Assembly (NCBI RefSeq): GCF_900103365.1 | Contig: NZ_LT629703.1 | Span: forward strand, 4,884,501-4,948,500 | Length of the DNA stretch: 64,000 bases | Source of the DNA: Afipia sp. GAS231 | Lineage (GTDB): Bacteria; Pseudomonadota; Alphaproteobacteria; Rhizobiales; Xanthobacteraceae | Reading direction: 5' to 3' | Shown: piece by piece, positions 1-64,000 of the stretch | Layout: the number at the start of each line of letters is the position of its first letter | Numbering within the stretch: position 1 is the stretch's first letter | Notes under the pieces: model-generated | Database searches by the model: none | Seen by the model: the letters and a program-made list of their open reading frames with translations, nothing else | What the model was told of the DNA's origin: nothing | Translations under genes and position numbers: made by a program

Positions 1-82
1 CGGCAGATGCATTCTTCAAACGGCCCGGCGCCTGAAATGTGGACGTCTTGAGTCTGGGTCTTCTCACTGAGCCCTGCTCGTA

Positions 83-130
83 AGCGTCGCGCAGGAACAG
101 CAATTGGATTTCGTCTCCTGCGCCGACGCT
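83..130. promoter_or_regulatory. Strong hairpin upstream of the HD-domain gene
   Basis: Positions 83-96 pair with 116-130: 14 base pairs with one bulged C at 123 and a 19-nt loop. The hairpin ends 31 bp before the ATG of the HD-domain gene. There is no T-run after it, so it looks more like an operator or leader structure than a terminator. Seen in sequence; function inferred. Confidence 0.45.
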
Positions 131-161
131 CCATTGTTTCTAGCACCTTCAGGAATCCAGC

Positions 162-785
162 ATGATCTCTGACATCAAAGTTCCCGATAGCAGCATTGCC
201 CGTCAAGCCGAGGAGCTCGCGCGTTCGGTGTCCAACGACATGCTCTTCAACCACGTCATGCGCTGCTATTGGTTCAGCGAGCTTTTTGCGCAGAAGCACG
301 GCACGAAGGTCGACAGCGAGCTGATGTTCCTGTCGTCGGTGCTCCACGATCTTGGCCTCACTGCTCATGCGCCGGGACCGCATCGTTTCGAAATCGAGGG
401 GGCCGGCGCGGCACGCAAGTTCCTGGTCGAAAAGGGCGTGTCGAGTGATCGAGCCCAGAAAGTCTGGGACAACATCGCGTTGCATACGTGGGACGTGAAT
501 CTATTCCGGGACGACACCAGCCGCATCATGGAACTCGGGCTGCTGTACGACGTCGTCGGCGTTGCCGATGCGGGGCTCGATCCGGCTGACGTCGCCGAGA
601 TCGTTCGGCGTTACCCGAGGCTGCATTTCAAGCGCGACTTTAACAAGGCCCTTAACCGCGAGCTGGATACCAAGCAACCGTATCCGCACTTCCATCATAT
701 ATGCACGATGATCGAGCACAACCGCGCGCCGCTTGTGATGCCGGACTCTTCGACGGTGCTCAACATGGCGCCGTTCGAAGAGTGA
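162..785 (+). CDS. HD-domain protein, cyanamide-hydratase-like
   Basis: A 207-aa soluble protein with the HD metal-binding fold. A conserved His lies near residue 31 (NHVMR), the HD pair is H62-D63 (SVLHDLGL), and a further His (ALHTWD) and Asp (VADAGLD) follow. HD proteins of this size and spacing include the cyanamide hydratases, which turn cyanamide into urea, and related small hydrolases; the sequence alone does not fix the substrate. The ATG is preceded by AGGAA at 151-155. The gene stands alone between the left edge and the ICE backbone. A link to the nitrile- and amide-active enzymes further right is only thematic. Family assignment is firm, function is not. Confidence 0.75.
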   Translation: MISDIKVPDSSIARQAEELARSVSNDMLFNHVMRCYWFSELFAQKHGTKVDSELMFLSSVLHDLGLTAHAPGPHRFEIEGAGAARKFLVEKGVSSDRAQKVWDNIALHTWDVNLFRDDTSRIMELGLLYDVVGVADAGLDPADVAEIVRRYPRLHFKRDFNKALNRELDTKQPYPHFHHICTMIEHNRAPLVMPDSSTVLNMAPFEE

Positions 786-1170
786 GCTCAACAGGTATCA
801 GACAGACAGCAGGCATCGAGAGAGGAAGAAGGGCTGTGAACCTGCGAGATTGGTTGCTGCTTAGAGAGTCGCGTGTTGCTGGCAGTCATAAATGAGCAAG
901 ACCTCGGCCGAATACTTACGATGGGACCAGGCAAGCCGTCCGGTTGTGAGCGGAATCGTTTTTGGTTCAGGTCCTGCTTTCGGGCACGTTCGCTGACGCG
1001 CACCGGGCTCTCGTGAACCAGGGAGCACTGACGCCGGGTGTTGACGGCAAGACCTTCAACGGCATGTCACTGACGAGCACTCCTGCTTCTTCGCGCCACA
1101 ACGGCGCACGCCTTTCGGTAACGATCCCGCGCAATACTGTGTCGCTCGCCGGAGGCACTCGTTCTCGGGT

Positions 1171-1297
1171 CCCGCCGTCATTTCATTCCGGCGTCGCTAT
1201 CACTGCCCCGAGCCCGGGTGCCTTATTAACCGGTCTCGCGACTGCAGTCGCCTCGGTGCCCGCGGTCATTTCATGCCCGCGTCGCTATCACTGCCCC
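1171..1297. repeat. Two imperfect 39-bp direct repeats
   Basis: Copies at 1171-1209 and 1259-1297 differ at only a few positions and share TCATTTCAT and GCGTCGCTATCACTGCCCC. They start 88 bp apart, in the 700-bp non-coding stretch (786-1481) before the ParB-like gene. I see no convincing gene in that stretch. They could be binding sites for the ParB-like protein or part of a leader; nothing in the sequence decides. Confidence 0.6.
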
Positions 1298-1346
1298 TTC
1301 GTCGGCTGCCTTCTCTCTTGCCTCCGCTGCGCTTCGGCCGAAGTCT

Positions 1347-1451
1347 CTCTCTCTCGGAGCTATCGCGTGATGCGCGGCCGGCTGCCTGCGGAGCCGTCCA
1401 GAGTAAGAGGAGAGCCGGGACTATCGTGACGGGTTGGAGGCCGAGAGAGAG
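1347..1451. promoter_or_regulatory. Long-range inverted repeat in the leader of the ParB-like gene
   Basis: An 11-bp perfect inverted repeat (CTCTCTCTCGG at 1347-1357, CCGAGAGAGAG at 1441-1451) lies 30 bp before the start codon. The segment 1321-1339 just before the left arm (CCTCCGCTGCGCTTCGGCC) resembles the GC-rich block in the leaders of the DUF2493 and DUF736 genes. A shared leader type is inferred. Confidence 0.35.
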
Positions 1452-1481
1452 TCTCACGGCCGCCCGTCATGGAGATCCGAC

Positions 1482-3599
1482 ATGGCAAGTGTCGTCCAGA
1501 AGATCAAACTCAGTCCCTCCCGGGATATTCCCTTCAACAAGCTCGTCCTCAGCCAGTCCAACGTCCGGCGCGTGAAGGCGGGGGTTTCGATCGAGCAGCT
1601 AGCCGAAAGCATTGCGCAGCGTACTCTGCTGCAGAGCCTGAGTGTCCGCGCCGTCGCCGATGCAGATGGCAACGAGACCGGCATGTTCGAGGTGCCGGCG
1701 GGCGGCAGGCGTTATCGTGCTCTCGAGCTTCTGGTGAAACAGAAGCGGATGTCGAAGACGCAGGCGGTGCCGTGCGTCGTTCGTGACGGAGGAATTGCCG
1801 AGGACGATTCTGTGGCGGAGAACGATGAGCGGGTCGGCCTGCATCCGCTTGATCAATTTCGGGCCTTCCAGACACTCCGGGATCTCGGCATGACCGAGGA
1901 AGACATTGCCGCGCGGCATTTCGTGAGCGCGACAATCGTCAAGCAGCGTCTGCGCCTGGCGTCGGTCTCACCGAAGCTGCACGAGGTGTATGCCGAAGAT
2001 GGCATGACCCTCGAGCAGCTCATGGCGTTCTCGGTCACGGCCGATCACGCCCGCCAGGAGCAAGTCTGGCAGAACGTCAGCCGCTCCGGCTATGACGAGC
2101 CATATCAGATCCGCCGCGCGCTCACCGAAAATACGGTGCGTGGCTCCGATCGCCGTGCGCAGTATTTCGGAATCGATGCGTACCAGCAGGCCGGAGGTCC
2201 CGTCTTGCGCGATCTGTTCGAGCATGACGACGGCGGCTGGCTGAAGGACGTCGCGCTCCTGGATCGCCTCGTCACTGAGAAGCTAAAGGCCGATGCAGAG
2301 ACGATCGCGGCAGAAGGCTGGAAGTGGATTTCAGTCGCGGTGGATTTCCCATATGGCCACACCGAGGGCTTGCGAGAATTGGAGGGAAAACCGATCGATC
2401 TCACGATCGAGGAGCAGACGACCATCGATGCGCTCAACGCCGAGCATGACGGGCTCGAGGCCGAACATCAGGATGCGGACGAGTTGCCCGACGAGGTCGA
2501 CCAGCGACTCGGTGAGATCGAAGCGGCGCTGCTGGCCTTCGAAGACCGATCCTTGGTCTACGATCCCGCCGACGTCGTCCGTGCCGGCGTCTTCGTCAGC
2601 ATCGATTCCGAAGGGAGGCTCTCGATAGATCGGGGATATATCCGACCGGACGACGAAGTGACGGTGGCCGAGCCAGAAATCGGGCAGGACGCCGATACGT
2701 CATCGACGGGAGGCCAAGAGGATACGACCTCGGTGCCCGGCACGGTCATTTCGGTCGCAGGTAGCCCGACTGAGCCTGAAGAGGACGACGAGGACGTCAC
2801 AAAGCCTTTGCCGGATCGGCTCATCACCGAGCTGACGGCACATCGCACACTGGCGTTGCGGGATGCGCTGGCGGAGAACCCAGCGATTACGTTCCAGGCG
2901 GTGCTGCACAACTTCGTTCTGACAGCCTTTTACCGGTTCGCATCGTCCGGGAGCTGTCTTGAGATTGGGCTTCGTCCACCGACGTTTCCCACTCAAGCCC
3001 CTGGACTTAGGGAGAGCGTGTCCGCGAAAGCCGTTGAAGCGCGGCATGAGTCCTGGAAAACGCGGCTGCCGAAGAGCGAGAACGATCTTTGGGATGCGCT
3101 CACAGCCCTCGATGGCGCCGCTCAAGCCTGCCTTTTCGCTCACTGCGCATCATTTGCGGTCAACGCGCTCTACGAGCCCGCCAACCGCTACAACCAGGGC
3201 CGTGTCTCCGCCCTTGGCGTTCGCACCCGGCTTGACCACGCGGATGTCCTGGCGCGGTCCGTCGGACTCGACATGGTCCAGGCGGGTTGGAGACCAACCG
3301 TCGATAACTATCTTGGCCGCGTCACAAAACCCCGCATCCTCGAAGCAGTTCGGGAAGCAAAAGGTGAGACGTCCGCGCAACTGATCGACCATCTGAAGAA
3401 GGCCGATATGGCCAAGGAGGCCGAGCGTCTTCTCGATGCTTCCGGCTGGTTGCCGGAGCCGCTTCGTCTCGTCGACGTTACGTCGGCGCAGGAGCAGGAC
3501 GGTGCAGCCGGACCGTCGTTGCCCGAGTTCCTTGCCGACGACGAGGATCGAGACAACGCCAGCGACGACGATCGGCCACAACTCGACGCCGCAGAATGA
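1482..3599 (+). CDS. ParB/Srx-domain DNA-binding protein of the ICE backbone
   Basis: A 705-aa protein. Residues about 12-102 form a ParB/Srx N-terminal domain with the motif GGRRYRA at 74-80. A KorB-like helix-turn-helix follows at about 135-160. The long C-terminal part is acidic and of unknown role. Homologues stand at the head of maintenance modules in rhizobial ICEs, where they probably bind element DNA for partition or regulation. I take the ATG at 1482 because GGAG lies just upstream and the conserved part begins there; the frame stays open to 1434. At more than twice the length of chromosomal ParB it is not the chromosome partition protein. Confidence 0.85.
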   Translation: MASVVQKIKLSPSRDIPFNKLVLSQSNVRRVKAGVSIEQLAESIAQRTLLQSLSVRAVADADGNETGMFEVPAGGRRYRALELLVKQKRMSKTQAVPCVVRDGGIAEDDSVAENDERVGLHPLDQFRAFQTLRDLGMTEEDIAARHFVSATIVKQRLRLASVSPKLHEVYAEDGMTLEQLMAFSVTADHARQEQVWQNVSRSGYDEPYQIRRALTENTVRGSDRRAQYFGIDAYQQAGGPVLRDLFEHDDGGWLKDVALLDRLVTEKLKADAETIAAEGWKWISVAVDFPYGHTEGLRELEGKPIDLTIEEQTTIDALNAEHDGLEAEHQDADELPDEVDQRLGEIEAALLAFEDRSLVYDPADVVRAGVFVSIDSEGRLSIDRGYIRPDDEVTVAEPEIGQDADTSSTGGQEDTTSVPGTVISVAGSPTEPEEDDEDVTKPLPDRLITELTAHRTLALRDALAENPAITFQAVLHNFVLTAFYRFASSGSCLEIGLRPPTFPTQAPGLRESVSAKAVEARHESWKTRLPKSENDLWDALTALDGAAQACLFAHCASFAVNALYEPANRYNQGRVSALGVRTRLDHADVLARSVGLDMVQAGWRPTVDNYLGRVTKPRILEAVREAKGETSAQLIDHLKKADMAKEAERLLDASGWLPEPLRLVDVTSAQEQDGAAGPSLPEFLADDEDRDNASDDDRPQLDAAE

Positions 3600-3776
3600 C
3601 TTGATCGCGCGACGGCTCCGGCTGCCGCGCACGTTGGGGGCCGGCGCGCAGCGCCGGTCCCCTTTTTCGTGGGAAGCCTGAGAGGAAGAGGCCGGCCGGG
3701 AAGGGTTTGAGCCGTCGCGGTCCGAGGAGAGCGCCTGGCGGTTCGACCCGTTCCCGCTCTCCCGAGGCATTCTGCC

Positions 3777-6700
3777 ATGACCGAACCTCTCGCCGGCGCT
3801 GGCGCCGTCCCGCTTTCGATCCGTGCCGCCGCAACTCTCACCTCCGCCGTCGTCAAGGCTGCGCGACAGCTTTTGACCGATCTCGAACGCGGCCGTCGCA
3901 TCGATGCCGCGGTCCTTCGCAGCGCGATGGAGGCTGCCTTCGGCGCCTCCGACGCGACCGGCGCCTGGAATTGGAAAATTGCCTATGACGCCTGCGAGGT
4001 GGCGACCGTCCTGTTCCTTCGCAAATTCGGCTCAGTTATCCGTGCCAGGGCCGGTTCGCCGCCCGCCATGTTGCCGATGCTAGCGAAGATCGTGAACTGC
4101 CTGCCGACCCATACTCGGCGTTCCGAGGAAAGCGAGGTGTTTCAACAATTCTCGACGCCGATTCCCCTTGGTCTGGCGGCATGCACCGCGGCTGGCATCA
4201 CTTCCGCGGACCGTGTTTTGGAGCCGTCAGCGGGGACCGGCCTGCTGGCCATTTTTGCGGAGCTTGCTGGCAGCACAGTGGTGCTGAACGAGTTGGCCGA
4301 GGCCCGCGCCGACTTGCTCGGTCATCTGTTTCCCGGCGCCAAAGTGACGCGGTTCGACGCCGCACAGATCGACGATCATCTCGATGTCGATATTGTTCCG
4401 AGCGTGGTTCTGATGAACCCGCCCTTCTCGGCGATGGCGAACGTCGATCGCCGCATGGCGGATGCAGCCTTCCGTCACATCACTTCGGCGCTAGCGCGCC
4501 TTTGCGCCGGCGGGCGTCTCGTCGCCATCACCGGGGCGAACTTCGGCCCCGACAATCCAGCCTGGACCGACGCCTTCGTCCGAATCCAGGAACGTGGGCG
4601 CGTCGTATTTTCTGCCGCCATCGACGGCGCCGTCTATGCGAAGCACGGGACTCAAATCGACACAAGGCTGCTTGTGATCGACAAGCAGCCCACCGTCGAT
4701 CCGACCGTGTTCCCTGTCTCGCTGGGCGTGGCGAGCGATGTCGCCACGTTGCTTGATTGGGTGACCAAGCATGTTCCTCAGAGGCTGCCAGTTGCGACCC
4801 CGGTTGTGGCCGATGCTATCAGACGTCCCGCGATCCCACGAACGGTCGCGGCCTTTGCAACGCGGTGGTCGTCTACAACGGCGATCCCGGCGCCAGAAGC
4901 CGTAGAACTCATATATGAGACGGTCGAGTGGTCTCCGCCGGAAGGCGGCCGGCTCACCGATACGCTTTATGAGGAATATGCTCTCCAGTCGATCCGCATT
5001 CCCGGATCCCACGCGCATCCGACAAAACTCGTACAGTCCGCAGCGATGGCCTCCGTCGCGCCTCCAAAGCCATCCTATCGGCCGCATTTGCCTTCGACTC
5101 TGGTGGGAGATGGAGTCCTGTCGGACGCCCAGCTTGAAAGCATCATTTATGCTGGCGAGGCGCACTCGGAATTTCTCGCAGGCACCTGGACGGTCGATGC
5201 GACTTTTGACGTCGTAGCCGCCGCGCGTGACGATGCATCAAATGCCGTCCGCTTTCGCCGCGGTTGGTTCCTGGGCGACGGCACCGGGGCGGGCAAGGGC
5301 CGGCAGGTCGCGGGCATCCTGCTCGACAATTGGTTGAAAGGCCGCCGTCGTGCCGTCTGGATCAGCAAGTCTGACAAACTGATCGAGGATGCGCAGCGCG
5401 ATTGGTCGGCGCTCGGCATGGAGCGGCTCCTCGTTACGCCGCTGTCTAGATTCCGCCAGGGGACGTCGGTCCGGTTGGCGGAAGGCGTCCTGTTTACCAC
5501 CTACGCTACGCTGCGCACCGACGAGCGAGGCGAAAAGCTTTCGCGGGTGCAGCAGATCGTCGAATGGTTGGGCTCCGACTTCGACGGCGTCATCATTTTT
5601 GACGAGAGCCACGCCATGCAAAATGCGGTTGGCGGCAAGGGCGAGCGCGGTGACCAGGCCGCCTCGCAGCAGGGGCGCGCGGGCCTTCGCCTCCAGCACG
5701 CGCTGCCGAACGCCCGCGTCGTCTACGTCTCCGCGACGGGCGCCACAACGGTGCATAATCTTGGCTACGCCCAACGGCTCGGCTTGTGGGGCGGCGACGA
5801 CTTCCCATTCGCCACCCGTGCAGAATTCGTCGAGGCCATCGAGCAAGGCGGCGTTGCCGCAATGGAGGTGTTGGCGCGTGACCTCAAGGCGCTCGGTCTC
5901 TATGCCGCCCGCTCCCTGTCTTACGAAGGCGTCGCGTACGAGTTGGTCGAGCATCAGCTTACGCCCGAGCAGGTTCGCATCTACGATGCCTATGCCGGCG
6001 CATTCAGTATCATCCACAACAACCTCGAAGCCGCGATGCGGGCCGCCAATATCACGGGCGAAACCGGCACGCTGAACGGACAGGCGAAGTCCGCGGCCCG
6101 GTCTGCCTTTGAAAGCGCCAAGCAGCGCTTCTTCGGGCATCTGTTGACTTCGATGAAGACGCCGTCGTTGATCCGGTCGATCGAGCGCGATCTTGAGGCC
6201 GGGCACGCCGCCGTAATCCAGATCGTCTCGACCGGCGAGGCGCTGATGGAGCGTCGTCTTGCGGAGATCCCGACCGAAGACTGGGCCGACGTCCAGGTCG
6301 ACATCACCCCGCGCGAGTATGTCCTCGACTATCTCGCTCATTCCTTCCCGGTTCAGCTCTACGAGCCCTTCACCGACGCGGAGGGTAATCTCTGTTCCCG
6401 GCCCGTATATCGCGACGGCCAACCGGTCGAGAGCAGGGAAGCCGTCGCGCGCCGCGGCCGTTTGATCGAGAAACTCGCCTCGCTGCCACCGGTACCTGGG
6501 GCGCTCGATCAGGTCGTCCAGCGCTTCGGCGCGGACGTGGTTGCTGAAGTGACGGGCCGCTCGCGCCGGATCATCCGAAAGCACGATCGGCTGGTGGTCG
6601 AAAGCCGCGCGGGCTCCGCCAACCTCGCTGAGACCGCGGCTTTCATGGACGACGTCAAGCGCATCCTGGTGTTCTCGGACGCGGGCGGCACGGGGCGCAG

Positions 6701-8096
6701 CTATCATGCCGAACTGTCGGCGCGGAATAGGCGGCTGCGTGTCCATTACCTGCTTGAACCCGGTTGGAAAGCGGACGCCGCCATTCAAGGCCTCGGCCGC
6801 ACCAACCGCACCAACCAGGCGCAACCGCCGTTGTTTCGGCCCATTGCGACCGACGTGAAGGCCGAAAAGCGCTTTCTCAGCACCATTGCCCGTCGGCTCG
6901 ACACGCTCGGTGCCATCACGCGCGGTCAGCGGCAGACCGGAGGGCACGGTCTGTTCCGTCCCGAGGACAATCTCGAAAGCCAGTACGGTCGGGATGCGTT
7001 GCGCCAGCTCTACATGCTGCTGGCGCGGGGCAAGGTAGATGGCTGCTCGCTCGAGAGGTTTGAGGACGCGACCGGCCTGAAGCTGACGGACGCCAATGGA
7101 TTAAAGGATGAACTGCCGCCAATCACGACTTTCCTCAACAGGCTGTTGGCACTCACCATCGACCTGCAGAACATTCTCTTCACCGCATTCGAGCAATTAC
7201 TGACCGCTCGCATCGAGGGCGCGATCGCGTCCGGTACCTACGATGTAGGGTTGGAAACGCTCCGCGCCGAAAGCTTTGTCGTCACCGACCGGCGGACGAT
7301 TTATGTCCATCCCGGCACCGCCGCGGAGACCAGGCTTCTCACGATCACCCAGCGCGCGCGCAATCATCCGGTGCCGCTGGATGAAGCCCTTGACCGGCTC
7401 TCCGACGCGCGCGCCATCCTGCTGATCAACGAGCGTTCGGGACGCGCGGCCGTGCAAATCCCGGCCCCGAGTTTCATGCTTGACGATGGCGAAATCGAGC
7501 GACGCGTCCGATTGATCAGACCAATGGAGCAGCACAGCGTCCCCTTGAGGATGATGGCAGAAAGCCATTGGGTCGAAGCGGATCGTGCGCGCTTCGTCTC
7601 GGCCTGGCAGGCGGAGCTTGCGGAAGTACCCGAGTTCACGGATAGCACGATCCATGTAGTGTCGGGGTTACTGTTGCCGATCTGGAAACGGCTGCCGAAC
7701 GAGTCGACCCGCGTCTATCGGTTGCAGACCGATGCCGGCGAGCGCGTGATCGGCCGCAGGGCCTCGGCCGCCTGGGTGGCGAACGCCCTCGCGACCGACA
7801 CGCCCAAGCTGACGCCGGATGTGGTCCTCGCCGCGCTGATCGAGGGCCGAGCCGTTCTCGACCTCGCCGAAGGCCTTCAACTGCGCCGTGCCCGAGTCAT
7901 GGGGAAACATCGCATCGAGCTGTCAGGCTTTACCGATGCCATGCGCGACCGTCTCAAAGCCTACGGCCTCTTCCACGAGATCATCTCGTGGAAGCTGCGC
8001 ATGTTCGTGCCATCAGACGCAAGTGGTGTCGACATCCTGGCGAAGGTGCTCGACCACTATCCGATCGCACGCGTCGGCGAGCGGGAGGCGGCGTGA
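3777..8096 (+). CDS. Strawberry-notch-like helicase fused to an N6-adenine methyltransferase-like domain
   Basis: A 1439-aa protein. The N-terminal third has a methyltransferase fold with the adenine-methylase motif NPPF at 214-217. A superfamily 2 helicase follows: Walker A GDGTGAGKG at about 500-508, Walker B DESH at 609-612, and a C-terminal helicase motif GRTNRTNQ near 1007-1014. Strawberry-notch-type ATPases with this layout are a hallmark of alphaproteobacterial conjugative elements. Modification or unwinding of element DNA during transfer is inferred. The stop overlaps the ATG of the Toprim gene by one base, so the two are translated together. A 569-aa open frame on the opposite strand is a composition shadow. 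Confidence 0.9.
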   Translation: MTEPLAGAGAVPLSIRAAATLTSAVVKAARQLLTDLERGRRIDAAVLRSAMEAAFGASDATGAWNWKIAYDACEVATVLFLRKFGSVIRARAGSPPAMLPMLAKIVNCLPTHTRRSEESEVFQQFSTPIPLGLAACTAAGITSADRVLEPSAGTGLLAIFAELAGSTVVLNELAEARADLLGHLFPGAKVTRFDAAQIDDHLDVDIVPSVVLMNPPFSAMANVDRRMADAAFRHITSALARLCAGGRLVAITGANFGPDNPAWTDAFVRIQERGRVVFSAAIDGAVYAKHGTQIDTRLLVIDKQPTVDPTVFPVSLGVASDVATLLDWVTKHVPQRLPVATPVVADAIRRPAIPRTVAAFATRWSSTTAIPAPEAVELIYETVEWSPPEGGRLTDTLYEEYALQSIRIPGSHAHPTKLVQSAAMASVAPPKPSYRPHLPSTLVGDGVLSDAQLESIIYAGEAHSEFLAGTWTVDATFDVVAAARDDASNAVRFRRGWFLGDGTGAGKGRQVAGILLDNWLKGRRRAVWISKSDKLIEDAQRDWSALGMERLLVTPLSRFRQGTSVRLAEGVLFTTYATLRTDERGEKLSRVQQIVEWLGSDFDGVIIFDESHAMQNAVGGKGERGDQAASQQGRAGLRLQHALPNARVVYVSATGATTVHNLGYAQRLGLWGGDDFPFATRAEFVEAIEQGGVAAMEVLARDLKALGLYAARSLSYEGVAYELVEHQLTPEQVRIYDAYAGAFSIIHNNLEAAMRAANITGETGTLNGQAKSAARSAFESAKQRFFGHLLTSMKTPSLIRSIERDLEAGHAAVIQIVSTGEALMERRLAEIPTEDWADVQVDITPREYVLDYLAHSFPVQLYEPFTDAEGNLCSRPVYRDGQPVESREAVARRGRLIEKLASLPPVPGALDQVVQRFGADVVAEVTGRSRRIIRKHDRLVVESRAGSANLAETAAFMDDVKRILVFSDAGGTGRSYHAELSARNRRLRVHYLLEPGWKADAAIQGLGRTNRTNQAQPPLFRPIATDVKAEKRFLSTIARRLDTLGAITRGQRQTGGHGLFRPEDNLESQYGRDALRQLYMLLARGKVDGCSLERFEDATGLKLTDANGLKDELPPITTFLNRLLALTIDLQNILFTAFEQLLTARIEGAIASGTYDVGLETLRAESFVVTDRRTIYVHPGTAAETRLLTITQRARNHPVPLDEALDRLSDARAILLINERSGRAAVQIPAPSFMLDDGEIERRVRLIRPMEQHSVPLRMMAESHWVEADRARFVSAWQAELAEVPEFTDSTIHVVSGLLLPIWKRLPNESTRVYRLQTDAGERVIGRRASAAWVANALATDTPKLTPDVVLAALIEGRAVLDLAEGLQLRRARVMGKHRIELSGFTDAMRDRLKAYGLFHEIISWKLRMFVPSDASGVDILAKVLDHYPIARVGEREAA

Positions 8097-9154
8097 TGTT
8101 CCGAGATGCGGCCGAACTGGCGCATCGCCTCGCGCGCGAGGCCGAAGCGGTGTGCCGGCACTATCTCTCCAACGGCCGGCGAGAGGGACGGTACTGGCTG
8201 GTCGGCGACGTCCACAATACACCGGGTCGCTCGATGTTCGTGCGTTTACAGCAGTCGACGAAGGGGCCCGCCGGCAAATGGACCGATGCTGCGACCGGCG
8301 AGCATGGGGATCTCCTCGATGTCATTCGCGAAAGCCAGGGCTTGCGCGATTTCCGGGAGGTTGCCGAGGAGGCAAGGCGCTTTCTCAAGCTACCTCGTAC
8401 CGAACCGGAACTCGCCCCAAAGTCGGTTTGTCCACCAGCACCGTCCGGATCGCAAGAGGCCGCAAAACGCCTGTTTGCAATCTCAGGTCCGATTGAGGGG
8501 ACTGTGGTCGAGACGTATTTGCAGCGCCGAGGAATTGCTCTCGTGCACCATGGTGGCAGCCTCCGCTTTCATCCACGCTGCTACTATCGGCCTGACGAGC
8601 ACTTGCCGACCGAAACCTGGCCGGCAATGATCGCCCGCGTGACCGACATCGCTGGTCGGATCACAGGTGTGCACCGCACCTGGCTCGATCCGGAAGACTT
8701 CGATCGCATTCGACTTGGCAAAGCTCCGATCGATACGCCACGACGGGCAATGGGTGACCTGCTCGGCAATGCGGTTCGCTTCGGCTCGGCCGATGACGTG
8801 CTGGCCGCCGGCGAGGGGATCGAGACCATGCTGTCGTTGCGCTGTCCGCTATCGACCCTGCCGATGGCCGCAGCATTGTCCGCTAGTCACCTCGGCGCTA
8901 TCGACTTCCCGCTGAGTTTGCGCCGACTCTACATCGCGCGCGACGCCGATGCGGCCGGAGACATGGTGGTGGCAGTTCTGACGCAGCGCGCGAAAGCAGC
9001 CGGCATCGAAGCGATCAAATTGTCGCCCCGGCTGGGTGACTTCAACGAAGATCTGCACATTTTCGGCCTCGAAGCCCTCTGGGCTGCGTTACGGTTGCAA
9101 CTCGTGCCGGAGGATGTCGGTCGCTTCCTGCCTGCGTCGACTGCGGTCGCATAA
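8096..9154 (+). CDS. Toprim-domain primase-like protein
   Basis: A 352-aa protein. The C-terminal half is a Toprim domain with the acidic Glu in GEGIETM (about residue 240) and the DAD pair at 283-285 (IARDADAAGD). The N-terminal half resembles the DUF7146 region of element-borne DNA primases. It probably acts in priming or processing of element DNA after transfer. The ATG overlaps the helicase stop (TGATG), so I reject the in-frame extension back to 7988. The zinc finger of chromosomal DnaG is absent. Confidence 0.85.
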   Translation: MFRDAAELAHRLAREAEAVCRHYLSNGRREGRYWLVGDVHNTPGRSMFVRLQQSTKGPAGKWTDAATGEHGDLLDVIRESQGLRDFREVAEEARRFLKLPRTEPELAPKSVCPPAPSGSQEAAKRLFAISGPIEGTVVETYLQRRGIALVHHGGSLRFHPRCYYRPDEHLPTETWPAMIARVTDIAGRITGVHRTWLDPEDFDRIRLGKAPIDTPRRAMGDLLGNAVRFGSADDVLAAGEGIETMLSLRCPLSTLPMAAALSASHLGAIDFPLSLRRLYIARDADAAGDMVVAVLTQRAKAAGIEAIKLSPRLGDFNEDLHIFGLEALWAALRLQLVPEDVGRFLPASTAVA

Positions 9155-9280
9155 GACCCACGCGTTGGATTAACGTCGACAAATGAGCCGGGTGAGGGGC
9201 GCCTCGTCGGGCTTGGTCGCGCGCACGGCCTTCTAGGGGGCGATCGGACGGCAAGCGGCCCGGCCCGGCAATGGCTGCGC

Positions 9281-9498
9281 CCGGCTATTTTCCGCCGCGC
9301 GCCGGCATCGGGAAAACACATCTTGGATGATGGAATGTCGTGCTTTGCATCGCGAAGCAAAATAGCCGGCCTCCGCCATCCTCCGCTGTCGCTGCGGCCC
9401 TCCGCTTCGCTTCGGGTTCTGGCCCGTTCCGCCCGCCGCCTGAGTAATCGCCACGAAGGCCGCGATGGGCGCAGCCAATCCGACAAAGGACCTCTCCC
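9281..9498 (+). promoter_or_regulatory. Structured leader upstream of the DUF2493 gene
   Basis: An 11-bp perfect inverted repeat (9281-9291 with 9359-9369) encloses 67 nt that contain a smaller stem (TGCTT 9341-9345 with AAGCA 9355-9359). It is followed by a GC-rich block with TCCTCCGCT and CGCTGCGGCC and by ATCGCCACGAAGGCCGCG, then the ribosome-binding site AAGGA. The same order recurs before the DUF736 gene with unrelated stem sequences, which suggests a conserved cis-acting RNA or operator. Seen in sequence; function inferred. Confidence 0.45.
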
Positions 9499-10422
9499 AT
9501 GACCGATCATGACGACATCGAACCAGCGCACGACTCATCTCCTACCGACCACCTCCTGAGCGAACTGCAACTTTTCGGCTACCGTCCATTCGACGACCAA
9601 CCCGATCCGAGACCGCTTCCCGAGGGCAAGATGATCACCGGCGCTGTCGCCGACATCTTCGACGCCCTGGTTGCCACCCTGAGCGACACCCGGCTTGAAC
9701 CTGATCTCGAGGATCTGCTCTGGTCGACCGTGAACCTGTTCCATCGAGCAGCAGACCGGATTGGACGCGAACTCGACAATAACGAACAAGCGCAACGCAG
9801 GAGTCAGCACGAGCAGAACGGCTCGGAAGTTCGATCGGTCGAACTGGAGCGGCTGACAGCCGAAGGCATCACGTTGATCGAGCGGCGAAACTGCCTGGAG
9901 CTCTTCCGCGATCAAGCCGTCGACCACTTTGAAGTCCATACCGGTTCGATCTGGCGCCCCCGATCGGGATCACTTGTCAACCACCGCGCGCTCACCGCAG
10001 CTATGATCGACTCCAGAGATTATCTCGCAGCCAAGCGGCGCGCTGACACCGAGGTCATGTTGCCGCCCGGTCCCAAGATCGCACTGACGGGTGGCCTCGA
10101 CTTCAACGACCATCACCTGATCTGGGATCGTCTCGACAAGGTACGCACCAAGCATCCCGACATGGTTCTGATCCACGGCGGCTCGCCGAAGGGCGCTGAA
10201 TTGATTGCCGCCAAATGGGCGACCAGCCGCAAGGTGCCTCAGATCGCCTTTAAGCCGGATTGGACCAAGCACGCCAAGGCAGCACCGTTCAAACGCAACG
10301 ACGCCATGCTCGAACTGCTGCCGATCGGCCTCATGCACTTCCCGGGCACGGGAATTCAAGACAACCTCGCCGACAAGGCGAAGCGGCTCGGCATTGCCGT
10401 CTGGAAGTTCGGCGGCGCGTAA
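9499..10422 (+). CDS. DUF2493 (SLOG/YspA-type) protein
   Basis: A 307-aa protein. The C-terminal domain (about 190-305) carries the glycine motif of SLOG/YspA-like Rossmann folds (KIALTGGLDFNDH, then LIHGGSPKGAELIAAKWA), thought to bind nucleotide-like ligands. The N-terminal 190 residues are helical and acidic and are specific to element-borne members. DUF2493 proteins are regular passengers of rhizobial ICEs between the Toprim and DUF736 genes; their biochemical role is unknown. AAGGA about 10 nt upstream supports the ATG. Confidence 0.85.
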   Translation: MTDHDDIEPAHDSSPTDHLLSELQLFGYRPFDDQPDPRPLPEGKMITGAVADIFDALVATLSDTRLEPDLEDLLWSTVNLFHRAADRIGRELDNNEQAQRRSQHEQNGSEVRSVELERLTAEGITLIERRNCLELFRDQAVDHFEVHTGSIWRPRSGSLVNHRALTAAMIDSRDYLAAKRRADTEVMLPPGPKIALTGGLDFNDHHLIWDRLDKVRTKHPDMVLIHGGSPKGAELIAAKWATSRKVPQIAFKPDWTKHAKAAPFKRNDAMLELLPIGLMHFPGTGIQDNLADKAKRLGIAVWKFGGA

Positions 10423-10450
10423 GCGCCGTCTTGGCTACCTTCCGAAACCA

Positions 10451-10531
10451 GGTGGAGTTGCAAGCGCCGCAACTCCGCCAAGTTTCGACTTTATGTCCAA
10501 AATTGCGCCGCGGTGGTGGTGGAAGGCGCAA
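10451..10531 (+). promoter_or_regulatory. Two successive hairpins before a small membrane-protein gene
   Basis: The first hairpin pairs 10451-10461 with 10469-10479 (11 pairs, one G-U, 7-nt loop). The second pairs TTGCGCC at 10503-10509 with GGCGCAA at 10525-10531. Both lie between the DUF2493 stop and the ATG at 10563. They could attenuate, protect or terminate the transcript; no T-run follows either stem. Confidence 0.4.
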
Positions 10532-10562
10532 CCGTTCCCTCTATGCAAACGGAGCCACCACC

Positions 10563-11048
10563 ATGCTTGCCCTTGGACTTGTGCTCAATACCGTCGGCCT
10601 CGGCTTGCTCTGCTGGCTGATCTTCGCGCTAGCAGTCTATGCCGCGCCGTTTTTCGTCGCCGTCAGCGTCGGCATGCTGACGTTTAATAGCGGCGCTGGC
10701 GTCATCGGCGCGCTGCTCGTTGGCATTATCGCCGGTGCATCGACGCTCGTTATGGGTCAAACCGCTTTCGCAATGACGCGGTCGACGATCTTGCGTGCGG
10801 CGATCGGGGCGGCCTACGCCGTCCCGGCCGCCATTGCCGGCTACCATGTGGTTCTTGCGACGTCGCAGATCGGAGTGCCCTCCCTGGCCTGGCGTGAGGT
10901 CTTCGCTTGTCTCGGTGCAGTTTCCGTTGGTGCTACGGCATGGATGCGGCTGACCCTCTTCGCCGAACCCCGCCCGTTAGTACCCAGCGGGGCTTGGAGA
11001 AGCGAGCCCGCTCGCCGTTCTTCCCTGGCCGCGACGCGCGGCCGATAG
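10563..11048 (+). CDS. Small multi-pass membrane protein of unknown function
   Basis: A 161-aa protein with about four hydrophobic segments: residues 2-30, 35-60, 75-100 and 105-130. The C-terminal tail is basic and probably cytoplasmic. No enzymatic motif is visible. The start at 10563 follows GGAGCCACCACC; the frame is open further upstream, but that part runs through the leader hairpins. Position inside the ICE maintenance block suggests an element-specific inner-membrane function, which I cannot name. Confidence 0.6.
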   Translation: MLALGLVLNTVGLGLLCWLIFALAVYAAPFFVAVSVGMLTFNSGAGVIGALLVGIIAGASTLVMGQTAFAMTRSTILRAAIGAAYAVPAAIAGYHVVLATSQIGVPSLAWREVFACLGAVSVGATAWMRLTLFAEPRPLVPSGAWRSEPARRSSLAATRGR

Positions 11049-11223
11049 TCCTCCGCCACCCTCGTCGTCGAACAGGTTCGTGTAGATCGGCGCACCAAAG
11101 AACGCATTGCCGGGCTTAAGTGAGAAGTGGCACCCTTCCTTCTAGAGGCTTCGAGCAGACTGCGCGAATCTCAGCGCGGCCCACGCAGATGCGGTGGCTG
11201 GGAGCGTTTTCGTTAGAGGTCAT
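11049..11223 (-). pseudogene. Decayed, inverted DUF736 copy
   Basis: Read on the - strand, this stretch encodes NENAPSHRI, VGRAEI, then after a frameshift APIY-NLFDDEGG. These match consecutive blocks of the intact DUF736 protein encoded about 400 bp downstream on the + strand. The first reading frame stops after LLT, and the conserved tail continues in another frame. The first third of the gene is missing. It is therefore a second DUF736 gene, inverted and inactivated. Left limit approximate. Confidence 0.75.
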
Positions 11224-11426
11224 GGTCGGCTGACAATGCCGCCGTTTCCTGCACGTCGTTTCTTTCTCTACGCCCAAACGTTCCTACCTCTTGTTCGTCA
11301 GAACCGAGATACGCCAAGTCTTCTCCCGAAATTGCGGTTCAGCACGCGGACGCACGTGGCCTCTTTTATGGCTTGATCTGGCCGAAGACCGGCTACGCCT
11401 CGATCGTCTGAGCCGCAACGCCGCTT

Positions 11427-11599
11427 AAGACTTTCTTCCCCTGGGCTAACGCCCATTCCTCGCGAGGCAAGAAAGTCTTCACGCCGGCGTCCTCCGCTAC
11501 GCTGCGGCCCGAGAGGGTGCGTCGCCGATCGTCCTCGGCCTGTAGATCGCCATCGAGGCCGCGGTGGTCGCGGGCTCGAAACACAACAGGAGAAGTGAC
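11427..11599 (+). promoter_or_regulatory. Structured leader upstream of the DUF736 gene
   Basis: An 11-bp perfect inverted repeat (AAGACTTTCTT 11427-11437, AAGAAAGTCTT 11469-11479) encloses two small hairpins: TGGGC-TAAC-GCCCA at 11442-11455 and the palindrome CCTCGCGAGG at 11458-11467. Together they form a likely three-way junction. The GC-rich block TCCTCCGCTACGCTGCGGCC and then ATCGCCATCGAGGCCGCG follow, as in the DUF2493 leader. The rest of 11224-11426 shows nothing recognisable. Confidence 0.5.
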
Positions 11600-11920
11600 A
11601 TGGCTACCATCGGTTCTTTCAAGAAGATCGGCAACGATTTCCAGGGCGAGATCGTCACCCTGAGCTTGCAGGCCAGGGGCGTCCGCATCGTCGCAGAAGC
11701 CAACCGCTCCAACGAGAACGCTCCCAGCCACCGCATCTACGTGGGCCGGGCCGAGATCGGGGCCGCCTGGTCGAAGCGCTCCGAGGAGGGGCGCGACTAT
11801 CTCTCACTCAAGCTCGACGATCCCTCCTTCAACGCGCCGATCTACGCGAACCTGTTCGACGACGAAGGCGGCGAAGGCTACACCCTGCTCTGGTCGCGGC
11901 CGCGGAAGAACGGCGACTGA
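11600..11920 (+). CDS. DUF736 family protein
   Basis: A 106-aa protein starting MATIGSFKKIG and ending in TLLWSRPRK, matching the whole length of the DUF736 family. These small, probably beta-rich cytoplasmic proteins are strongly linked to alphaproteobacterial conjugative elements and are often among their most expressed genes; no activity is known. The ATG at 11600 is preceded by AGGAGAAGTGAC. A structured leader precedes the gene, a hairpin terminator follows it, and a broken inverted copy lies upstream, so it looks like a single-gene unit. Confidence 0.9.
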   Translation: MATIGSFKKIGNDFQGEIVTLSLQARGVRIVAEANRSNENAPSHRIYVGRAEIGAAWSKRSEEGRDYLSLKLDDPSFNAPIYANLFDDEGGEGYTLLWSRPRKNGD

Positions 11921-11930
11921 GGCCCGCCCA

Positions 11931-11960
11931 AAGCCCCGTCCGGTTCGCCGGGCGGGGCTT
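11931..11960 (+). terminator. Hairpin terminator after DUF736
   Basis: AAGCCCCG-T-CCGG pairs across TTCG with CCGG-G-CGGGGCTT, a 13-bp arm hairpin with one mismatch and a stable UUCG-type loop, 11 bp after the stop. The tail (CTCATTAT) is only weakly T-rich. Confidence 0.6.
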
Positions 11961-12029
11961 CTCATTATCAAAGCCCACCTGGCACGAGGACGCAAAACCG
12001 CTAAGCGCAGCCGCTGCACATCGGACAGG

Positions 12030-12281
12030 CTATTCAGCCTGCCCTCGAGTCTTTCGCTTACCGCTGGTTGGGGGCGGGCGTGTTAGAAGGTCGGCCGCTT
12101 CGACTCCCAAACTGCGCGCCAATCGATCGACCACGTCGATGCCCGCCGCATAGATGCTCCGCTCGAGCGCGCTGATATAGGTTCGGTCAATTTCCGCTCG
12201 GTGAGCTAATTCCTCCTGCGACAGGCCGCGGGCTTGTCGGAGCTTTCGCAAATTGATTGCAAGTATCTCGCGTATGTCCAT
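12030..12281 (-). CDS. XRE-family helix-turn-helix regulator
   Basis: An 83-aa single-domain repressor-like protein. The Cro/CI-type helix-turn-helix spans residues 7-62 (LRKLRQARGLSQEELAHRAE, then DRTYISALERS), followed by a short basic tail. It is divergent from the small protein gene that follows and convergent with DUF736. In related ICEs a gene of this type sits just before the regulatory DUF6499/DUF2285 genes and is thought to repress element functions. Direct targets cannot be read from the sequence. Confidence 0.85.
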   Translation of the reverse strand: MDIREILAINLRKLRQARGLSQEELAHRAEIDRTYISALERSIYAAGIDVVDRLARSLGVEAADLLTRPPPTSGKRKTRGQAE

Positions 12282-12438
12282 ACGCGAGAGGGCACGTCCT
12301 TGAAGAGTATTTCACCACGGAGTATTCTCGACAAAGCGATCTCCGGAAATGGCCAGCTACCAAAAGTTTAACGTTTCTCCCTCTTCCGGCCAGTGCCGCT
12401 CGCAACTAGAATTTGTCAAATCTAGGGCGTGGAGTCTG

Positions 12439-12711
12439 ATGAGAAATCTGCCACTCGATCCTGACGTTGCAGACACTGCGCCGACTGAGCAGATTCTGAC
12501 GGCGTACGATCAGGAGCACGTCGTGACTTACGCGCGCCTTCTGCAAGCCGATAGTGAGGGAGCTGATTGGCGGGAGGTCGCGCGAATAGTCTTGCATGTC
12601 GATCCAGAGCGCGAGCCTGATCGTGCGCGGAATGCGTATGAGAGCCATCTGGCGCGCGCAAAATGGGTTACCGAGAGGGGGCGTCTCTTGCGCGGTGCCG
12701 GCTCAAATTAG
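12439..12711 (+). CDS. Conserved small ICE protein, possibly DNA-binding
   Basis: A 90-aa protein beginning MRNLPLDPDVADTAPT and rich in charged residues (DWREVARIVLHVDPEREPDRAR). Homologues of this form sit between the XRE regulator and DUF6499/DUF2285 proteins in rhizobial ICEs and are annotated as possible DNA-binding proteins. I place the start at 12439, where GGAG lies 4 nt upstream and the conserved sequence begins; the frame is open back to 12349. The 160 bp after it hold no gene. Confidence 0.6.
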   Translation: MRNLPLDPDVADTAPTEQILTAYDQEHVVTYARLLQADSEGADWREVARIVLHVDPEREPDRARNAYESHLARAKWVTERGRLLRGAGSN

Positions 12712-12873
12712 AAGAATTTACTGACAATATCTCCGTTGAGGACACAGGTTTCTTCGACCGTTCGGTGGTCATCCGGGGCACCACGCGGTGCCAAAGTAGG
12801 GGCTTCCGACAACCCAATCGATCAGAATTATTGCGCCGCAATCCTCGTTAGCTTTGTGAATGGGGCGGAAGCA

Positions 12874-13549
12874 ATGCCTGAATTCGACTGGCGATCGCCG
12901 GAGTCTTACAAGAGCCTGCAAAATGCTGACATCACCGACATCGCTTGGGAATGTCTGCGTCGTAATGCCGACTACCAACGCGACTACCAAGCGATAATCG
13001 CTAACACCCCCGACGGGGAAGTAACGCCAGAGTTCAGGAGGAGGTGGGGCATCTGCTTTCGCTCATGACCCGCAGGGAACCTTCGGCGAGCAGACCATCT
13101 ATTGGGCGCCTGAGGTGCTGCCGGCCGTCGTGCCAGTCGCTGCGACTGCGTCGCCTGTGTCTGGCAGTGAAGCGCCTCAACCACCGCTCGATCTCGCAGT
13201 TGGTCAGGTGCGACGCGCCTCTGATGGATGGCATGCTATTCTTCGCATTGGAGTGGTGGAGCATCGCGTCTGGCTGAAAGAGCCGCCAGCGATAGGTCGC
13301 AGCTATGTGGCGGAGTTGCCGTTTGACGGCGACTTCGATGCGCGCGCGTACGCTGCCCGACGGCTGTGGCGCGCAATGAATGGGCGCACGCCGGGGCCCG
13401 CTTTTCATGAGTTATCCAAGCAGCGGCGCGAGCGGCTAGGCGCGGCCAACGGCGCCGAGCGATTGAACTTCGCGCCTGCCCTCATCGATCCAGTCACCGA
13501 GAGACTTCGCAAGCGTGGTCTCATTCCGAAGTCGGGAGATAGCCTGTGA
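12874..13549 (+). pseudogene. DUF6499-DUF2285 regulator split by a +1 frameshift
   Basis: The first frame (ATG 12874) encodes the DUF6499-type start (DWRSPESYKSLQNAD, then AWECLRRNADYQRDY) and stops at 13066-13068 directly after RRWGICF. One base over, the next frame continues with HDPQGTFGEQTIYWAPEV and a DUF2285-like domain (HAILRIGVVEHRVWLKE, then RLWRAMNGRTPGP) to 13549. In related elements the two domains are one gene. A single extra base near 13060 explains the break. The second part could still be made from GTG 13115, but would lack the N-terminal domain. Sequencing error and programmed frameshifting are not excluded. Confidence 0.7.
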
Positions 13550-13554
13550 ATCGG

Positions 13555-13620
13555 CTCGTGCTATCGGGGACCGCAACCCTCGTGCCATCAGGGACCGGAT
13601 CCTCGTGCTATCGGGGACCG
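13555..13620 (+). repeat. Three iteron-like 19-bp direct repeats
   Basis: CTCGTGCTATCGGGGACCG occurs at 13555-13573, with two changes at 13579-13597, and exactly again at 13602-13620, so the unit length is 23-24 bp. Repeats of this kind and spacing are iterons, the binding sites of plasmid-type replication initiators. In related elements a repA and a parA gene usually follow; here neither is present before DUF2840. Confidence 0.65.
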
Positions 13621-13850
13621 AAATCGGGCCTAAGTCCTTGTCTCCTAGCGCTTTCCAGCCGCCGTAACTCTTCTAACCTGAAATCCTTCGGATTTCTTCT
13701 AACGGACCGCGCCATTCGCGTAGCTGAGGACAACCTCCAACATCCATCCGCCAGGTCTGCCTCGCCTCGCTGTCAAGGACGGCGACGATGCGCTGTCGCA
13801 AGCGCGCTCCAGTCAGGCAATTGGAATATCTCTCAAGCTCGGAGCGTCTT
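13621..13850. other. Non-coding stretch where repA and parA would be expected
   Basis: About 230 bp between the iterons and DUF2840. It holds a small hairpin, GAAATCC-TTC-GGATTTC (13680-13696), followed by TTCT, and no convincing gene. It may be the scar of a deletion that removed the replication genes. GGAG at 13841 is the ribosome-binding site of DUF2840. Confidence 0.4.
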
Positions 13851-14315
13851 ATGAGCGATCTCACCGAAGTCGAGCTCCTTTGGCTCGAGAAGCGCATTGA
13901 GAACCGCGTTCGCTTCGGGCGTGCCGTCGAGGAAAAAGTCCTCGATCGTCGCCGTCGACTGTTGTCATTTGCGCCAGGCAGCATCTTTGCATTCGTTCGT
14001 TGGACGTCGAACGACTTCGGAACGGCGATCTCGCGGATCGACATCCTGCGCGCAGTCGCGCCCGGACAGCGGTGCTCGACCGTGCCTTATGTGAAGCCGG
14101 GCGGAGAGATCCTTCTGCGGCTGTCCGGCTGGCCGAAGGTTGAACGGGCGCTCCAGTTGATCGATGCCGTCGAAGCACTGGACATCAATCCGGCAGATGC
14201 TGCACCGGACTATTGGCATCACGTTCACAACCGGCTGTCTGTCAACGAGAACCCCCGTCCTTACACGAAAGGACGTCACCAGGCGTGGCTTCACCGGCAG
14301 AGGATCATGCGATGA
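13851..14315 (+). CDS. DUF2840 family protein
   Basis: A 154-aa basic protein starting MSDLTEVELLWLEKRIE and containing SIFAFVRWTSNDFGT. It matches DUF2840, a family found almost only in conjugative elements directly upstream of the TraF-type peptidase. GGAG lies 7 nt before the ATG. Its stop overlaps the peptidase start (ATGA). Function is unknown; the position suggests pilus processing or transfer regulation. Confidence 0.85.
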   Translation: MSDLTEVELLWLEKRIENRVRFGRAVEEKVLDRRRRLLSFAPGSIFAFVRWTSNDFGTAISRIDILRAVAPGQRCSTVPYVKPGGEILLRLSGWPKVERALQLIDAVEALDINPADAAPDYWHHVHNRLSVNENPRPYTKGRHQAWLHRQRIMR

Positions 14316-14824
14316 CCAGCCGGTTCAAGACGCTGACCGCGATGCTCGGCGGTGCCGCGGTTCTTATCACGCCAATTCTTCTGGAGATCACACCAGTCTA
14401 CGTCTGGAATGCATCCGAGAGCGTGCCGATCGGGCTCTATCGTTTGCAGCCGTCATACAACCTGTTCATCACCGAGCTTGTTGCCGTTCAGCCGCCGGAG
14501 CCGCTTGCGACCTTCCTCGATCTGAACGGCTATCTGCCAGCCGGGGTGCCGATGCTCAAACGCGTGCTGGCGCTTCCCGGGCAGACCGTCTGCCGAAGCG
14601 GGCTCACACTCTCTGTCGACGCGATCGAAATGGGCGAAGCACGGGAGCGCGATGGCCGCGGCCGGCCGCTCCCGAAATGGCAGGGTTGCCGAGTCGTCGG
14701 CGAGGGCGAACTCTTTGTCATGAACTGGCAGTCCGCCAACTCGCTGGATGGCCGCTATTTCGGGTTCTTGCCGGCGTCGGCTGTCATTGGCCGCGCGCTG
14801 CCGGCGTGGACCTGGGAGGATTGA
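14312..14824 (+). CDS. traF: TraF-type S26 signal peptidase
   Basis: A 170-aa membrane-anchored serine peptidase. One N-terminal transmembrane segment (residues 8-30) is followed by the nucleophile motif (ASESVPIGLYRL, Ser near residue 38) and the lysine motif (MLKRVLALPGQTV). S26 peptidases at this position process and cyclise the TrbC pilin in Trb-type systems such as RP4. The ATG overlaps the DUF2840 stop, and the next gene begins 2 bp after its stop, so the three are co-translated. Confidence 0.88.
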   Translation: MTSRFKTLTAMLGGAAVLITPILLEITPVYVWNASESVPIGLYRLQPSYNLFITELVAVQPPEPLATFLDLNGYLPAGVPMLKRVLALPGQTVCRSGLTLSVDAIEMGEARERDGRGRPLPKWQGCRVVGEGELFVMNWQSANSLDGRYFGFLPASAVIGRALPAWTWED

Positions 14825-14826
14825 TC

Positions 14827-15720
14827 GTGCGCGTATTGGGCATCCGATCTGCCATTCCTCTGTTCGGCCAAGTGCCGCACCATTCCTCCGTCCCGACCAA
14901 CGATTGCGCAGCCGTCGCGTACAGTAGCGGTTCAGGGCGGCCGAAAGGTCGGCGCGAAGCGGCTTTACCCCGGACGGGCGCGAGCACGGCGGCACGCTTG
15001 CGTTTGTTCGAGAGGAGCCTGCTCGCTGTCGTACCGTTGTTCGCTGCGCTGACCGTGAGCAACGTTCCTACTGTCGCAGAGACGCGGCCCGCGGACCCTA
15101 CAGCAAGGTATGCAACTAGCGATCCATTTGCGGATTTCGTCGAGCAAGCTTCGCACCGCTTTGGCGTGCCGGTGCGCTGGATACGCGCAGTCATAGACGT
15201 CGAAAGCGCCCGAGACGTGCGTGCCAGGTCGCCGAAAGGCGCCATGGGCCTGATGCAGATCATGCCAGAAACGTGGGCGGAGCTGCGTCGGCGGTACGCC
15301 CTCGGTAACGATCCCTACGATCCCCATGACAACATTCTTGCGGGTACCGCATACCTTCGCGATCTGCGTCACCGCTACGGTTCACCGGGGTTCCTTGCAG
15401 CCTACAACGCGGGACCTGCTCGCTACGAAGAACAACTGGTCGGCCGTCCATTGCCAGCAGAGACCCAAGCCTACTTGAAGACGCTCGTGCCGGTCATCGG
15501 CAGCGATATTGCAGCTTCCAGCGCAGCCGCGAGGCTGCGGTCGTCGGTGGGGACGCTCTTTGTTGTGCGGTCTGAGGACTCAAAGACCGCTGCCCGGGTG
15601 CAGCCTGAGCGCCCGCCGAACCGGGCTTCGACGGCCATCTCCGTTCACGACATCTCGGCGATTGCACCACAGGCAACAGGGTTGTTCGTGGCGAGATCTG
15701 ATGCGGGAGGCCCTCGATGA
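14827..15720 (+). CDS. Lytic transglycosylase (SLT) for conjugation
   Basis: A 297-aa protein with a hydrophobic export segment near residues 60-80 and an SLT domain (about 100-220). The catalytic Glu is in VIDVESA, followed by GAMGLMQIMPETW and LAAYNAGP, typical of family 1 enzymes such as VirB1. It opens peptidoglycan for assembly of the transfer channel. I choose the GTG at 14827, 2 bp after the peptidase stop; the long upstream extension of this frame overlaps DUF2840 and the peptidase and is not real. Confidence 0.85.
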   Translation: MRVLGIRSAIPLFGQVPHHSSVPTNDCAAVAYSSGSGRPKGRREAALPRTGASTAARLRLFERSLLAVVPLFAALTVSNVPTVAETRPADPTARYATSDPFADFVEQASHRFGVPVRWIRAVIDVESARDVRARSPKGAMGLMQIMPETWAELRRRYALGNDPYDPHDNILAGTAYLRDLRHRYGSPGFLAAYNAGPARYEEQLVGRPLPAETQAYLKTLVPVIGSDIAASSAAARLRSSVGTLFVVRSEDSKTAARVQPERPPNRASTAISVHDISAIAPQATGLFVARSDAGGPR

Positions 15721-15860
15721 CTGAGTGCGCAAGCTGGCATGCGTTGGCGTTCGCTGGGGAAGAGTGGGCGGAAGGGCGAGAGCAGTGGGGAGGCACGACA
15801 ACAGGACTGCCGCCCGTAATCGGTTTGGCGGTGGAAAAGCCTGCGAAGGATCATCAATAG
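15717..15860 (+). CDS. Short coupled ORF, possibly cut by the IS110 insertion
   Basis: A 47-aa ORF whose ATG overlaps the transglycosylase stop (ATGA), the same coupling seen between its upstream neighbours. It encodes ECASWHALAFAGEEWAEG and TTTGLPPVIGLAVEKP, with no known domain. The IS110 transposase starts 50 bp after its stop, so the original gene may have been longer. Real translation is plausible from the coupling; function is unknown. Confidence 0.4.
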   Translation: MTECASWHALAFAGEEWAEGREQWGGTTTGLPPVIGLAVEKPAKDHQ

Positions 15861-15910
15861 GCGCGGTTGCGCAGCCAACAAATTCGTCTCAGCAACGTGG
15901 GAGACGCGCG

Positions 15911-16999
15911 ATGGAATTCTTCACCGGACTGGACGTGGGCATGGACGAAACCGCGATTTGCGTGGTCGACGACAAGGGCAAGGTGATGCTGCAGACGACG
16001 GTGGTGACCGATCCGGAGGCGATCAAGCTTGCGCTCAGGCCGTATCTGGGCCGGCTTCGGCGGGTGGGTCATGAGGCGGGCTCGTGGTCGCCGTGGCTGC
16101 ATCCGGAATTGGAAAAGCTCGGCCTGCCGGCGGTGTGCCTGGAGACGCAGCATGTGCGCGCCGCGCTGAAGGCGCAACGCAACAAGACCGACAAGACCGA
16201 CGCGCTGGGGCTGGCGCATCTGATGCGCACCGGCTGGTTCCGCCAGGCCCATATCAAGAGCGAGGCCTGCTACCGGCTGCGGCTGTTGTTGACCCACCGG
16301 CGCAATCTGAAGCGCAAGTTCGTGGATTTGGAGAATGCGATCCGGCATTCGCTGAAGGCCTTCGGCATGCGCTTCAAGGGATGCGGGCGTGGCGGCTTTG
16401 CGCAGGCCGTGCGCGAGGCCGTCGCCGGCGATCCGCTGGTGAGCGAGCTGATCGAGGCCATGCTCAATGCCCGTGCCGCGCTCTGGAAGCAGTATTTGAA
16501 GCTGCACGACATGGTGGTCAAATTTGTTGCCGGCCATGAGCTGTGCCGGCGCTTGATGCAGATCCCGGGTGTCGGGCCGGTTGCGGCGCTGAGCTTTGTG
16601 ACCGCGATCGACGATCCCTCGCGGTTCAAGAGGTCACGCGATGTGGCGGCCTATTTTGGCCTGACGTCGCGGCGCTGGCAGTCCGGCAAGTCGATTGACG
16701 TGCAGGGGCGGATCAGCAAGGCGGGCGACCCGGACGTGCGGCGGGCGCTCTATGAGGCGGCCTCTGCCTTGCTGACGCGGTTCAAGCGCAAGGACAAGAT
16801 CAAGGCCTGGGGCATGGCGCTCGCCAAGCGCTCGAGCCACCGCAAGGCGACCGTGGCGGTGGCACGCAAGCTTGCCGTGGTCATGCATGCGATGTGGGTT
16901 GACGGCACGTTTTACTGCGGTGATCCGGCGGCGCGCGCCGCTGATGTGAGCGCGCGCGCCGCCGCCAAGGACAAGAAGCTGCTCGGGACTTACGCATGA
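15911..16999 (+). CDS. IS110-family transposase
   Basis: A 362-aa DEDD recombinase. The N-terminal RuvC-like half begins FFTGLDVGMDETAICVVDD and contains NKTDKTDALGLA. The C-terminal Tnp20 half has the helix-hairpin-helix region IPGVGPVAALSFV and the serine-containing stretch around FGLTSRRWQSGKS. These elements recombine through a guide (bridge) RNA from their own non-coding end. It has inserted into the transfer operon between the transglycosylase and relaxase genes. I could not fix the element ends, since the family lacks clear terminal inverted repeats. Confidence 0.9.
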   Translation: MEFFTGLDVGMDETAICVVDDKGKVMLQTTVVTDPEAIKLALRPYLGRLRRVGHEAGSWSPWLHPELEKLGLPAVCLETQHVRAALKAQRNKTDKTDALGLAHLMRTGWFRQAHIKSEACYRLRLLLTHRRNLKRKFVDLENAIRHSLKAFGMRFKGCGRGGFAQAVREAVAGDPLVSELIEAMLNARAALWKQYLKLHDMVVKFVAGHELCRRLMQIPGVGPVAALSFVTAIDDPSRFKRSRDVAAYFGLTSRRWQSGKSIDVQGRISKAGDPDVRRALYEAASALLTRFKRKDKIKAWGMALAKRSSHRKATVAVARKLAVVMHAMWVDGTFYCGDPAARAADVSARAAAKDKKLLGTYA

Positions 17000-17554
17000 G
17001 GACGGTTGATCGGAAGCCATCGAACGACGGATTGACTGCAACACGTTGAACCACGGAGCTCCGCGACAGCGGAAGAGGACTGGTGCAGAAAAAGGACGAC
17101 GGAACGCACGCTATCTTGCCTGTGGCCACGCCTTCAAAGGGCGCGATGGACCACGCCGGAATGCCTGTGATGCTGCTCCGTCATTCCCATGGAAAGGTGC
17201 GCCGCGACGGATTCCGCGCTGCCTGGATGCAGCCCGACTTCGCCGTCGATGAGCGCGGAAGACTGCACAGCGCGCCAGGACTCGTTCATGTCGTCGTGTC
17301 TCGTGGTCAGGCGTGCATCAGAGGGCCTTGTCGCAACAGAGGAAATCATCGACAATGGGTAAGAAATTGCAAAACACCCGACCGATTAAGACGGCGAGAT
17401 AAAAGGGGCTCGCCGGTCGAACCGCAAGCCATTGACATGGCTTGGGTCCTGGCGTGCCGGTCGGTCGGGGCGCGTGCCGCGCCTTGCGTTTTGATCAATG
17501 CAATCAAGGACATTTTCGGCACTGTAGGCGCCGTTGCGCTCATTGAGGTGCGGC
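17000..17554. other. IS110 right flank and relaxase upstream region
   Basis: About 550 bp without a convincing gene. The left part should hold the right end of the IS110 element and possibly its guide RNA. At 17390-17418 an imperfect inverted repeat (GACGGCGAG with CTCGCCGGTC) lies 140 bp before the relaxase; since oriT often lies beside the relaxase gene, this is a weak oriT candidate. Open frames here have no recognisable protein features. Confidence 0.4.
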
Positions 17555-19318
17555 ATGACCGCAGGTGACAGCGAACTGCGTATTCGACCGGGGCGCATTC
17601 GCAGCACCCGCGCGCCAAAACCGAAGAGCTTCATCAACCAGGTGCTACGCGCCGCGAAGAAAGCTGGCCACACCTCAGGTCAGGCTGCGGCTGGCAAGCG
17701 TTTCACGGTTTATGGGCGCTCGACGTTTGGCCGCGGTAGGCTCGCATTTAACCGCAGCCGATTGTTCAGCCCGACGCGGCGCGTCGTGGTGAAAGCACGC
17801 GTTGTCCGCCACAAAGGACGAGCATTCCGCTCGGCGCCGCTGACGGCCCATCTTTCATACCTGAAGCGCGACGGCGTGACCCGGAGTGGTGAGCGGGCCG
17901 AGATGTTCGATGTCAGAGGCGACAGAGCCGATGGTGCGGCCTTCGCCGAGCGATGCGAGGGCGACCGGCATCATTTTCGGTTCATCGTCTCGCCCGAGGA
18001 TGCCGGCGAGATGACCGACCTCAGGGCTTTTACCCGTGATCTGGCCAAACAGATGGAGATAGACCTCGGCACGCGGCTTGACTGGGTGGCCGTCGATCAC
18101 TGGAACACAGACAATCCTCATGTCCATCTTCTCGTTCGGGGCGTCGACGAACAGGGCACTGATCTCGTCATCTCCCGCGACTACATCAGCCGAGGCCTAC
18201 GTTCACGCGCCGACGAACTGGTTGCCATCGAACTGGGACCAAAACCGGAGCATGAGATATGCAATTCGTTGGAGAGAGAAGTCGCTGCAGAACGATGGAC
18301 GCGGCTCGATCAGGAGATCCGGCTGGCAGCCGATGAAGCAGGCTATATCGATCTTCGCCCTGAGAATCCCGGCAGCTCCGATCTCGAGATCCGGCGCCTG
18401 ATGGTTGGCCGTCTTCAGCATCTGGAGAAGATGGGCCTTGCGGCACCAGCTGCGCCAGGGGAGTGGATGGTCGGGCTCGAGGCCGAGCGTAATCTCCGCG
18501 ACCTTGGCATGCGCGGCGATATCATCAAGACGATGCATCGCGCCTTCACCGAGCGTGAGGAACCGCGCGGCGTTTCCGATTACGTCATCGAAGGTGGACA
18601 GCCGACCTCCCAGATCGTCGGACGGCTGGTTGATCGGGGATTGCACAACGAGTTAACTGGCGAGGCCTACGCGGTGATCGACGGAACAGACGGAAGGGCC
18701 CATCACGTCCGCTTTCCGGGGATCGAGGCCTTCGAACATGCGCTGCCGGTCGGCGGCATCGTCGAAGTACGACGGTTCGGCCAAGCCAGCGATCCGCGTC
18801 CCACCCTGATGCTGGCGATCCGCTCTGATCTGGATCTCGGTGAGCAGATCAGCGCGAGGGGGGCGACCTGGCTAGACCACCGGCTGGTCGAACGTGACTC
18901 GATGCCACTCGCGATGGGGGGATTCGGCCGCGAGGCCCGCGACGCCATGGAAGCTCGCGCCGAACATCTGGTTCAGGAAGGTCTGGCGCGGCGGCAGGGA
19001 CAGCGCATCATCCTACAACGCGACCTCCTGAACACGCTGCGCCGACGCGAACTCGACGAGGTGGGAACAAGGATCGCGGCCGACATCGGGCTTCCGCACG
19101 TGAAGGGAGCATCCGGTGAACACGTGGCGGGCACCTATCGCCAGCGCCTGACGCTCGCCTCGGGACGCTTCGCCATGATCGATAACGGGCTCGGCTTCCA
19201 ACTCGTGCCGTGGTCGCGGGAGCTCGAAAAGAGGCTCAGTCAGCACGTCACCGGCGTCGTGAAGGACGGCGGCGGCATCGAATGGGGTTTTGGTCGCAAG
19301 CGTGACCTAGGCCTATAG
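17555..19318 (+). CDS. DUF3363 relaxase (VirD2-like)
   Basis: A 587-aa protein. The N-terminal half is a VirD2-like relaxase with the metal-binding motif HVHLLVRG (His at about 189 and 191) and the conserved stretch HLSYLKRDGV near residue 110. The C-terminal half is DUF3363, found only in relaxases of this ICE family. It nicks oriT and pilots the strand into the recipient. I chose ATG 17555 over the TTG at 17534 because homologues begin just before the RIRPGRIR motif and a GAGG lies upstream. The next gene, traG, starts 40 bp downstream. Confidence 0.88.
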   Translation: MTAGDSELRIRPGRIRSTRAPKPKSFINQVLRAAKKAGHTSGQAAAGKRFTVYGRSTFGRGRLAFNRSRLFSPTRRVVVKARVVRHKGRAFRSAPLTAHLSYLKRDGVTRSGERAEMFDVRGDRADGAAFAERCEGDRHHFRFIVSPEDAGEMTDLRAFTRDLAKQMEIDLGTRLDWVAVDHWNTDNPHVHLLVRGVDEQGTDLVISRDYISRGLRSRADELVAIELGPKPEHEICNSLEREVAAERWTRLDQEIRLAADEAGYIDLRPENPGSSDLEIRRLMVGRLQHLEKMGLAAPAAPGEWMVGLEAERNLRDLGMRGDIIKTMHRAFTEREEPRGVSDYVIEGGQPTSQIVGRLVDRGLHNELTGEAYAVIDGTDGRAHHVRFPGIEAFEHALPVGGIVEVRRFGQASDPRPTLMLAIRSDLDLGEQISARGATWLDHRLVERDSMPLAMGGFGREARDAMEARAEHLVQEGLARRQGQRIILQRDLLNTLRRRELDEVGTRIAADIGLPHVKGASGEHVAGTYRQRLTLASGRFAMIDNGLGFQLVPWSRELEKRLSQHVTGVVKDGGGIEWGFGRKRDLGL

Positions 19319-19358
19319 CTTGAGTTCGCCAAATTCAATTGCACAAAGGACGTTTGGG

Positions 19359-21347
19359 ATGTCCGGAACCAAAATCCTCTGGGGACAGGTAATCGTTGTC
19401 GGCCTGATCGTTTTGCTCGGCATCTGGGGAGCGACCGAGTGGACAGCCTGGCGGCTGGCCTACCAGTCGGAACTCGGACGTCCTTGGTTCGAGCTTTGGG
19501 GTTGGAAGATCTACTACCCGCCGATCTTCTTCTGGTGGTGGTTCGTCTACGACGCCTATGCGCCTCAAGTCTTTGCCGAAGGGGCCTTCATCGCCGCGTC
19601 GGGAACCTTCTTTTCGATTGCGGTGGCGATCGGCATGTCGGTCTGGCGTGCGCGCGAGGCCAAGAATGTCCAGACCTATGGCTCGGCGCGCTGGGCCGAT
19701 GAACGGGAGGTTCAAGCGGCCGGACTTCTCGGTCCGGATGGCGTGGTGCTGGGCAAACTCGACCGCAACTACCTGCGACATGACGGACCGGAGCACGTGT
19801 TGTGTTTCGCACCCACCCGGTCCGGCAAAGGTGTCGGCCTTGTCGTTCCCTCGCTGCTGGCCTGGCCGGGTTCGGCCATCGTTCACGACATCAAGGGGGA
19901 AAACTGGCAACTCACGGCCGGCTTTCGCTCGCGGCACGGCCGCGTCCTGTTGTTCGACCCGACCAACCCGAAGTCTTCGGCTTACAACCCATTGCTCGAG
20001 GTCCGGCGCGGGGAGTGGGAGGTCCGCGACGTGCAGAATGTCGCCGACGTCCTGGTTGACCCCGAGGGCTCGCTCGACAAGCGGAACCATTGGGAGAAGA
20101 CCAGTCATTCGCTCCTGGTCGGCGCCATCCTCCATGTCCTCTATGCCGAGGCCGACAAGAACTTGGCCGGCGTCGCCGCCTTCCTGTCAGACCCGAAGCG
20201 GCCGATTGAGGCGACGTTGAAGGCGATGATGACCACGCCGCACCTCGGCGAACAGGGCGCGCATCCCGTGGTCGCTTCGACTGCGCGCGAGCTCCTCAAC
20301 AAGTCTGAGAATGAACGCTCCGGCGTTCTTTCCACGGCGATGTCGTTCCTCGGACTTTACCGCGATCCCGTCGTGGCCAAGGTGACCCGCCAGTGCGACT
20401 GGCGGATTGCAGATCTGATCGCCGACATCAGCCCGACGACGCTCTACCTCGTGGTGCCGCCTTCCGACATATCGCGGACCAAGCCCTTAATCCGTCTCGT
20501 GCTGAACCAGATCGGACGGCGCTTGACCGAGGACTTGCATGCCAGCGATCGCCGGCATCGTATTCTGATGATGCTCGACGAGTTCCCGGCGCTGGGAAGG
20601 CTTGATTTCTTTGAGTCGGCGCTCGCCTTCATGGCGGGCTATGGGATCAAGAGTTTTCTGATAGCGCAATCGCTCAACCAGATCGAAAAGGCTTACGGAC
20701 CCAACAACGCGATCCTCGACAACTGCCACGTCCGGGTCAGCTTCGCGACCAACGATGAGCGGACTGCCAAGCGCGTGTCCGACGCGCTGGGTACGGCGAC
20801 CGAGATGCGGGCAATGAAGAATTATGCGGGACACAGATTGAACCCCTGGCTGGGGCACCTGATGGTCTCGCGGCAGGAGACGGCGCGGCCGCTGCTTACC
20901 CCAGGCGAGGTCATGCAGCTTCCGTCGCGAGAGGAAGTCGTCATGGTGGCAGGTACGCCGCCGATCCGAGCGAAGAAGGTTCGCTACTACGAGGATCGGC
21001 GGTTCACCGAGCGGATATTGCCGCCACCCGATCCTGCGGCCTCTGGCCGGTCATCGCGAACCGATGGATGGTCAACACTTGGAACGCTCACGCCGGCGAC
21101 GCTTCCAACCGACCGGGCGGAGCAAGCAGGAGAGGACACGGCCAACAGCGGTCTTCGCCGTGAGCCCGAACTCCCCGATCATGTCGCCATCGTCAAGGAG
21201 TCGGCCGAGCCGACGCCTACGGAAGAATTTTCCGCCGTTCTTGACGATGACGAGGATTCCGTCCGCCAGTCCCGACTTCTTCGTCAGCAAATGCGCGGCG
21301 TCGCCCGTCAGATCTCCATGGACCCGAACGATGGCATGGAACTGTGA
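19359..21347 (+). CDS. traG: TraG/VirD4 type IV coupling protein
   Basis: A 662-aa inner-membrane ATPase. Two N-terminal transmembrane segments (about residues 8-28 and 50-95) are followed by Walker A in FAPTRSGKGVGLVVPS (about 145-160) and Walker B in MLDEFPALGRLDF (about 395). It delivers the relaxosome to the Trb channel. AAAGGACG upstream supports ATG 19359; the TTG at 19320 lies directly after the relaxase stop but has no ribosome-binding site. The acidic, disordered C-terminal 100 residues are variable in the family. Confidence 0.92.
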   Translation: MSGTKILWGQVIVVGLIVLLGIWGATEWTAWRLAYQSELGRPWFELWGWKIYYPPIFFWWWFVYDAYAPQVFAEGAFIAASGTFFSIAVAIGMSVWRAREAKNVQTYGSARWADEREVQAAGLLGPDGVVLGKLDRNYLRHDGPEHVLCFAPTRSGKGVGLVVPSLLAWPGSAIVHDIKGENWQLTAGFRSRHGRVLLFDPTNPKSSAYNPLLEVRRGEWEVRDVQNVADVLVDPEGSLDKRNHWEKTSHSLLVGAILHVLYAEADKNLAGVAAFLSDPKRPIEATLKAMMTTPHLGEQGAHPVVASTARELLNKSENERSGVLSTAMSFLGLYRDPVVAKVTRQCDWRIADLIADISPTTLYLVVPPSDISRTKPLIRLVLNQIGRRLTEDLHASDRRHRILMMLDEFPALGRLDFFESALAFMAGYGIKSFLIAQSLNQIEKAYGPNNAILDNCHVRVSFATNDERTAKRVSDALGTATEMRAMKNYAGHRLNPWLGHLMVSRQETARPLLTPGEVMQLPSREEVVMVAGTPPIRAKKVRYYEDRRFTERILPPPDPAASGRSSRTDGWSTLGTLTPATLPTDRAEQAGEDTANSGLRREPELPDHVAIVKESAEPTPTEEFSAVLDDDEDSVRQSRLLRQQMRGVARQISMDPNDGMEL

Positions 21348-21353
21348 GGCATC

Positions 21354-21782
21354 ATGCGTGACCGGATGAACGTGTATTTCCCGCCAGAGCTTTTAAAGCA
21401 GATCACGGAGCTTGCCGATCGCAAGAAGCTTTCCCGGTCCGCGATTGTGGAAGCGGCAGTCGCTTCATTTCTGTCACCGGACGGATCGGACAGGCGGGAG
21501 GCGGCGTTTACCCGGCGCCTCGATCGGTTGTCGCGACAGATGCAAAGGTTGGAACGCGACGTCGGCTTGACGGCCGAGACCTTAGCCCTATTCATCCGCT
21601 TCTGGCTGACGATCACGCCACCGTTGCCCAATGACGCGCAAGCTGCTGCACAGGTAAAGGGTAGGGAACGCTTTGAAGGGTTTGTCGAGGCGCTCGGACG
21701 TCGATTGCAAAAGGGGCAGGGCTTCCTGCGGGAAATTCCGGACGAGATCCTCCATTGGAAGCTCGACGAACCTGGTAGTTGA
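21354..21782 (+). CDS. Ribbon-helix-helix (CopG-like) protein 1
   Basis: A 142-aa protein. An N-terminal ribbon-helix-helix (MNVYFPPELLKQITELADRK, then SRSAIVEAAVASFL) is followed by a coiled-coil-like segment and the motif FIRFWLTITPPLP. It begins 6 bp after traG. CopG-like proteins at this place are constant in this ICE type and probably regulate transfer genes or join the relaxosome. A longer paralogue follows about 230 bp downstream; the gap holds no clear gene. Confidence 0.85.
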   Translation: MRDRMNVYFPPELLKQITELADRKKLSRSAIVEAAVASFLSPDGSDRREAAFTRRLDRLSRQMQRLERDVGLTAETLALFIRFWLTITPPLPNDAQAAAQVKGRERFEGFVEALGRRLQKGQGFLREIPDEILHWKLDEPGS

Positions 21783-22015
21783 AACGCCATTCTTACATCT
21801 CGAACTGAGAAACGCGCACCCACCCATCCATCTCGCCGTTTCTTTCTTTGCCTACGACAATCTACGAACCCGGTGTCCACGGGGTTGCGGCTGCGGTCAG
21901 TCCATCGTTTTTGCCGGCCAAGTTCGCGTTTGATCCCTTCTCGACTCAACTTCACGTAACGCGTCGAGAACAATGTGCGGATCGTTGGCGCGTGTACGTG
22001 GACGGGGGGCACACA

Positions 22016-22678
22016 ATGCAGGTCGGGAGCGAGGTCGATAGCCACATCGACTCTGTGAATCAAGCTAGTCGGGATGGGCAGCAGGTGCCCCGAGAGGTCC
22101 CACGAACCAGAAAAGTAACCGTTCAACTTTCTGAGCAGATGTTTGAGCGCCTCGAAGCTGCAACTGACCGCCCCGGCGTCGGCAAGAGTATGGTTGTGGA
22201 GAACGCTCTTGAGCGTTTCCTCGATCTGGCTCCCCCTATCGAAGGTCTTATCCACGACCACTTTGATCGGATTGGCAGTCAGCTGGAGCGTCTTCAAAGC
22301 GAGCTCCAAATTATCGCGGAGACAGTAGCGCTCCACGCCCGATATCACCTGACTATCACCCCGCCCATGTCGCAATCCCAGCAGCACGAGGCATGTGGGC
22401 TTGGTCGCGACCGGTTCAATGAGCTTGCCAAACAGGTTGAGAGACGCGTTCGCTCTGGCCGATCCTTGATGCGGGAGACGATTGACCGCCTAAGCGAGAC
22501 TGAACGTCAAACTTCCGAGTTGAAGTCGGATGACGCTTTGCCGGTAGCGTCGCAGGAGCGGTCAGTTAATACACTTCCACGGCCAGATTCAGCGGTCGAT
22601 CAAGACCAAGCGATTGCTGCCGTCCGGGAGGACGGCAGCAATCCAAACTTTCGGCACCTTCCAAACGCGTTTTGCTAA
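22016..22678 (+). CDS. Ribbon-helix-helix (CopG-like) protein 2, paralogue of protein 1
   Basis: A 220-aa protein sharing the layout of its upstream neighbour: ribbon-helix-helix (VTVQLSEQMFERLEAATDR, then KSMVVENALERFL), a spacer coiled coil (SQLERLQSELQIIAETVAL), and ARYHLTITPPM corresponding to FIRFWLTITPPLP. The duplicated unit has an extra 30-residue N-terminal arm and a longer tail. I choose ATG 22016 after a GGGGGG stretch; the frame is open to 21848. The 3' end contains a perfect hairpin and overlaps the largest frame of the MFS gene. Confidence 0.7.
   Translation: MQVGSEVDSHIDSVNQASRDGQQVPREVPRTRKVTVQLSEQMFERLEAATDRPGVGKSMVVENALERFLDLAPPIEGLIHDHFDRIGSQLERLQSELQIIAETVALHARYHLTITPPMSQSQQHEACGLGRDRFNELAKQVERRVRSGRSLMRETIDRLSETERQTSELKSDDALPVASQERSVNTLPRPDSAVDQDQAIAAVREDGSNPNFRHLPNAFC
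22613..22642. promoter_or_regulatory. Perfect 13-bp-stem hairpin between RHH protein 2 and the MFS gene
   Basis: ATTGCTGCCGTCC (22613-22625) pairs with GGACGGCAGCAAT (22630-22642) across a GGGA loop, inside the 3' end of the RHH gene. There is no T-run after it. Its strength suggests an mRNA processing, attenuation or stability signal. It would sequester the most upstream TTG start of the MFS gene. Confidence 0.6.
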
Positions 22679-24008
22679 TGCAGCCCACGGTTTGCGGCTC
22701 ATCGCACGCGTCTTTCTTCCGTTTGCCTTGGGATACTACCTTGCGTATCTGTTTCGGACAATCAATGGTCTGATCTCCGGTCGCCTCAGTGCAGATGCTG
22801 GTCTTGGCACGGCTGACCTTGGGCTGCTTACCTCGGTCTATTTTCTCGTCTTCGCGGCAGCACAGATTCCGATCGGCGTACTCTTGGACCGCTATGGCCC
22901 GCGTCGTGTCCAGAGCGTACTGCTCTTGGTCGCTGCAGCAGGGGCCGGACTGTTCGCGACGTCGACGGATTTCGTATCATTGTTAGTCGGGCGTGCCATG
23001 ATTGGGCTTGGTGTCGCAGCGTCGCTGACAGCCGGACTTAAGGCGATCGTGCTCTGGTTTCCGAGGGAGCGCGTGGCTCTACTGAATGGCTACATGATTA
23101 TGTTGGGTTCGCTTGGAGCGGTGACTGCAACAGCTCCAGCTGAACAGTTGCTTGCGTGGATCAGCTGGCAGCAGCTGTTTGTCTTATTGGCTGCAGCGAC
23201 CGGCGCTACAGCCGTACTTATCTATTTCCTGGTCCCCGATCGAGCCATCTCATTATCAATGCCACCGAGCCATGGCACTTTAAGGGACGTGTTTCAAGAT
23301 CGGCGTTTCTGGAGAATTGCTCCCTTGTCAGCGACCTGCGTCGGTTCGGCCTGGTCTCTGCAGGGTTTGTGGGCAGCGCCGTGGCTGACGGACGTAGACG
23401 GACTTGATCGCGCGAGTCTGGTTGGACAGTTACTCGTAATGTCGATCGTACTGAGCGGCGGGGCCTTTTTGTTTGGTATGATAGTCCACCATATCAAACG
23501 AAGAGGGTTCGGCCCGGAGATAATCCTGGCGATCGTTGCGATGCTGTTCATCGGAGCCGAGCTTGCCTTGACCCTACGCGCGCCTCTTCCGTCCATCTTG
23601 CCGTGGTCTGTGGTGGCAATTGTCGGAGCGGCGACCGTGGTCAGCTTCGCGGTCATCGCTGATTATTTTCCGTCGGAACTTGTCGGTCGTGCCAATGGCG
23701 CATTAAACGTTCTGCACTTTGGTTGGGCGTTTCTAGCCCAATGCGGGACGGGTCTGATCCTGGAGCAATGGTCGATGGAAGATGGCCAGAGACCCATCGT
23801 GGCCTATCAAGTCGCGTTTGGTTTCAACGTAGCACTTCAGATGGCGGCGTTGGCTTGGTTTGCGCTACCGCGGCTACAACGCTTGATCTGGTGGCTCGGC
23901 TCATCTTCCCTCTTTATGCCAGCTAGCTCTTCCGACGGAATTGGGCCCGTCGTTTTGTATGAACAAACGATCGTACCAGTGCCCGCAGAAGAGGATGCGG
24001 CGTGGTGA
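22614..24008 (+). CDS. MFS permease inside the transfer region
   Basis: A transporter of up to 464 aa with about 12 transmembrane segments. The cytoplasmic loop motif DRYGPRRVQS (MFS motif A) follows segment 2. It resembles metabolite:proton symporters of the nitrate/sugar-phosphate type, but the substrate is unknown. The start is unclear: the frame opens at TTG 22614 inside a strong hairpin, and no in-frame ATG precedes the first helix, so a TTG near 22692 is also possible. An MFS gene between the RHH genes and trbB is not part of the minimal transfer machinery. The 217 bp between it and trbB hold no clear gene. Confidence 0.75.
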   Translation: MLPSGRTAAIQTFGTFQTRFANAAHGLRLIARVFLPFALGYYLAYLFRTINGLISGRLSADAGLGTADLGLLTSVYFLVFAAAQIPIGVLLDRYGPRRVQSVLLLVAAAGAGLFATSTDFVSLLVGRAMIGLGVAASLTAGLKAIVLWFPRERVALLNGYMIMLGSLGAVTATAPAEQLLAWISWQQLFVLLAAATGATAVLIYFLVPDRAISLSMPPSHGTLRDVFQDRRFWRIAPLSATCVGSAWSLQGLWAAPWLTDVDGLDRASLVGQLLVMSIVLSGGAFLFGMIVHHIKRRGFGPEIILAIVAMLFIGAELALTLRAPLPSILPWSVVAIVGAATVVSFAVIADYFPSELVGRANGALNVLHFGWAFLAQCGTGLILEQWSMEDGQRPIVAYQVAFGFNVALQMAALAWFALPRLQRLIWWLGSSSLFMPASSSDGIGPVVLYEQTIVPVPAEEDAAW

Positions 24009-24225
24009 GTACCGACGCGCACGTTGCGCGCAGGGCGCATTACGAAAACACCGCACCATCGAGTGGACCACGTCGACTAGACATCAAGCATCCGTTCCCA
24101 CTCTTTCTTTTTCTACGCCGTACTACGACAACTGTCAGCGCCTGTTGCGCTAGGTCTACGGGGGCCTTTCTAATCATCCCCATCTGAGGGCGCTCTTTAG
24201 ACGTCCTCATTCGGTGGGGGCGACG

Positions 24226-25194
24226 GTGGCAATCCATTCCTTTCAATCGGAGGCGAATTCTCGCGGCGCGCGAATGCTGCGTAGCGCACTTGGCGCGGCG
24301 ATTGCGGGCTACCTGGAAGATGACGCAATCATCGAGGTCATGCTCAATCCAGATGGGCGGTTGTGGATTGACCGGCTGTCGAGTGGCCTCATTGATACCG
24401 GCGAAACTTTGTCTGCGGCGGACGGCGAGCGCATCGTTCGCCTGGTGGCACACCATGTGGGCGCGGAGGTGCATGCTGGCTCGCCACGCGTCTCTGCCGA
24501 ACTACCTGGGACCGGCGAGCGCTTCGAAGGTTTGTTACCCCCCGTCGTTGCGGCTCCTGCGTTCGCTATCCGCAAGCCCGCGGTCGCGGTGTTCACACTC
24601 GACGACTATGTCGCCGCGGGAACGATGACATCGGATCAGGCTAGCGCCTTAAGGGCTGCGGTCGCCACGCGCAAGAACATCCTCGTCGCTGGCGGTACGT
24701 CGACCGGCAAGACAACATTGACCAACGCGCTTCTGGCCGAGGTGGCAAAGACCTCCGATCGGGTCGTGCTAATTGAAGATACCCGCGAACTTCAGTGTAA
24801 GGCGCCCAATCTTGTCGCCCTGCGGACCAAGGACGGCGTAGCAACCCTATCTGACCTTGTCCGGTCCTCGCTTCGACTGCGTCCTGACCGCATCCCGGTC
24901 GGCGAGGTCCGCGGCGCCGAAGCGCTCGACTTGCTCAAGGCCTGGGGCACCGGTCACCCCGGCGGCATCGGCACCATCCATGCCGGCACCGCGCTCGGCG
25001 CGCTACGGCGGCTCGAGCAGCTCATCCAGGAAGCCGTTATCACGGTTCCGCGCGCCCTGATCGCCGAGACCATCAACCTCATCGCCGTGCTTGCCGGCCG
25101 CGGTACCGATCGTCGCCTCGCCGAACTCGCCCTCGTCACGGGGCTTGGGTCCGCCGGCGACTACAGCCTTTCACCTGCAGGAGATTCAACATGA
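24226..25194 (+). CDS. trbB: TrbB, conjugal transfer ATPase (VirB11-like)
   Basis: A 322-aa hexameric ATPase of the VirB11 family that powers pilus assembly and DNA transfer at the inner membrane. Walker A is GGTSTGKTT near residue 160. The Asp box ([10 protein letters not shown]), the Walker B region ([12 protein letters not shown]) and the His box (GTIHAG) follow. GTG 24226 is chosen because GGTGGGGG lies just upstream; GTG 24214 is also possible. The stop overlaps the trbC start (ATGA), opening the trb operon. Confidence 0.93.
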
Positions 25195-25517
25195 GTCCTC
25201 GATTCCCTAGCTTTTCGCGAGCCCTATCGTTCTCACTATCGGGAATGGTCCTCCTAGCTACAGCGCCGGCCCGGGCCGCCGGCTCCAACATGCCTTGGGA
25301 GCAGCCACTCAATCAGATCCTGCAATCGGTCGAAGGACCGGTCGCCAAGATCATCGCCGTCATCATCATTGTCGTGACCGGGCTGACGCTCGCGTTCGGC
25401 GATTCGTCCGGTGGTTTCCGCAGGTTGATCCAGATCGTGTTTGGTCTGTCGATCGCGTTCGCGGCCTCGAGCTTCTTTCTGTCGTTCTTTTCCTTCGGCG
25501 GCGGCGTGGTGATCTGA
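25191..25517 (+). CDS. trbC: TrbC, pilin precursor
   Basis: A 108-aa prepilin with a signal peptide (cleavage likely after ATAPARA, about residue 29) and two hydrophobic helices (about 55-70 and 80-103), the usual VirB2/TrbC layout. Mature TrbC pilins are trimmed and cyclised; the TraF-type peptidase encoded at 14.3 kb is the likely enzyme. It overlaps trbB and trbD. Confidence 0.9.
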   Translation: MSPRFPSFSRALSFSLSGMVLLATAPARAAGSNMPWEQPLNQILQSVEGPVAKIIAVIIIVVTGLTLAFGDSSGGFRRLIQIVFGLSIAFAASSFFLSFFSFGGGVVI

Positions 25518-25780
25518 TGGATGACCCGGTCGCAGGTTTTGTCGTGCCCGTTCACCGTGCGCTCACCGAGCCGATCTTGATGGGCGGTGCTCCGCGATCG
25601 GTTGCGATCGTCAACGGCACGTTGGCGGCCGCCCTTGGACTTGGACTGCGGCTGTGGATCGCGGGGCTCGTCCTCTGGTTCGTCGGTCACATGGCCGCCG
25701 TCTGGGCCACCAAGCGCGATCCCGCCTTCGTCGATGTGGTGCGTCGACACCTGCGCATTCCCGGTCATCTCAACGTCTGA
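25517..25780 (+). CDS. trbD: TrbD, VirB3-like channel protein
   Basis: An 87-aa protein with the TrbD/VirB3 pattern: a conserved N-terminal PVHRALTEPILMGGAPR followed by a hydrophobic pair (about 30-60) and the C-terminal DPAFVDVVRRHLR. It assembles with TrbE in the inner membrane. The ATG overlaps the trbC stop by one base. Confidence 0.9.
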   Translation: MDDPVAGFVVPVHRALTEPILMGGAPRSVAIVNGTLAAALGLGLRLWIAGLVLWFVGHMAAVWATKRDPAFVDVVRRHLRIPGHLNV

Positions 25781-25788
25781 GTTCAGTC

Positions 25789-28230
25789 ATGATGAATCTT
25801 GCCGAATATCGCCATTCCAACGCTCGTCTCGCGGACTTCCTGCCTTGGGCAGCCCTGGTCGACGAGGGAATTATCCTGAACAAGGACGGTTCGTTCCAGC
25901 GGACAGCAAAGTTCCGTGGCCCCGACCTCGACAGCGCAGTGCCGGCTGAACTTGTCGGCGTCGCCGGTCGCCTGAACAACGCCTTGCGTCGTCTGGGATC
26001 TGGCTGGGCCGTGTTCGTTGAGGCGCAGCGCCATTTTGCAGGTGTTTACCCGCCGAACACCTTTCCGGATGTCGCGTCTGCATTGGTCGACGCCGAGCGC
26101 AGAGCACAATTCGAGGAGGCAGGCGCCCACTACGAGTCCAGCTATTTTCTGACGTTCCTCTACTTGCCGCCGGAGGAAGGAGTGGCCAGGGCAGAGCGAC
26201 TGCTCTATGAGGGCCGCGATCGAACCGTGGGAGCTGACGCTCGGGAGGTGCTCCATGGGTTCGCCGATCAAACCAACCGCGTGCTTCAGCTCGTTGAAGG
26301 GTTCATGCCGGAATGCGCCTGGCTCGATGATCAGGACACGCTGACCTACCTGCACTCAACGATTTCAACCAGGCGTCATCGCGTTCGAGTGCCCGAAATT
26401 CCCATGTACATCGATGCGCTGCTGGCCGACCAGACGCTGACCGGTGGGCTTGAGCCAATGTTGGGCTCAGCCAACGTTCGAGTTCTCACGATTGTCGGCT
26501 TCCCGGGCACGACGACCCCGGGAATTTTAGATGATCTGAATCGCCTGGCGTTTTCGTATCGCTGGTCGACTCGGGCAATCATGCTCGACAAGACCGATGC
26601 CACCAAGCTGCTGACCAAGATCCGCCGCCAGTGGTTCGCAAAGAGAAAGTCGATTGGCGCCATTCTCAAGGAGGTCATGACCAACGAGGCGTCGACGCTG
26701 CTCGATACCGACGCCCACAACAAAGCTATCGACGCCGACGCCGCGTTGCAGGAACTCGGTTCGGATCAGATCGGACAAGCCTTTGTCACGGCAACTATCA
26801 CCGTCTGGGATGGCGATCCCGGTGCAGCCGATGAAAAGCTGCGGCTGGTCGAGAAAGTCATTCAGGGCCGCGATTTCACCTGCATGATCGAAACGGTGAA
26901 CGCCGTCGAAGCTTGGCTCGGCAGCCTGCCGGGACATGTCTACGCCAATGTGCGGCAGCCGCCGGTCTCGACCCTTAACCTCGCTCATATGATTCCGATG
27001 TCGGCGGTGTGGGCTGGCGAGGCGAGGGATCTGCACTTCAAAGGTCCGCCCCTCCTGTTCGGCAAGACCGAGGGATCAACGCCATTCCGGTTCTCTCTCC
27101 ACGTCGGCGACGTCGGCCATACCCTGGTGGTGGGACCCACGGGTGCTGGTAAGTCGGTTCTGCTTGCTCTGATGGCGCTGCAGTTCCGCCGTTACCCGAA
27201 CTCTCAGGTCTTTGCGTTCGATTTCGGCGGTTCGATCCGGGCGGCCGCGCTCGCCATGGATGGCGACTGGCATGATCTGGGCGGCGCATTGTCTGAAGGA
27301 AATGAAAACCCCGTCGCCCTACAGCCGCTGGCCTGGATCGATGATCCCTCGGAGCGAGGATGGGCCACCGAATGGATCGGCGCGATTCTGGCGCGGGAGA
27401 AGATCGAGATCACCCCGGAGGTCAAAGATCATCTGTGGTCGGCGCTGACGTCTCTCGCTTCGGCGCCGAGGCAGGAACGCACGCTCACGGGCCTGTCAGT
27501 CCTCCTGCAATCCAACTCCCTGAAGCGCGCCTTGCAACCCTATTGCCTGGGCGGTCCTTCTGGGCGCCTACTCGATGCCGAATTCGAGCGCCTTGGCGAA
27601 GCTTCGATCCAGGCGTTTGAGACCGAAGGGTTGATCGGAACGAGCGCGGCCCCGGCCGTGCTGGCGTACCTCTTTCATCGTATTGGAGACCGTCTCGACG
27701 GCCGGCCCACACTTCTCATTGTTGATGAGGGTTGGCTGGCCCTAGACGATGAGGATTTTGCCGGCCAGCTTCGCGAATGGCTGAAGACGCTTCGCAAGAA
27801 GAATGCGTCTGTCATCTTCGCCACCCAATCGCTTTCAGATATCGACGGCTCCGCCATCGCGCCGGCGATCATCGAAAGCTGTCCGACGCGGCTGCTGCTG
27901 CCGAACGAGCGGGCGATCGAGCCGCAAATCACCGCGATCTACCGCCGCTTCGGCCTCAACGACCGCCAGATCGAGCTTCTAAGCCGGGCGACGCCGAAGC
28001 GTGACTATTATTGCCAGTCCCGCCGCGGCAACCGGATGTTCGAGCTCGGCCTTGGCGAGGTTGCCCTCGCCTTTACGGCCGCCTCTTCCAAGACCGACCA
28101 GGCTGCCATCGAGCGGCTCCTAGCCGAACATGGACGCGACGGCTTCGTGCCCGCCTGGCTCCAGCACCGAGGCGTCGCCTGGGCCACAGACCTCATCCCC
28201 AATCTCGGCAACCTGGAGAGATCACTATGA
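25789..28230 (+). CDS. trbE: TrbE, VirB4-like transfer ATPase
   Basis: An 813-aa ATPase, the largest energy module of the Trb channel. The N-terminal CagE/VirB4 domain is followed by Walker A GPTGAGKSVLLA (about residue 450) and Walker B in LLIVDEGWLALDD, then the motif FATQSLSDI. ATG 25789 follows the trbD stop by 8 bp; a second ATG lies at 25792. The stop overlaps trbJ (ATGA). Confidence 0.94.
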   Translation: MMNLAEYRHSNARLADFLPWAALVDEGIILNKDGSFQRTAKFRGPDLDSAVPAELVGVAGRLNNALRRLGSGWAVFVEAQRHFAGVYPPNTFPDVASALVDAERRAQFEEAGAHYESSYFLTFLYLPPEEGVARAERLLYEGRDRTVGADAREVLHGFADQTNRVLQLVEGFMPECAWLDDQDTLTYLHSTISTRRHRVRVPEIPMYIDALLADQTLTGGLEPMLGSANVRVLTIVGFPGTTTPGILDDLNRLAFSYRWSTRAIMLDKTDATKLLTKIRRQWFAKRKSIGAILKEVMTNEASTLLDTDAHNKAIDADAALQELGSDQIGQAFVTATITVWDGDPGAADEKLRLVEKVIQGRDFTCMIETVNAVEAWLGSLPGHVYANVRQPPVSTLNLAHMIPMSAVWAGEARDLHFKGPPLLFGKTEGSTPFRFSLHVGDVGHTLVVGPTGAGKSVLLALMALQFRRYPNSQVFAFDFGGSIRAAALAMDGDWHDLGGALSEGNENPVALQPLAWIDDPSERGWATEWIGAILAREKIEITPEVKDHLWSALTSLASAPRQERTLTGLSVLLQSNSLKRALQPYCLGGPSGRLLDAEFERLGEASIQAFETEGLIGTSAAPAVLAYLFHRIGDRLDGRPTLLIVDEGWLALDDEDFAGQLREWLKTLRKKNASVIFATQSLSDIDGSAIAPAIIESCPTRLLLPNERAIEPQITAIYRRFGLNDRQIELLSRATPKRDYYCQSRRGNRMFELGLGEVALAFTAASSKTDQAAIERLLAEHGRDGFVPAWLQHRGVAWATDLIPNLGNLERSL

Positions 28231-28961
28231 GCCGTCTCAGCTCTTTGCTGGTCGCTGGAACCGTCGCCGTCACGCTTGGCGTCACGGTGCCCGTACGAGC
28301 GCAGTCGATCGTCTTCGACCCCAACAATTACGTCCAGAACGTCCTGACTGCGGCGCGGGCGCTGCAGCAGATCAACAATCAGATCACCTCGTTGCAGAAC
28401 CAGGCACAGTTGCTGATCAATCAGGCAAGGAATCTCGCAAGCCTGCCGTATTCATCGCTGCAGCAACTGCAATCGTCGATCCAGCGGACTCAGCAATTGC
28501 TGGCCCAGGCTCAGCGCATCGCTTACGACGTTCAGCAGATCGATCGCGCGTTCTCGACCAGCTATGTGCCCGTCACTGGCAGCCAGTCCAGCCAGATGAT
28601 GATCACCAACGCCCATTCGCGGTGGCAGAATTCAGTGGCTGCGTTGCAGGACGCGCTCCGGGTTCAGGCCGGCGTGGTCGGTAACCTCGACACCAACCGC
28701 ATCGAAACGTCGGCGCTGGTGACGTCAAGTCAGGGCGCCAGCGGCGCCCTGCAGGCGACCCAGGCCGGCAATCAGATCCTTGCGCTTCAGGCGCAACAAC
28801 TCGCCGATCTCACCGCAACAGTTGCAGCACAAGGCAGGGCGCAGAGCCTTGAGGCAGCTCAGCGCGCCTCAGCGCAAGATCAGGGTCGAGAACAGCTTCG
28901 ACGTTTCCTGATGCCGGGACAGGGATATCAATCCTCCAACGTGCAGATGTTCCACCGATGA
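28227..28961 (+). CDS. trbJ: TrbJ, VirB5-like pilus-tip protein
   Basis: A 244-aa exported protein. A signal peptide (cleavage after VRAQ, about residue 26) precedes FDPNNYVQNVLTAARALQQI and a long Gln-rich coiled coil, typical of TrbJ. It probably sits at the pilus tip and contacts the recipient. It overlaps trbE upstream and trbK downstream. Confidence 0.92.
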   Translation: MSRLSSLLVAGTVAVTLGVTVPVRAQSIVFDPNNYVQNVLTAARALQQINNQITSLQNQAQLLINQARNLASLPYSSLQQLQSSIQRTQQLLAQAQRIAYDVQQIDRAFSTSYVPVTGSQSSQMMITNAHSRWQNSVAALQDALRVQAGVVGNLDTNRIETSALVTSSQGASGALQATQAGNQILALQAQQLADLTATVAAQGRAQSLEAAQRASAQDQGREQLRRFLMPGQGYQSSNVQMFHR

Positions 28962-29329
28962 CCGATACAGGCCCCTTCAAGGCGTTGTCGCTGCTCACAT
29001 CAGCCGGGATACTGGTCGTCGCAGCCTGCACGATCCAGCTTCGTGGTCGAGAAGATACGTCTTCGCCGTCAAAAGCAGAGCAGATCGCAGACGTCGACGG
29101 TTCCGACCTCGCCCGCTGCCGCAGCGTCACTTCGGAGGATGCGGCGAACTATCAGCATTGCCAGAAGGTGTGGGCCGAAAACCGGCGTCGCTTCCTTGGC
29201 AGGAAGGATGGTGCCGCAGTTTCCGGCCACGGTAATCCGGCCGCCGGCCTGACGCCCGCGCCAAAGGATGAGAGCCGGGTACCGCAAGGGTATCCCGCAG
29301 TTGAGATACCTGAGGCGGGCAAGCCATGA
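28958..29329 (+). CDS. trbK: TrbK-like putative entry-exclusion protein
   Basis: A 123-aa protein with an N-terminal hydrophobic segment (residues 8-24) ending at a Cys (VVAACTI), so it may be lipidated. The conserved motif LARCRSVTSEDAANYQHCQKVW follows, seen in TrbK-alt proteins of rhizobial ICEs. In plasmid systems TrbK blocks redundant uptake. Position between trbJ and trbL with 4-bp overlaps supports the call. Confidence 0.8.
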   Translation: MTDTGPFKALSLLTSAGILVVAACTIQLRGREDTSSPSKAEQIADVDGSDLARCRSVTSEDAANYQHCQKVWAENRRRFLGRKDGAAVSGHGNPAAGLTPAPKDESRVPQGYPAVEIPEAGKP

Positions 29330-30555
29330 CTGGTACCGGGGTCATCGATCAATTCCTGGAGACGTTCACACGCTACATCGACAACGGCTTTGGACTGCTG
29401 GGTGGCGACGTCGGCTATCTTGCAACGACCCTGGTTGCGATCGACATCACGCTCGCCGCCCTGTTCTGGAGCTGGGGAACGGATGAGGACATCATCGCGC
29501 GCCTTGTCAAAAAGACGCTCTTTGTCGGCGTCTTTGCGTATCTGATCGGCAATTGGAACAGCCTGGCGCGCATCATCTTCGAGAGCTTTGCTGGCCTCGG
29601 TCTGAAAGCGTCCGGCGCGAGCCTCTCCGCGACAGATTTCCTGAGGCCGGGAAAGATCGCTCAAGTCGGACTCGACGCCGGTCGGCCGCTACTCGACTCG
29701 ATCTCGAACCTGATGGGCTACATCAGCTTCTTCGAGAATTTCGTCCAGATCGTCGTTTTGCTGTTCGCATGGGTCGTGGTGCTGCTCGCCTTCTTCATTC
29801 TGGCGATCCAGCTCTTCGTTACCCTGATTGAGTTCAAGCTCACGACGCTTGCCGGTTTCGTGCTCATTCCCTTTGGCTTGTTTGGCAAGACCGCCTTCGC
29901 GGCAGAGCGGGTCTTGGGCAACGTCATATCCTCCGGAATCAAGGTTTTGGTCCTAGCCGTCATTGTCGGCGTCGGCTCGACCCTGTTCTCTCAGTTCACC
30001 TCAGGCTTCGGCGGTGCACAGCCAACGATCGAAGACGCGATGACGCTGGTACTCGCAGCGCTATCGTTGTTGGGCCTCGGTATCTTCGGTCCGGGAATCG
30101 CAAACGGCCTGGTTTCCGGTGGACCGCAACTCGGCGCGGGCGCTGCAATTGGAACTGGCCTTGCTGCTGGCGGCGTTGTTGCGGCAGGTGCCGGACTTGC
30201 CGCAGGTGGTGCTGGCTTCGCCGGTGGCGCGATCGCAGGTACTGCGCGTGGTGGGGGTGCCGTCTTGAGCGGCGCATCCGCTGCCTATCGAAGCGGCGGT
30301 CTTGCCGGCGTCGCTGAAGCCGGTAGCTCGGCTGCCATGAGCCCGTTACGTCGAGCTACGACCGCATCCGCCAGCAACGGGCACGCAAGCGAACCGGCTG
30401 CGAGCTCTTCGGCGGACGGTCAACCTGATTGGGCACGACGCATGAAACGTGCCGAGACCATTCGGCATGGCGCGTCGACAGCCGGCCACGCGGTCCGCTC
30501 CGGCGATCATGGCGGCAGCGGCTCCTCCGTCGATTTGTCCGAAGGAGAGCACTGA
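29326..30555 (+). CDS. trbL: TrbL, VirB6-like inner-membrane channel protein
   Basis: A 409-aa protein with at least six transmembrane helices (about residues 25-270), containing ALFWSWGTDEDIIARLVKK and GFVLIPFGLFGKTAFAAERVLG, both diagnostic of TrbL. The C-terminal third is Gly/Ala-rich, then Ser-rich and basic, and probably cytoplasmic. About 105 bp without a gene separate it from trbF, the largest gap in the operon. Confidence 0.93.
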   Translation: MTGTGVIDQFLETFTRYIDNGFGLLGGDVGYLATTLVAIDITLAALFWSWGTDEDIIARLVKKTLFVGVFAYLIGNWNSLARIIFESFAGLGLKASGASLSATDFLRPGKIAQVGLDAGRPLLDSISNLMGYISFFENFVQIVVLLFAWVVVLLAFFILAIQLFVTLIEFKLTTLAGFVLIPFGLFGKTAFAAERVLGNVISSGIKVLVLAVIVGVGSTLFSQFTSGFGGAQPTIEDAMTLVLAALSLLGLGIFGPGIANGLVSGGPQLGAGAAIGTGLAAGGVVAAGAGLAAGGAGFAGGAIAGTARGGGAVLSGASAAYRSGGLAGVAEAGSSAAMSPLRRATTASASNGHASEPAASSSADGQPDWARRMKRAETIRHGASTAGHAVRSGDHGGSGSSVDLSEGEH

Positions 30556-30661
30556 CACGCAGCCAAGCGCCGACTTAGCCACCTGCCGCGGGGAGCGACG
30601 TCTCAAATCAAGAAACCGCACGACTTCAAGCCGATCACTCGATCCAATGGGGCAATCATCG

Positions 30662-31345
30662 ATGTTCAAACGACCTTCCGTTCACTATGGGCGCATGCCC
30701 GAACCTATCACGCCGTACCAAAAGGCAGCGCAGGTTTGGGACGAGCGCATCGGATCGGCGCGCGTGCAAGCCAAGAACTGGCGCTTGATGGCCTTCGGCA
30801 GCCTCATGCTGTCAGCCGGTCTTGCAATCGGACTTGTCTGGCAATCGGCGCGAGGGTCGATCACGCCCTGGGTGGTCGAAGTCGATCGTCTCGGCCAGGC
30901 CCAAAGGGTCGCCCCGGCCAATACCGACTATCAACCCACCGACGCGCAGATTGCTTACCACTTGGCGCGCTTTATTGAAGATGTCAGGGGCCTGCCGGCC
31001 GACGGTATCGTTCTGCGCCAGAATTGGCTTCGTGCGTATGACTTTACGACCGATCGCGGCGCGGGCGCACTTAACGATTATGCACGTAACGACGATCCCT
31101 TTGCCAAGTTGGGTAAGGCGCAGATCTCCGTCGATGTCTCGAGCGTCATCCGCGCTTCTCCAGACAGCTTTCGGATCGCGTGGATCCAACGCATTTACGA
31201 CAACGGGTCGTTGAGTGCGACCGAGCGCTGGACCGCGATTCTCACGATCGTCATCGAGACGCCGCGCGATGCCGAACGCCTGCGCAAGAATCCCCTTGGC
31301 GTCTACGTCCGCGCTATCAACTGGTCAAAGGAGTTGGGTCAGTGA
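30662..31345 (+). CDS. trbF: TrbF, VirB8-like assembly protein
   Basis: A 227-aa bitopic protein. One transmembrane segment (about 38-58) is followed by a VirB8-type periplasmic domain; it begins FKRPSVHYGRMPEPITPYQKA and has the conserved WVVEVDRLGQA and RWTAILTIVIETPR. It nucleates the channel. ATG 30662 is favoured over earlier in-frame starts because homologues begin here. The stop overlaps the trbG start (GTGA). Confidence 0.92.
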   Translation: MFKRPSVHYGRMPEPITPYQKAAQVWDERIGSARVQAKNWRLMAFGSLMLSAGLAIGLVWQSARGSITPWVVEVDRLGQAQRVAPANTDYQPTDAQIAYHLARFIEDVRGLPADGIVLRQNWLRAYDFTTDRGAGALNDYARNDDPFAKLGKAQISVDVSSVIRASPDSFRIAWIQRIYDNGSLSATERWTAILTIVIETPRDAERLRKNPLGVYVRAINWSKELGQ

Positions 31346-32376
31346 CCAAATCGACGTTTGACGCATTTTCGAAACATCCCATCCAGCAACGTAGGCTCAA
31401 CTCGAGTTGGTTCAAGTTATTGGCCTCGAAGCGAACGCTCTTGTCCGCTCTTCTTCTATGTACGTCGGCTCTCGGAGGGTGCGCGACCTACATTCCGCCA
31501 GAGATCAGCTATGACACCGAAGTCCCGCCATTGCCGGCGCCTCCGATGCCGGTCGACGACAGACTGCAGCCGCTTCACGTTCCACCACTCTGGAAGCCTG
31601 TTCTGGGCGGCAAGTCGGGTGGGAAGGAAGACGCCGAACCTGTGAGCCGAGTTGAGACCGCAAACGGTGCGGCACGAGTCGAACCGCGCAAGAAAGGATA
31701 CTTCAACGCGGCGCAAATTTATGCTTACAGCCCGGGTGCGCTCTACCAGGTTTACGCCGCTCCCGGACAGATCACGGATATTGCGCTCGAGGAGGGAGAG
31801 CAATTGACGGGATCAGGTCCAATCGCGGCCGGAGACACCGTGCGCTGGGTGGTGGGCGATACAGAGAGCGGGAGCGGCGACACGCGGCGCGTCCACATCC
31901 TGGTGAAGCCGACCCGCGCGTCGATCGAGACCAACCTCGTCGTCAACACGGACCGACGCACCTATCTGATCGAGCTGCGCTCTCGCGAGCGGCCATACAT
32001 GCCATCCGTTGCCTGGTATTATCCGGAAACGGTTCGCGAACGATCGCGAGCCGCCACACTAAGACCTGTTCTTCCCGATCCGACGCAGCGTGTCTTTCGC
32101 TACGCGATCGAAGGCGACAGCCCGCCTTGGCGGCCAGTTGCCGCGTATGATGATGGCCATAAGGTCTATGTCGAATTCCCGCAAGGGATTGTCCAAGGCG
32201 AGATGCCGCCGCTCTTCGTCATCGGGCCCGACGGCAAAACCCAGCTCGTCAACTATCGCGCCTACGGTAATGTTCTGATCGTAGATCGGCTATTTGCAGC
32301 CGCAGAACTGCGGCTCGGGGGTGAGCACCAGCAGAAGGTCAGGATTGTCAGGACTGACGGGAGGTCCTCAACATGA
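31342..32376 (+). CDS. trbG: TrbG, VirB9-like outer-membrane complex protein
   Basis: A 344-aa exported protein with a lipoprotein-like signal ending LGGCA (about residue 47), a Pro-rich linker, and a VirB9/CagX domain (FNAAQIYAYSPGALYQVYAAPGQ in its first part, then YRAYGNVLIVDRLF near the end). With TrbI it forms the outer-membrane ring. GTG start overlapping trbF; ATGA overlap with trbI. Confidence 0.92.
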   Translation: MTKSTFDAFSKHPIQQRRLNSSWFKLLASKRTLLSALLLCTSALGGCATYIPPEISYDTEVPPLPAPPMPVDDRLQPLHVPPLWKPVLGGKSGGKEDAEPVSRVETANGAARVEPRKKGYFNAAQIYAYSPGALYQVYAAPGQITDIALEEGEQLTGSGPIAAGDTVRWVVGDTESGSGDTRRVHILVKPTRASIETNLVVNTDRRTYLIELRSRERPYMPSVAWYYPETVRERSRAATLRPVLPDPTQRVFRYAIEGDSPPWRPVAAYDDGHKVYVEFPQGIVQGEMPPLFVIGPDGKTQLVNYRAYGNVLIVDRLFAAAELRLGGEHQQKVRIVRTDGRSST

Positions 32377-33593
32377 CTGCAGAGAATGGAAACGACCACG
32401 GGCAGGCGATTCCGCCGCAAACACAGGACGAGCAGTCTACGAACTTCCGGTTGAGAGCAGAGCACCCGCGCGTGACACGGTTGTCGCGGAAGGTTCTGGC
32501 GGGAGGGAGCGCGGTTGCCTTGCTTGTCATCGGCGGAGCTGTGTTGTGGTCGTTGCAGAGCAATCGCTTCCGAAACCAGGCGGCTGATGAACTCTATAGC
32601 ACCGACCATCACAACGTCGCCGACGGCCTTACGGTGCTGCCGAGGGATTACGCAGGCGTGCCGCGCCAAGCCATCCCGCAGCTTGGTCCGCCCCTCCCTG
32701 GAGACCTTGGACGGCCAATCCTTGCCGCACAAAGTCAGTCTCCGACGATCGGAGTGACGGCTCCAGATATGGAACAGCAGCGTCGGGACCAGGAAACCGA
32801 GGCCGCCCGCGTGAGCCATGTGTTCGCTTCGACCAATGGGAGAGAAGTGCGTTCGCCTGCTGCCGCGGCGCAGGGGAGCGACCGCAACGCTCCGTCAAGT
32901 TCGACCACCAATAGCGACGAAGGATCCGCGCAGAACGGTCAGGATAGGAAGCTCGCCTTCCTCAACGCATCAGTGGATCGCCGTACAGTAAGCCCTGACC
33001 GCGTCACCAGGCCGGCTTCACCGTATATCGTCCAGGCTGGAACTGTCATTCCGGGAGCATTGATCACCGGGATCCGATCGGACCTCCCAGGCCAAATCAC
33101 CGCGCAAATAACTGAAAACGTATTCGATTCGCCGACCGGGCGCCTTCTGCTCGTCCCGCAAGGGGCACGTCTGATCGGCGTTTACGACAGCCAGGTCGCC
33201 TTCGGGCAATCGCGCGTGCTGCTGGTTTGGACGCGGCTAATCATGCCGAACGGTCGTTCGATCGTGCTCGAGCGGCAGCCAGGTGCAGACACGGCAGGAT
33301 ATGCCGGCCTCGAAGACGAAGTCGACAACCATTGGGGCGAATTGCTCAAAGCTGCTGCCCTGTCGACACTGCTTGCCGTCGGCACCGAGCTTGGCGCGGG
33401 CTCCGACACCAACAGCAACGACAGTGCTATCCTTCAGGCTTTGCGACACGGGGCAGGGGACTCGCTGAATCAAACCGGCCAGCAGGTTGTTCGTCGCAGC
33501 CTAAATATTCAGCCGACGCTGACCATACGCCCGGGATTTCCGGTGCGCGTTATCGTCAATCGCGATCTCGTTCTAGAGCCATACCGAGGGTGA
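32373..33593 (+). CDS. trbI: TrbI, VirB10-like channel protein
   Basis: A 406-aa protein. A cytoplasmic N-terminus is followed by one transmembrane helix (about 45-63), a Pro/Gln-rich periplasmic stretch, and a VirB10 domain (about 205-405) with PYIVQAGTVIPGALITGI and LLVPQGARLIGVYDS. It links inner and outer membrane rings. Last structural trb gene in the operon. Confidence 0.93.
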   Translation: MTAENGNDHGQAIPPQTQDEQSTNFRLRAEHPRVTRLSRKVLAGGSAVALLVIGGAVLWSLQSNRFRNQAADELYSTDHHNVADGLTVLPRDYAGVPRQAIPQLGPPLPGDLGRPILAAQSQSPTIGVTAPDMEQQRRDQETEAARVSHVFASTNGREVRSPAAAAQGSDRNAPSSSTTNSDEGSAQNGQDRKLAFLNASVDRRTVSPDRVTRPASPYIVQAGTVIPGALITGIRSDLPGQITAQITENVFDSPTGRLLLVPQGARLIGVYDSQVAFGQSRVLLVWTRLIMPNGRSIVLERQPGADTAGYAGLEDEVDNHWGELLKAAALSTLLAVGTELGAGSDTNSNDSAILQALRHGAGDSLNQTGQQVVRRSLNIQPTLTIRPGFPVRVIVNRDLVLEPYRG

Positions 33594-33594
33594 C

Positions 33595-33837
33595 ATGTCC
33601 AAGCTCAAGATTGGGGCGCTACCAGACGAGAGACCAGTCAAGGTCAGCGTTGAACTGCCGGCTTCAGTGCATCGAGATCTGGTGGCTTACGCGGCGGCTC
33701 TTGGGCGAGAAACGGGGCAGCCGGTCAGCGATCCGAGTAAGCTGATCGCGCCCATGTTGGCGCGATTCATGGCCACGGATCGTGGATTTGCAAAACGGCG
33801 TCGTATGACTCATTCACCAGACGTCAGCGAAGGATAG
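33595..33837 (+). CDS. DUF2274 family protein
   Basis: An 80-aa protein starting SKLKIGALPDERPVKVSVELP with a ribbon-helix-helix-like body (VHRDLVAYAAALGRETG). DUF2274 is the usual last gene of trb operons in this ICE type, directly after trbI. A DNA-binding, autoregulatory role is inferred from the fold. Its last 28 bp overlap the 3' end of the convergent LysR gene. Confidence 0.9.
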   Translation: MSKLKIGALPDERPVKVSVELPASVHRDLVAYAAALGRETGQPVSDPSKLIAPMLARFMATDRGFAKRRRMTHSPDVSEG

Positions 33838-34748
33838 CGTTCGGCCAAGAGTTTGAGAAAACCTTCGAGGGCGGGATTGTCATTATCGGCTCGCCAATGC
33901 GCCGAAAAATCAAAGCGGGTCGACCCGGTCCCATCGCGCAATTCGCGATAGGCCAAACCAGCGAAGCTTGCGCCAACATCTGATTCCAGGACCAAGCTGA
34001 TCCCAAGCTTCATGCTGACAAGGCTCTTAATAATGCCTCGGCTGACGTCATGGCGCGCGATCCTAGGGCGATCTTCAGGAGAAACAAGCTTTGATATCAG
34101 GAGATCCTCGAGTTCGCGTCCGGGATCGTGCTGGCTCAATAGAATGGTCTCGTTCCGGAGGTCCGTCCAATAGATTGCGCTGCGCGCGGCCAATGGATGA
34201 TCTTCGGCCAAGGAGACCAGGATTCGCTCACTCCAGAGGGGGCGAACGTTATTGTCGGGCAGCGGCACCTCGCCAGTTACGACCAGAATGTCGATCGTGT
34301 CGTTTCGCAACGCAGTTGCTAGGCGTATTCGCGACCGCTCGATGGTCGCGAGTTCGACTTGCGGAAACCGGCTCTTGAATTCGGTCAGTGTCGCTCGCAG
34401 ATTGCCGGCGGATATGGAGGTGCAGAAGCCGACCGAAAGGCGGCCAGCTTCGCCTCGCCCGTTCGATTTTGCCGTTGCAACAAGCACATCGACTTGCTCC
34501 AGAATTAACCGGGCCATCCTCAGAACGCGTCGCCCAGCTGGCGTAGGCTTTACCCCTCCACCTGAGCGCTCGAATACAGTGACGCCAATCCGATGCTCAA
34601 GCTGACGAATAGAACGGCTCAGGATCGAGTGTCGAATGGACAGTAATTCGGCAGCTTGCCGAAGACTCCCGTAATCTGCGGCTGCGATTGCAAATCGGAG
34701 CTGCTTCAGATCAACAGCGTGCATCCGGAGCACGCGTGGCTGGTCCAT
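33810..34748 (-). CDS. LysR-family regulator
   Basis: A 312-aa regulator. The N-terminal winged helix-turn-helix (about residues 9-68: LKQLRFAIAAADYGSLRQAAE, then RQLEHRIGVTVFERS) is followed by a LysR substrate-binding domain. I place the start at 34748, where GGAG lies 9 nt upstream; other in-frame ATGs at 34778 and 34724 are possible. It lies 95 bp after luxI on the same strand and may be the third gene of a luxR-luxI-lysR unit. A role in conjugation or cargo control cannot be decided. Confidence 0.85.
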   Translation of the reverse strand: MDQPRVLRMHAVDLKQLRFAIAAADYGSLRQAAELLSIRHSILSRSIRQLEHRIGVTVFERSGGGVKPTPAGRRVLRMARLILEQVDVLVATAKSNGRGEAGRLSVGFCTSISAGNLRATLTEFKSRFPQVELATIERSRIRLATALRNDTIDILVVTGEVPLPDNNVRPLWSERILVSLAEDHPLAARSAIYWTDLRNETILLSQHDPGRELEDLLISKLVSPEDRPRIARHDVSRGIIKSLVSMKLGISLVLESDVGASFAGLAYRELRDGTGSTRFDFSAHWRADNDNPALEGFLKLLAERYPSLTSGE

Positions 34749-34843
34749 TATCTCGTTCTCCGAGGTGGGCGGATGCATTGTATTGCGCTGTAGGCAGCGA
34801 TGTCGCTTGAAAGCTAATAGAATCGCTTGCCTTGAGAATAACG

Positions 34844-35476
34844 TCAGGCAACCGCGAGAACGACCGGCTCCCAAAGGACGGGCCCGGCGAAACCACCGGC
34901 GTCGCGGACCCCAGCCAGCACCTCAGCGGATATCTCGAGATAACCTGCAACGGCCAGGGTATTCCCAAGATTGCACGGATTGCCCAGGCGTCGTAAGGGC
35001 CAGCCGGCGCGGCGCAGGATTCGTTCCATTCGGGCGTCGGTTACTGTGACGATATCAGTAAGTCGTCGCGAGAGGCCGAATTCGATCATGCCAGCGAACA
35101 ATTCATATGTCGCGCGAGCGATGGCGTGCTTTCCTTTAGGAGCGTCTGTCGCTACATCCAGCGCGAATCGACTGCTTTCCCATATCGTGCACTTTGACGG
35201 TGCACTTTGACCTGCGAGAAGTACGGGAAAAGCTTCACCCAGCATGGTAGGTCCGACAGATGGAAGCAATCTAACGCAACCCTGTGCCCGACCGTCGGTT
35301 GCTACCTGCACAAGGTAGGCAGGATGGAGTGCGTCGAAACTGTCAACTTCCATGTCTCCACTGGTATCGACTTCCCAATCTAGCCGCTCCTTGAAAACCC
35401 GATAGCGGAGTTGGTGCATCGCGATGAGAGTTTGCGAAAATTCGCCGTAGCAGCGCTCTGTGATGAGCTGAATCAT
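34844..35476 (-). CDS. luxI: LuxI-family acyl-homoserine-lactone synthase
   Basis: A 210-aa autoinducer synthase that joins an acyl group to S-adenosylmethionine to form an N-acyl-homoserine lactone. The invariant residues of the family are visible: R24, F28, W34, D45, D48, R69, F83, E100, R103. A perfect AGGAGG precedes the ATG. luxR lies upstream on the same strand with an 87-bp gap holding a palindrome. In rhizobial ICEs such a pair controls excision and transfer by cell density, the likely role here. Acyl-chain specificity cannot be read. Confidence 0.93.
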   Translation of the reverse strand: MIQLITERCYGEFSQTLIAMHQLRYRVFKERLDWEVDTSGDMEVDSFDALHPAYLVQVATDGRAQGCVRLLPSVGPTMLGEAFPVLLAGQSAPSKCTIWESSRFALDVATDAPKGKHAIARATYELFAGMIEFGLSRRLTDIVTVTDARMERILRRAGWPLRRLGNPCNLGNTLAVAGYLEISAEVLAGVRDAGGFAGPVLWEPVVLAVA

Positions 35477-35538
35477 GATTGCCTCCTAACAGCATTTGTC
35501 ATGCCTTATGGAAGCTTGCTTCTTGATAGAAGGCATCA

Positions 35539-35552
35539 CCCGTACTTACGGG
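35539..35552. promoter_or_regulatory. Lux/tra-box candidate upstream of luxI
   Basis: CCCGTA-CT-TACGGG, a 14-bp dyad with 6-bp perfect arms, lies 62 bp before the luxI ATG in the luxR-luxI gap. LuxR-type activators bind dyads of about 18-20 bp here. The arms are somewhat short, so this is a candidate only. Confidence 0.45.
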
Positions 35553-35563
35553 GGAGTTCTGCC

Positions 35564-36292
35564 TTAATTGTGCTCTTCTCGTTTTGCAGCCGCTAGGCGT
35601 GTCGCCGCTTGCACGATTGTACGCACGCCAAGCTTTTCCTTCGCATTGTCAAGATAGGAGGCTACGGTGTGACGTGAGATGCCAAGGATGCGCCCGATCT
35701 CCCAGGCGCTCTTGCCTTTTGCAGCCCATTCCAGGCATTCGAGTTCGCGAGGAGATAGTAGCGCCTCGCCGATTCTCCGATCGCCTGAAAGCTTACGTCG
35801 AACGTGAGCATGGAAATACATTGCCATGAGTTGAAGAACACGCGCCTGCGAATTGATGCGGCTTTCGAATTGCGCCCGCTTTTCGTCTGTGGCGAAGGTC
35901 AGTGCGGCGATGGGGCCATGACCATCGTGGATAGGAACCGTAAAGCCGAATCGGATTCCAAACTCAGAAGCTTCGTAAAATAGTTCCTGCTGTGCCGAAG
36001 AGAGTTGTCTTGCGGTTAAGCCCAAACCCCACCGGAAGGGTTCTGGGTTCTGAAGCGCTTGCGTAATGACCGGATCAAGGCGCTCGTAATTGTTTTGCAA
36101 ATAGCGAGTAACCCAATCGGCAGGATATGTCGAAATTACAAGAGGTTCTCTGCTTCGCCGATACGGCAGCGCAAGATACGCAAAACAGGACAAATCCATC
36201 GCGGCTGCCGCAGTAGCCATCGCTTTGGAAAAATCTTCCGCGCCTCCAGCGCTCGATAGGAGATCAATAAATCTTTGATAAACACGGTGCAT
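35564..36292 (-). CDS. luxR: LuxR-family quorum-sensing regulator
   Basis: A 242-aa regulator. The N-terminal autoinducer-binding domain has the invariant W60, Y64, D73, P74 and W88 (counted from this start), and a C-terminal LuxR helix-turn-helix spans about 180-235 (LSPRELECLEWAAKGKSAWE). GGGAGA just before ATG 36292 supports this start over the longer frame. It is the cognate receptor of the neighbouring LuxI. A 7-bp inverted repeat (CCGGTGA 36312-36318, TCACCGG 36328-36334) lies just upstream of the gene. Confidence 0.9.
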   Translation of the reverse strand: MHRVYQRFIDLLSSAGGAEDFSKAMATAAAAMDLSCFAYLALPYRRSREPLVISTYPADWVTRYLQNNYERLDPVITQALQNPEPFRWGLGLTARQLSSAQQELFYEASEFGIRFGFTVPIHDGHGPIAALTFATDEKRAQFESRINSQARVLQLMAMYFHAHVRRKLSGDRRIGEALLSPRELECLEWAAKGKSAWEIGRILGISRHTVASYLDNAKEKLGVRTIVQAATRLAAAKREEHN

Positions 36293-36457
36293 CAAGGTCT
36301 CCCTACTGCCTCCGGTGAATTTGCTCGTCACCGGGGGATGCTGCCGCAAGACCGGAACGACGACTGGGACCGCACGCGGAATGCGAACGTACTTGTCGGT
36401 CCTTCCGTGGAAGGGGGGCGTCGTGCTCCAGCGCGCCCCGAGGATCAAGAAAAGTGG

Positions 36458-36481
36458 GGCCTCGCCACGACGGGCGAGGCC
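36458..36481. terminator. Bidirectional-looking hairpin after the hydrolase gene
   Basis: GGCCTCGCC (36458-36466) pairs with GGCGAGGCC (36473-36481). T-rich sequence follows on both strands (TTTGTCTTT on +, CTTTTCTT on -). It ends the - strand hydrolase unit 21 bp after its stop. Confidence 0.7.
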
Positions 36482-36501
36482 TTTGTCTTTGCGAGGAAGG
36501 G

Positions 36502-37413
36502 TTAAAGACTGCGGGACACGGCCTTCGTGATAGCGGCAGCCAATTCATTCGGCGCTTCCAAAGGAGCCAAGTGGCCTACTCCGGGTAGAATAACGAATTC
36601 GGCGTTCTTGATGCGGCTTCCGAATTCGCGTCGCAAGACAGGCTCCGGCTCCACCTTGTCGGCATCGCCCACGATGATCGTAGTGGGAACATCGATATTT
36701 CCAACCAGGTTGCTGATGTCGAGCGCCATACCTTCTTGGGGCCAGGCACGCTTGGCTGCGGGCGTTCCGTTGACGCTATCTTCGACAACTTGCTGCTGAA
36801 GCTCAGGAGAAAGCTGTCTGGCCGTCAGGTGGGGGAGAGCCATTTTGACGCCTTCGGCGCTTTGATAGCTCTTCAGCATTCCATCTTTCTGCTCTTGTGG
36901 AGCTCCGGAAGGAGTCGGAGGAGAAGGCGCCACCAACACGAGCCCTTTGAGGCCGACCGGCTTGCGCGCGCCGAATATCTGGGCGATTTTTGCGCCACTC
37001 GAATGACCTACAAGGATGTATTGAGTGAGGCCTAACGACTGAATGATGGCACCGACGTCGTCGGCCTGCGCGTTCAAACTGTAGTCTTCGATACTTCTGT
37101 CGGAACCGCCCCAGCCACGTAGGTCGGGCGCGACACAGCGGTGGAGTTCCGATAATTGATTCACAGCCATATCCCAAGTCCGTCCGCTGCCGCCCCAGTA
37201 GTGTAGGAAGACCAAGGCAGGATCTTTTCCCCCACTTTCGCGAACCTTGAAATTGAGACCGTTAGTTTGAACCGTTGTGGTAATGATATCGACCGCCTTT
37301 TGCGGCGTCGATTGCCCCACTGCCGGAGTCAGCCACGGAAGAGTGGTGAAAGCAGGAATCGCTGCAAGACCGAGCGAGGTGATGAAGAAATCGCGGCGTG
37401 AGGCTTTGCGCAT
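36502..37413 (-). CDS. Tat-exported alpha/beta hydrolase
   Basis: A 303-aa hydrolase. The N-terminus SRRDFFITSLGLAAIPAF is a twin-arginine signal, so the enzyme should act in the periplasm. The catalytic set is visible: nucleophile Ser in GHSSG, an Asp in IIVGDADKVEP, and His in PGVGHLAPLEAP; the oxyanion region is FLHYWGGSGRTW. Similar proteins are annotated as haloperoxidase-like or epoxide-hydrolase-like; the substrate is unknown. CAGGAG just upstream supports start 37413. Monocistronic, with a hairpin downstream. Confidence 0.8.
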   Translation of the reverse strand: MRKASRRDFFITSLGLAAIPAFTTLPWLTPAVGQSTPQKAVDIITTTVQTNGLNFKVRESGGKDPALVFLHYWGGSGRTWDMAVNQLSELHRCVAPDLRGWGGSDRSIEDYSLNAQADDVGAIIQSLGLTQYILVGHSSGAKIAQIFGARKPVGLKGLVLVAPSPPTPSGAPQEQKDGMLKSYQSAEGVKMALPHLTARQLSPELQQQVVEDSVNGTPAAKRAWPQEGMALDISNLVGNIDVPTTIIVGDADKVEPEPVLRREFGSRIKNAEFVILPGVGHLAPLEAPNELAAAITKAVSRSL

Positions 37414-38026
37414 GAAGGGGCTCCTGATCATTCTTCCAAGACGATAACGAATGGTGGTTGCCGTTTTGGATGATTGCAACTGTCGCCGCATTGCTTACTG
37501 GGACATCTCACATACGGAATTGGGACAGAGCGCAATCGCGGCCAGAGCAGTGTTCGACAAAAATGCGCCCGAGCAAAAGCACTCTCGTAACAGCAGCTCT
37601 TTTGGTTGCGTCAGCTCAGAGAAGTCGTGACTGGTGGAGGATTTAGCAGAATTACAGTTTGTACCGGTGGCGGTGGCGGTGGACGCGGTCGCGCACCTGA
37701 TCCGCTATTGAACCGAGGCGAAAAGCGCCGCGAATGACTCAAGCGCTTCTGTCGAACGAACCGTCTCGCGCCTGCACGAGCCCGCGCCAGAGCCCGCTCT
37801 CGTACGCGACACGCACGACTGCAACGTCATCTCGATCGATAATCCAAATTCCCCCAATTTGAAACCTTGAATGGAGCAACATGCTCCGTTTCCTCTACAG
37901 CGGGAAAGATCTCGTTCGCCATGTCCTGTACCCGTAGGACAGCCCGTCACAAAATTGTAAGTACGCTCCTAACTAGGTTCATGCAGTGCGCATCGCATGG
38001 GGACGCGCCAGTAGGGGGGCTATGAA
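37414..38026. other. Long intergenic region before the outer-membrane channel gene
   Basis: About 610 bp between divergent genes, with no convincing gene. It holds the 20-bp dyad at 37922-37941, listed separately, and a short GGCGGT repeat near 37665-37680. The rest shows nothing I recognise. Confidence 0.5.
37922..37941. promoter_or_regulatory. TGTCCT-N8-AGGACA operator, copy 1
   Basis: TGTCCT GTACCCGT AGGACA lies 85 bp before the GTG of the channel gene at 38027. The identical half-sites with the same 8-bp spacer occur before the AraC gene (53064) and the FAD hydroxylase (58719). Confidence 0.65.
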
Positions 38027-39022
38027 GTGAACAACGTATACAAGCTGATTTGCACTGCGAGCATCATCTCAGCGGCTATTTCAACAAGGCCGGCTGCCGC
38101 CTTTGAATTTGGAACGCCAGGCGCGATTCAGAAGCCTGGGGTTGCGATCGGTGGTACGTCCGCTGGCACGCCGCCTCCGGGAATCTACATGTTTGATCAA
38201 TTCGCGACCTACCAAGCAAAGATCGTGGGGCCCGGGGCGCCTCCCGGAGGTACGGCAGTTCAATATGGTGCGGCGGCAACAGGCTTCTTGTTTGTTCCTG
38301 GCTGGACTTTCTTGGGCGCTACCTACGACGCCGTTTTGGTCACGCCATTTGTGATGGACAGCATCGGCTCCCCGATCAACGTTCAGCAACTCGGCATGAG
38401 CAACACCTACATCGTGCCGATCGAACTGAGCTGGAAGTTGCAGGACTCCGGGTTCTTCGTGAAGGCGGGTTTGGGAGTCCATGTGCCCACCGGAAATATT
38501 TCAGGCCCGGCAGGTTTAGCGGGCCAGGGCAGTCCCTGGTACACGTTCCAGCCCGAGTTCATTGTTTCGTATCTCAAAGACGGCTGGAATTTGACAGCTA
38601 ATACCTTTGCGGAAATCAATACGAAAAACACAATCACCGGCTATCACAGCGGTGATATCCTCCATGCGGAGTTTCGCGCTACAAAAAGCATCGACAATTG
38701 GACTTTCGGACCGGTCGCATACTACTTCGGTCAAGTAACAGGCGACAAATCCAGCGCCTTTTATGGCAATGCGATAAATACAAACAAGTACGACGAATGG
38801 GCTGTCGGCGGATTGATCGGGTACAATTTTGGGCACGTCGCTCTGGACGTGTGGGCGATGAAAGAGTTCAAGCCCAATCCAACAGGAGGCACGGCAATTC
38901 CCGGGCGAGACAGCGCAGTCGCACTTGAAGGCTACTCGGTTTTCGCCCAGTTGAGTTACCGTCTTTGGGCTCCTGACGCTCCCGCGAGTTCGCCCAAGTT
39001 GAGCGGTTTGATCCACAAATAA
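38027..39022 (+). CDS. Phenol-MetA-pathway-type outer-membrane channel
   Basis: A 331-aa exported protein with a signal peptide (cleavage after RPAAA, about residue 24) and a beta-barrel composition of alternating aromatic and small residues, matching the SphA/MetA-pathway-of-phenol-degradation family. These channels let aromatic substrates cross the outer membrane and accompany catabolic operons. GTG start; another start is possible. An operator of the shared dyad type lies 85 bp upstream and a strong hairpin follows the stop. It fits as the entry port of the catabolic island. Confidence 0.8.
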   Translation: MNNVYKLICTASIISAAISTRPAAAFEFGTPGAIQKPGVAIGGTSAGTPPPGIYMFDQFATYQAKIVGPGAPPGGTAVQYGAAATGFLFVPGWTFLGATYDAVLVTPFVMDSIGSPINVQQLGMSNTYIVPIELSWKLQDSGFFVKAGLGVHVPTGNISGPAGLAGQGSPWYTFQPEFIVSYLKDGWNLTANTFAEINTKNTITGYHSGDILHAEFRATKSIDNWTFGPVAYYFGQVTGDKSSAFYGNAINTNKYDEWAVGGLIGYNFGHVALDVWAMKEFKPNPTGGTAIPGRDSAVALEGYSVFAQLSYRLWAPDAPASSPKLSGLIHK

Positions 39023-39041
39023 AGCGGACAAGCTTGTGCCT

Positions 39042-39069
39042 GGCCCGTCGTTTTTTTAAACGACGGGCC
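39042..39069. terminator. Hairpin after the channel gene
   Basis: GGCCCGTCGTTT (39042-39053) pairs with AAACGACGGGCC (39058-39069) across a TTTT loop, 19 bp after the stop. The 12-bp perfect stem has its T-run in the stem and loop rather than after it. Confidence 0.6.
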
Positions 39070-39294
39070 GGCGACGACCCGGAACAGGTAGCTGTGTTGG
39101 TCCCATCAGTTGGTGCTGGTTCTCATCCAACGATTGTCGCAATCGGCAAGCGGCGCAAATGCAGTCAAACGCGTAAGCGGGCTGCCCACTGCAGCGGCCC
39201 GGCGGTTTGGCACTTGGATCGGCTGGCGGTGATTCAGCCGTGGTCAGCTCGCGGGAACGGCGAGAGCATTTCTTTCCTGACCTGAGGACGATCG

Positions 39295-40308
39295 ATGAAG
39301 GACTACGAGGCATTCCATGCAGGAGATATAACCCTGCAAAACGGGTCCACTCTTGATAACGCGACCATCGCTTATGCGACATATGGGAAACTGAACAAGG
39401 CCCGCGACAACGTTATCGTGTATCCCACGTTCTTTGGCGGCAGCCACGTCGAGAATGAATGGTTGATCGGCGAGGGTCTTGCCTTGGACCCGAGCCGGTA
39501 TTTCATCGTCGTACCAAATCTCGTCGGAAATGGCTTTTCCACCTCTCCCAGCAACAGCGTCACTTCCCCGGGACCCAGCTTTCCGCTCGTAACCATCTAC
39601 GACAACGTCAAGCTTCAGCACCGCCTGCTGACAGAGCAGTTCGGGGTGCGTCGAGTTGCTCTCGCAGTGGGGTGGTCAGTGGGAGCTCAGCAGGCGTTTC
39701 ATTGGGGCGCTCTGTACCCCGACTATGTTGAACGGATCGCGCCCTTCTGTGGATCTGCCCGTACATCGCGCCACAATTTCGTATTTCTGGAAGGCGTAAA
39801 GGCCGCCTTGAAGGCCGATCAATCGTTTGAAGGCGGAGCTTATCGCAAGCCGCCCATCGAAGGCCTCAAAGCTTTTGCCCGTGTCTACGCGGGTTGGGGC
39901 TTTTCGCAGGCTTTCTATCGCGCCGAGTGCGATATCAAGGACCTTGGATTTCCATCCCTTGAGGCCTTCATTTTGGGCGTATGGGAGGCGCGCTTCACGA
40001 AGGCCGATGCGAATAACCTGCTGTCCATGATCGCAACCTGGCAGGCCGCCGACATAAGCGCGAACACCACATACGGCGGAGATTTTTCCAGGGCGCTCGG
40101 GTCCATCAAAGCGCGTGCACTCGTGATGCCCTGCAAGACGGATCTCTACTTCCCGCCCGAGGACAGCGAAATCGAAGTCAGCCAGATGCCGAACGCAGAG
40201 CTGAAGGTGATTCCATCGATTTGGGGACATTCGGCCGGCGCTCTCGGGCGCAACAAGACGGACGCCGCATTTATTGATCAGGCGATCAAAGACCTTCTGT
40301 CGGCATAG
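39295..40308 (+). CDS. MetX-like alpha/beta hydrolase
   Basis: A 337-aa protein of the homoserine O-acetyltransferase-like fold: nucleophile Ser in VGWSVGAQQAF, Asp in MPCKTDLYFPP, His in WGHSAGALG. True MetX enzymes are about 370 aa with GGSMGG around the Ser, so this is probably a hydrolase or acyltransferase of a side branch. GAGGACGATCG precedes the ATG. The amidase follows 142 bp downstream on the same strand, so the two may share a transcript. The 270 bp before it hold only the channel-gene hairpin. Confidence 0.75.
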   Translation: MKDYEAFHAGDITLQNGSTLDNATIAYATYGKLNKARDNVIVYPTFFGGSHVENEWLIGEGLALDPSRYFIVVPNLVGNGFSTSPSNSVTSPGPSFPLVTIYDNVKLQHRLLTEQFGVRRVALAVGWSVGAQQAFHWGALYPDYVERIAPFCGSARTSRHNFVFLEGVKAALKADQSFEGGAYRKPPIEGLKAFARVYAGWGFSQAFYRAECDIKDLGFPSLEAFILGVWEARFTKADANNLLSMIATWQAADISANTTYGGDFSRALGSIKARALVMPCKTDLYFPPEDSEIEVSQMPNAELKVIPSIWGHSAGALGRNKTDAAFIDQAIKDLLSA

Positions 40309-40450
40309 AGAGATGTTTGGGGACCATCTCGGGTGGCGACAGTGCCTTGCTGGAGAACCCAGGCGCTTGTCGACGCATGCGTCACGATCTCCACCAGTAC
40401 AGATTGCCGGAAGGGCGATCGAATAGATCATCGCTCTTAAGGAGAACGGA

Positions 40451-41875
40451 ATGCCGAATGCATGGGAACTTAGCGTCGCCGAGGCGGCTCAGGCTATTCG
40501 AGCAGGAGACTTGACGGCGGAATTGCTGGCTGAGGCTCTGATCGCGAGGACAAAAGCCAACGCCGAACTAAACGCTTTCGTCGATTTCGAGCCGGATTCC
40601 ATTCTGGAGTCCGCCAGGCATGCCGACCTCGCGCGAAGACAAGGGAAACGTCTGGGGCGACTGCACGGTGTTCCGATCTGCCTGAAGGACAATATCGATG
40701 CGGTTGGCTACGCCACTACCGCGTGCACGCCGGCACTGGCCGGAAACAATCCGAGGACGAATGCCCCGATCGTTGCTGCTTTGCTGAAAGAAGGCGCGAT
40801 CATCTTCGGAAAGAACACGATGCACGAACTTGCGTTCGGTATCACCTCCAACAACGCCGCTTTCGGGGCGGTTCGCAATCCATACGATCCACGGATGATA
40901 CCCGGAGGCTCGAGCGGAGGCACTGCGGCCGCGGTGGCCGCTCGATTGGCTCCAGCGGGCATCGGCACCGATACGGGAGGATCAGTCAGATTGCCCGCGG
41001 CGCTCTGCGGAGTGGCGGGCCTGCGGCCAACGGTAAAGCGGTGGCCACGACAAGGCATCGTTCCGATTGCATCGACGAGAGACACGGCCGGCCCGATCGC
41101 GCGGTCTATCGATGATCTACTCATAATCGACAGCGTCGTAACAGGCGACGTCGAGGAGAGATCCGAAATCGACTTGGGCGAGGTCAGGCTCGGCGTTCCT
41201 AAAAAACTCTATTGGGAGCAGCTCGAGAGCCACGTGGAAGCTGCCTGCTCCGATGCTCTGAAGCAATTGAGCGCGCTCGGCATCACCCTTGTCGAGGTTG
41301 ATCTTCCGGACATCGAAGCCCTGAACCAGGCCGTCAGCCAGATTGTTGCGCGGTACGAACCAAGAGTGGACATTCCCGCCTATCTGAGCGACGCGCGCTC
41401 AGAAGTCACGTTGAATGACATAGTTCGAAAGATTGCCAGTCCCGATGTGCGCCATATGGTGCAGGGCCTGCTTGATGAGCAGACCCGGGTTTCGGCGACT
41501 GCCTATGCTGCTGCGATCGACACATACCGACCCAGATTGGTCCAGGTCTTCGCAGATTATTTTTCTCGGAATGGGGTCGACGCGACGATCTTTCCGACAA
41601 GTGCCTTGTGCGCCCGTCCTATTGGTGATGATGCAACGGTCGAGTTGAACGGTCACCGCCTGCCCACGTTCCCGTCCTACATCCGCAACACGGATCCGGG
41701 GAGCAATGCAGGTGTGCCCGGCGTTTCGCTACCCATAGGCCTTAGCCCAACCGGCTTGCCAATCGGTCTTGCGATGGATGGTCCAGCCGGCAGCGATCGG
41801 CGTCTCCTGGAAATCGCTGCAAAGATCTCAGAGCACTTCCCGCGCATTCGAGCTCCAAACGTCAGGTCGGGTTAA
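40451..41875 (+). CDS. Amidase-signature hydrolase, indoleacetamide-hydrolase-like
   Basis: A 474-aa amidase with the complete Ser-cisSer-Lys triad: K79 (CLKDNID), S154 in GGSSGGT and nucleophile S178 (DTGGSVRLP). It cleaves a carboxamide to acid and ammonia. The stretch TACTPALAGNNPRTNAPIV resembles indoleacetamide hydrolases and related aryl amidases. A strong AAGGAGAACGGA site precedes the ATG. With the nitrilase and the ABC transporter of the same island it suggests amide or nitrile breakdown; the substrate is inferred only. Confidence 0.85.
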   Translation: MPNAWELSVAEAAQAIRAGDLTAELLAEALIARTKANAELNAFVDFEPDSILESARHADLARRQGKRLGRLHGVPICLKDNIDAVGYATTACTPALAGNNPRTNAPIVAALLKEGAIIFGKNTMHELAFGITSNNAAFGAVRNPYDPRMIPGGSSGGTAAAVAARLAPAGIGTDTGGSVRLPAALCGVAGLRPTVKRWPRQGIVPIASTRDTAGPIARSIDDLLIIDSVVTGDVEERSEIDLGEVRLGVPKKLYWEQLESHVEAACSDALKQLSALGITLVEVDLPDIEALNQAVSQIVARYEPRVDIPAYLSDARSEVTLNDIVRKIASPDVRHMVQGLLDEQTRVSATAYAAAIDTYRPRLVQVFADYFSRNGVDATIFPTSALCARPIGDDATVELNGHRLPTFPSYIRNTDPGSNAGVPGVSLPIGLSPTGLPIGLAMDGPAGSDRRLLEIAAKISEHFPRIRAPNVRSG

Positions 41876-41987
41876 TTTCAGGCCACACGTCCGAAAGCTT
41901 AGAGCCAGTTGCGCGGTGCTCTCGGTCTGATTTCTGCGCATGTGATCGGAAGCTCCATTCTTGGGGCGGACTCAGAGAGGTACCGAA

Positions 41988-42977
41988 ATGACCCAGATGG
42001 TTCCGGTGAAGGGGCTGCACCACTTCGCCTATCGCTGTCGGGACGCGGAGGAAACCCGGCATTTCTACGAGGACATCCTCGGATTGCCGCTGGTTCACAT
42101 AGTGCGGTCGAACAATGTGCTCTCGACGGGTGAATGTTGCCAGTTCGTGCAACTTTTCTTTCGGATGAAGGACGGTTCGCACATCGCTTTCTTCGACCTC
42201 GGCGACCAGCAGAAGGTCGAGCCCTCCGCCAATAACTCGACGTGGTTCAACCACCTGGCGCTCGCTGTCGACGATCTCGCCACGCTGGAAAAGGCGAAGG
42301 CAGCTCTGGAGGCGGAGGGAGTCCCGATTCTCGGGACCACCGACCACAACTACATCAAGTCAATCTACTTCTTCGATCCCAACGGCATCCGGCTGGAACT
42401 GACCACCGATGCTGGCTTTGACGGGCCTAGGGTCGTCAACCAGGATCCCGAAAGAGGGCGTTGCGACGTCCATCCTGTCCCGTCCGGCGATCCACCGTCC
42501 GCGCGGATGCGCCGGTTCCGGGGGGCGGAGGCGGTCGAAGAGGACTTCCCGATGAAGAGCCTCCGACATACGGCGTTTTACAGGGAATTCCTGCGGCCCG
42601 ATGACATGTACCACGGGATCAATATCTATCACGACATGGGCGACGGCCATATCGTCGACTTGCGGGTCTGGCGGCATGGGACAGACAGTCCCTTCGCGGC
42701 TTGCGAGGTTGACTTCCTGAACACGCAGACTGCGGTCGTTTGGAATGCGGTTTCACGCCAAGGAGGCACTGATCGGGGCGGAACACTTACGGCGCGCGAG
42801 CGCGAGATCGCACAATTGATAGCCAGAGGCTGCACCGACCTCGATATCGCGCGGATGCTCCGGATCAGCTTTTCGACAGTACGGACGCACGTGAATCGGT
42901 GCTTTGAAAAGCTCGGCTGCGCCAATCGCGCAGAACTCAGCGGTCTAGTTGCATCAACCCTGTCGTATCCGATCTGA
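41988..42977 (+). CDS. VOC-domain/LuxR-type regulator fusion
   Basis: One uninterrupted 329-aa frame. Residues 1-140 are a vicinal-oxygen-chelate domain (GLHHFAYRCRDAEETRHFYED, NHLALAVDD, IRLELTT) with a plausible His-His-Glu metal site. A linker follows (about 145-195), then a sensor-like part common in LuxR solos (AFYREFLRPDDMYHGINIY) and a C-terminal LuxR helix-turn-helix (about 262-315, LTAREREIAQLIARGCTD). This is unusual: the VOC domain replaces the normal ligand domain. It may sense a ring-cleavage product or aromatic substrate. AGAGAGG precedes ATG 41988. Confidence 0.8.
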   Translation: MTQMVPVKGLHHFAYRCRDAEETRHFYEDILGLPLVHIVRSNNVLSTGECCQFVQLFFRMKDGSHIAFFDLGDQQKVEPSANNSTWFNHLALAVDDLATLEKAKAALEAEGVPILGTTDHNYIKSIYFFDPNGIRLELTTDAGFDGPRVVNQDPERGRCDVHPVPSGDPPSARMRRFRGAEAVEEDFPMKSLRHTAFYREFLRPDDMYHGINIYHDMGDGHIVDLRVWRHGTDSPFAACEVDFLNTQTAVVWNAVSRQGGTDRGGTLTAREREIAQLIARGCTDLDIARMLRISFSTVRTHVNRCFEKLGCANRAELSGLVASTLSYPI

Positions 42978-43163
42978 CTGCCGGCGCACAAGTCGATGGC
43001 TCGGCATCACCGTCGACGACCACGCGACGTCGAGCGAGGCGCGGCTCGTCATTGTCATCTACGATCTCGGTGTGTCAGCGCTCGCTTCCGCCCAATCTAC
43101 AGGCACATCGCACAGAGACCATCCTCATTTCGGCTGTTCGAAACGGATCAGTGCTGAACCCAC

Positions 43164-43179
43164 TCGACAATATTGTCGA
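43164..43179. promoter_or_regulatory. Perfect 16-bp palindrome upstream of the ABC transporter
   Basis: TCGACAATATTGTCGA is self-complementary and lies 89 bp before the ATG of the binding protein, in a 291-bp non-coding gap (42978-43268). The adjacent LuxR-type fusion protein is one candidate regulator. Confidence 0.5.
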
Positions 43180-43268
43180 TACCGCATCCTCCAAGCGCGC
43201 CGGATACTCTTCGGCAAATGGGGAAAGTGCTGCGGCTCGGCTCAGCGTGGCCAACATGGGAGTTAGTA

Positions 43269-44426
43269 ATGGAACGTAGAGATTTCTTGAAGGCCAGCCT
43301 GATCGCGAGCATTTCGGCGGCGCTGCCAAGACAGGCATTGGCGCAATCCGATACGCTCAAACTCGGATTTCTCTTCCCCAAGTCGGGTCCGGCGGCGATC
43401 TTCGGCCCGTCTTCCGAGACCTGCATCAAGTTGGGCGTCAATCAGATCAATGCCGCGGGCGGCATTCTAGGTCGCCAGATCGAAGCCTTCACCGGCGATG
43501 CCGGTGGCGCGCCGTCCGACACGGTCCAGGCCGCACAACGCATGTGGCGAAGCAATGGCATTGTGGCGCTTATTGGCCAGCATGACAGCGCGTCGCGCGC
43601 GGCCGTCATTGGGTCCATCCGTGGCCAGATTCCATATATCTTCACCGCTTTGAGCGAAGGCGGCTTCTGTCAGCCGGGACTTTACGCTCTCGGCGAAACG
43701 CCACAGCAACAGCTTGGGCCAGTTATCCCCTACCTTGCGAAGAAGAAGGGTGCCTCCAAGTGGTATCTTGTCGGCAACGATTACGATTGGCCGCGCAAGT
43801 CGAACGATATCGCGAAGCCCATGATTAGCGCGAGCGGTGGCAAGATCGTCGGCGAGGAATACCTGCCATTCAGCGTCAACAACTTCGACACCACGCTGGC
43901 AAAGATTCGCGACAGCGGCGCAGATGCAGTGTTCATCACCCTAGTTGGCTCGGCCTCAGTGGGCTTCAATCGCGCCTATGCCTCGTTTGGCCTGGACAAA
44001 CAGGCGCTTCGCGTGGGTACGCTTATCGAAGAGAACACTCTCGTCGGGATAGGCGCTGAAAATAGCAAGAACCTGTTCTCGACGGTTGGCTATTTTGATG
44101 CGCTCGATACGCCGGCCGCTCAGGCCTTCCGTACGCCTTATTACAACACCTTCGGCAAGGATGCGCCTGTGCTCAACACGGCGAGCGAGGGCTTGTACGA
44201 AGGACTGCTCTTCGTCAAGGCGGTGTTCAGCAAGATGGGGTCTACCGATCCCAAGGCCTTTGCCGCTGCCGCTGAAGGCACGAGCTACCAAGGCCCGCGC
44301 GGCCAAGTCACCATGAAGGGCCGCTTCGTCAACAGCAATATCTATCTGGCCACCGCAGAAGGGGCTGCCTTCAAGATCATCGAGAGCTTCCAGAGCATCG
44401 ATCCCGGCACAGTCTGCACCAACTGA
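43269..44426 (+). CDS. Amide/branched-chain-type ABC transporter binding protein
   Basis: A 385-aa periplasmic binding protein of the leucine/urea/short-chain-amide type (peripla_BP_6). The signal peptide (MERRDFLKASLIASISAALP, Ala-rich cut near residue 26) has a twin-arginine-like pair. The mature part contains GFLFPKSGPAAIFG and VNQINAAGGILGRQIE, and the FmdD/UrtA-like YLVGNDYDWPRKSN. GGGAG upstream supports ATG 43269. The permease starts 6 bp after its stop, so it heads the transporter operon. Confidence 0.88.
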   Translation: MERRDFLKASLIASISAALPRQALAQSDTLKLGFLFPKSGPAAIFGPSSETCIKLGVNQINAAGGILGRQIEAFTGDAGGAPSDTVQAAQRMWRSNGIVALIGQHDSASRAAVIGSIRGQIPYIFTALSEGGFCQPGLYALGETPQQQLGPVIPYLAKKKGASKWYLVGNDYDWPRKSNDIAKPMISASGGKIVGEEYLPFSVNNFDTTLAKIRDSGADAVFITLVGSASVGFNRAYASFGLDKQALRVGTLIEENTLVGIGAENSKNLFSTVGYFDALDTPAAQAFRTPYYNTFGKDAPVLNTASEGLYEGLLFVKAVFSKMGSTDPKAFAAAAEGTSYQGPRGQVTMKGRFVNSNIYLATAEGAAFKIIESFQSIDPGTVCTN

Positions 44427-44432
44427 ACCGGA

Positions 44433-45284
44433 ATGGATGCTTTCCTCTTCTTCCTTCTTAACATGGGCTATGGCGTACTGACTCTGGCGCTTGTTGCCCT
44501 TGGGCTGGCCGTGATCTTCGGCCTGCTTGGCGTGCTGAACATGGCCCATGGCGAGTTCATCGCCATAGGAGCCTATAGCGTCTATGCCGCTCAGTCGGCG
44601 GGGCTGCCGCTTTTCGTGTCTCTGCCTGCGGCGGCCCTGATCACCGGGGCCGTCGGTTGGCTCATCGAGGCGACGGTTGTCCGCCATCTCTATAAGCGCC
44701 CCTTCGACACCTTGCTGGCGACATGGGGGCTCTCGATCCTGCTGCGCGAAGGAATCAAGCTGCTTTTCGGCGTCGATTACAAATCCGTGGTCGAGCCCGT
44801 CTCCGGCAGTTCCGGCGTTCTTGGCATCGACTATCCGACCTATCGCATCGCTGTGATGGCGGCGCTTCTGGTCTGTTTCTTTCTGCTGTTTCTGTGGTAC
44901 CGCCGGAGCCACGCGAGTGCACGGGTGCGTGCGATGATCGCCAATCCGGAACTGGCCGCCATCGTCGGAATAAATACGAAGCGCCTTGCCAGTCTCGCCT
45001 TCGTCATCGGTGCGGCGTCCGCAGGTATCGCCGGCGCGATGCTTGCGCCGCTTGTGCAGATTGAGCCCTATATGGGCATCAACTACCTTCTCCAGAGCTT
45101 CTTCGTTCTGGTCGTTGGGGGACTGGGCAGTTTTCAAGGCCTGTTTATCGGCTCAGGCGTCATCGGCAGCGTCGCGAGCACCGCATCCGCTGCGTTCGGG
45201 GGCACAGGCGGCTACGTGACGTTGTTGCTGGTCTCGATCCTCTTCTTGTGGCTGAAGCCGGAGGGTCTTTATGCGGGTCGCTGA
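44433..45284 (+). CDS. ABC transporter permease, LivH-type
   Basis: A 283-aa membrane protein with about eight helices and the LivH motif GLLGVLNMAHGEFIAIGAY. It pairs with the LivM part of the following gene to form the membrane channel. The 14-bp overlap with the next gene indicates coupled translation. Confidence 0.9.
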   Translation: MDAFLFFLLNMGYGVLTLALVALGLAVIFGLLGVLNMAHGEFIAIGAYSVYAAQSAGLPLFVSLPAAALITGAVGWLIEATVVRHLYKRPFDTLLATWGLSILLREGIKLLFGVDYKSVVEPVSGSSGVLGIDYPTYRIAVMAALLVCFFLLFLWYRRSHASARVRAMIANPELAAIVGINTKRLASLAFVIGAASAGIAGAMLAPLVQIEPYMGINYLLQSFFVLVVGGLGSFQGLFIGSGVIGSVASTASAAFGGTGGYVTLLLVSILFLWLKPEGLYAGR

Positions 45285-47004
45285 CCTTTCGCTGCCGTTG
45301 TTGCTGGCAGCTCTCGTCGCGGTGCCCTTCGTCTTCGGCGATTTCATTGCATATCAGGTCGGGCTCTTCCTACTTTACGGCATTGTCGCCCAAGGCATCG
45401 CGCTTTGCTGGGGCCGCGTTGGCATTCTGCCACTCGGCCAAGCCCTCTTCTTCGGCCTTGGCGCGTATCTTGCCGGAGGCGCGCTGATCCGGTTCGAACA
45501 CAGCCCCATCCTGCTCTATCCGGCGCTTCTCGGGGCGGTTTTGGCGCCGGCGGCCGTGGCGGGAGCCATCGGCATTCTGGTCTTCCGCCGGAACGTCGGT
45601 TCGGGTCCATATTTTTCGCTCATCACGCTGGCCCTCTCCATGCTGGCCTATCAGGTCGCACTCGGCGCTGATTGGCTTACCGGCGGCTACATGGGGTTGA
45701 ACGGTATCCCCCCACTGCCCGGAACCGACCCGTGGAGTACACTTTATTGGGTCATCCTCGGCGCGCTGGTGCTTTCTACCGGGGTGCTTTGGTGGATTAC
45801 GCGCAGCCCACTCGGGCAACTTCTGCACGCGGTCTCTCAGAACGAGGATCGCCTGTCCTTTCTCGGCTTCGACATAGCGCGGCTGAAGGCGCTGGCCTTC
45901 GCCGTGTCTGCGGCTCTCGCGGGCATGGCCGGGACGCTTTATGCAGCCCAGCAAGGCATCGTCACGCCGCAGGTGCTCGCTTACGTGCTTTCGGGGGAGT
46001 TGCTCATTTGGACCGCGGTGGGTGGCCGGGCCAGCCTCATCGGCCCGGTGGCCGGCGCAGTTCTGATCGGGATGCTGACCTCGAATCTGAGAGATACGTT
46101 CCAATACTGGGAAATCCTGCTCGCGCTTATCTTCCTCGCCATCGTGCTATTTGCACCTACGGGTCTGGCGGGCCTCATCGCTCCCCTCCTCAAACGCTTG
46201 CCGAAGCCGGCACACGCTACACGCGATGTGGAGCGCCCACTGCCCGACCGCGGCGACGTGCCGATGCTGTCCTTCGAAGAGGTGCGCGTCACGATTGGAT
46301 CGGTGCGCATCCTCCAGGGATTGAGTCTTGAACTCAAGAAACGGGGGCTGCATTGCTTGATCGGGCCGAACGGCGCTGGCAAAACCTCGGCCTTCAATGC
46401 GCTCACGGGCCGCCTGACGGTTTCGGGCGGACGCATAACATGGGGAGGAAGCGACATCACCGGCTTGCCTGCCCATAAAGTGGCGCGCCTCGGCATTGCT
46501 CGCAAATTGCAGGTGCCTGCCATCTTCCACGACATGACGGTCGGCGTGCATCTCGATATCGCGCTGTGGTCGGGCGGCATATCGGGATGGGAGCTGCTGA
46601 GCCAGAGGTCCTTCCGCTACCGCAACGAAATACTCGGCGTGTTGAAGGAGACGTTTCCCTTCCTGAACGATGAGGAAAAACGCGCTGGCGATCTCTCGCT
46701 GGGCCACCGGCAGGTGCTTGAGTTTGCCCTCTCAGTCATCGCACGGCCGGAGATAGTTTTACTCGACGAGCCGTGCGCTGGTCTGTCGACGCAGGAAACA
46801 GCGGATTTGACCGCGGCCATACGCAAGATCGCCGGCCGCTTCGACATTTCGGCGTTGATTATCGAGCATGACTTCAGCGTCGTTGAAGAACTCTCTGACC
46901 ATATCTTCGTCCTGCACCAGGGCCAAACCCTGTCCGAGGGCACGCTCGAAGCCATTCGCGCGGACCACAAAGTGCAGGCCGTCTACACGGGGGGCGCGAA
47001 ATGA
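45271..47004 (+). CDS. Fused LivM permease and LivG ATPase
   Basis: A 577-aa protein. Residues 1-310 form a LivM-type permease (CWGRVGILPLGQALFFGLGAYLAGG). From about 330 an ABC ATPase follows with Walker A GPNGAGKT, signature LSLGHRQ and Walker B VLLDEPCAGLS. Its Q-loop region (LGIARKLQVPAIFHDMTV) is typical of UrtD-type urea/amide ATPases. Permease-ATPase fusions of this kind are known in the branched-chain family. It overlaps both neighbours by 14 and 4 bp. Confidence 0.9.
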   Translation: MRVADLSLPLLLAALVAVPFVFGDFIAYQVGLFLLYGIVAQGIALCWGRVGILPLGQALFFGLGAYLAGGALIRFEHSPILLYPALLGAVLAPAAVAGAIGILVFRRNVGSGPYFSLITLALSMLAYQVALGADWLTGGYMGLNGIPPLPGTDPWSTLYWVILGALVLSTGVLWWITRSPLGQLLHAVSQNEDRLSFLGFDIARLKALAFAVSAALAGMAGTLYAAQQGIVTPQVLAYVLSGELLIWTAVGGRASLIGPVAGAVLIGMLTSNLRDTFQYWEILLALIFLAIVLFAPTGLAGLIAPLLKRLPKPAHATRDVERPLPDRGDVPMLSFEEVRVTIGSVRILQGLSLELKKRGLHCLIGPNGAGKTSAFNALTGRLTVSGGRITWGGSDITGLPAHKVARLGIARKLQVPAIFHDMTVGVHLDIALWSGGISGWELLSQRSFRYRNEILGVLKETFPFLNDEEKRAGDLSLGHRQVLEFALSVIARPEIVLLDEPCAGLSTQETADLTAAIRKIAGRFDISALIIEHDFSVVEELSDHIFVLHQGQTLSEGTLEAIRADHKVQAVYTGGAK

Positions 47005-47693
47005 GACCCCATCTTATGGTTTCAGGTCTTACTGCGGGATATGGCGACCTGGTTGTGCTCCGCGATCTATCGTTCGATGTGGCGGAGGGAGAAATCCTGT
47101 GCATTACCGGACGCAATGGAGTTGGCAAGACGACGCTCATGCGAGCCGTCAGCGGGGCGCTCCCGCTAATTGCGGGACACATCACGTTGAACGGGCAAGA
47201 CATGACCGCGCTTGCTACGAACAAACGGCAGAAGCTGGGCTTGAGCTACGGTCCGCAGGAAAACGTCAGCTTCGCTCCGCTCACGGTGCGCGAAAACCTG
47301 ACGCTGCATCTCGATGGGTATGATCTGTCGCGCTACGAGCGCCTCTTCCAGGCGTTTCCCAGGATCGAGGAGCGGCTCGAGCAGAAGGCCGGCAGCCTTT
47401 CGGGCGGCGAGCGCAAGATCTTGTCCTTCTGCCGGGTCATGGCCGAAGGTGGCAGTCTTGTCGCGCTCGATGAGCCTACCGAAGGCGTCGCGCCGGAAAA
47501 TATAGCGCTCATGATCGACGCTATCCGTTCAGCCGCAGCCGAAGGTACAGCCATGGCCATCGTCGAACAGAACCTGACGCTGGTCGAAGCGGTAGCCGAC
47601 AAGGTGATCGTAATCGATCACGGCGAGATCATTTATCGCTGCACGGCCATGCCCAATCTGCGTCAGGAAATCGAGGCGCAGCTGCGCGTGTGA
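47001..47693 (+). CDS. ABC transporter ATPase, LivF-type
   Basis: A 230-aa ATPase with Walker A TGRNGVGKTTLM, signature SLSGGERKI and Walker B LVALDEPTEGVAP. The GPQENVSFAPLTVRENL stretch resembles UrtE. It completes the four-part importer. The ATG overlaps the upstream stop (ATGA). The 187 bp after it contain a weak hairpin (GGCTCT 47834-47839, AGAGCC 47848-47853) and no gene. Confidence 0.9.
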   Translation: MRPHLMVSGLTAGYGDLVVLRDLSFDVAEGEILCITGRNGVGKTTLMRAVSGALPLIAGHITLNGQDMTALATNKRQKLGLSYGPQENVSFAPLTVRENLTLHLDGYDLSRYERLFQAFPRIEERLEQKAGSLSGGERKILSFCRVMAEGGSLVALDEPTEGVAPENIALMIDAIRSAAAEGTAMAIVEQNLTLVEAVADKVIVIDHGEIIYRCTAMPNLRQEIEAQLRV

Positions 47694-47880
47694 CGAGACG
47701 GCCTCAGAACAATGCGGTTGACAGCACGTGCTCTCATCGCGCGCTTCGGGCGAGCAATTGGGCGATGGCGCAGGGAGGCGCTGCGACGTTGCGGCGGACA
47801 GCCGCCGTTGCGAGTAGCGCCGTCGCCGCGCTGGGCTCTCTAGCGATAGAGCCTTCGGTGTCGGTGGCCGCACCTGTGGA

Positions 47881-48846
47881 CTACCGCAGTTCGGCACGAA
47901 GCTCGCGCACGCCGCGGCCCAATCGCTGACGAAGCAGCGTGCGCAAGGTCGCTGCATCGACATAACCGACCTCGGTGGCGATGGCGTCGAGGCTGAGGCG
48001 GCGCTCGCGAACTAGCGCGCGCGCGCGTTCGACGCGCATGTCCTGGAAATAGGCGAGCGGCGACTTGCCGAGGATCGCCTGGCACCGACGCTGAAGCGAG
48101 CGTGGGCTCGTCGCCAGCGCACTCGCGGCCCCCTGCAGGGTAAAGCCCTCGCTCAGATGCTCGCGGCACCAGCGCTCGAATCGCAACACCACTGGGTCGG
48201 CCTGTGCCAGGAAATTGGGAATGATATAGGGCGCCTGCGATGCGCGCTGGTCGGCGAGCAGAAAGCGCGAGACGAGACCAGCGAGCTGGGGGCTCGCCTG
48301 GCGCACCAGCCAGAGCGCCAGGTCCAGGTGCCCCATCGCCGAACCGGCCGTGACACCCGTATCCGTGGGCACCAGCATCTGAGTTTCGTCGAGATGGACG
48401 CCTGGATAGCGTTGCCGAAACAGCGGCGCGAGCGACCATGTGCTCGTGGCCTTCCGCCCGTTGAGCAAGCCGGTCTCCGCCAAAAGATAGGTGCCGACGC
48501 AGGCGGCGGCGATGCGGGACCCGGCGGCGTGCCACTCAGCGATCCTGTCAACCGCCTGGCGCACGTCGGGGCGGGCCAGGGCAGGGAGCAGCGTTTCCGG
48601 TGTGACGGTCTTCAAGGCCGGCACGATCACCCAGTCCGGGGCCGGCCCCGAGGCGGCGTCGACGACGGGAATCGTTAAACCCTGACTGGAGCGCACCTTC
48701 CGTCTCACACCGACAACCGAGACTTCGAAGCCGGGTGGGCTCCCTTGCAGGGCTCGGGAAAGCGAGTTGGCCGACGAGAAAATATCCAGCGGACCGGTGA
48801 GCCCCGTGTCGAACACACCCTCAAGGGCAAGGATGAATATGCGCAT
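47881..48846 (-). CDS. GATase1-AraC regulator 1 (GlxA family)
   Basis: A 321-aa regulator. A DJ-1/PfpI-like domain (residues 1-190; ACVGTYLLAETGLLNGRKATSTW carries the Cys elbow) is fused to a C-terminal AraC DNA-binding domain (about 215-315, LSEGFTLQGAASALATSPRSLQRRC). GlxA-type regulators often control amine, amide or quaternary-ammonium use. A perfect 16-bp palindrome lies 20 bp upstream of the start, between it and the divergent YciI-like gene. Confidence 0.85.
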   Translation of the reverse strand: MRIFILALEGVFDTGLTGPLDIFSSANSLSRALQGSPPGFEVSVVGVRRKVRSSQGLTIPVVDAASGPAPDWVIVPALKTVTPETLLPALARPDVRQAVDRIAEWHAAGSRIAAACVGTYLLAETGLLNGRKATSTWSLAPLFRQRYPGVHLDETQMLVPTDTGVTAGSAMGHLDLALWLVRQASPQLAGLVSRFLLADQRASQAPYIIPNFLAQADPVVLRFERWCREHLSEGFTLQGAASALATSPRSLQRRCQAILGKSPLAYFQDMRVERARALVRERRLSLDAIATEVGYVDAATLRTLLRQRLGRGVRELRAELR

Positions 48847-48865
48847 GGCGTGAATGACCCGAAAG

Positions 48866-48881
48866 TTGTCGTATACGACAA
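48866..48881. promoter_or_regulatory. Perfect 16-bp palindrome in a divergent promoter
   Basis: TTGTCGTATACGACAA is fully self-complementary and lies 20 bp upstream of the GlxA-type gene and 76 bp upstream of the YciI-like gene. The position fits an operator controlling both, perhaps autoregulated. Confidence 0.6.
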
Positions 48882-48956
48882 TACCAAATTGCGGGGTGGA
48901 TAGCTAGACAGAGTCGCATCGACCACGGCGGTCGACGGTTGAAAAGGAAATCAGAC

Positions 48957-49247
48957 ATGAAAGTTCTTGCCATCGGTTCGCTCGTGAAACCGCTTTCGGA
49001 CGAGCGTCGGGAAGTTGTCCTGGGTAAGGAAGTTCCCCACACCCTGCAGCTCTATCTCAAGGGTGCCATCGAGCAATTCTGGTTCCGGCAGGACAAGCCC
49101 GGCCCGGTCTTTCTGATGGACGTAGAAACGATCGAGGAAGCGAAGGCGATCATCGACGCGATGCCGCTCATGATCGAGGGCGTCGCCGCTTATGAATACA
49201 TGCAGTTGGGTCCGCTCAAGCCGCTCGGCCAGTTGATCAAGGCCTAA
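48957..49247 (+). CDS. YciI/muconolactone-isomerase-like small protein
   Basis: A 96-aa ferredoxin-like-fold protein (KVLAIGSLVKPLS, FLMDVETIEEAKAIIDAMPL, YEYMQLGPLKPLGQL). The family holds YciI-like proteins and small dimeric enzymes such as muconolactone isomerase. AAGGAA lies before ATG 48957. It sits alone between two GlxA-type regulators, divergent from the first and convergent with the second, and is probably the direct target of one of them. Activity unknown. Confidence 0.7.
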   Translation: MKVLAIGSLVKPLSDERREVVLGKEVPHTLQLYLKGAIEQFWFRQDKPGPVFLMDVETIEEAKAIIDAMPLMIEGVAAYEYMQLGPLKPLGQLIKA

Positions 49248-49329
49248 TCACGCAAGTGCGTGTGCAACGAGACCGGGCCGTTTCTTCGGCGACCCGGTCT
49301 CGTGAAGACGCGCAATATGGCTGGGCCCG

Positions 49330-50289
49330 TCAGTTCAGGCTCGCCGCATGGGCGCGGGCCATCCGACGGACGGTCTGCGGCGAATGCCCGAACAGCTTCA
49401 CGAATGCACGCCGCATGCACTCGATATCGCCGAAGCCAACGTCGCGGGCGATACTCTCGATCGGCTCGAGCCCATCCTCGATCCGCGGCCTTGCCGCCTC
49501 TGCCCGCAGGCGCTCGACCGCGCGCGCCGGCGTATCGCCGGTTTCCTTCAGGAATATGCGGGCGAACTGCCGGCTGCTGACACAAGCGGCCTCGGCCAGC
49601 CGCTCGACCGACAGCGCCTCGTTCAGGTGGTTGCGTGCATAAGCCAGGGCATTGCGAACCCGGCCGGATGCTGGCTCCAGCTCCAGCAACGCCGAGAACT
49701 GCGACTGGCCGCCAGGGCGACGATGGTAGACGACAAGCTCCCGCGCGACCGACCTTGCAAGCTCGGGCCCGAAGTCGGCTTCTAACATCGCGAGGGCCAG
49801 ATCGATTCCGGCGGAAATGCCCGCCGACGTCCAGACGCCGTGATCGTTCACGAAGATCCGGTCGACCTCAACTGAGACGGTTGGGAAGCGCGACTGAAGC
49901 AGCGGTGCGTACCGCCAATGCGTGGTGGCGCGGCGGCCATTCAGTACGCCGGCCTCGGCGAGATAGAAGGCCCCCGTGCAGACGCTGGCAATCCGCGGCG
50001 TCGAGGCGGCAAGCCGTTGCAGCGTCGCGCTCGTCTCGGGCTGGTTGCAGGGAACAAGGGCCTGCGGTCCGCCGACGACGACGACCGTATCGTGACGACC
50101 GACCGCGCTCGATGCGCCGGTGGCGACCATCAGCCCGGAATTGCCGGTGACCATCCCCCCGGCGACCGAGACGACGCCGACCTCATAGGGCACATCGTAG
50201 ATGCCGCGCGCCACCGTGAAAACGCTCATCGGACCCGCGAGATCCAGTGCTGCGAACTCTGGAGCAACGAAAAAGGTGACTCTGTGCAT
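49330..50289 (-). CDS. GATase1-AraC regulator 2 (GlxA family)
   Basis: A 319-aa regulator with the same two-part build: DJ-1/PfpI-like domain (residues 1-190, with SVCTGAFYLAEAGVLNGRRATTHW) and AraC domain (about 215-315, EALSVERLAEAACVSSRQFAR). AAGGACGAC precedes the ATG. It is divergent from the isonitrile-hydratase-like gene, whose product shares the N-terminal fold. Control of that gene is a reasonable guess. Confidence 0.88.
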   Translation of the reverse strand: MHRVTFFVAPEFAALDLAGPMSVFTVARGIYDVPYEVGVVSVAGGMVTGNSGLMVATGASSAVGRHDTVVVVGGPQALVPCNQPETSATLQRLAASTPRIASVCTGAFYLAEAGVLNGRRATTHWRYAPLLQSRFPTVSVEVDRIFVNDHGVWTSAGISAGIDLALAMLEADFGPELARSVARELVVYHRRPGGQSQFSALLELEPASGRVRNALAYARNHLNEALSVERLAEAACVSSRQFARIFLKETGDTPARAVERLRAEAARPRIEDGLEPIESIARDVGFGDIECMRRAFVKLFGHSPQTVRRMARAHAASLN

Positions 50290-50455
50290 GGCGTCGTCCT
50301 TGTCTAAGCGGCTGTCGCGGTCGCTTCCACGCGCCGCAGACGGTGACTTGCCGTGCGGTCGTGTCTTTATTTAGGGCTTTATTGTCATTTCTGCCAAGAG
50401 GGGCCTGTGCCAAAGCTGCCGGTGTCCGCTTGCCAGAACGACGAAGGATTCCGTG

Positions 50456-50583
50456 ATGGACGTCACCGATCTCAAATCACTGCGCGCGGCGACCTGCGCG
50501 CCGGTGTGCCGACCTCTGCAGTCGGCATTCTGGTCGGCCCCGGCTACGTCCCGTTGAATATCAATAGAAAGCGAAGGCAGTGA
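50456..50583 (+). pseudogene. Truncated, frameshifted copy of the DJ-1/PfpI N-terminus
   Basis: From ATG 50456 one frame reads MDVTDLKSLRAATCA, and a shifted frame then continues GVPTSAVGILVGPGYVPLNI. Together they align with the start of the following gene (KTDIPSLNRLRGATA, FRVGIVIGPGYFPLDM). The copy ends at the start codon of the intact gene. It is a partial tandem duplicate with a frameshift. The rest of the 50290-50455 gap shows no gene. Confidence 0.7.
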
Positions 50584-51332
50584 TGACCAATGAATCCATG
50601 AAGACAGACATTCCTTCTCTCAACAGGCTTCGCGGGGCGACCGCGAAAAAGGGAGCCCCTCCGTTCCGGGTAGGCATAGTAATCGGCCCCGGTTACTTTC
50701 CGCTGGATATGGTAGGCGTCCAGGCTGTCCTGGGTACGATGCCTGGCGCGGAAATTTACCTAGTCTGGAAGTCGCGTGAGCCAGTCGAAGGCTTCCGGGG
50801 CTGGTGGACAATCCCCACGGCAACCTTCTCCGACTGCCCTGACTTGGACGTGGTCGCGGTGCCGATGATGCCTCCGGAGGTGCAGAACGATCGCGAAGTC
50901 GTGGAGTTCGTTGCGGCTCGAGGGAAAACAGCGCGCTACATTATCGGTGTTTGCAATGGCGTCCTGACGCTCGGTGCCGCAGGCCTGCTACGCGGCAAGC
51001 GCGCGACGATCAGCTATAACTCCCACGCGATTCTGCCGCATTACGGAGTGACAGAGGTCGTTGAGAGCGGAGTAGTCGCCGATGGCAATGTTTATACTGC
51101 GGGACCCAGTGTAGGCAGTTTCGAAGCTGCTCTCCTCGTGGCGGAACAGGCGTTCGGGCGACCGGTCGCGCAGTTGGCCGAGTTTATCATCGAGTATGAC
51201 CCGCACCCACCGTTCGGCACCGGAACCGCGGCAGGCGCCGGACCTGGAACGGTCGCTAAGTTCCAGGGAATGATGGCTGACATGATTTCTCTCTATCACG
51301 CCGAAGCTTTGAAGGTCGCCGGAAACGCTTGA
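50583..51332 (+). CDS. DJ-1/PfpI protein, isonitrile-hydratase-like
   Basis: A 249-aa stand-alone DJ-1/PfpI protein. The nucleophile elbow is GVCNGVLTLGAAGLLRGKRAT, with Cys near residue 121, and an Asp lies in GYFPLDMVGVQ. The order and size resemble isonitrile hydratase (InhA), which adds water to isonitriles to give N-formamides; other members are proteases, chaperones or glyoxalases. The ATG at 50583 follows GAAGGCAGTG. A clear terminator lies 75 bp after the stop, so the gene is its own unit. Confidence 0.75.
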   Translation: MTNESMKTDIPSLNRLRGATAKKGAPPFRVGIVIGPGYFPLDMVGVQAVLGTMPGAEIYLVWKSREPVEGFRGWWTIPTATFSDCPDLDVVAVPMMPPEVQNDREVVEFVAARGKTARYIIGVCNGVLTLGAAGLLRGKRATISYNSHAILPHYGVTEVVESGVVADGNVYTAGPSVGSFEAALLVAEQAFGRPVAQLAEFIIEYDPHPPFGTGTAAGAGPGTVAKFQGMMADMISLYHAEALKVAGNA

Positions 51333-51406
51333 CGGCCGCATTCGGGAACGCTGCCCTAATCGGCTTGGCCAGGCGTTCGAGCCGACTAGGGCGCCCTCAC
51401 CAAGTT

Positions 51407-51444
51407 GAAAGGGGATCCTTTCGCTGGATCCCCCTTTCGTTTTG
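51407..51444 (+). terminator. Rho-independent terminator
   Basis: GAAAGGGGATCC (51407-51418) pairs with GGATCCCCCTTTC (51426-51438, one extra C) and is followed by GTTTTG. It closes the isonitrile-hydratase-like gene. The next 325 bp (to 51769) show no convincing gene. Confidence 0.85.
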
Positions 51445-51769
51445 TAGAGCCAAAATGCTCGACGTCGGATGGGCGTCAGTGAATTCCAGCTCGACTGCAA
51501 TAGTTTAGATCTGGTCGCTCGCACATAGTTGTGTCCTCAGATCGGCGCACGGCCGAGGATGGAGGCTTGTTCTGAGACCGCCTCCGACGATCCAAACCAC
51601 GCAGACGCTTCCGCGGCCTGGCAGTCGGCAGGGCGTCGGTGCCAATTCACGACGAATGTCCTCCAGCGGCCAGTTACGATGTCGATGGCAGAAAACGAAG
51701 CTTTTTTGACGTTGCCGCATTCGCGCGCATGAAAGAAGAATGGCCTCGTCCAACACGCGACGAGGCGAC

Positions 51770-52123
51770 ATGATGCAGCAGATCTTCATCGAGTTATACA
51801 ACTACGGTCCGGCTTGGGGCAAATGCTCCGAAAACGAACGGACCGATTTCATCAAGAAGGTGATCGAATCCGTCAACGGAGTGAAATCTGCCGGCGTTGA
51901 TCTCATTGCCTACGGCAAGAATTCTCGTGAGACCGATCGCCGCGCGCCGTACGACTTCTTTTGCGTCTATCGTGTGCCGAGCGCCGAATTTCAGCGCGAG
52001 TTTGAGCGTCAGATCACTGCATCCGGTTGGTACAATTACTTTGAGCAGGTGAATGTTGGCGGCCCTGCGGAAGATTTTGCGGATGTGCTGTTGGGTAACG
52101 CCAAGCTGGCTCGTCCCGGCTGA
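51770..52123 (+). CDS. Small DUF6616-like protein
   Basis: A 117-aa soluble protein starting MMQQIFIELYNYGPAW, with DFIKKVIESVNGVKSAGVDL and ASGWYNYFEQVNVGG. It resembles the DUF6616 family of small alpha/beta-barrel-like proteins with no known activity. GAGG lies upstream of ATG 51770. The location in the nitrile/amide island is its only functional hint. Confidence 0.55.
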   Translation: MMQQIFIELYNYGPAWGKCSENERTDFIKKVIESVNGVKSAGVDLIAYGKNSRETDRRAPYDFFCVYRVPSAEFQREFERQITASGWYNYFEQVNVGGPAEDFADVLLGNAKLARPG

Positions 52124-52545
52124 GCACCTCCAACGGGGCCTCGCCGATCACCGAGGGCCCCCGTCACGAACTCGATTCCGCCAGCCAGCAGGGGCCTAGC
52201 GAACGTTTCAGGGCGTTGCGTGCTGACGTTGGGTAGAGTTGATGGGATTTTGGCATCGCTTAACACATTTGAATTCAGTGTCGGACCGATTGCGCTACGA
52301 TGAGTTTCCTTTGGGGCTCCTCCCATGCTCGGTCCTCTCACCACCGCGCGTTTTCGCGCCACCGCCAACGAGGTCTGCGACAGCAATTCCCATCATGAGA
52401 TCGGCGCGCGCACTTTGTCTGGCTTTGAAGATTCTAAAAGCCGCGGCTCGAGGTGACACATCGTCCGACGGATTCATGCATCTCGGTCGGGAGGTTCCCT
52501 CCTGCCCGCCGACGACGTGGTGACGGCGCGAGGAGCGCGGAGGCG
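52124..52545. other. Intergenic stretch with only doubtful small ORFs
   Basis: About 420 bp. Two tiny + strand frames exist (ATG 52325, 43 codons; ATG 52395, 42 codons); neither has a clear ribosome-binding site or a recognisable product. I see no repeats or hairpins of note. Confidence 0.4.
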
Positions 52546-52992
52546 GTGAACTTTCAGGTCACGGTGCTGAAGATATTAGCAAGCTATCCGGATGGTTTCG
52601 CGCCGATGACGAACCTCAAGCATGACATGGCCATTCTGGCGACTAGCGGCCAAGATTGGGCCGAGCGAACCAGGCGCTTGGCCTTGCGCGTTCCGGACCT
52701 GGACATCTTTTCACAGACTCTCATCGAGCGGTTGAACGGCGGGTGGCGTATCACCGAAAAGGGGCGCGCCGTGCTCACCATCATGGAAGCCCGGCCTGGC
52801 GATCCGCAGCCCACGACGGGAATATCTCAATTGGACTTTACCTGGCCCGCAGCGCCCCTGTTGCGTCGTCCGTCGGCGGCACCTCTGAGGCAGCGCCGGA
52901 CCCCGCCTGCTTCGCCGCACCGCCAAGGCGCGAGCTCACGGACGGCACTCTCGATAAGGTGTTCACCGAAGATATCCACGGCCGACAGTTGA
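52546..52992 (+). CDS. Winged-helix-like conserved hypothetical protein
   Basis: A 148-aa protein. The first 85 residues (FQVTVLKILASYPDGFAPM, LIERLNGGWRITEKGRAVL) have the pattern of a small winged-helix domain seen in many Bradyrhizobium hypothetical proteins. The tail is low-complexity, Pro/Arg/Ser-rich and may not be conserved. GTG 52546 is chosen because homologous sequence begins there after GGAGGCG. A regulatory role is inferred from the fold only. Confidence 0.6.
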   Translation: MNFQVTVLKILASYPDGFAPMTNLKHDMAILATSGQDWAERTRRLALRVPDLDIFSQTLIERLNGGWRITEKGRAVLTIMEARPGDPQPTTGISQLDFTWPAAPLLRRPSAAPLRQRRTPPASPHRQGASSRTALSIRCSPKISTADS

Positions 52993-53063
52993 ACGAAGAT
53001 AAGCTCCAATGAGGGAGCCAAGGCTTGAAATCACTTCTTGGGCCTATGCCCCCCCATTTTCTT

Positions 53064-53083
53064 TGTCCTATGCTTATAGGACA
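53064..53083. promoter_or_regulatory. TGTCCT-N8-AGGACA operator, copy 2
   Basis: TGTCCTAT-GCTT-ATAGGACA has 8-bp perfect arms, the most symmetric of the three copies. It lies 132 bp before the GTG of the AraC gene, in a 223-bp gap with no gene. It may be the autoregulatory site. Confidence 0.65.
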
Positions 53084-53215
53084 GTGTTTGAGTGGCTTCC
53101 TACTACTCTGTTGTCATCGTGTCATGTTGCACGTGGGGTTAGTCACTAATGCCCGGCGCACCGGTCGTATCGCGAGAGGGATCACTTTTCATTATTCGTT
53201 GGTGGGGCCGGGGCA

Positions 53216-54172
53216 GTGCACATCGCATATTCAACAAGAAGTGTCGGTAAGGCTCAAGCCTTCGAGTATTGGACCGATTTGATTTGCGATGTCTACGTCG
53301 GATTGGATTGCGATTGTAGCGAACGAAGTCGATTTGAAGCGGATATCGTTCGATTTGACACGTCGCAATTCCGGCTAAGCGAGATTTCCGGGTCTGCTCA
53401 CCGCGCGGTTCGCAGTTCCAAGCGGCTTGCGCGTTCACCCAACGATGATGTGCTCGCCAATCTTCAAATCGATGGTCGAACTTCGATCGTTCAAAGTGGT
53501 CGCCGGGTCGAACTTTGTCGAGGCGATCTCGCATTCTACGATGCAAGTCTTGAATACGAGATTGTAGCCGAATCGAATTTCCGGACGCTTGTCTTTCAGT
53601 TGCCCCGGCGAACATTCAGCGAGAGATACTCCGAAATTGGCTCCGCAGTTGGCCATAAATTGGACGGAGCGTTTGGGTTGGCACGACCGATCCTGCGCTT
53701 CCTCTCGGAGGTGCCCAATGCGTCCGAAGAGGCGGGCGTCAACCGAGCGATACTGGAGCAATATTCCGTTGATTTTCTGCGAACAGCAATGAGCTTGGTC
53801 GCGCCAGGACAGAAACGGTCAACCTCTGCACAGACTGAGGCCTGCTTACTGCGCGCCAAACAAATTGTGGAAGAACATTTGAGCGATCCCGAATTCAACC
53901 GCGAGCAGTTGGCGGTTCTGCTCGGTATTTCGGTTCGCGGGCTGTCTAGGCTATTTTCTGACGAGAAAGTAAGTCCAAGCGACTATATCCGCCTTCGTCG
54001 GCTAGAACACTGTCGTCGTGCACTCTTGGATCCGAAATCGACTGCGCGCACGATCACTGAAATAGCTTTCTGCTACGGCTTCAACGATAGCGCCCATTTT
54101 AGCAGCGTTTTTCGTGGTGCTTATGGACAGTCACCGCGTGACTATAGATTTGCCTTGGAACGATGCCGGTGA
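53216..54172 (+). CDS. AraC-family activator next to the nitrilase (NitR/FeaR-like)
   Basis: A 318-aa regulator with an N-terminal AraC-binding-like domain of the FeaR/NitR type (FEYWTDLICDVYVGLDCD, FRLSEISGSAHRAVRS, LQIDGRTSIVQSGR) and a C-terminal AraC helix-turn-helix pair (about 210-315, REQLAVLLGISVRGLSRLF and TEIAFCYGFNDSAHFSSVF). Regulators of this subfamily activate nitrilase, amidase and aromatic-amine genes, and the nitrilase follows 205 bp downstream. GTG start; GGGGCCGGGGCA upstream. The shared dyad lies in its own promoter. Confidence 0.85.
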   Translation: MHIAYSTRSVGKAQAFEYWTDLICDVYVGLDCDCSERSRFEADIVRFDTSQFRLSEISGSAHRAVRSSKRLARSPNDDVLANLQIDGRTSIVQSGRRVELCRGDLAFYDASLEYEIVAESNFRTLVFQLPRRTFSERYSEIGSAVGHKLDGAFGLARPILRFLSEVPNASEEAGVNRAILEQYSVDFLRTAMSLVAPGQKRSTSAQTEACLLRAKQIVEEHLSDPEFNREQLAVLLGISVRGLSRLFSDEKVSPSDYIRLRRLEHCRRALLDPKSTARTITEIAFCYGFNDSAHFSSVFRGAYGQSPRDYRFALERCR

Positions 54173-54377
54173 GTTCGCAGACGCTCAAGATGCAGGGCTA
54201 GGTTCGAAAACCTAACTGCGCGTGCCGTCGGTTTGCGACGTTCACCCGCTTCGACCACGGTCAAAAAGATGGATCCACCTGTCTTGTCCCGGAATTCCAA
54301 GTTTTTTGGCCGTTTCTGCAAAGCAGGACGGATGAATATCCCCGATATTTCGTCGTTCGCTCAACAAGGAGGTAACT

Positions 54378-55418
54378 ATGTCCGGAACCGGACCTATCGG
54401 CCCCGTCGTGAAAGTCGCCGTCGTTCAGGCCGCGCCATGTCTGAATGATCTTGATGCGGGCGTCGAGAAGGCGATTGCCTTGATCGACCAAGCAGGCAAG
54501 GCTGGCGCGCGGCTCGTCAACTTCCCGGAAATTTGGTTGCCTGGCTATCCGTGGTGGATCTGGCTCAATCCACCGGCCATCAACATGCAGTACGTCGCGC
54601 CCTACATGAAGAACTCCATCGTTGCAGGCAGCAAGCACGACCACGCACTTCGTGCCGCCGCTCGCCGCAACAATATTCACGTCGTGATCGGTGTCTCTGA
54701 GCGTGCGGGTGGCAGCCTGTATATGGCTCAGTGGCATTACGGCCCCGAAGGCGAGGTGATCTGGCGCCGCCGTAAGCTGAAACCGACGCACGTCGAACGC
54801 AGTGTCTTTGGCGAGGGCGATGGCAGCGACTTGATTGTTACTCAGACCAATTTCGGTCGTGTCGGAGCGCTATGCTGTTGGGAGCACCTCCAGCCGCTGT
54901 CGAAATACGCGCTCTTTTCCCAAGACGAACAGATCCATTGCGCGGCGTGGCCGGCTTTCAGCCTCTATGCGAAACTCTCGAAGGCCTTCAGCCCCGAAGT
55001 CAGCGTCAACGTCAACCAAATCTACGCCGTAGAAGGGCAATGCTTCGTCCTGTCGTCCTGCTCAGTTATCGATCAAGCAATCTACGACATGCTGGTGCAG
55101 AGCGAATTGCACCAGAAATTCCTCGAAGTTGGCGGCGGCTTCAGCCGAATTTTCGGGCCGAACGGTGCTGAATTCGGTGAGAACCTCCCACCCGACAGGG
55201 AAGGCCTGGTAGTTGCAGATATCGACCTCGGCCTGATCTTGCATTCCAAGAGTGCGGCTGATCCGGCCGGTCACTACGCCAGGCCCGATGCACTCGCACT
55301 CATGCATAACCGTAACCCGCGCCGTCCGGTCATCGGCTTCGGCGAGGCGACGCGCAAGGTTGCCGACGCACAGCCCAAAGGCGCAGAGCCCGCGGAAACG
55401 CTCGAGGCAGCCGAGTAA
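54378..55418 (+). CDS. Nitrilase
   Basis: A 346-aa carbon-nitrogen hydrolase, the normal length for nitrilases. The catalytic set is complete: E51 (NFPEIWLPGYPWW), K135 (RRKLKPTHVER) and C167 (ALCCWEHLQPL). It turns a nitrile directly into acid and ammonia; the motif around the Cys is that of true nitrilases rather than amidases. A perfect AAGGAGGT precedes the ATG. The AraC activator gene lies upstream and a good terminator follows, so it forms its own unit. Aryl or arylaliphatic substrate is likely from context, not proven. Confidence 0.92.
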   Translation: MSGTGPIGPVVKVAVVQAAPCLNDLDAGVEKAIALIDQAGKAGARLVNFPEIWLPGYPWWIWLNPPAINMQYVAPYMKNSIVAGSKHDHALRAAARRNNIHVVIGVSERAGGSLYMAQWHYGPEGEVIWRRRKLKPTHVERSVFGEGDGSDLIVTQTNFGRVGALCCWEHLQPLSKYALFSQDEQIHCAAWPAFSLYAKLSKAFSPEVSVNVNQIYAVEGQCFVLSSCSVIDQAIYDMLVQSELHQKFLEVGGGFSRIFGPNGAEFGENLPPDREGLVVADIDLGLILHSKSAADPAGHYARPDALALMHNRNPRRPVIGFGEATRKVADAQPKGAEPAETLEAAE

Positions 55419-55493
55419 CGTAGGTCGCCTAGTCTCAACATCTCCCGATTGAATCTCGAGAAGCGCCCGACTTAACCTCCCGGGCACTTCCTT

Positions 55494-55525
55494 TGGCCTC
55501 CGGCATCTTGTCGGAGGCCATTTTT
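55494..55525 (+). terminator. Rho-independent terminator after the nitrilase
   Basis: TGGCCTCCG (55494-55502) pairs with CGGAGGCCA (55512-55520) and is followed by TTTTT. Textbook terminator 75 bp after the nitrilase stop. Confidence 0.88.
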
Positions 55526-55575
55526 CATACCCGGCTGGGTCACGACTTCTGACAACACGAGGCAGGGAGGTCATT

Positions 55576-55833
55576 ATGTTTCGCGTACCACGACACAACA
55601 GCCACTATGTCTATGGCGCCATCCAATCGAACATTACCTGCTCGATCACGGCGGCCGTGGCCAGCCTACCATTTCTGGCAGAGGGATCTTTCGTGTTGCG
55701 GTGGCTCTCGTCGTGGGTCTGCGCATGGCTAGTGGCGCTGCCAATCGCGCTGCTCGCGGCGCCCGTCATTAGAAGGTTGACCGATCTTTTGACTTCCGAA
55801 GAAGCGGGAGCGCACGTCGACACGACCAAGTGA
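55576..55833 (+). CDS. DUF2798 small membrane protein
   Basis: An 85-aa protein with two transmembrane helices (about 17-37 and 43-66) and the DUF2798 pattern (YGAIQSNITCSITAAVAS, then WLSSWVCAWLVALPIALLAAPVIRRL). Function unknown. GGGAGG lies before the ATG. It stands alone between the nitrilase terminator and the dioxygenase. The 158 bp after it show no gene. Confidence 0.75.
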   Translation: MFRVPRHNSHYVYGAIQSNITCSITAAVASLPFLAEGSFVLRWLSSWVCAWLVALPIALLAAPVIRRLTDLLTSEEAGAHVDTTK

Positions 55834-55991
55834 TCGCGACCGGAACCGCCTCGCACAAATCGAGCGCAACTCGGCGGGGGAAGTGTCAGATTGGCGCGAG
55901 GGGGTTAGCGGCTTTTCACTCGAGTCCGTGCCGGTGAAGCGGCGAGTTCAACAGTTTAACAGGCGCAGGCAACGGCCCGGGGAGATTTGAC

Positions 55992-56972
55992 GTGATTCGA
56001 CCGAACATCACCAAACCACCATTCGACATCATTCGATGCAGCCATCCCGTTCTCGGCGTCAGGGATGTCGAAGTGTCCGGGCGGTTCTACGTCGATCAAC
56101 TCGGCTATATCGTTACCGAGCGAGATAGCGATACCCTCTATTTGCGCAACCTCGAATGTCGAACCCATCATTCACTCGTGCTCAAGCGTACGGCTGAACC
56201 CTCCTGTGAGGTGCTGGCGTGGAAGGTAGCGAGCGAAGATGATCTTGATCGCGCCCGTCATTGGTTTTCAATGAAGGGACTTCCGGCAGAATTCGTGGAA
56301 CGACACGGTCAGGGACGGACCCTGAAGACGAGCGACGCCCTCGGCATGCCGCTGGAATTCTACGCATCGATGGACTTCGTTCCGTGCAAACTGCAGGAGT
56401 ACGGCGCCTATCGGGGCGCATATATCCAGCGACTCGATCATTTCAATTGTTATTCACCTGACGTGCAGAAATCATATGATTTCTGGAGCGACCTCGGTTT
56501 CCGTTTGACTGAATATACGGAATCGGAAGAAGCGGCTGGCGCGCTATGGGCGGTGTGGCTCCATCGCAAGGGCGGGGTTCATGATATCGCCTTCACAAAT
56601 GGGCGCGGCCCTCGGCTTCACCATTTCGCCGGGTGGGTAACAGGAGTGGGCGATCTCGTGCATATCTGCGACGTCCTATCGGCCAACGGCTATTTGGCAA
56701 ATATAGAGCGCGGACTCGGACGGCACGGCATAGGGAATGCGCTCTTTCTCTATCTGCGGGACCCCGACGGCCATCGGATCGAGCTGTTTTGCAGCGATTA
56801 TTTGACGGTCGATCCGGACCTCGTTCCCAAGCGATGGGAACTCCGCGACGCGCGCCGTCAGACCTTGTGGGGCATGCCGGCGCCCCGCAGCTGGTTCGAA
56901 CAAGGCACGGCGTTTCCGAATGTGCCCGTCGGCGAACCGGCCGTCGCGCCGCAGCCAATCGTTGCCCACTAG
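55992..56972 (+). CDS. Extradiol dioxygenase, homoprotocatechuate-2,3-dioxygenase-like
   Basis: A 326-aa two-domain VOC enzyme. The C-terminal catalytic half has the metal ligands H150 (RLDHFNCYSPDV), H210 or H211 (LHHFAGWV) and E264 (HRIELF), together with N152, W189, H197 (GVHDIAFT) and Y254, a set seen in 3,4-dihydroxyphenylacetate 2,3-dioxygenases. It would cleave a catechol ring next to the hydroxyls. GTG start. The glutathione transferase gene begins 9 bp after its stop, so the two are co-transcribed. Confidence 0.87.
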   Translation: MIRPNITKPPFDIIRCSHPVLGVRDVEVSGRFYVDQLGYIVTERDSDTLYLRNLECRTHHSLVLKRTAEPSCEVLAWKVASEDDLDRARHWFSMKGLPAEFVERHGQGRTLKTSDALGMPLEFYASMDFVPCKLQEYGAYRGAYIQRLDHFNCYSPDVQKSYDFWSDLGFRLTEYTESEEAAGALWAVWLHRKGGVHDIAFTNGRGPRLHHFAGWVTGVGDLVHICDVLSANGYLANIERGLGRHGIGNALFLYLRDPDGHRIELFCSDYLTVDPDLVPKRWELRDARRQTLWGMPAPRSWFEQGTAFPNVPVGEPAVAPQPIVAH

Positions 56973-56981
56973 GAGATAGAC

Positions 56982-57647
56982 GTGTCAAACGACCCGGCGT
57001 TGACCTTGTTCTACAGTCCTCGAGCATGTTCGCTCGCCTGCCATATCGCGCTTGAAGAATCCGGAATTCCATTTGCCACAAAGGAGGTCAGGATCCGCGA
57101 GAACAAGCACAAGGATGAGAGTTATCGTCAGATCAATCGTTGGGGAAAGATTCCAGCGCTCATGATCGGCGACCAGGTGCTCACTGAAGCGCACGCGATC
57201 CTAAGCTACATTGGCGACCGCGCGGCTCATGAGCTACTGCTCCCCGCGTCCGGCACGCTCGCACGGGCTCGGGCACATGAATGGATGAACTTTCTGTCAA
57301 GCACGGTCCATATTGCCTTTCGTCCTTTGTTCCGAACGGCGGTACTCGCTGGAGCGAACGGACCGATCGATGCAGTAAGACGAGCCGGAATACCGCTTCT
57401 GCGAGAAACTCTCGCAGAAGTCGATCGCAGGTTGGCCGGACGTTCTTGGGCGCTCGGGGAGAAGTACAGTGTCTGCGATCCGTACCTGTTGGTGTTCTGG
57501 ATCTGGAGCCAACGTGACGATGTGATCGAGCTTGTCGAAGAAATGCCAAACTGGCGAGGTCTGGCGGACCGCATTCTTGTTCGACCAGCAACCCAGCGAG
57601 CGTTGGCAAGAGAGGGATTGACGCCGGAGGCGCTGAGGTCGGCTTGA
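56982..57647 (+). CDS. Glutathione S-transferase, BphK-like
   Basis: A 221-aa beta-class-like transferase. The N-terminal thioredoxin fold has the catalytic Cys in SPRACSLACHIALEESG (C16), as in BphK of biphenyl operons; the helical domain follows from about residue 90. AGGAGATAGAC precedes the GTG. Coupled to the ring-cleavage dioxygenase, it may remove halogens or handle reactive ring-cleavage products. Confidence 0.85.
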   Translation: MSNDPALTLFYSPRACSLACHIALEESGIPFATKEVRIRENKHKDESYRQINRWGKIPALMIGDQVLTEAHAILSYIGDRAAHELLLPASGTLARARAHEWMNFLSSTVHIAFRPLFRTAVLAGANGPIDAVRRAGIPLLRETLAEVDRRLAGRSWALGEKYSVCDPYLLVFWIWSQRDDVIELVEEMPNWRGLADRILVRPATQRALAREGLTPEALRSA

Positions 57648-57831
57648 TCCGGCTCGCTCCAAACCTAAATTGGACGACCGCAACCGCCGAGCTCAGACCA
57701 AAAGGAGCCTGCGTCGCCGGCTCTATCCACATCCCAAAGCCAGCAAGGCCAGCGAAGCACGATCAGGAACACGGGTCGCCGCAACGACCCGCTCCTTCGA
57801 TGCCGCCAATGAGCAGAACGTCCGAGGCTCC

Positions 57832-58530
57832 TCAAGCGTCGTAGGCAGGCGTTTGGCGACCCAATCCGTCAAAACAATCGAGCAAGCGGTCGCGCCAGTG
57901 CCTGACCGGATCGTCCTTCTCCAAAAGCGCATAAGGGCTGACGCAGCGCGCCCACTGGAACGGACCGAAAACCGCGTAATCCGCGTACAGAGGCTGATCG
58001 CCGCCCAAGAATGGTTGCGACTTCAGCGTGAATCGCAGAGCGGCCAAGCTCGCGCGAAAATCGGGCAGGCGCTTATCGCGGTCGGAAACGACGGTTTCAA
58101 GCTTCGCGTTGGCACGCTTCTCGCGGCTTGCGCGAAAATAATCGCGATCCTTCTCCGCGACATGCTGCAGGACATCAAGCACGACAAACGGGAACATCGC
58201 TCGGACGAGACCGTCGGCAATGTCCGAATAATGACGCGACAGACTTCGTCCGGCCGGCCCGCCGAACAATGACGGAGCATTCGGATATTTGTCCTCAAGA
58301 TAGTTCGCGATCGTCCAGGAGTCGGCGATCCATTGATCGCCATCGACAAGGACCGGTACCAGGGCCTGTCCGGACGGGGAGATCTCCTCCTTTTCAGTGA
58401 AGCGCCAGGGGATCGTCTCGACGGGAAGGTTCTTGTGCGCGAGCGCGAGCCGGATACGCCAGCAATAGGGGCTGAAACGGCGATCGAGCTCCGCGCCTGC
58501 CAGGTCGAATAAACGCAATGTCTTTGTCAT
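57832..58530 (-). CDS. Glutathione S-transferase, beta-etherase-like
   Basis: A 232-aa transferase of another subgroup. The N-terminus FSPYCWRIRLALAHKNLPVE and the stretch WIADSWTIANYLEDKYPNAPSLFGG resemble LigE/LigF beta-etherase-type enzymes, which use Ser or Asn rather than Cys at the glutathione site. It is convergent with the BphK-like gene and divergent from the hydroxylase operon. Substrate unknown. The 184-bp gap to the other transferase shows nothing. Confidence 0.82.
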   Translation of the reverse strand: MTKTLRLFDLAGAELDRRFSPYCWRIRLALAHKNLPVETIPWRFTEKEEISPSGQALVPVLVDGDQWIADSWTIANYLEDKYPNAPSLFGGPAGRSLSRHYSDIADGLVRAMFPFVVLDVLQHVAEKDRDYFRASREKRANAKLETVVSDRDKRLPDFRASLAALRFTLKSQPFLGGDQPLYADYAVFGPFQWARCVSPYALLEKDDPVRHWRDRLLDCFDGLGRQTPAYDA

Positions 58531-58718
58531 GAAGATACCGAACCTTGCTCGGGCCTATGATGGCCGCTGTGGACCCGCCGAAAGTATATATTCTTAGGTT
58601 CATACGGGCTGCTGGCTTCCGAGGCCAATACTCAACCCGGTGTCATCGGCTTCTTGAGTGACACCTCAGCTTCCGTCGTCCTAATAAATTGATCGTCGCA
58701 CGCTGCGTTGAGGCAGTC

Positions 58719-58738
58719 TGTCCTCAATCCAAAGGACA
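58719..58738. promoter_or_regulatory. TGTCCT-N8-AGGACA operator, copy 3
   Basis: TGTCCT CAATCCAA AGGACA lies 50 bp before the ATG of the FAD hydroxylase; the arms extend to 9 bp (58716-58724 with 58733-58741). A second inverted repeat, GGTGTCA (58639-58645) with TGACACC (58659-58665), lies further up. Either could also serve the divergent transferase gene. Confidence 0.65.
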
Positions 58739-58788
58739 GACGTGACCCGGCCGGGAATGGTTGAAAAGACACACTTTAACCAGCTAGG

Positions 58789-60516
58789 ATGAACAGTCAG
58801 GTGGCGTCGCGCGACAGCACATCGCATTATCAGCCGCGGTCAATGGACGGCTATGAGCTGCCGTTCTACCCGTTCCGCACTCCGCCCGAGCTGAAGTCGG
58901 GTCGGCAGCCACGATATCCCGTCGTGATCGCTGGCGGAGGCTTAGCCGGCCTAACTCTGGGGTTGGATCTTGGGGTGCGCGGCATTCCCGTCGTGATCAT
59001 CGACGAAGATGATAATGTCGGCGCGTCTGGCCTATCATCGCGGGGGGTGGTCTACGTCGAGCGCACGCTCGAGATCTTTGAACGGCTCGGTGTTGCGCGA
59101 CGCGTGGTCGAGAAGGGCGTGGGCTGGAGCAGCGGTCGCGTCTTCAAGGGTGAGGACGAGGTCTATTCGTTCCTGTCGAAGGGCGCCGATGACTCTTTCA
59201 TTCCGCCGTATACCAATGTGCAGCAGTTTTTTGTCGAACAGTATCTTGTCGAGCGTATCGCCGAACTGGACAACATCGATCTGCGCTGGAAGAGTCGTGT
59301 CGTTGCGGTATCGTCGCACGATGATCACGTTACTCTGAAGATCGATACGCCGGAAGGGGCATACGAGCTTGAGGCGGAGTGGGTGGCCGCATGCGACGGC
59401 GGCAACAGTTTCATCCGCAACAGCTTGAATGTTCCTTCGCATACCCACCTGTTCGAAGACGTTTGGTGTATCGCCGATATCCGTGCAAACACAAAATCCG
59501 CGTCCGAACGGCGAATGTGGCTCGACGCAGACTTCAACGACGGTGGCATCGTGTTGAACCACCAACTGGCCGATGGCGTTTGCCGGTTCAATTGCCAGAT
59601 CAGCCATTATGCCGACATCGAACGTGCCGGCGGGATGGATGAAATCCACCGCCGGCTGCGGCGGGCTCTCGGCGAAGGGATTGCCTACGAGATGGTGTGG
59701 GCCGGGGTGTGGCGTTACAAGCGCCGCTTGACTGATCGCTTCGTGGACGGTCGTGTGATCTATGTCGGTGATGCGGCGCATCAGGTCCCACCCTTCGGCG
59801 CACGGGGCGGCAATTCGGGTGTCGCCGATGCCGATAATCTCGGATGGAAACTGGCGCTAGTTCTAGAAGGCCATGCCGACCGTTCGCTTGTGGAGACCTA
59901 TCACAGCGAACGTTATGCCGCCGCGGTCGAGAACATCGAGGTTACCAACCGCAGCGCGCTGTTCCTGACGCCGGATACGCCGGCGCGCCGGCTTTTTCGT
60001 GATGCGGTGCTCGATCTCGCGCGGCGTTTTCCCGAAGTGCGGCCGATGGTCAACACCGGGCGGCTTGCGGTGGCGCAGTCCTATCCGGCCTCGCCGCTTA
60101 ATATCGGCGGCGACTGGAGCGGTAGCGACGGACTACCGCCCGGGTCGCCGTTTGTGAACGGCCGAATTGTTCGCCCGGACGGGACAGCGGGACTTCTCCT
60201 CGAACTTGTCGACGGTGCATTTGTTGCGCTTCACTTCCTGCCCGACCATGCCGAGCTGCCCCGCGAAGTAGAATCGGCATCGTTTGCGGCCGGGGTGGAG
60301 CTTCGTAGCTATGTTATCTCTCGAACCGAGAAAAATCTGCCGCTGCCGGTTTTTGTCGATCCGGACGGGGCGCTGTTCAAGACCTATGGTGCCGACGATG
60401 GTGCAACCTACCTGCTGCGGCCGGATGGGCATGTGATCGCCCGCTCTCGGCAGTTGCAGGTGCCGCCGACGCCGGATTTCTTGCGCGCTAGTGGATCGCT
60501 GGAGCGCGCAGCATGA
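58789..60516 (+). CDS. FAD-dependent aromatic hydroxylase, MhpA-like
   Basis: A 575-aa class A flavoprotein monooxygenase. The FAD motif GGGLAG is at 49-54, and the second FAD motif GDAAHQVPPFGARGGNSGVAD lies near 326. The C-terminal 120 residues form the thioredoxin-like tail of phenol and 3-(3-hydroxyphenyl)propionate hydroxylases. It adds a hydroxyl to a phenolic ring with NAD(P)H, preparing it for ring cleavage. The ribosome-binding site is weak. The stop overlaps the DUF2783 gene (ATGA). The shared dyad lies 50 bp upstream. Confidence 0.88.
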   Translation: MNSQVASRDSTSHYQPRSMDGYELPFYPFRTPPELKSGRQPRYPVVIAGGGLAGLTLGLDLGVRGIPVVIIDEDDNVGASGLSSRGVVYVERTLEIFERLGVARRVVEKGVGWSSGRVFKGEDEVYSFLSKGADDSFIPPYTNVQQFFVEQYLVERIAELDNIDLRWKSRVVAVSSHDDHVTLKIDTPEGAYELEAEWVAACDGGNSFIRNSLNVPSHTHLFEDVWCIADIRANTKSASERRMWLDADFNDGGIVLNHQLADGVCRFNCQISHYADIERAGGMDEIHRRLRRALGEGIAYEMVWAGVWRYKRRLTDRFVDGRVIYVGDAAHQVPPFGARGGNSGVADADNLGWKLALVLEGHADRSLVETYHSERYAAAVENIEVTNRSALFLTPDTPARRLFRDAVLDLARRFPEVRPMVNTGRLAVAQSYPASPLNIGGDWSGSDGLPPGSPFVNGRIVRPDGTAGLLLELVDGAFVALHFLPDHAELPREVESASFAAGVELRSYVISRTEKNLPLPVFVDPDGALFKTYGADDGATYLLRPDGHVIARSRQLQVPPTPDFLRASGSLERAA

Positions 60517-60713
60517 GCGTCTTGTCTCAGATCGAGGGTGACGAGATATTCGAAATTCTGGTCCGTGCTTGCGACGCCAGCGGTCCGCAGGACACGCCCA
60601 GCTTGCTCGCACGCATCAGCGTTTTGCTTGGTCGCGAGGTGGGGGCGACCGCGCTTCAGGCGATCGTCGACAAGGCAATGAACACCGAACCGAATAGCAC
60701 AAAGACAGGATAA
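60513..60713 (+). CDS. DUF2783-like small protein
   Basis: A 66-aa helical protein (FEILVRACDASGPQDTPSLLARISVLLGREVG) of the size and context of DUF2783, a family found between FAD hydroxylases and metallo-beta-lactamase-fold hydrolases. Overlapping start and a 5-bp gap to the next gene show one operon. Possibly a subunit or stabiliser of the hydroxylase; not proven. Confidence 0.65.
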   Translation: MSVLSQIEGDEIFEILVRACDASGPQDTPSLLARISVLLGREVGATALQAIVDKAMNTEPNSTKTG

Positions 60714-60718
60714 CGAAC

Positions 60719-61669
60719 ATGAGTACGACATTTGCTTCCGCGACCGACACGGCCGACCAGAAAGCGAAGCTCGTCGAATTTGCGACCGACGTATACGGTT
60801 ACGTCAGCGACTTCGATCCGAATGTCGGCCTAATCGTCGGCGATGAATCGTGCCTGGTGATCGATACACGCGCGACGCCGCGGATGGCCCGCGAATTCAT
60901 CGCAGACATTCGCACCATTACCGACAAGCCGGTGCGACATGTCTTTCTCACGCATTATCATGCCGTGCGTGTGCTCGGTGCGTCGGCCTACGAGAACGCT
61001 GAGATCATTTCGTCGCGCGATACGTTGGAGATGATCCGCACCACCGGGCAGTTCGATTTCGAAGTCGAAATGCGGCGCTTTCCGAGGCTGTTCAAGGGCG
61101 CTGAGGAAATCCCGGGATTGACGACCCCTCATCTGACGTTCGATCGGGAGATGAGCTTCTGGTTCAGTGGCCGTGAGGTACGGCTGCGCGCGGCCGGACG
61201 CGGTCACACTGCGGGCGATTCGATTTGCTGGCTTCCCGAGGAGCGCGTGCTGTTCACGGGCGATCTGCTCGAGCAGCGCGCGACGCCCTATACCGGCGAA
61301 GGCTTCCTGTCGGACTGGATTGCCCGCCTCGACGAACTCACGACGCTGGATGCGAAAGTTGCGATGCCCGGTCGTGGCGCTGCGCTTACGGGAACCACGG
61401 CCGTGCAGGCGTCGATCGCGGACATGAAGGGATTCCTGGTCGCGCTGCGCAAAGTGGTCGGCGGTTCGGTCGAGCAGGGGCTCGATCTCGTAGCGACGTA
61501 CAAGCGCGCGGTCGCGGAGTTGAAGCCGCGCTTCGGTGACTGGGCGATTTTCGGTCATGCATTGCCGTTCGACGTGGCACGCGCTTTCGATGAGGCCCGC
61601 GGCATAGATTCGCCGGTGCCGTGGACAGCTGAACGTGACCAGGAACTTTGGAAGGCGCTACACGATTGA
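60719..61669 (+). CDS. Metallo-beta-lactamase-fold hydrolase of the hydroxylase operon
   Basis: A 316-aa protein with the lactamase fold: VIDTRATPRMA, FLTHYHAVRVLGA (H79, H81), GRGHTAGDSICWL and FTGDLLEQ. The usual HxHxDH signature is partly lost (Asp and the third His replaced by Val and Arg), so at most one full metal site remains. It may hydrolyse a lactone or ester in the same pathway. AGGATAACGAAC precedes the ATG. The operon ends at a hairpin inside the convergent luxR-type gene. Confidence 0.8.
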   Translation: MSTTFASATDTADQKAKLVEFATDVYGYVSDFDPNVGLIVGDESCLVIDTRATPRMAREFIADIRTITDKPVRHVFLTHYHAVRVLGASAYENAEIISSRDTLEMIRTTGQFDFEVEMRRFPRLFKGAEEIPGLTTPHLTFDREMSFWFSGREVRLRAAGRGHTAGDSICWLPEERVLFTGDLLEQRATPYTGEGFLSDWIARLDELTTLDAKVAMPGRGAALTGTTAVQASIADMKGFLVALRKVVGGSVEQGLDLVATYKRAVAELKPRFGDWAIFGHALPFDVARAFDEARGIDSPVPWTAERDQELWKALHD

Positions 61670-61683
61670 AGCGGAACGGTGTC

Positions 61684-62478
61684 TCAGTGCAGAACGAGCG
61701 CAAACAGCTCGTTCTGCGACGAGATTCCGAGCTTGTGATACGCCCGCTGGCGATATGTCGTAACGGATGTAGGTCGAATGCCGAGATCGAGCGCTGTGCC
61801 TTCGACGCTCATGCCGATTAGCGCGCGCGCGCATACCTCGATCTCGCGCTGCGCGAGCCGGTTCGGCAGGCCGTGGAGACGCTTGGAAAACCGCTCCAGC
61901 GTCTCGGCCCGGTTCGTGGCTGGCGATTCGACGATAGCTCGGTGGCGCCGAATGAAGGGTATCAGCAGCGCGGTCGTTTCGATGGCGACATCGTAGTCCG
62001 CCTCCTTAAACGGCCCTTCGTGTAGGGTCCGATAGAAATTCAAACTATCGACAAAGCCGCCTTTTCCGCACGTGACCGACAGCCGCTCGATGATACCTGG
62101 CTTGTCGTAACATTCGCGCCGATACGGTGAATGGCTGAGGTCGCGCGACCGCAGGTGGGTCAATGCGACGTGCTGGGTCAGGGAATTTCCCCTGCCATTC
62201 TCGCGCGCAGGATCGTTACGAAAATACTGTCGGGCATAGGCTTGCGCTATCATCGACGACGTGTCGTCGCGCGACCGGCTCGCGGCTGCGATCACCTGCA
62301 CATCAGATTTGGCGTCCAGGAGCAAAGCCGCAAAATGGGCAACCGGCAGAAATCGACCGATCACCTCCATTACCGTGTCAGGGAATTCCGGCCGACCGAT
62401 GGTTTCGATCAGCCGTGCGACCTCCGCGCGGGTTGCCAATTGCGCATCGAACACGGTCGTCGCGTTGACGATGTTCAT
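61684..62478 (-). CDS. LuxR-type regulator 2
   Basis: A 264-aa regulator with a variable sensor domain (about 1-190) and a C-terminal LuxR helix-turn-helix (about 205-260, LAQREIEVCARALIGMSVEG, SVTTYRQRAYHKLGI). It lacks the autoinducer-binding residues of the first LuxR, so it probably senses something else or acts as a solo. AAGGAAAGC precedes the ATG. Convergent with the hydroxylase operon and a plausible regulator of it. Confidence 0.82.
   Translation of the reverse strand: MNIVNATTVFDAQLATRAEVARLIETIGRPEFPDTVMEVIGRFLPVAHFAALLLDAKSDVQVIAAASRSRDDTSSMIAQAYARQYFRNDPARENGRGNSLTQHVALTHLRSRDLSHSPYRRECYDKPGIIERLSVTCGKGGFVDSLNFYRTLHEGPFKEADYDVAIETTALLIPFIRRHRAIVESPATNRAETLERFSKRLHGLPNRLAQREIEVCARALIGMSVEGTALDLGIRPTSVTTYRQRAYHKLGISSQNELFALVLH
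61689..61717. terminator. Hairpin closing the hydroxylase operon
   Basis: GCAGAACGAGC (61689-61699) pairs perfectly with GCTCGTTCTGC (61707-61717), starting 19 bp after the lactamase-fold stop and lying inside the 3' end of the convergent LuxR-type gene. No T-run follows. Confidence 0.5.
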
Positions 62479-62514
62479 GGAGGCTTTCCTTGTCGATCGT
62501 GGTTATATTTTGGA

Positions 62515-62566
62515 TACGATACAGTGTCGTAATTAGATATGGCAAGGTCTGTTTCCTTGGAAACAG
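62515..62566. promoter_or_regulatory. Two dyads upstream of LuxR-type regulator 2
   Basis: TACGATACAGTGTCGTA (62515-62531) has 8-bp arms with one mismatch. CTGTTTCC-TT-GGAAACAG (62549-62566) has 8-bp perfect arms. Both lie in the 142-bp gap between the TetR and LuxR-type genes, 37 and 71 bp upstream of the latter; one may be the TetR operator. Confidence 0.5.
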
Positions 62567-62620
62567 GCCAAGCATCTTGCATGATCAGAATTCGTTTGTG
62601 ATTACAATAAGTTGCTGGTT

Positions 62621-63280
62621 TTATCGCTTGTGGGCGGCCAGCAGGGGCCGTTGCTCACCCATCGCCGCAAGGGTTCGACGCCCGAAATCTGTCAGCAGCC
62701 CTGACCCATTGAGGAGCTCCAGCGGCCACTGATCGGAAAACGAGTCGCCGACGATCGCGCGCGCGTAGTACGCGCCGATCAGCATCTCCACGGTGACTGC
62801 GACCGTGCCATCATCTCGCATTAGGCCTTCGCGACGCGCGCCCTCCACCAGTTCGATGAAGTGCGCTCGGAAACGCCGGATCGCGGAATCGCGAAACGCC
62901 GTGAGCAGATCGGGTGTTTGGTTGCTCTCCTGCAGCAGGCTGCCAAGGGTCGTTAGCTGGATGTTCGCCTCGAAATGAGCTCGGAAATAGCTCAGCAACT
63001 CCACGATATCGTGCAGCGGACGACCGCTCGCCGGAGGCCCCTCGGGGCGGCACGCCTCGACGATCGCCGCAACCGCGAGATCGGTCTTCCCCGACCAACG
63101 CCGGTAGATGGTCGGTTTGCTGACGCCCGCGCGCGCGGCAACTTCGTCAAGCGACATCCGGGCGATGCCGACCTCTCGAATCACCGTCATCGCGGTCTGC
63201 AGGATGCGATCATTTGTCTCATCCAGGCGCGGTCGCCCGGGACGCAGTCGCACGATCGATGAGTCTTCCTTCGCGGCCAT
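62621..63280 (-). CDS. TetR-family regulator
   Basis: A 219-aa repressor-type protein. The N-terminal TetR helix-turn-helix spans about 18-65 (ILQTAMTVIREVGIARMSLDE, VSKPTIYRRWSGKTDL), followed by a helical ligand domain. I choose ATG 63280 (MAAKEDSS); 63295 is possible, while the longer frame to 63340 runs through a strong hairpin. No good ribosome-binding site is visible at either start. Confidence 0.82.
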   Translation of the reverse strand: MAAKEDSSIVRLRPGRPRLDETNDRILQTAMTVIREVGIARMSLDEVAARAGVSKPTIYRRWSGKTDLAVAAIVEACRPEGPPASGRPLHDIVELLSYFRAHFEANIQLTTLGSLLQESNQTPDLLTAFRDSAIRRFRAHFIELVEGARREGLMRDDGTVAVTVEMLIGAYYARAIVGDSFSDQWPLELLNGSGLLTDFGRRTLAAMGEQRPLLAAHKR

Positions 63281-63302
63281 ACACGATGTAAACATGAATC
63301 GT

Positions 63303-63331
63303 GCCCGCGCGCTACCGTGCAGCGCGCGGGC
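63303..63331. terminator. Strong GC-rich hairpin between hydrolase and TetR gene
   Basis: GCCCGCGCGCT (63303-63313) pairs with AGCGCGCGGGC (63321-63331), an 11-bp perfect stem directly after the hydrolase stop on the - strand. No T-run, so it may be a terminator or a processing signal. Confidence 0.45.
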
Positions 63332-63336
63332 GCGCG

Positions 63337-64000
63337 TCAAAGCCGCTTGACCCAGTTTGCGATCACATCGCCCGCTTCGCCCAGCAGTTCGGGCCTACCC
63401 TTGATGTAGTGGTCGGCGCCTTTCACCGCGTGGAAGGCCGCTCGCTTACCGAGAGCGTTCAACCACAGATCCCGCGTTGAGGGAAAACTGGCTTCGTCGG
63501 CGGTGAAATCGACGTACAGTACCGGGCACGAAGTCTTCGCAGCGTTATCCGGACCGTCGGCCTGCGATACCGATGCCCACTGGCTGAGAAACGCGGTGAG
63601 ACTCGTATATCGACCGATCGCATTCGAAGCATAATTTACGCCCTTGGCGTTGCCCCACATGCCACCGGGCTTTCGATCGCTGGGATCGATGGTCATGTCC
63701 TGAAAACGGGGATCCGCGAAGGTCCGATGGACGACGAACGCCTGGTCGGTAGCGCCATTAGGAACGGCCCGGAGCGCCCGCAGCTTTTCCCACACCCACG
63801 CCTCAATCCCGTCGCGGCGCTTCAACTGACCGGCGCGATACCGCGACAGGAATTCCGGCGAATACGGAACACCATTGGCGGGATCGTACATATCGAGCGC
63901 CGGATCGCGACTTGCGGCGTCGCTCTCATCGGTCACCGACGGATCGATCCATTCCAGCAGTAAGCGCGAACGCCCCGCATGCGCAGCGCAAAACACGAGG
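63337..64000 (-). CDS. Alpha/beta hydrolase, N-terminus beyond the window
   Basis: The last 220 residues of a hydrolase; the frame is open to the window edge, so the start is missing. Visible parts: PVLYVDFTADEASFPSTRDLWLNAL (likely acid-residue strand) and HAVKGADHYIKGRPELLGEAGDV, where the catalytic His is in ADHYIKG. The nucleophile elbow must lie outside. The TetR gene follows on the same strand and may control it. Confidence 0.75.
   Translation of the reverse strand, partial: LVFCAAHAGRSRLLLEWIDPSVTDESDAASRDPALDMYDPANGVPYSPEFLSRYRAGQLKRRDGIEAWVWEKLRALRAVPNGATDQAFVVHRTFADPRFQDMTIDPSDRKPGGMWGNAKGVNYASNAIGRYTSLTAFLSQWASVSQADGPDNAAKTSCPVLYVDFTADEASFPSTRDLWLNALGKRAAFHAVKGADHYIKGRPELLGEAGDVIANWVKRL

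What the first reader, a model, noticed from the sequence alone, without database searches (positions are those of the whole stretch)
37922..58738. One 20-bp operator, TGTCCT-N8-AGGACA, occurs three times and may unite the cargo genes in one regulon
Identical half-sites with an identical 8-bp spacer lie at 37922-37941, 53064-53083 and 58719-58738. All three are intergenic and upstream of a cargo gene: the outer-membrane channel (85 bp), the AraC regulator (132 bp) and the FAD hydroxylase (50 bp). Twelve fixed bases are expected about 0.004 times by chance in 64 kb, so three copies in promoters are hard to dismiss even though the pattern was chosen after the fact. The copy before the AraC gene is the most symmetric, which suggests autoregulation and makes that protein a candidate regulator of uptake and ring hydroxylation.
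Basis: partly seen in the sequence, partly recalled or inferred. Interest (0 to 1): 0.78.

Follow-up and report, generated by a model that had tools for sequence, protein, structure and literature searches.

The report
LuxR-type operator of a degradation island
A short mirror-image DNA switch repeated across a bacterial degradation gene island is real, but comparison with relatives points to a different regulator than first guessed: a quorum-sensing-like LuxR protein that standard surveys would miss.

Summary
The dyad is real. TGTCCT-N8-AGGACA occurs three times in the window and only four times in the 7.58-Mb genome, all within 32 kb; the fourth copy and a one-mismatch fifth lie just past the window. 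No exact copy occurs nearby at any other spacer.

AraC is probably not its reader: around 14 AraC-homologue loci there are no matches at the island's spacing. The dyad is enriched beside homologues of the island's LuxR-type gene (61684-62478, minus): within 400 bp of 48 such genes, 21 sites with 10 bases and 8 with 11 between five-base arms, against shuffle means 0.77 and 0.69. In relatives it precedes the P450 or SDR gene near luxR. A published LuxR-type (CsuR) box has the same arms, CTGTCC/GGACAG, but only four bases between.

A -10-like hexamer starts 21-22 bases after the dyad at 12 of 12 P450 promoters and 3 of 5 island sites, but at 0 of 4 SDR and 0 of 2 luxR promoters: weak support for activation.

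The protein has the quorum-receptor fold, but 0 of 67 family members match Pfam's autoinducer-binding model. Binding and ligand are untested.

The parts
37922..37941 (+). Site 1: dyad before the porin-like gene and the genes that follow it in the same direction
   Evidence: exact match; TANNNT hexamer 21 bases downstream
53064..53083 (+). Site 2: dyad before araC and the nitrilase gene
   Evidence: exact match; TANNNT hexamer 21 bases downstream
58719..58738 (+). Site 3: dyad before the FAD hydroxylase gene; symmetry extends to GTCTGTCCT/AGGACAGAC
   Evidence: exact match; wider pattern exact; no TANNNT at 21-22
61684..62478 (-). LuxR-type solo gene, proposed reader of the dyad
   Evidence: GerE domain; quorum-receptor fold predicted; dyad enriched at its homologues
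62525..62544 (+). Degenerate dyad (3 mismatches of 12) about 47 bp before luxR; may be chance
38027..39022 (+). Porin-like outer-membrane protein (Phenol_MetA_deg family), target of site 1
   Evidence: Pfam PF13557
41988..42977 (+). VOC-GerE fusion protein, lies in the run of + strand genes after site 1
   Evidence: Pfam; six two-domain relatives at 73-85%
53216..54172 (+). AraC-family regulator nearest to FeaR; target of site 2
   Evidence: Pfam and NCBIfam
54378..55418 (+). Nitrilase gene after araC; a terminator-like hairpin follows at 55494-55520
55992..56972 (+). HpaD-type extradiol dioxygenase; no dyad directly before it
   Evidence: TIGR02295 above cut-off
58789..60516 (+). FAD-dependent hydroxylase, target of site 3
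   Evidence: NF006002 above cut-off
60719..61669 (+). MBL-fold hydrolase after the hydroxylase; MBL genes also stand by luxR in Bosea and Paracoccus
   Evidence: Pfam
62621..63340 (-). TetR-family regulator, same direction as luxR, downstream of site 5 (site 5 lies outside the window)
   Evidence: Pfam
63337..64000 (-). alpha/beta-hydrolase-like ORF that continues past the window end towards the VOC gene and site 5
   Evidence: ORF; no NCBIfam match

Best explanation
The dyad is the operator of the LuxR-type solo regulator encoded at 61684-62478 (minus strand). A dimer of this protein, which has the fold of quorum-sensing receptors, binds the two (C)TGTCC arms. At most sites the dyad lies where the -35 box would be, so the bound dimer probably contacts RNA polymerase and activates the promoter when it holds its ligand, more likely a substrate or intermediate of the aromatic pathway than an acyl-homoserine lactone. 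The regulon covers uptake (porin-like gene and the genes after it), AraC-nitrilase, the FAD hydroxylase, a GST, and the divergent VOC and MetE-like genes outside the window; the VOC-side run of genes also holds TetR and LuxR, which would give feedback. AraC is a second-tier regulator, probably of the nitrilase. Shown: the sites, their clustering, their association with LuxR homologues and with promoters near them, the predicted fold. Inferred: binding, activation, ligand, feedback, operon extents.
For: Genome-wide 4 of 4 exact copies in 32 kb. Around 48 LuxR-homologue loci, within 400 bp and at most one mismatch, 21 sites at spacer 10 and 8 at spacer 11, in 26 of 48 loci; shuffle means 0.77 and 0.69, maximum 3 of 100 rounds each. 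In 30 loci (29 genus, 1 plasmid) dyad and P450/SDR neighbour go together: 14 both, 13 neither, 3 gene hit only; in two of these three the dyad stands before the P450 further away. A published LuxR-type box, CsuR's CTGTCCGATAGGACAG, has the same six-base arms (PMC12114271, abstract and passages). Fold matches SdiA, TraR, QscR, RhlR, CviR and the VqsR ligand domain. -10-like hexamer at a fixed 21-22 bases at 12 of 12 P450 promoters and 3 of 5 island sites.
Against: 22 of 48 LuxR-homologue loci have no such site within 400 bp. The window's own luxR has only a 3-mismatch dyad before it. The -10 spacing is absent at island sites 3 and 4, at site 5 read towards VOC, and at 0 of 4 SDR and 0 of 2 luxR-upstream sites; the P450 promoters are related to each other, so they are not independent. 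Most homologues compared are only 26-39% identical to the window's LuxR. Close relatives (72-94%) could not be seen with their DNA. The arms are 6 bp further apart than in the CsuR box. No binding experiment.
Confidence: 0.82

Rival explanations
1. The AraC/FeaR-like protein at 53216-54172 binds the dyad, regulates itself and controls uptake and hydroxylation.
For: One exact and most symmetric copy lies 132 bp before its gene.
Against: 0 of 14 AraC-homologue loci have the dyad at spacer 10; the one spacer-11 match is inside a nitrilase ORF. The dyad occurs at LuxR homologues where the annotation tables list no AraC-family gene (L070, L075, L077). All but one of the AraC homologues compared are under 40% identical (G377 is 45%), so a changed site in them cannot be excluded.
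Confidence: 0.07
2. The TetR-family protein at 62621-63340 represses the five promoters through the dyad.
For: Its gene lies in the run of genes downstream of site 5; 20-bp palindromes are usual for TetR proteins (recalled).
Against: No relative found in 252 genus genomes (E at most 1e-40) or on plasmids (E at most 1e-15), so it could not be compared; but the dyad occurs beside luxR in clusters where no TetR gene is annotated (L066, L067, L070, L075, L077, L079).
Confidence: 0.05
3. The VOC-GerE fusion protein (41988-42977), not the LuxR solo, reads the dyad.
For: It carries a LuxR-type DNA-binding domain and lies in the run of genes after site 1; its VOC half resembles the VOC gene beside site 5.
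Against: Its DNA-binding part is only distantly like the LuxR solo (25% identity over 154 positions); the dyad was found with homologues of the solo. Its own homologues' promoters were not examined.
Confidence: 0.05
4. The copies are chance matches or remains of a mobile-element repeat, not operators.
For: The pattern was chosen after reading, and the region lies beside conjugation genes (read by eye).
Against: 4 of 4 genome-wide copies in 32 kb, about 3e-7 if placed at random. Inner bases and flanks differ between copies. The dyad recurs at promoters in relatives.
Confidence: 0.01

Closest known systems
CsuR lux box of Chromobacterium subtsugae, CTGTCCGATAGGACAG (PMC12114271; abstract and passages seen)
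   Same: Identical six-base arms, CTGTCC and GGACAG, read by a LuxR-type receptor.
   Different: Four bases between the arms there, ten or eleven here; CsuR is an AHL receptor paired with the synthase CsuI, the island's LuxR has no LuxI gene beside it.
LuxR solos and quorum receptors (TraR, SdiA, QscR, RhlR)
   Same: Two-domain fold, GerE DNA-binding domain, dyad of about 20 bp in promoters (20 bp stated for LuxR solos in PMC4338825, passages).
   Different: No PF03472 match in 0 of 67 family members; W57 and probably W85 of the AHL pocket not kept.
VqsR of Pseudomonas aeruginosa
   Same: Best sequence match of the sensor half among solved structures (5xhx, E 4.1e-8) and a fold match (target TM 0.60).
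   Different: A virulence and quorum regulator; its binding motif could not be checked (paper not held).
LuxR-type catabolic regulators: TeiR of Comamonas testosteroni, a LuxR solo for dibenzofuran genes in Rhodococcus
   Same: LuxR-type proteins that control degradation of organic compounds (TeiR: passage in PMC8700777; Rhodococcus: reference title only).
   Different: Not compared in sequence here; their operators were not seen.
FeaR / NitR-type AraC regulators
   Same: The island's AraC is nearest to FeaR (156 bits), and some relatives stand beside a nitrilase gene, as NitR does (recalled).
   Different: FeaR cut-off (199) not met; the dyad does not accompany these proteins.

Membership tests
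LuxR solo (quorum-sensing LuxR without its own LuxI) | C-terminal GerE DNA-binding domain | tested here: met
   PF00196 in the window protein and in 67 of 67 family members.
LuxR solo (quorum-sensing LuxR without its own LuxI) | N-terminal autoinducer-binding domain by sequence model (PF03472), the survey criterion (PMC10134790, passages) | tested here: not met
   0 of 67 members at E up to 0.01.
LuxR solo (quorum-sensing LuxR without its own LuxI) | Fold of the autoinducer receptors | tested here: met
   Predicted model, pLDDT 90, pTM 0.69; full-length hits have TM about 0.4 and large rmsd (domain placement), VqsR ligand domain TM 0.60 on the target. A prediction, not a solved structure.
LuxR solo (quorum-sensing LuxR without its own LuxI) | AHL-pocket residues W57, Y61, D70, P71, W85 (list from PMC4338825, passages) | tested here: inconclusive
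   One alignment to the window's TraR-like protein: Y61, D70 and P71 kept; W57 is I77; W85 probably A105. G113 not judged.
LuxR solo (quorum-sensing LuxR without its own LuxI) | No luxI among the neighbouring genes | tested here: met
   The nearest luxI-like ORF (34844-35476, with its own luxR) is about 26 kb away.
Canonical lux box | CTG..CAG-type arms read by a LuxR-type protein | tested here: met
   Arms CTGTCC/GGACAG equal those of CsuR; at island sites the outer C is present in sites 3 and 5, the outer G in 5 of 5. Reading by LuxR itself not tested.
Canonical lux box | Spacer as in the CsuR box (four bases between CTGTCC and GGACAG) | tested here: not met
   Ten or eleven bases here.
FeaR (AraC) regulon | AraC protein above the FeaR cut-off | tested here: not met
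   156.2 bits against 199.
FeaR (AraC) regulon | The dyad accompanies homologues of the AraC protein | tested here: not met
   0 of 14 loci at spacer 10; 1 of 14 at spacer 11, inside an ORF.
Class II activator site | Site replaces the -35 box at a fixed distance from -10 | tested here: inconclusive
   P450 promoters 12 of 12, island 3 of 5, SDR 0 of 4, luxR-upstream 0 of 2, site 5 minus orientation 0 of 1. No mapped transcription start.

The most novel reading that the evidence does not exclude
There is a widespread, so far uncatalogued branch of quorum-receptor-fold LuxR proteins that no longer match the autoinducer-binding sequence model. They kept lux-box arms (CTGTCC/GGACAG) but read them six or seven bases further apart, in two spacer classes, and have become chemical sensors for aromatic and related catabolic gene islands in alpha- and betaproteobacteria. 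The operator can be recognised from sequence, so their regulons can be read from genomes. The recurrent luxR-VOC neighbourhood and a conserved VOC-GerE fusion suggest that the VOC protein takes part in sensing.
Probability: 0.5. Interest if true: 0.72.

Novelty: new variant of a known kind. Interest (0 to 1): 0.6.

Why it matters
Most LuxR solos have unknown ligands and targets, and the two surveys of which I saw passages select them by PF03472 or IPR005143 (PMC10134790, PMC4338825). A group with the same fold but without that signature falls outside them. An operator that can be recognised from sequence names the target genes at once and so makes the ligand question testable: the ligand should be a compound of the pathway that the dyad marks. 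It also raises a structural question, how the same arms can be read with a spacer longer by six bases. For this island it changes which protein should be footprinted first.

Tried and rejected

Finding the same island elsewhere: no LuxR relative at the limits set (E 1e-50, 1e-45) in 391 family and 385 class genomes besides the own genome, none in viral contigs, only remote AraC hits in genome contigs.

TetR by comparison: no relatives found.

Literature: no paper held TGTCC, GGACA, LuxR-type and palindrom together. TGTCCT, AGGACA, binding site and regulator gave 882 papers, 20 listed; I first passed these over by title, then looked up two: one gave the CsuR box, in the other the words are primer sequences in the places shown. 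The other 862 were not seen. A FeaR-site search gave nothing usable. That this wide dyad is undescribed rests only in an open-licence library.

Rows dropped: the -10 profile used 19 of 48 printed site orientations; left out were one duplicate (L090), one near-duplicate (L103), all spacer-11 sites, and sites whose target side was unclear. One search recounted 24 by class. Of 21 plasmid records with a LuxR match 19 were fetched; of the genus loci the 29 best new ones were used (128 genomes had a match); of 17 plasmid records with an AraC match 6 were fetched. In the tree L093 and L068 were not labelled spacer 11, though each has a one-mismatch spacer-11 match that I took as chance; L096 (one-mismatch site overlapping its stop) was counted as without a dyad.
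Full report
What was claimed. Three copies of TGTCCT-N8-AGGACA upstream of cargo genes, read as an AraC-controlled regulon.

The copies are where stated and exact. In 123.5 kb of chromosome around them the two six-base arms form an exact pair only at spacer 8, four times, of spacers 0 to 30. The genome (7,584,136 bases, one contig) holds exactly four, and the fourth is at C1:4954466-4954485, 6 kb past the window's end. The 10-base pattern TGTCC-N10-GGACA returns the same four. A one-mismatch copy, TGTCAT-N8-AGGACA, lies at C1:4949586, 1.1 kb past the window; the other 11 one-mismatch places are scattered. The fourth copy is 199 bp before a GST ORF. The fifth lies between a VOC gene (86 bp from its start, minus strand) and a divergent MetE-like ORF. 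The MetE-like label is by eye; neither Pfam nor NCBIfam matched it. All five sites are followed by G, and inner bases and flanks differ, so they are not recent duplicates.

Background. In 265 genus genomes the exact dyad occurs in 73, and in the seven other genomes with several copies these are on different contigs or at least 0.7 Mb apart. From that rate about 0.001 copies are expected in 32 kb.

Which protein. I first took AraC as the candidate. At E up to 1e-55 only one of 391 family genomes besides the own has a relative (G377, 45%). It sits divergently beside a nitrilase and has no dyad, the best match having 3 mismatches. Three of six plasmid relatives also sit divergently beside a carbon-nitrogen hydrolase gene (L082, L083, L084). 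That suggests AraC is the nitrilase's own regulator (inference).

The turn came from the LuxR-type gene at 61684-62478. On plasmids its homologues stand among genes like the island's. Bosea sp. 685 and B. vaviloviae have VOC, alpha/beta hydrolase, MBL-fold and FAD oxidoreductase genes; Variovorax and Neorhizobium petrolearium have VOC, hydrolase and FAD genes; Paracoccus has FAD and MBL genes; Sagittula has VOC. The luxR-VOC gaps of Bosea and Neorhizobium hold TGTCC-N11-GGACA (L064, L066, L067, L070, L081 exact, L076 with one mismatch). I then counted at 48 loci (19 plasmid, 29 genus). Within 400 bp of luxR and with at most one mismatch there are 21 sites at spacer 10, 8 at spacer 11 and 0 to 7 at any other spacer from 0 to 30. 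Shuffles give 0.77 and 0.69, at most 3 in 100 rounds. Around 14 AraC loci the counts are 0 and 1. Of the 7 at spacer 14, three are shifted readings of dyads already counted, three are one shared sequence in three relatives, and one is another match. 22 of 48 loci have no site.

The sites belong to promoters of neighbours. In 30 loci (29 genus, 1 Bradyrhizobium plasmid) dyad and adjacent P450 or SDR gene go together: 14 both, 13 neither, 3 gene hit only. In two of those three, L099 (one mismatch) and L109 (exact), the P450 starts 1.1-1.4 kb past luxR and the dyad stands just before it; the third (L092) is a distant P450 (24%). In Novosphingobium sp. KACC 22771 dyads lie before an MFS gene, between a luciferase-like gene and a second luxR, and (one mismatch) before a TonB-receptor-like ORF, much like the regulon proposed here (receptor named by eye). 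In the tree that LuxR joins the window's (support 97/55, long branches, so unsure), and the six loci labelled spacer 11 form one clade (97/88).

A published parallel. CsuR of Chromobacterium subtsugae is reported to use CTGTCCGATAGGACAG (PMC12114271, abstract and passages): the same six-base arms with four bases between them. This came from the literature after the comparative result and supports a LuxR-type reader; the spacing differs by six bases.

How it may work. A TANNNT hexamer starts 22 bases after the dyad at 12 of 12 P450 promoters, and at 21, 21 and 22 bases at island sites 1, 2 and 5 (plus orientation). It is absent at island sites 3 and 4 (site 4 has GACGCT at 22), at site 5 read the other way, at 4 of 4 SDR promoters and at 2 of 2 sites before luxR. 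The P450 promoters are related, so this is weak support for an activator seated over the -35 region with its centre near -44; it is not general. The predicted structure (pLDDT 90) matches quorum receptors, with low TM scores for full length because of domain placement; the best sequence relative of the sensor half among solved structures is VqsR (5xhx is named VqsR and in a passage of PMC9144697). In one alignment to the window's TraR-like protein Y61, D70 and P71 of the AHL pocket are kept, W57 is I, and W85 is probably A (residue list from PMC4338825, passages). So I expect a ligand other than an AHL (inference). Pathway aromatics are the likeliest: genes near family members include hpaD/E/H (Gemmobacter) and homogentisate genes (Agrobacterium, Paracoccus), and the island has an HpaD-type dioxygenase above cut-off. 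Those Gemmobacter and Agrobacterium loci themselves show no dyad.

What is known. LuxR-type regulators of catabolism exist (TeiR, passage in PMC8700777; a Rhodococcus solo, reference title only), so the kind is known. What differs is the missing PF03472 signature (0 of 67 members), the wide spacing and its two classes. I found no description of this operator in the open-licence library; most of the 882 papers and all subscription papers were not seen.

Host. A Bradyrhizobium plasmid (CB82) has the luxR-P450 pair with the P450 82% identical to a genus genome's, so the host is probably Bradyrhizobium (inference).

Noticed in passing
window 41988-42977 (+): A VOC (glyoxalase-fold) domain fused to a LuxR-type GerE domain; six two-domain relatives at 73-85% identity in metagenomes, so the fusion is conserved. 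It resembles the VOC gene beside site 5 joined to a truncated LuxR.
   Followed up: partly
window 34844-36448 (-): A luxI-like synthase ORF (TraI-type, below cut-off) with a TraR-like luxR beside it, next to conjugation genes; its own operator was not looked for.
   Followed up: no
L069 (Novosphingobium sp. KACC 22771 plasmid) 8423-8479, 12861-12880, 16538-16557: Several dyads in one cluster with two LuxR-solo genes, MFS, luciferase-like and TPP-enzyme genes: an independent candidate regulon.
   Followed up: partly
L063 2400-2465 (Variovorax sp. PBL-E5 plasmid): Two one-mismatch dyads in the gap before an acetyl-CoA acetyltransferase gene, 8 kb from the luxR homologue, which itself has none.
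   Followed up: no
L065 11862-11882 (Sagittula stellata plasmid): The luxR-VOC gap holds TGTCA-N11-TGACA, a possible changed arm with spacer 11.
   Followed up: no
window 47881-48846 and 49330-50289 (-): Two ORFs that look by eye like DJ-1/PfpI-type AraC regulators lie close together; no dyad with up to 3 mismatches between them and their neighbours.
   Followed up: no
window 14256-14275 (+): A variant palindrome CGTCCT-N8-AGGACG (2 mismatches, 8 of 10 symmetric pairs) inside a long ORF of the conjugation region.
   Followed up: no
AraC loci L059, L082, L083, L084: FeaR-like AraC genes stand divergently beside a nitrilase or carbon-nitrogen hydrolase gene in 4 of 7 loci looked at, a possible regulator-nitrilase pair.
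   Followed up: partly
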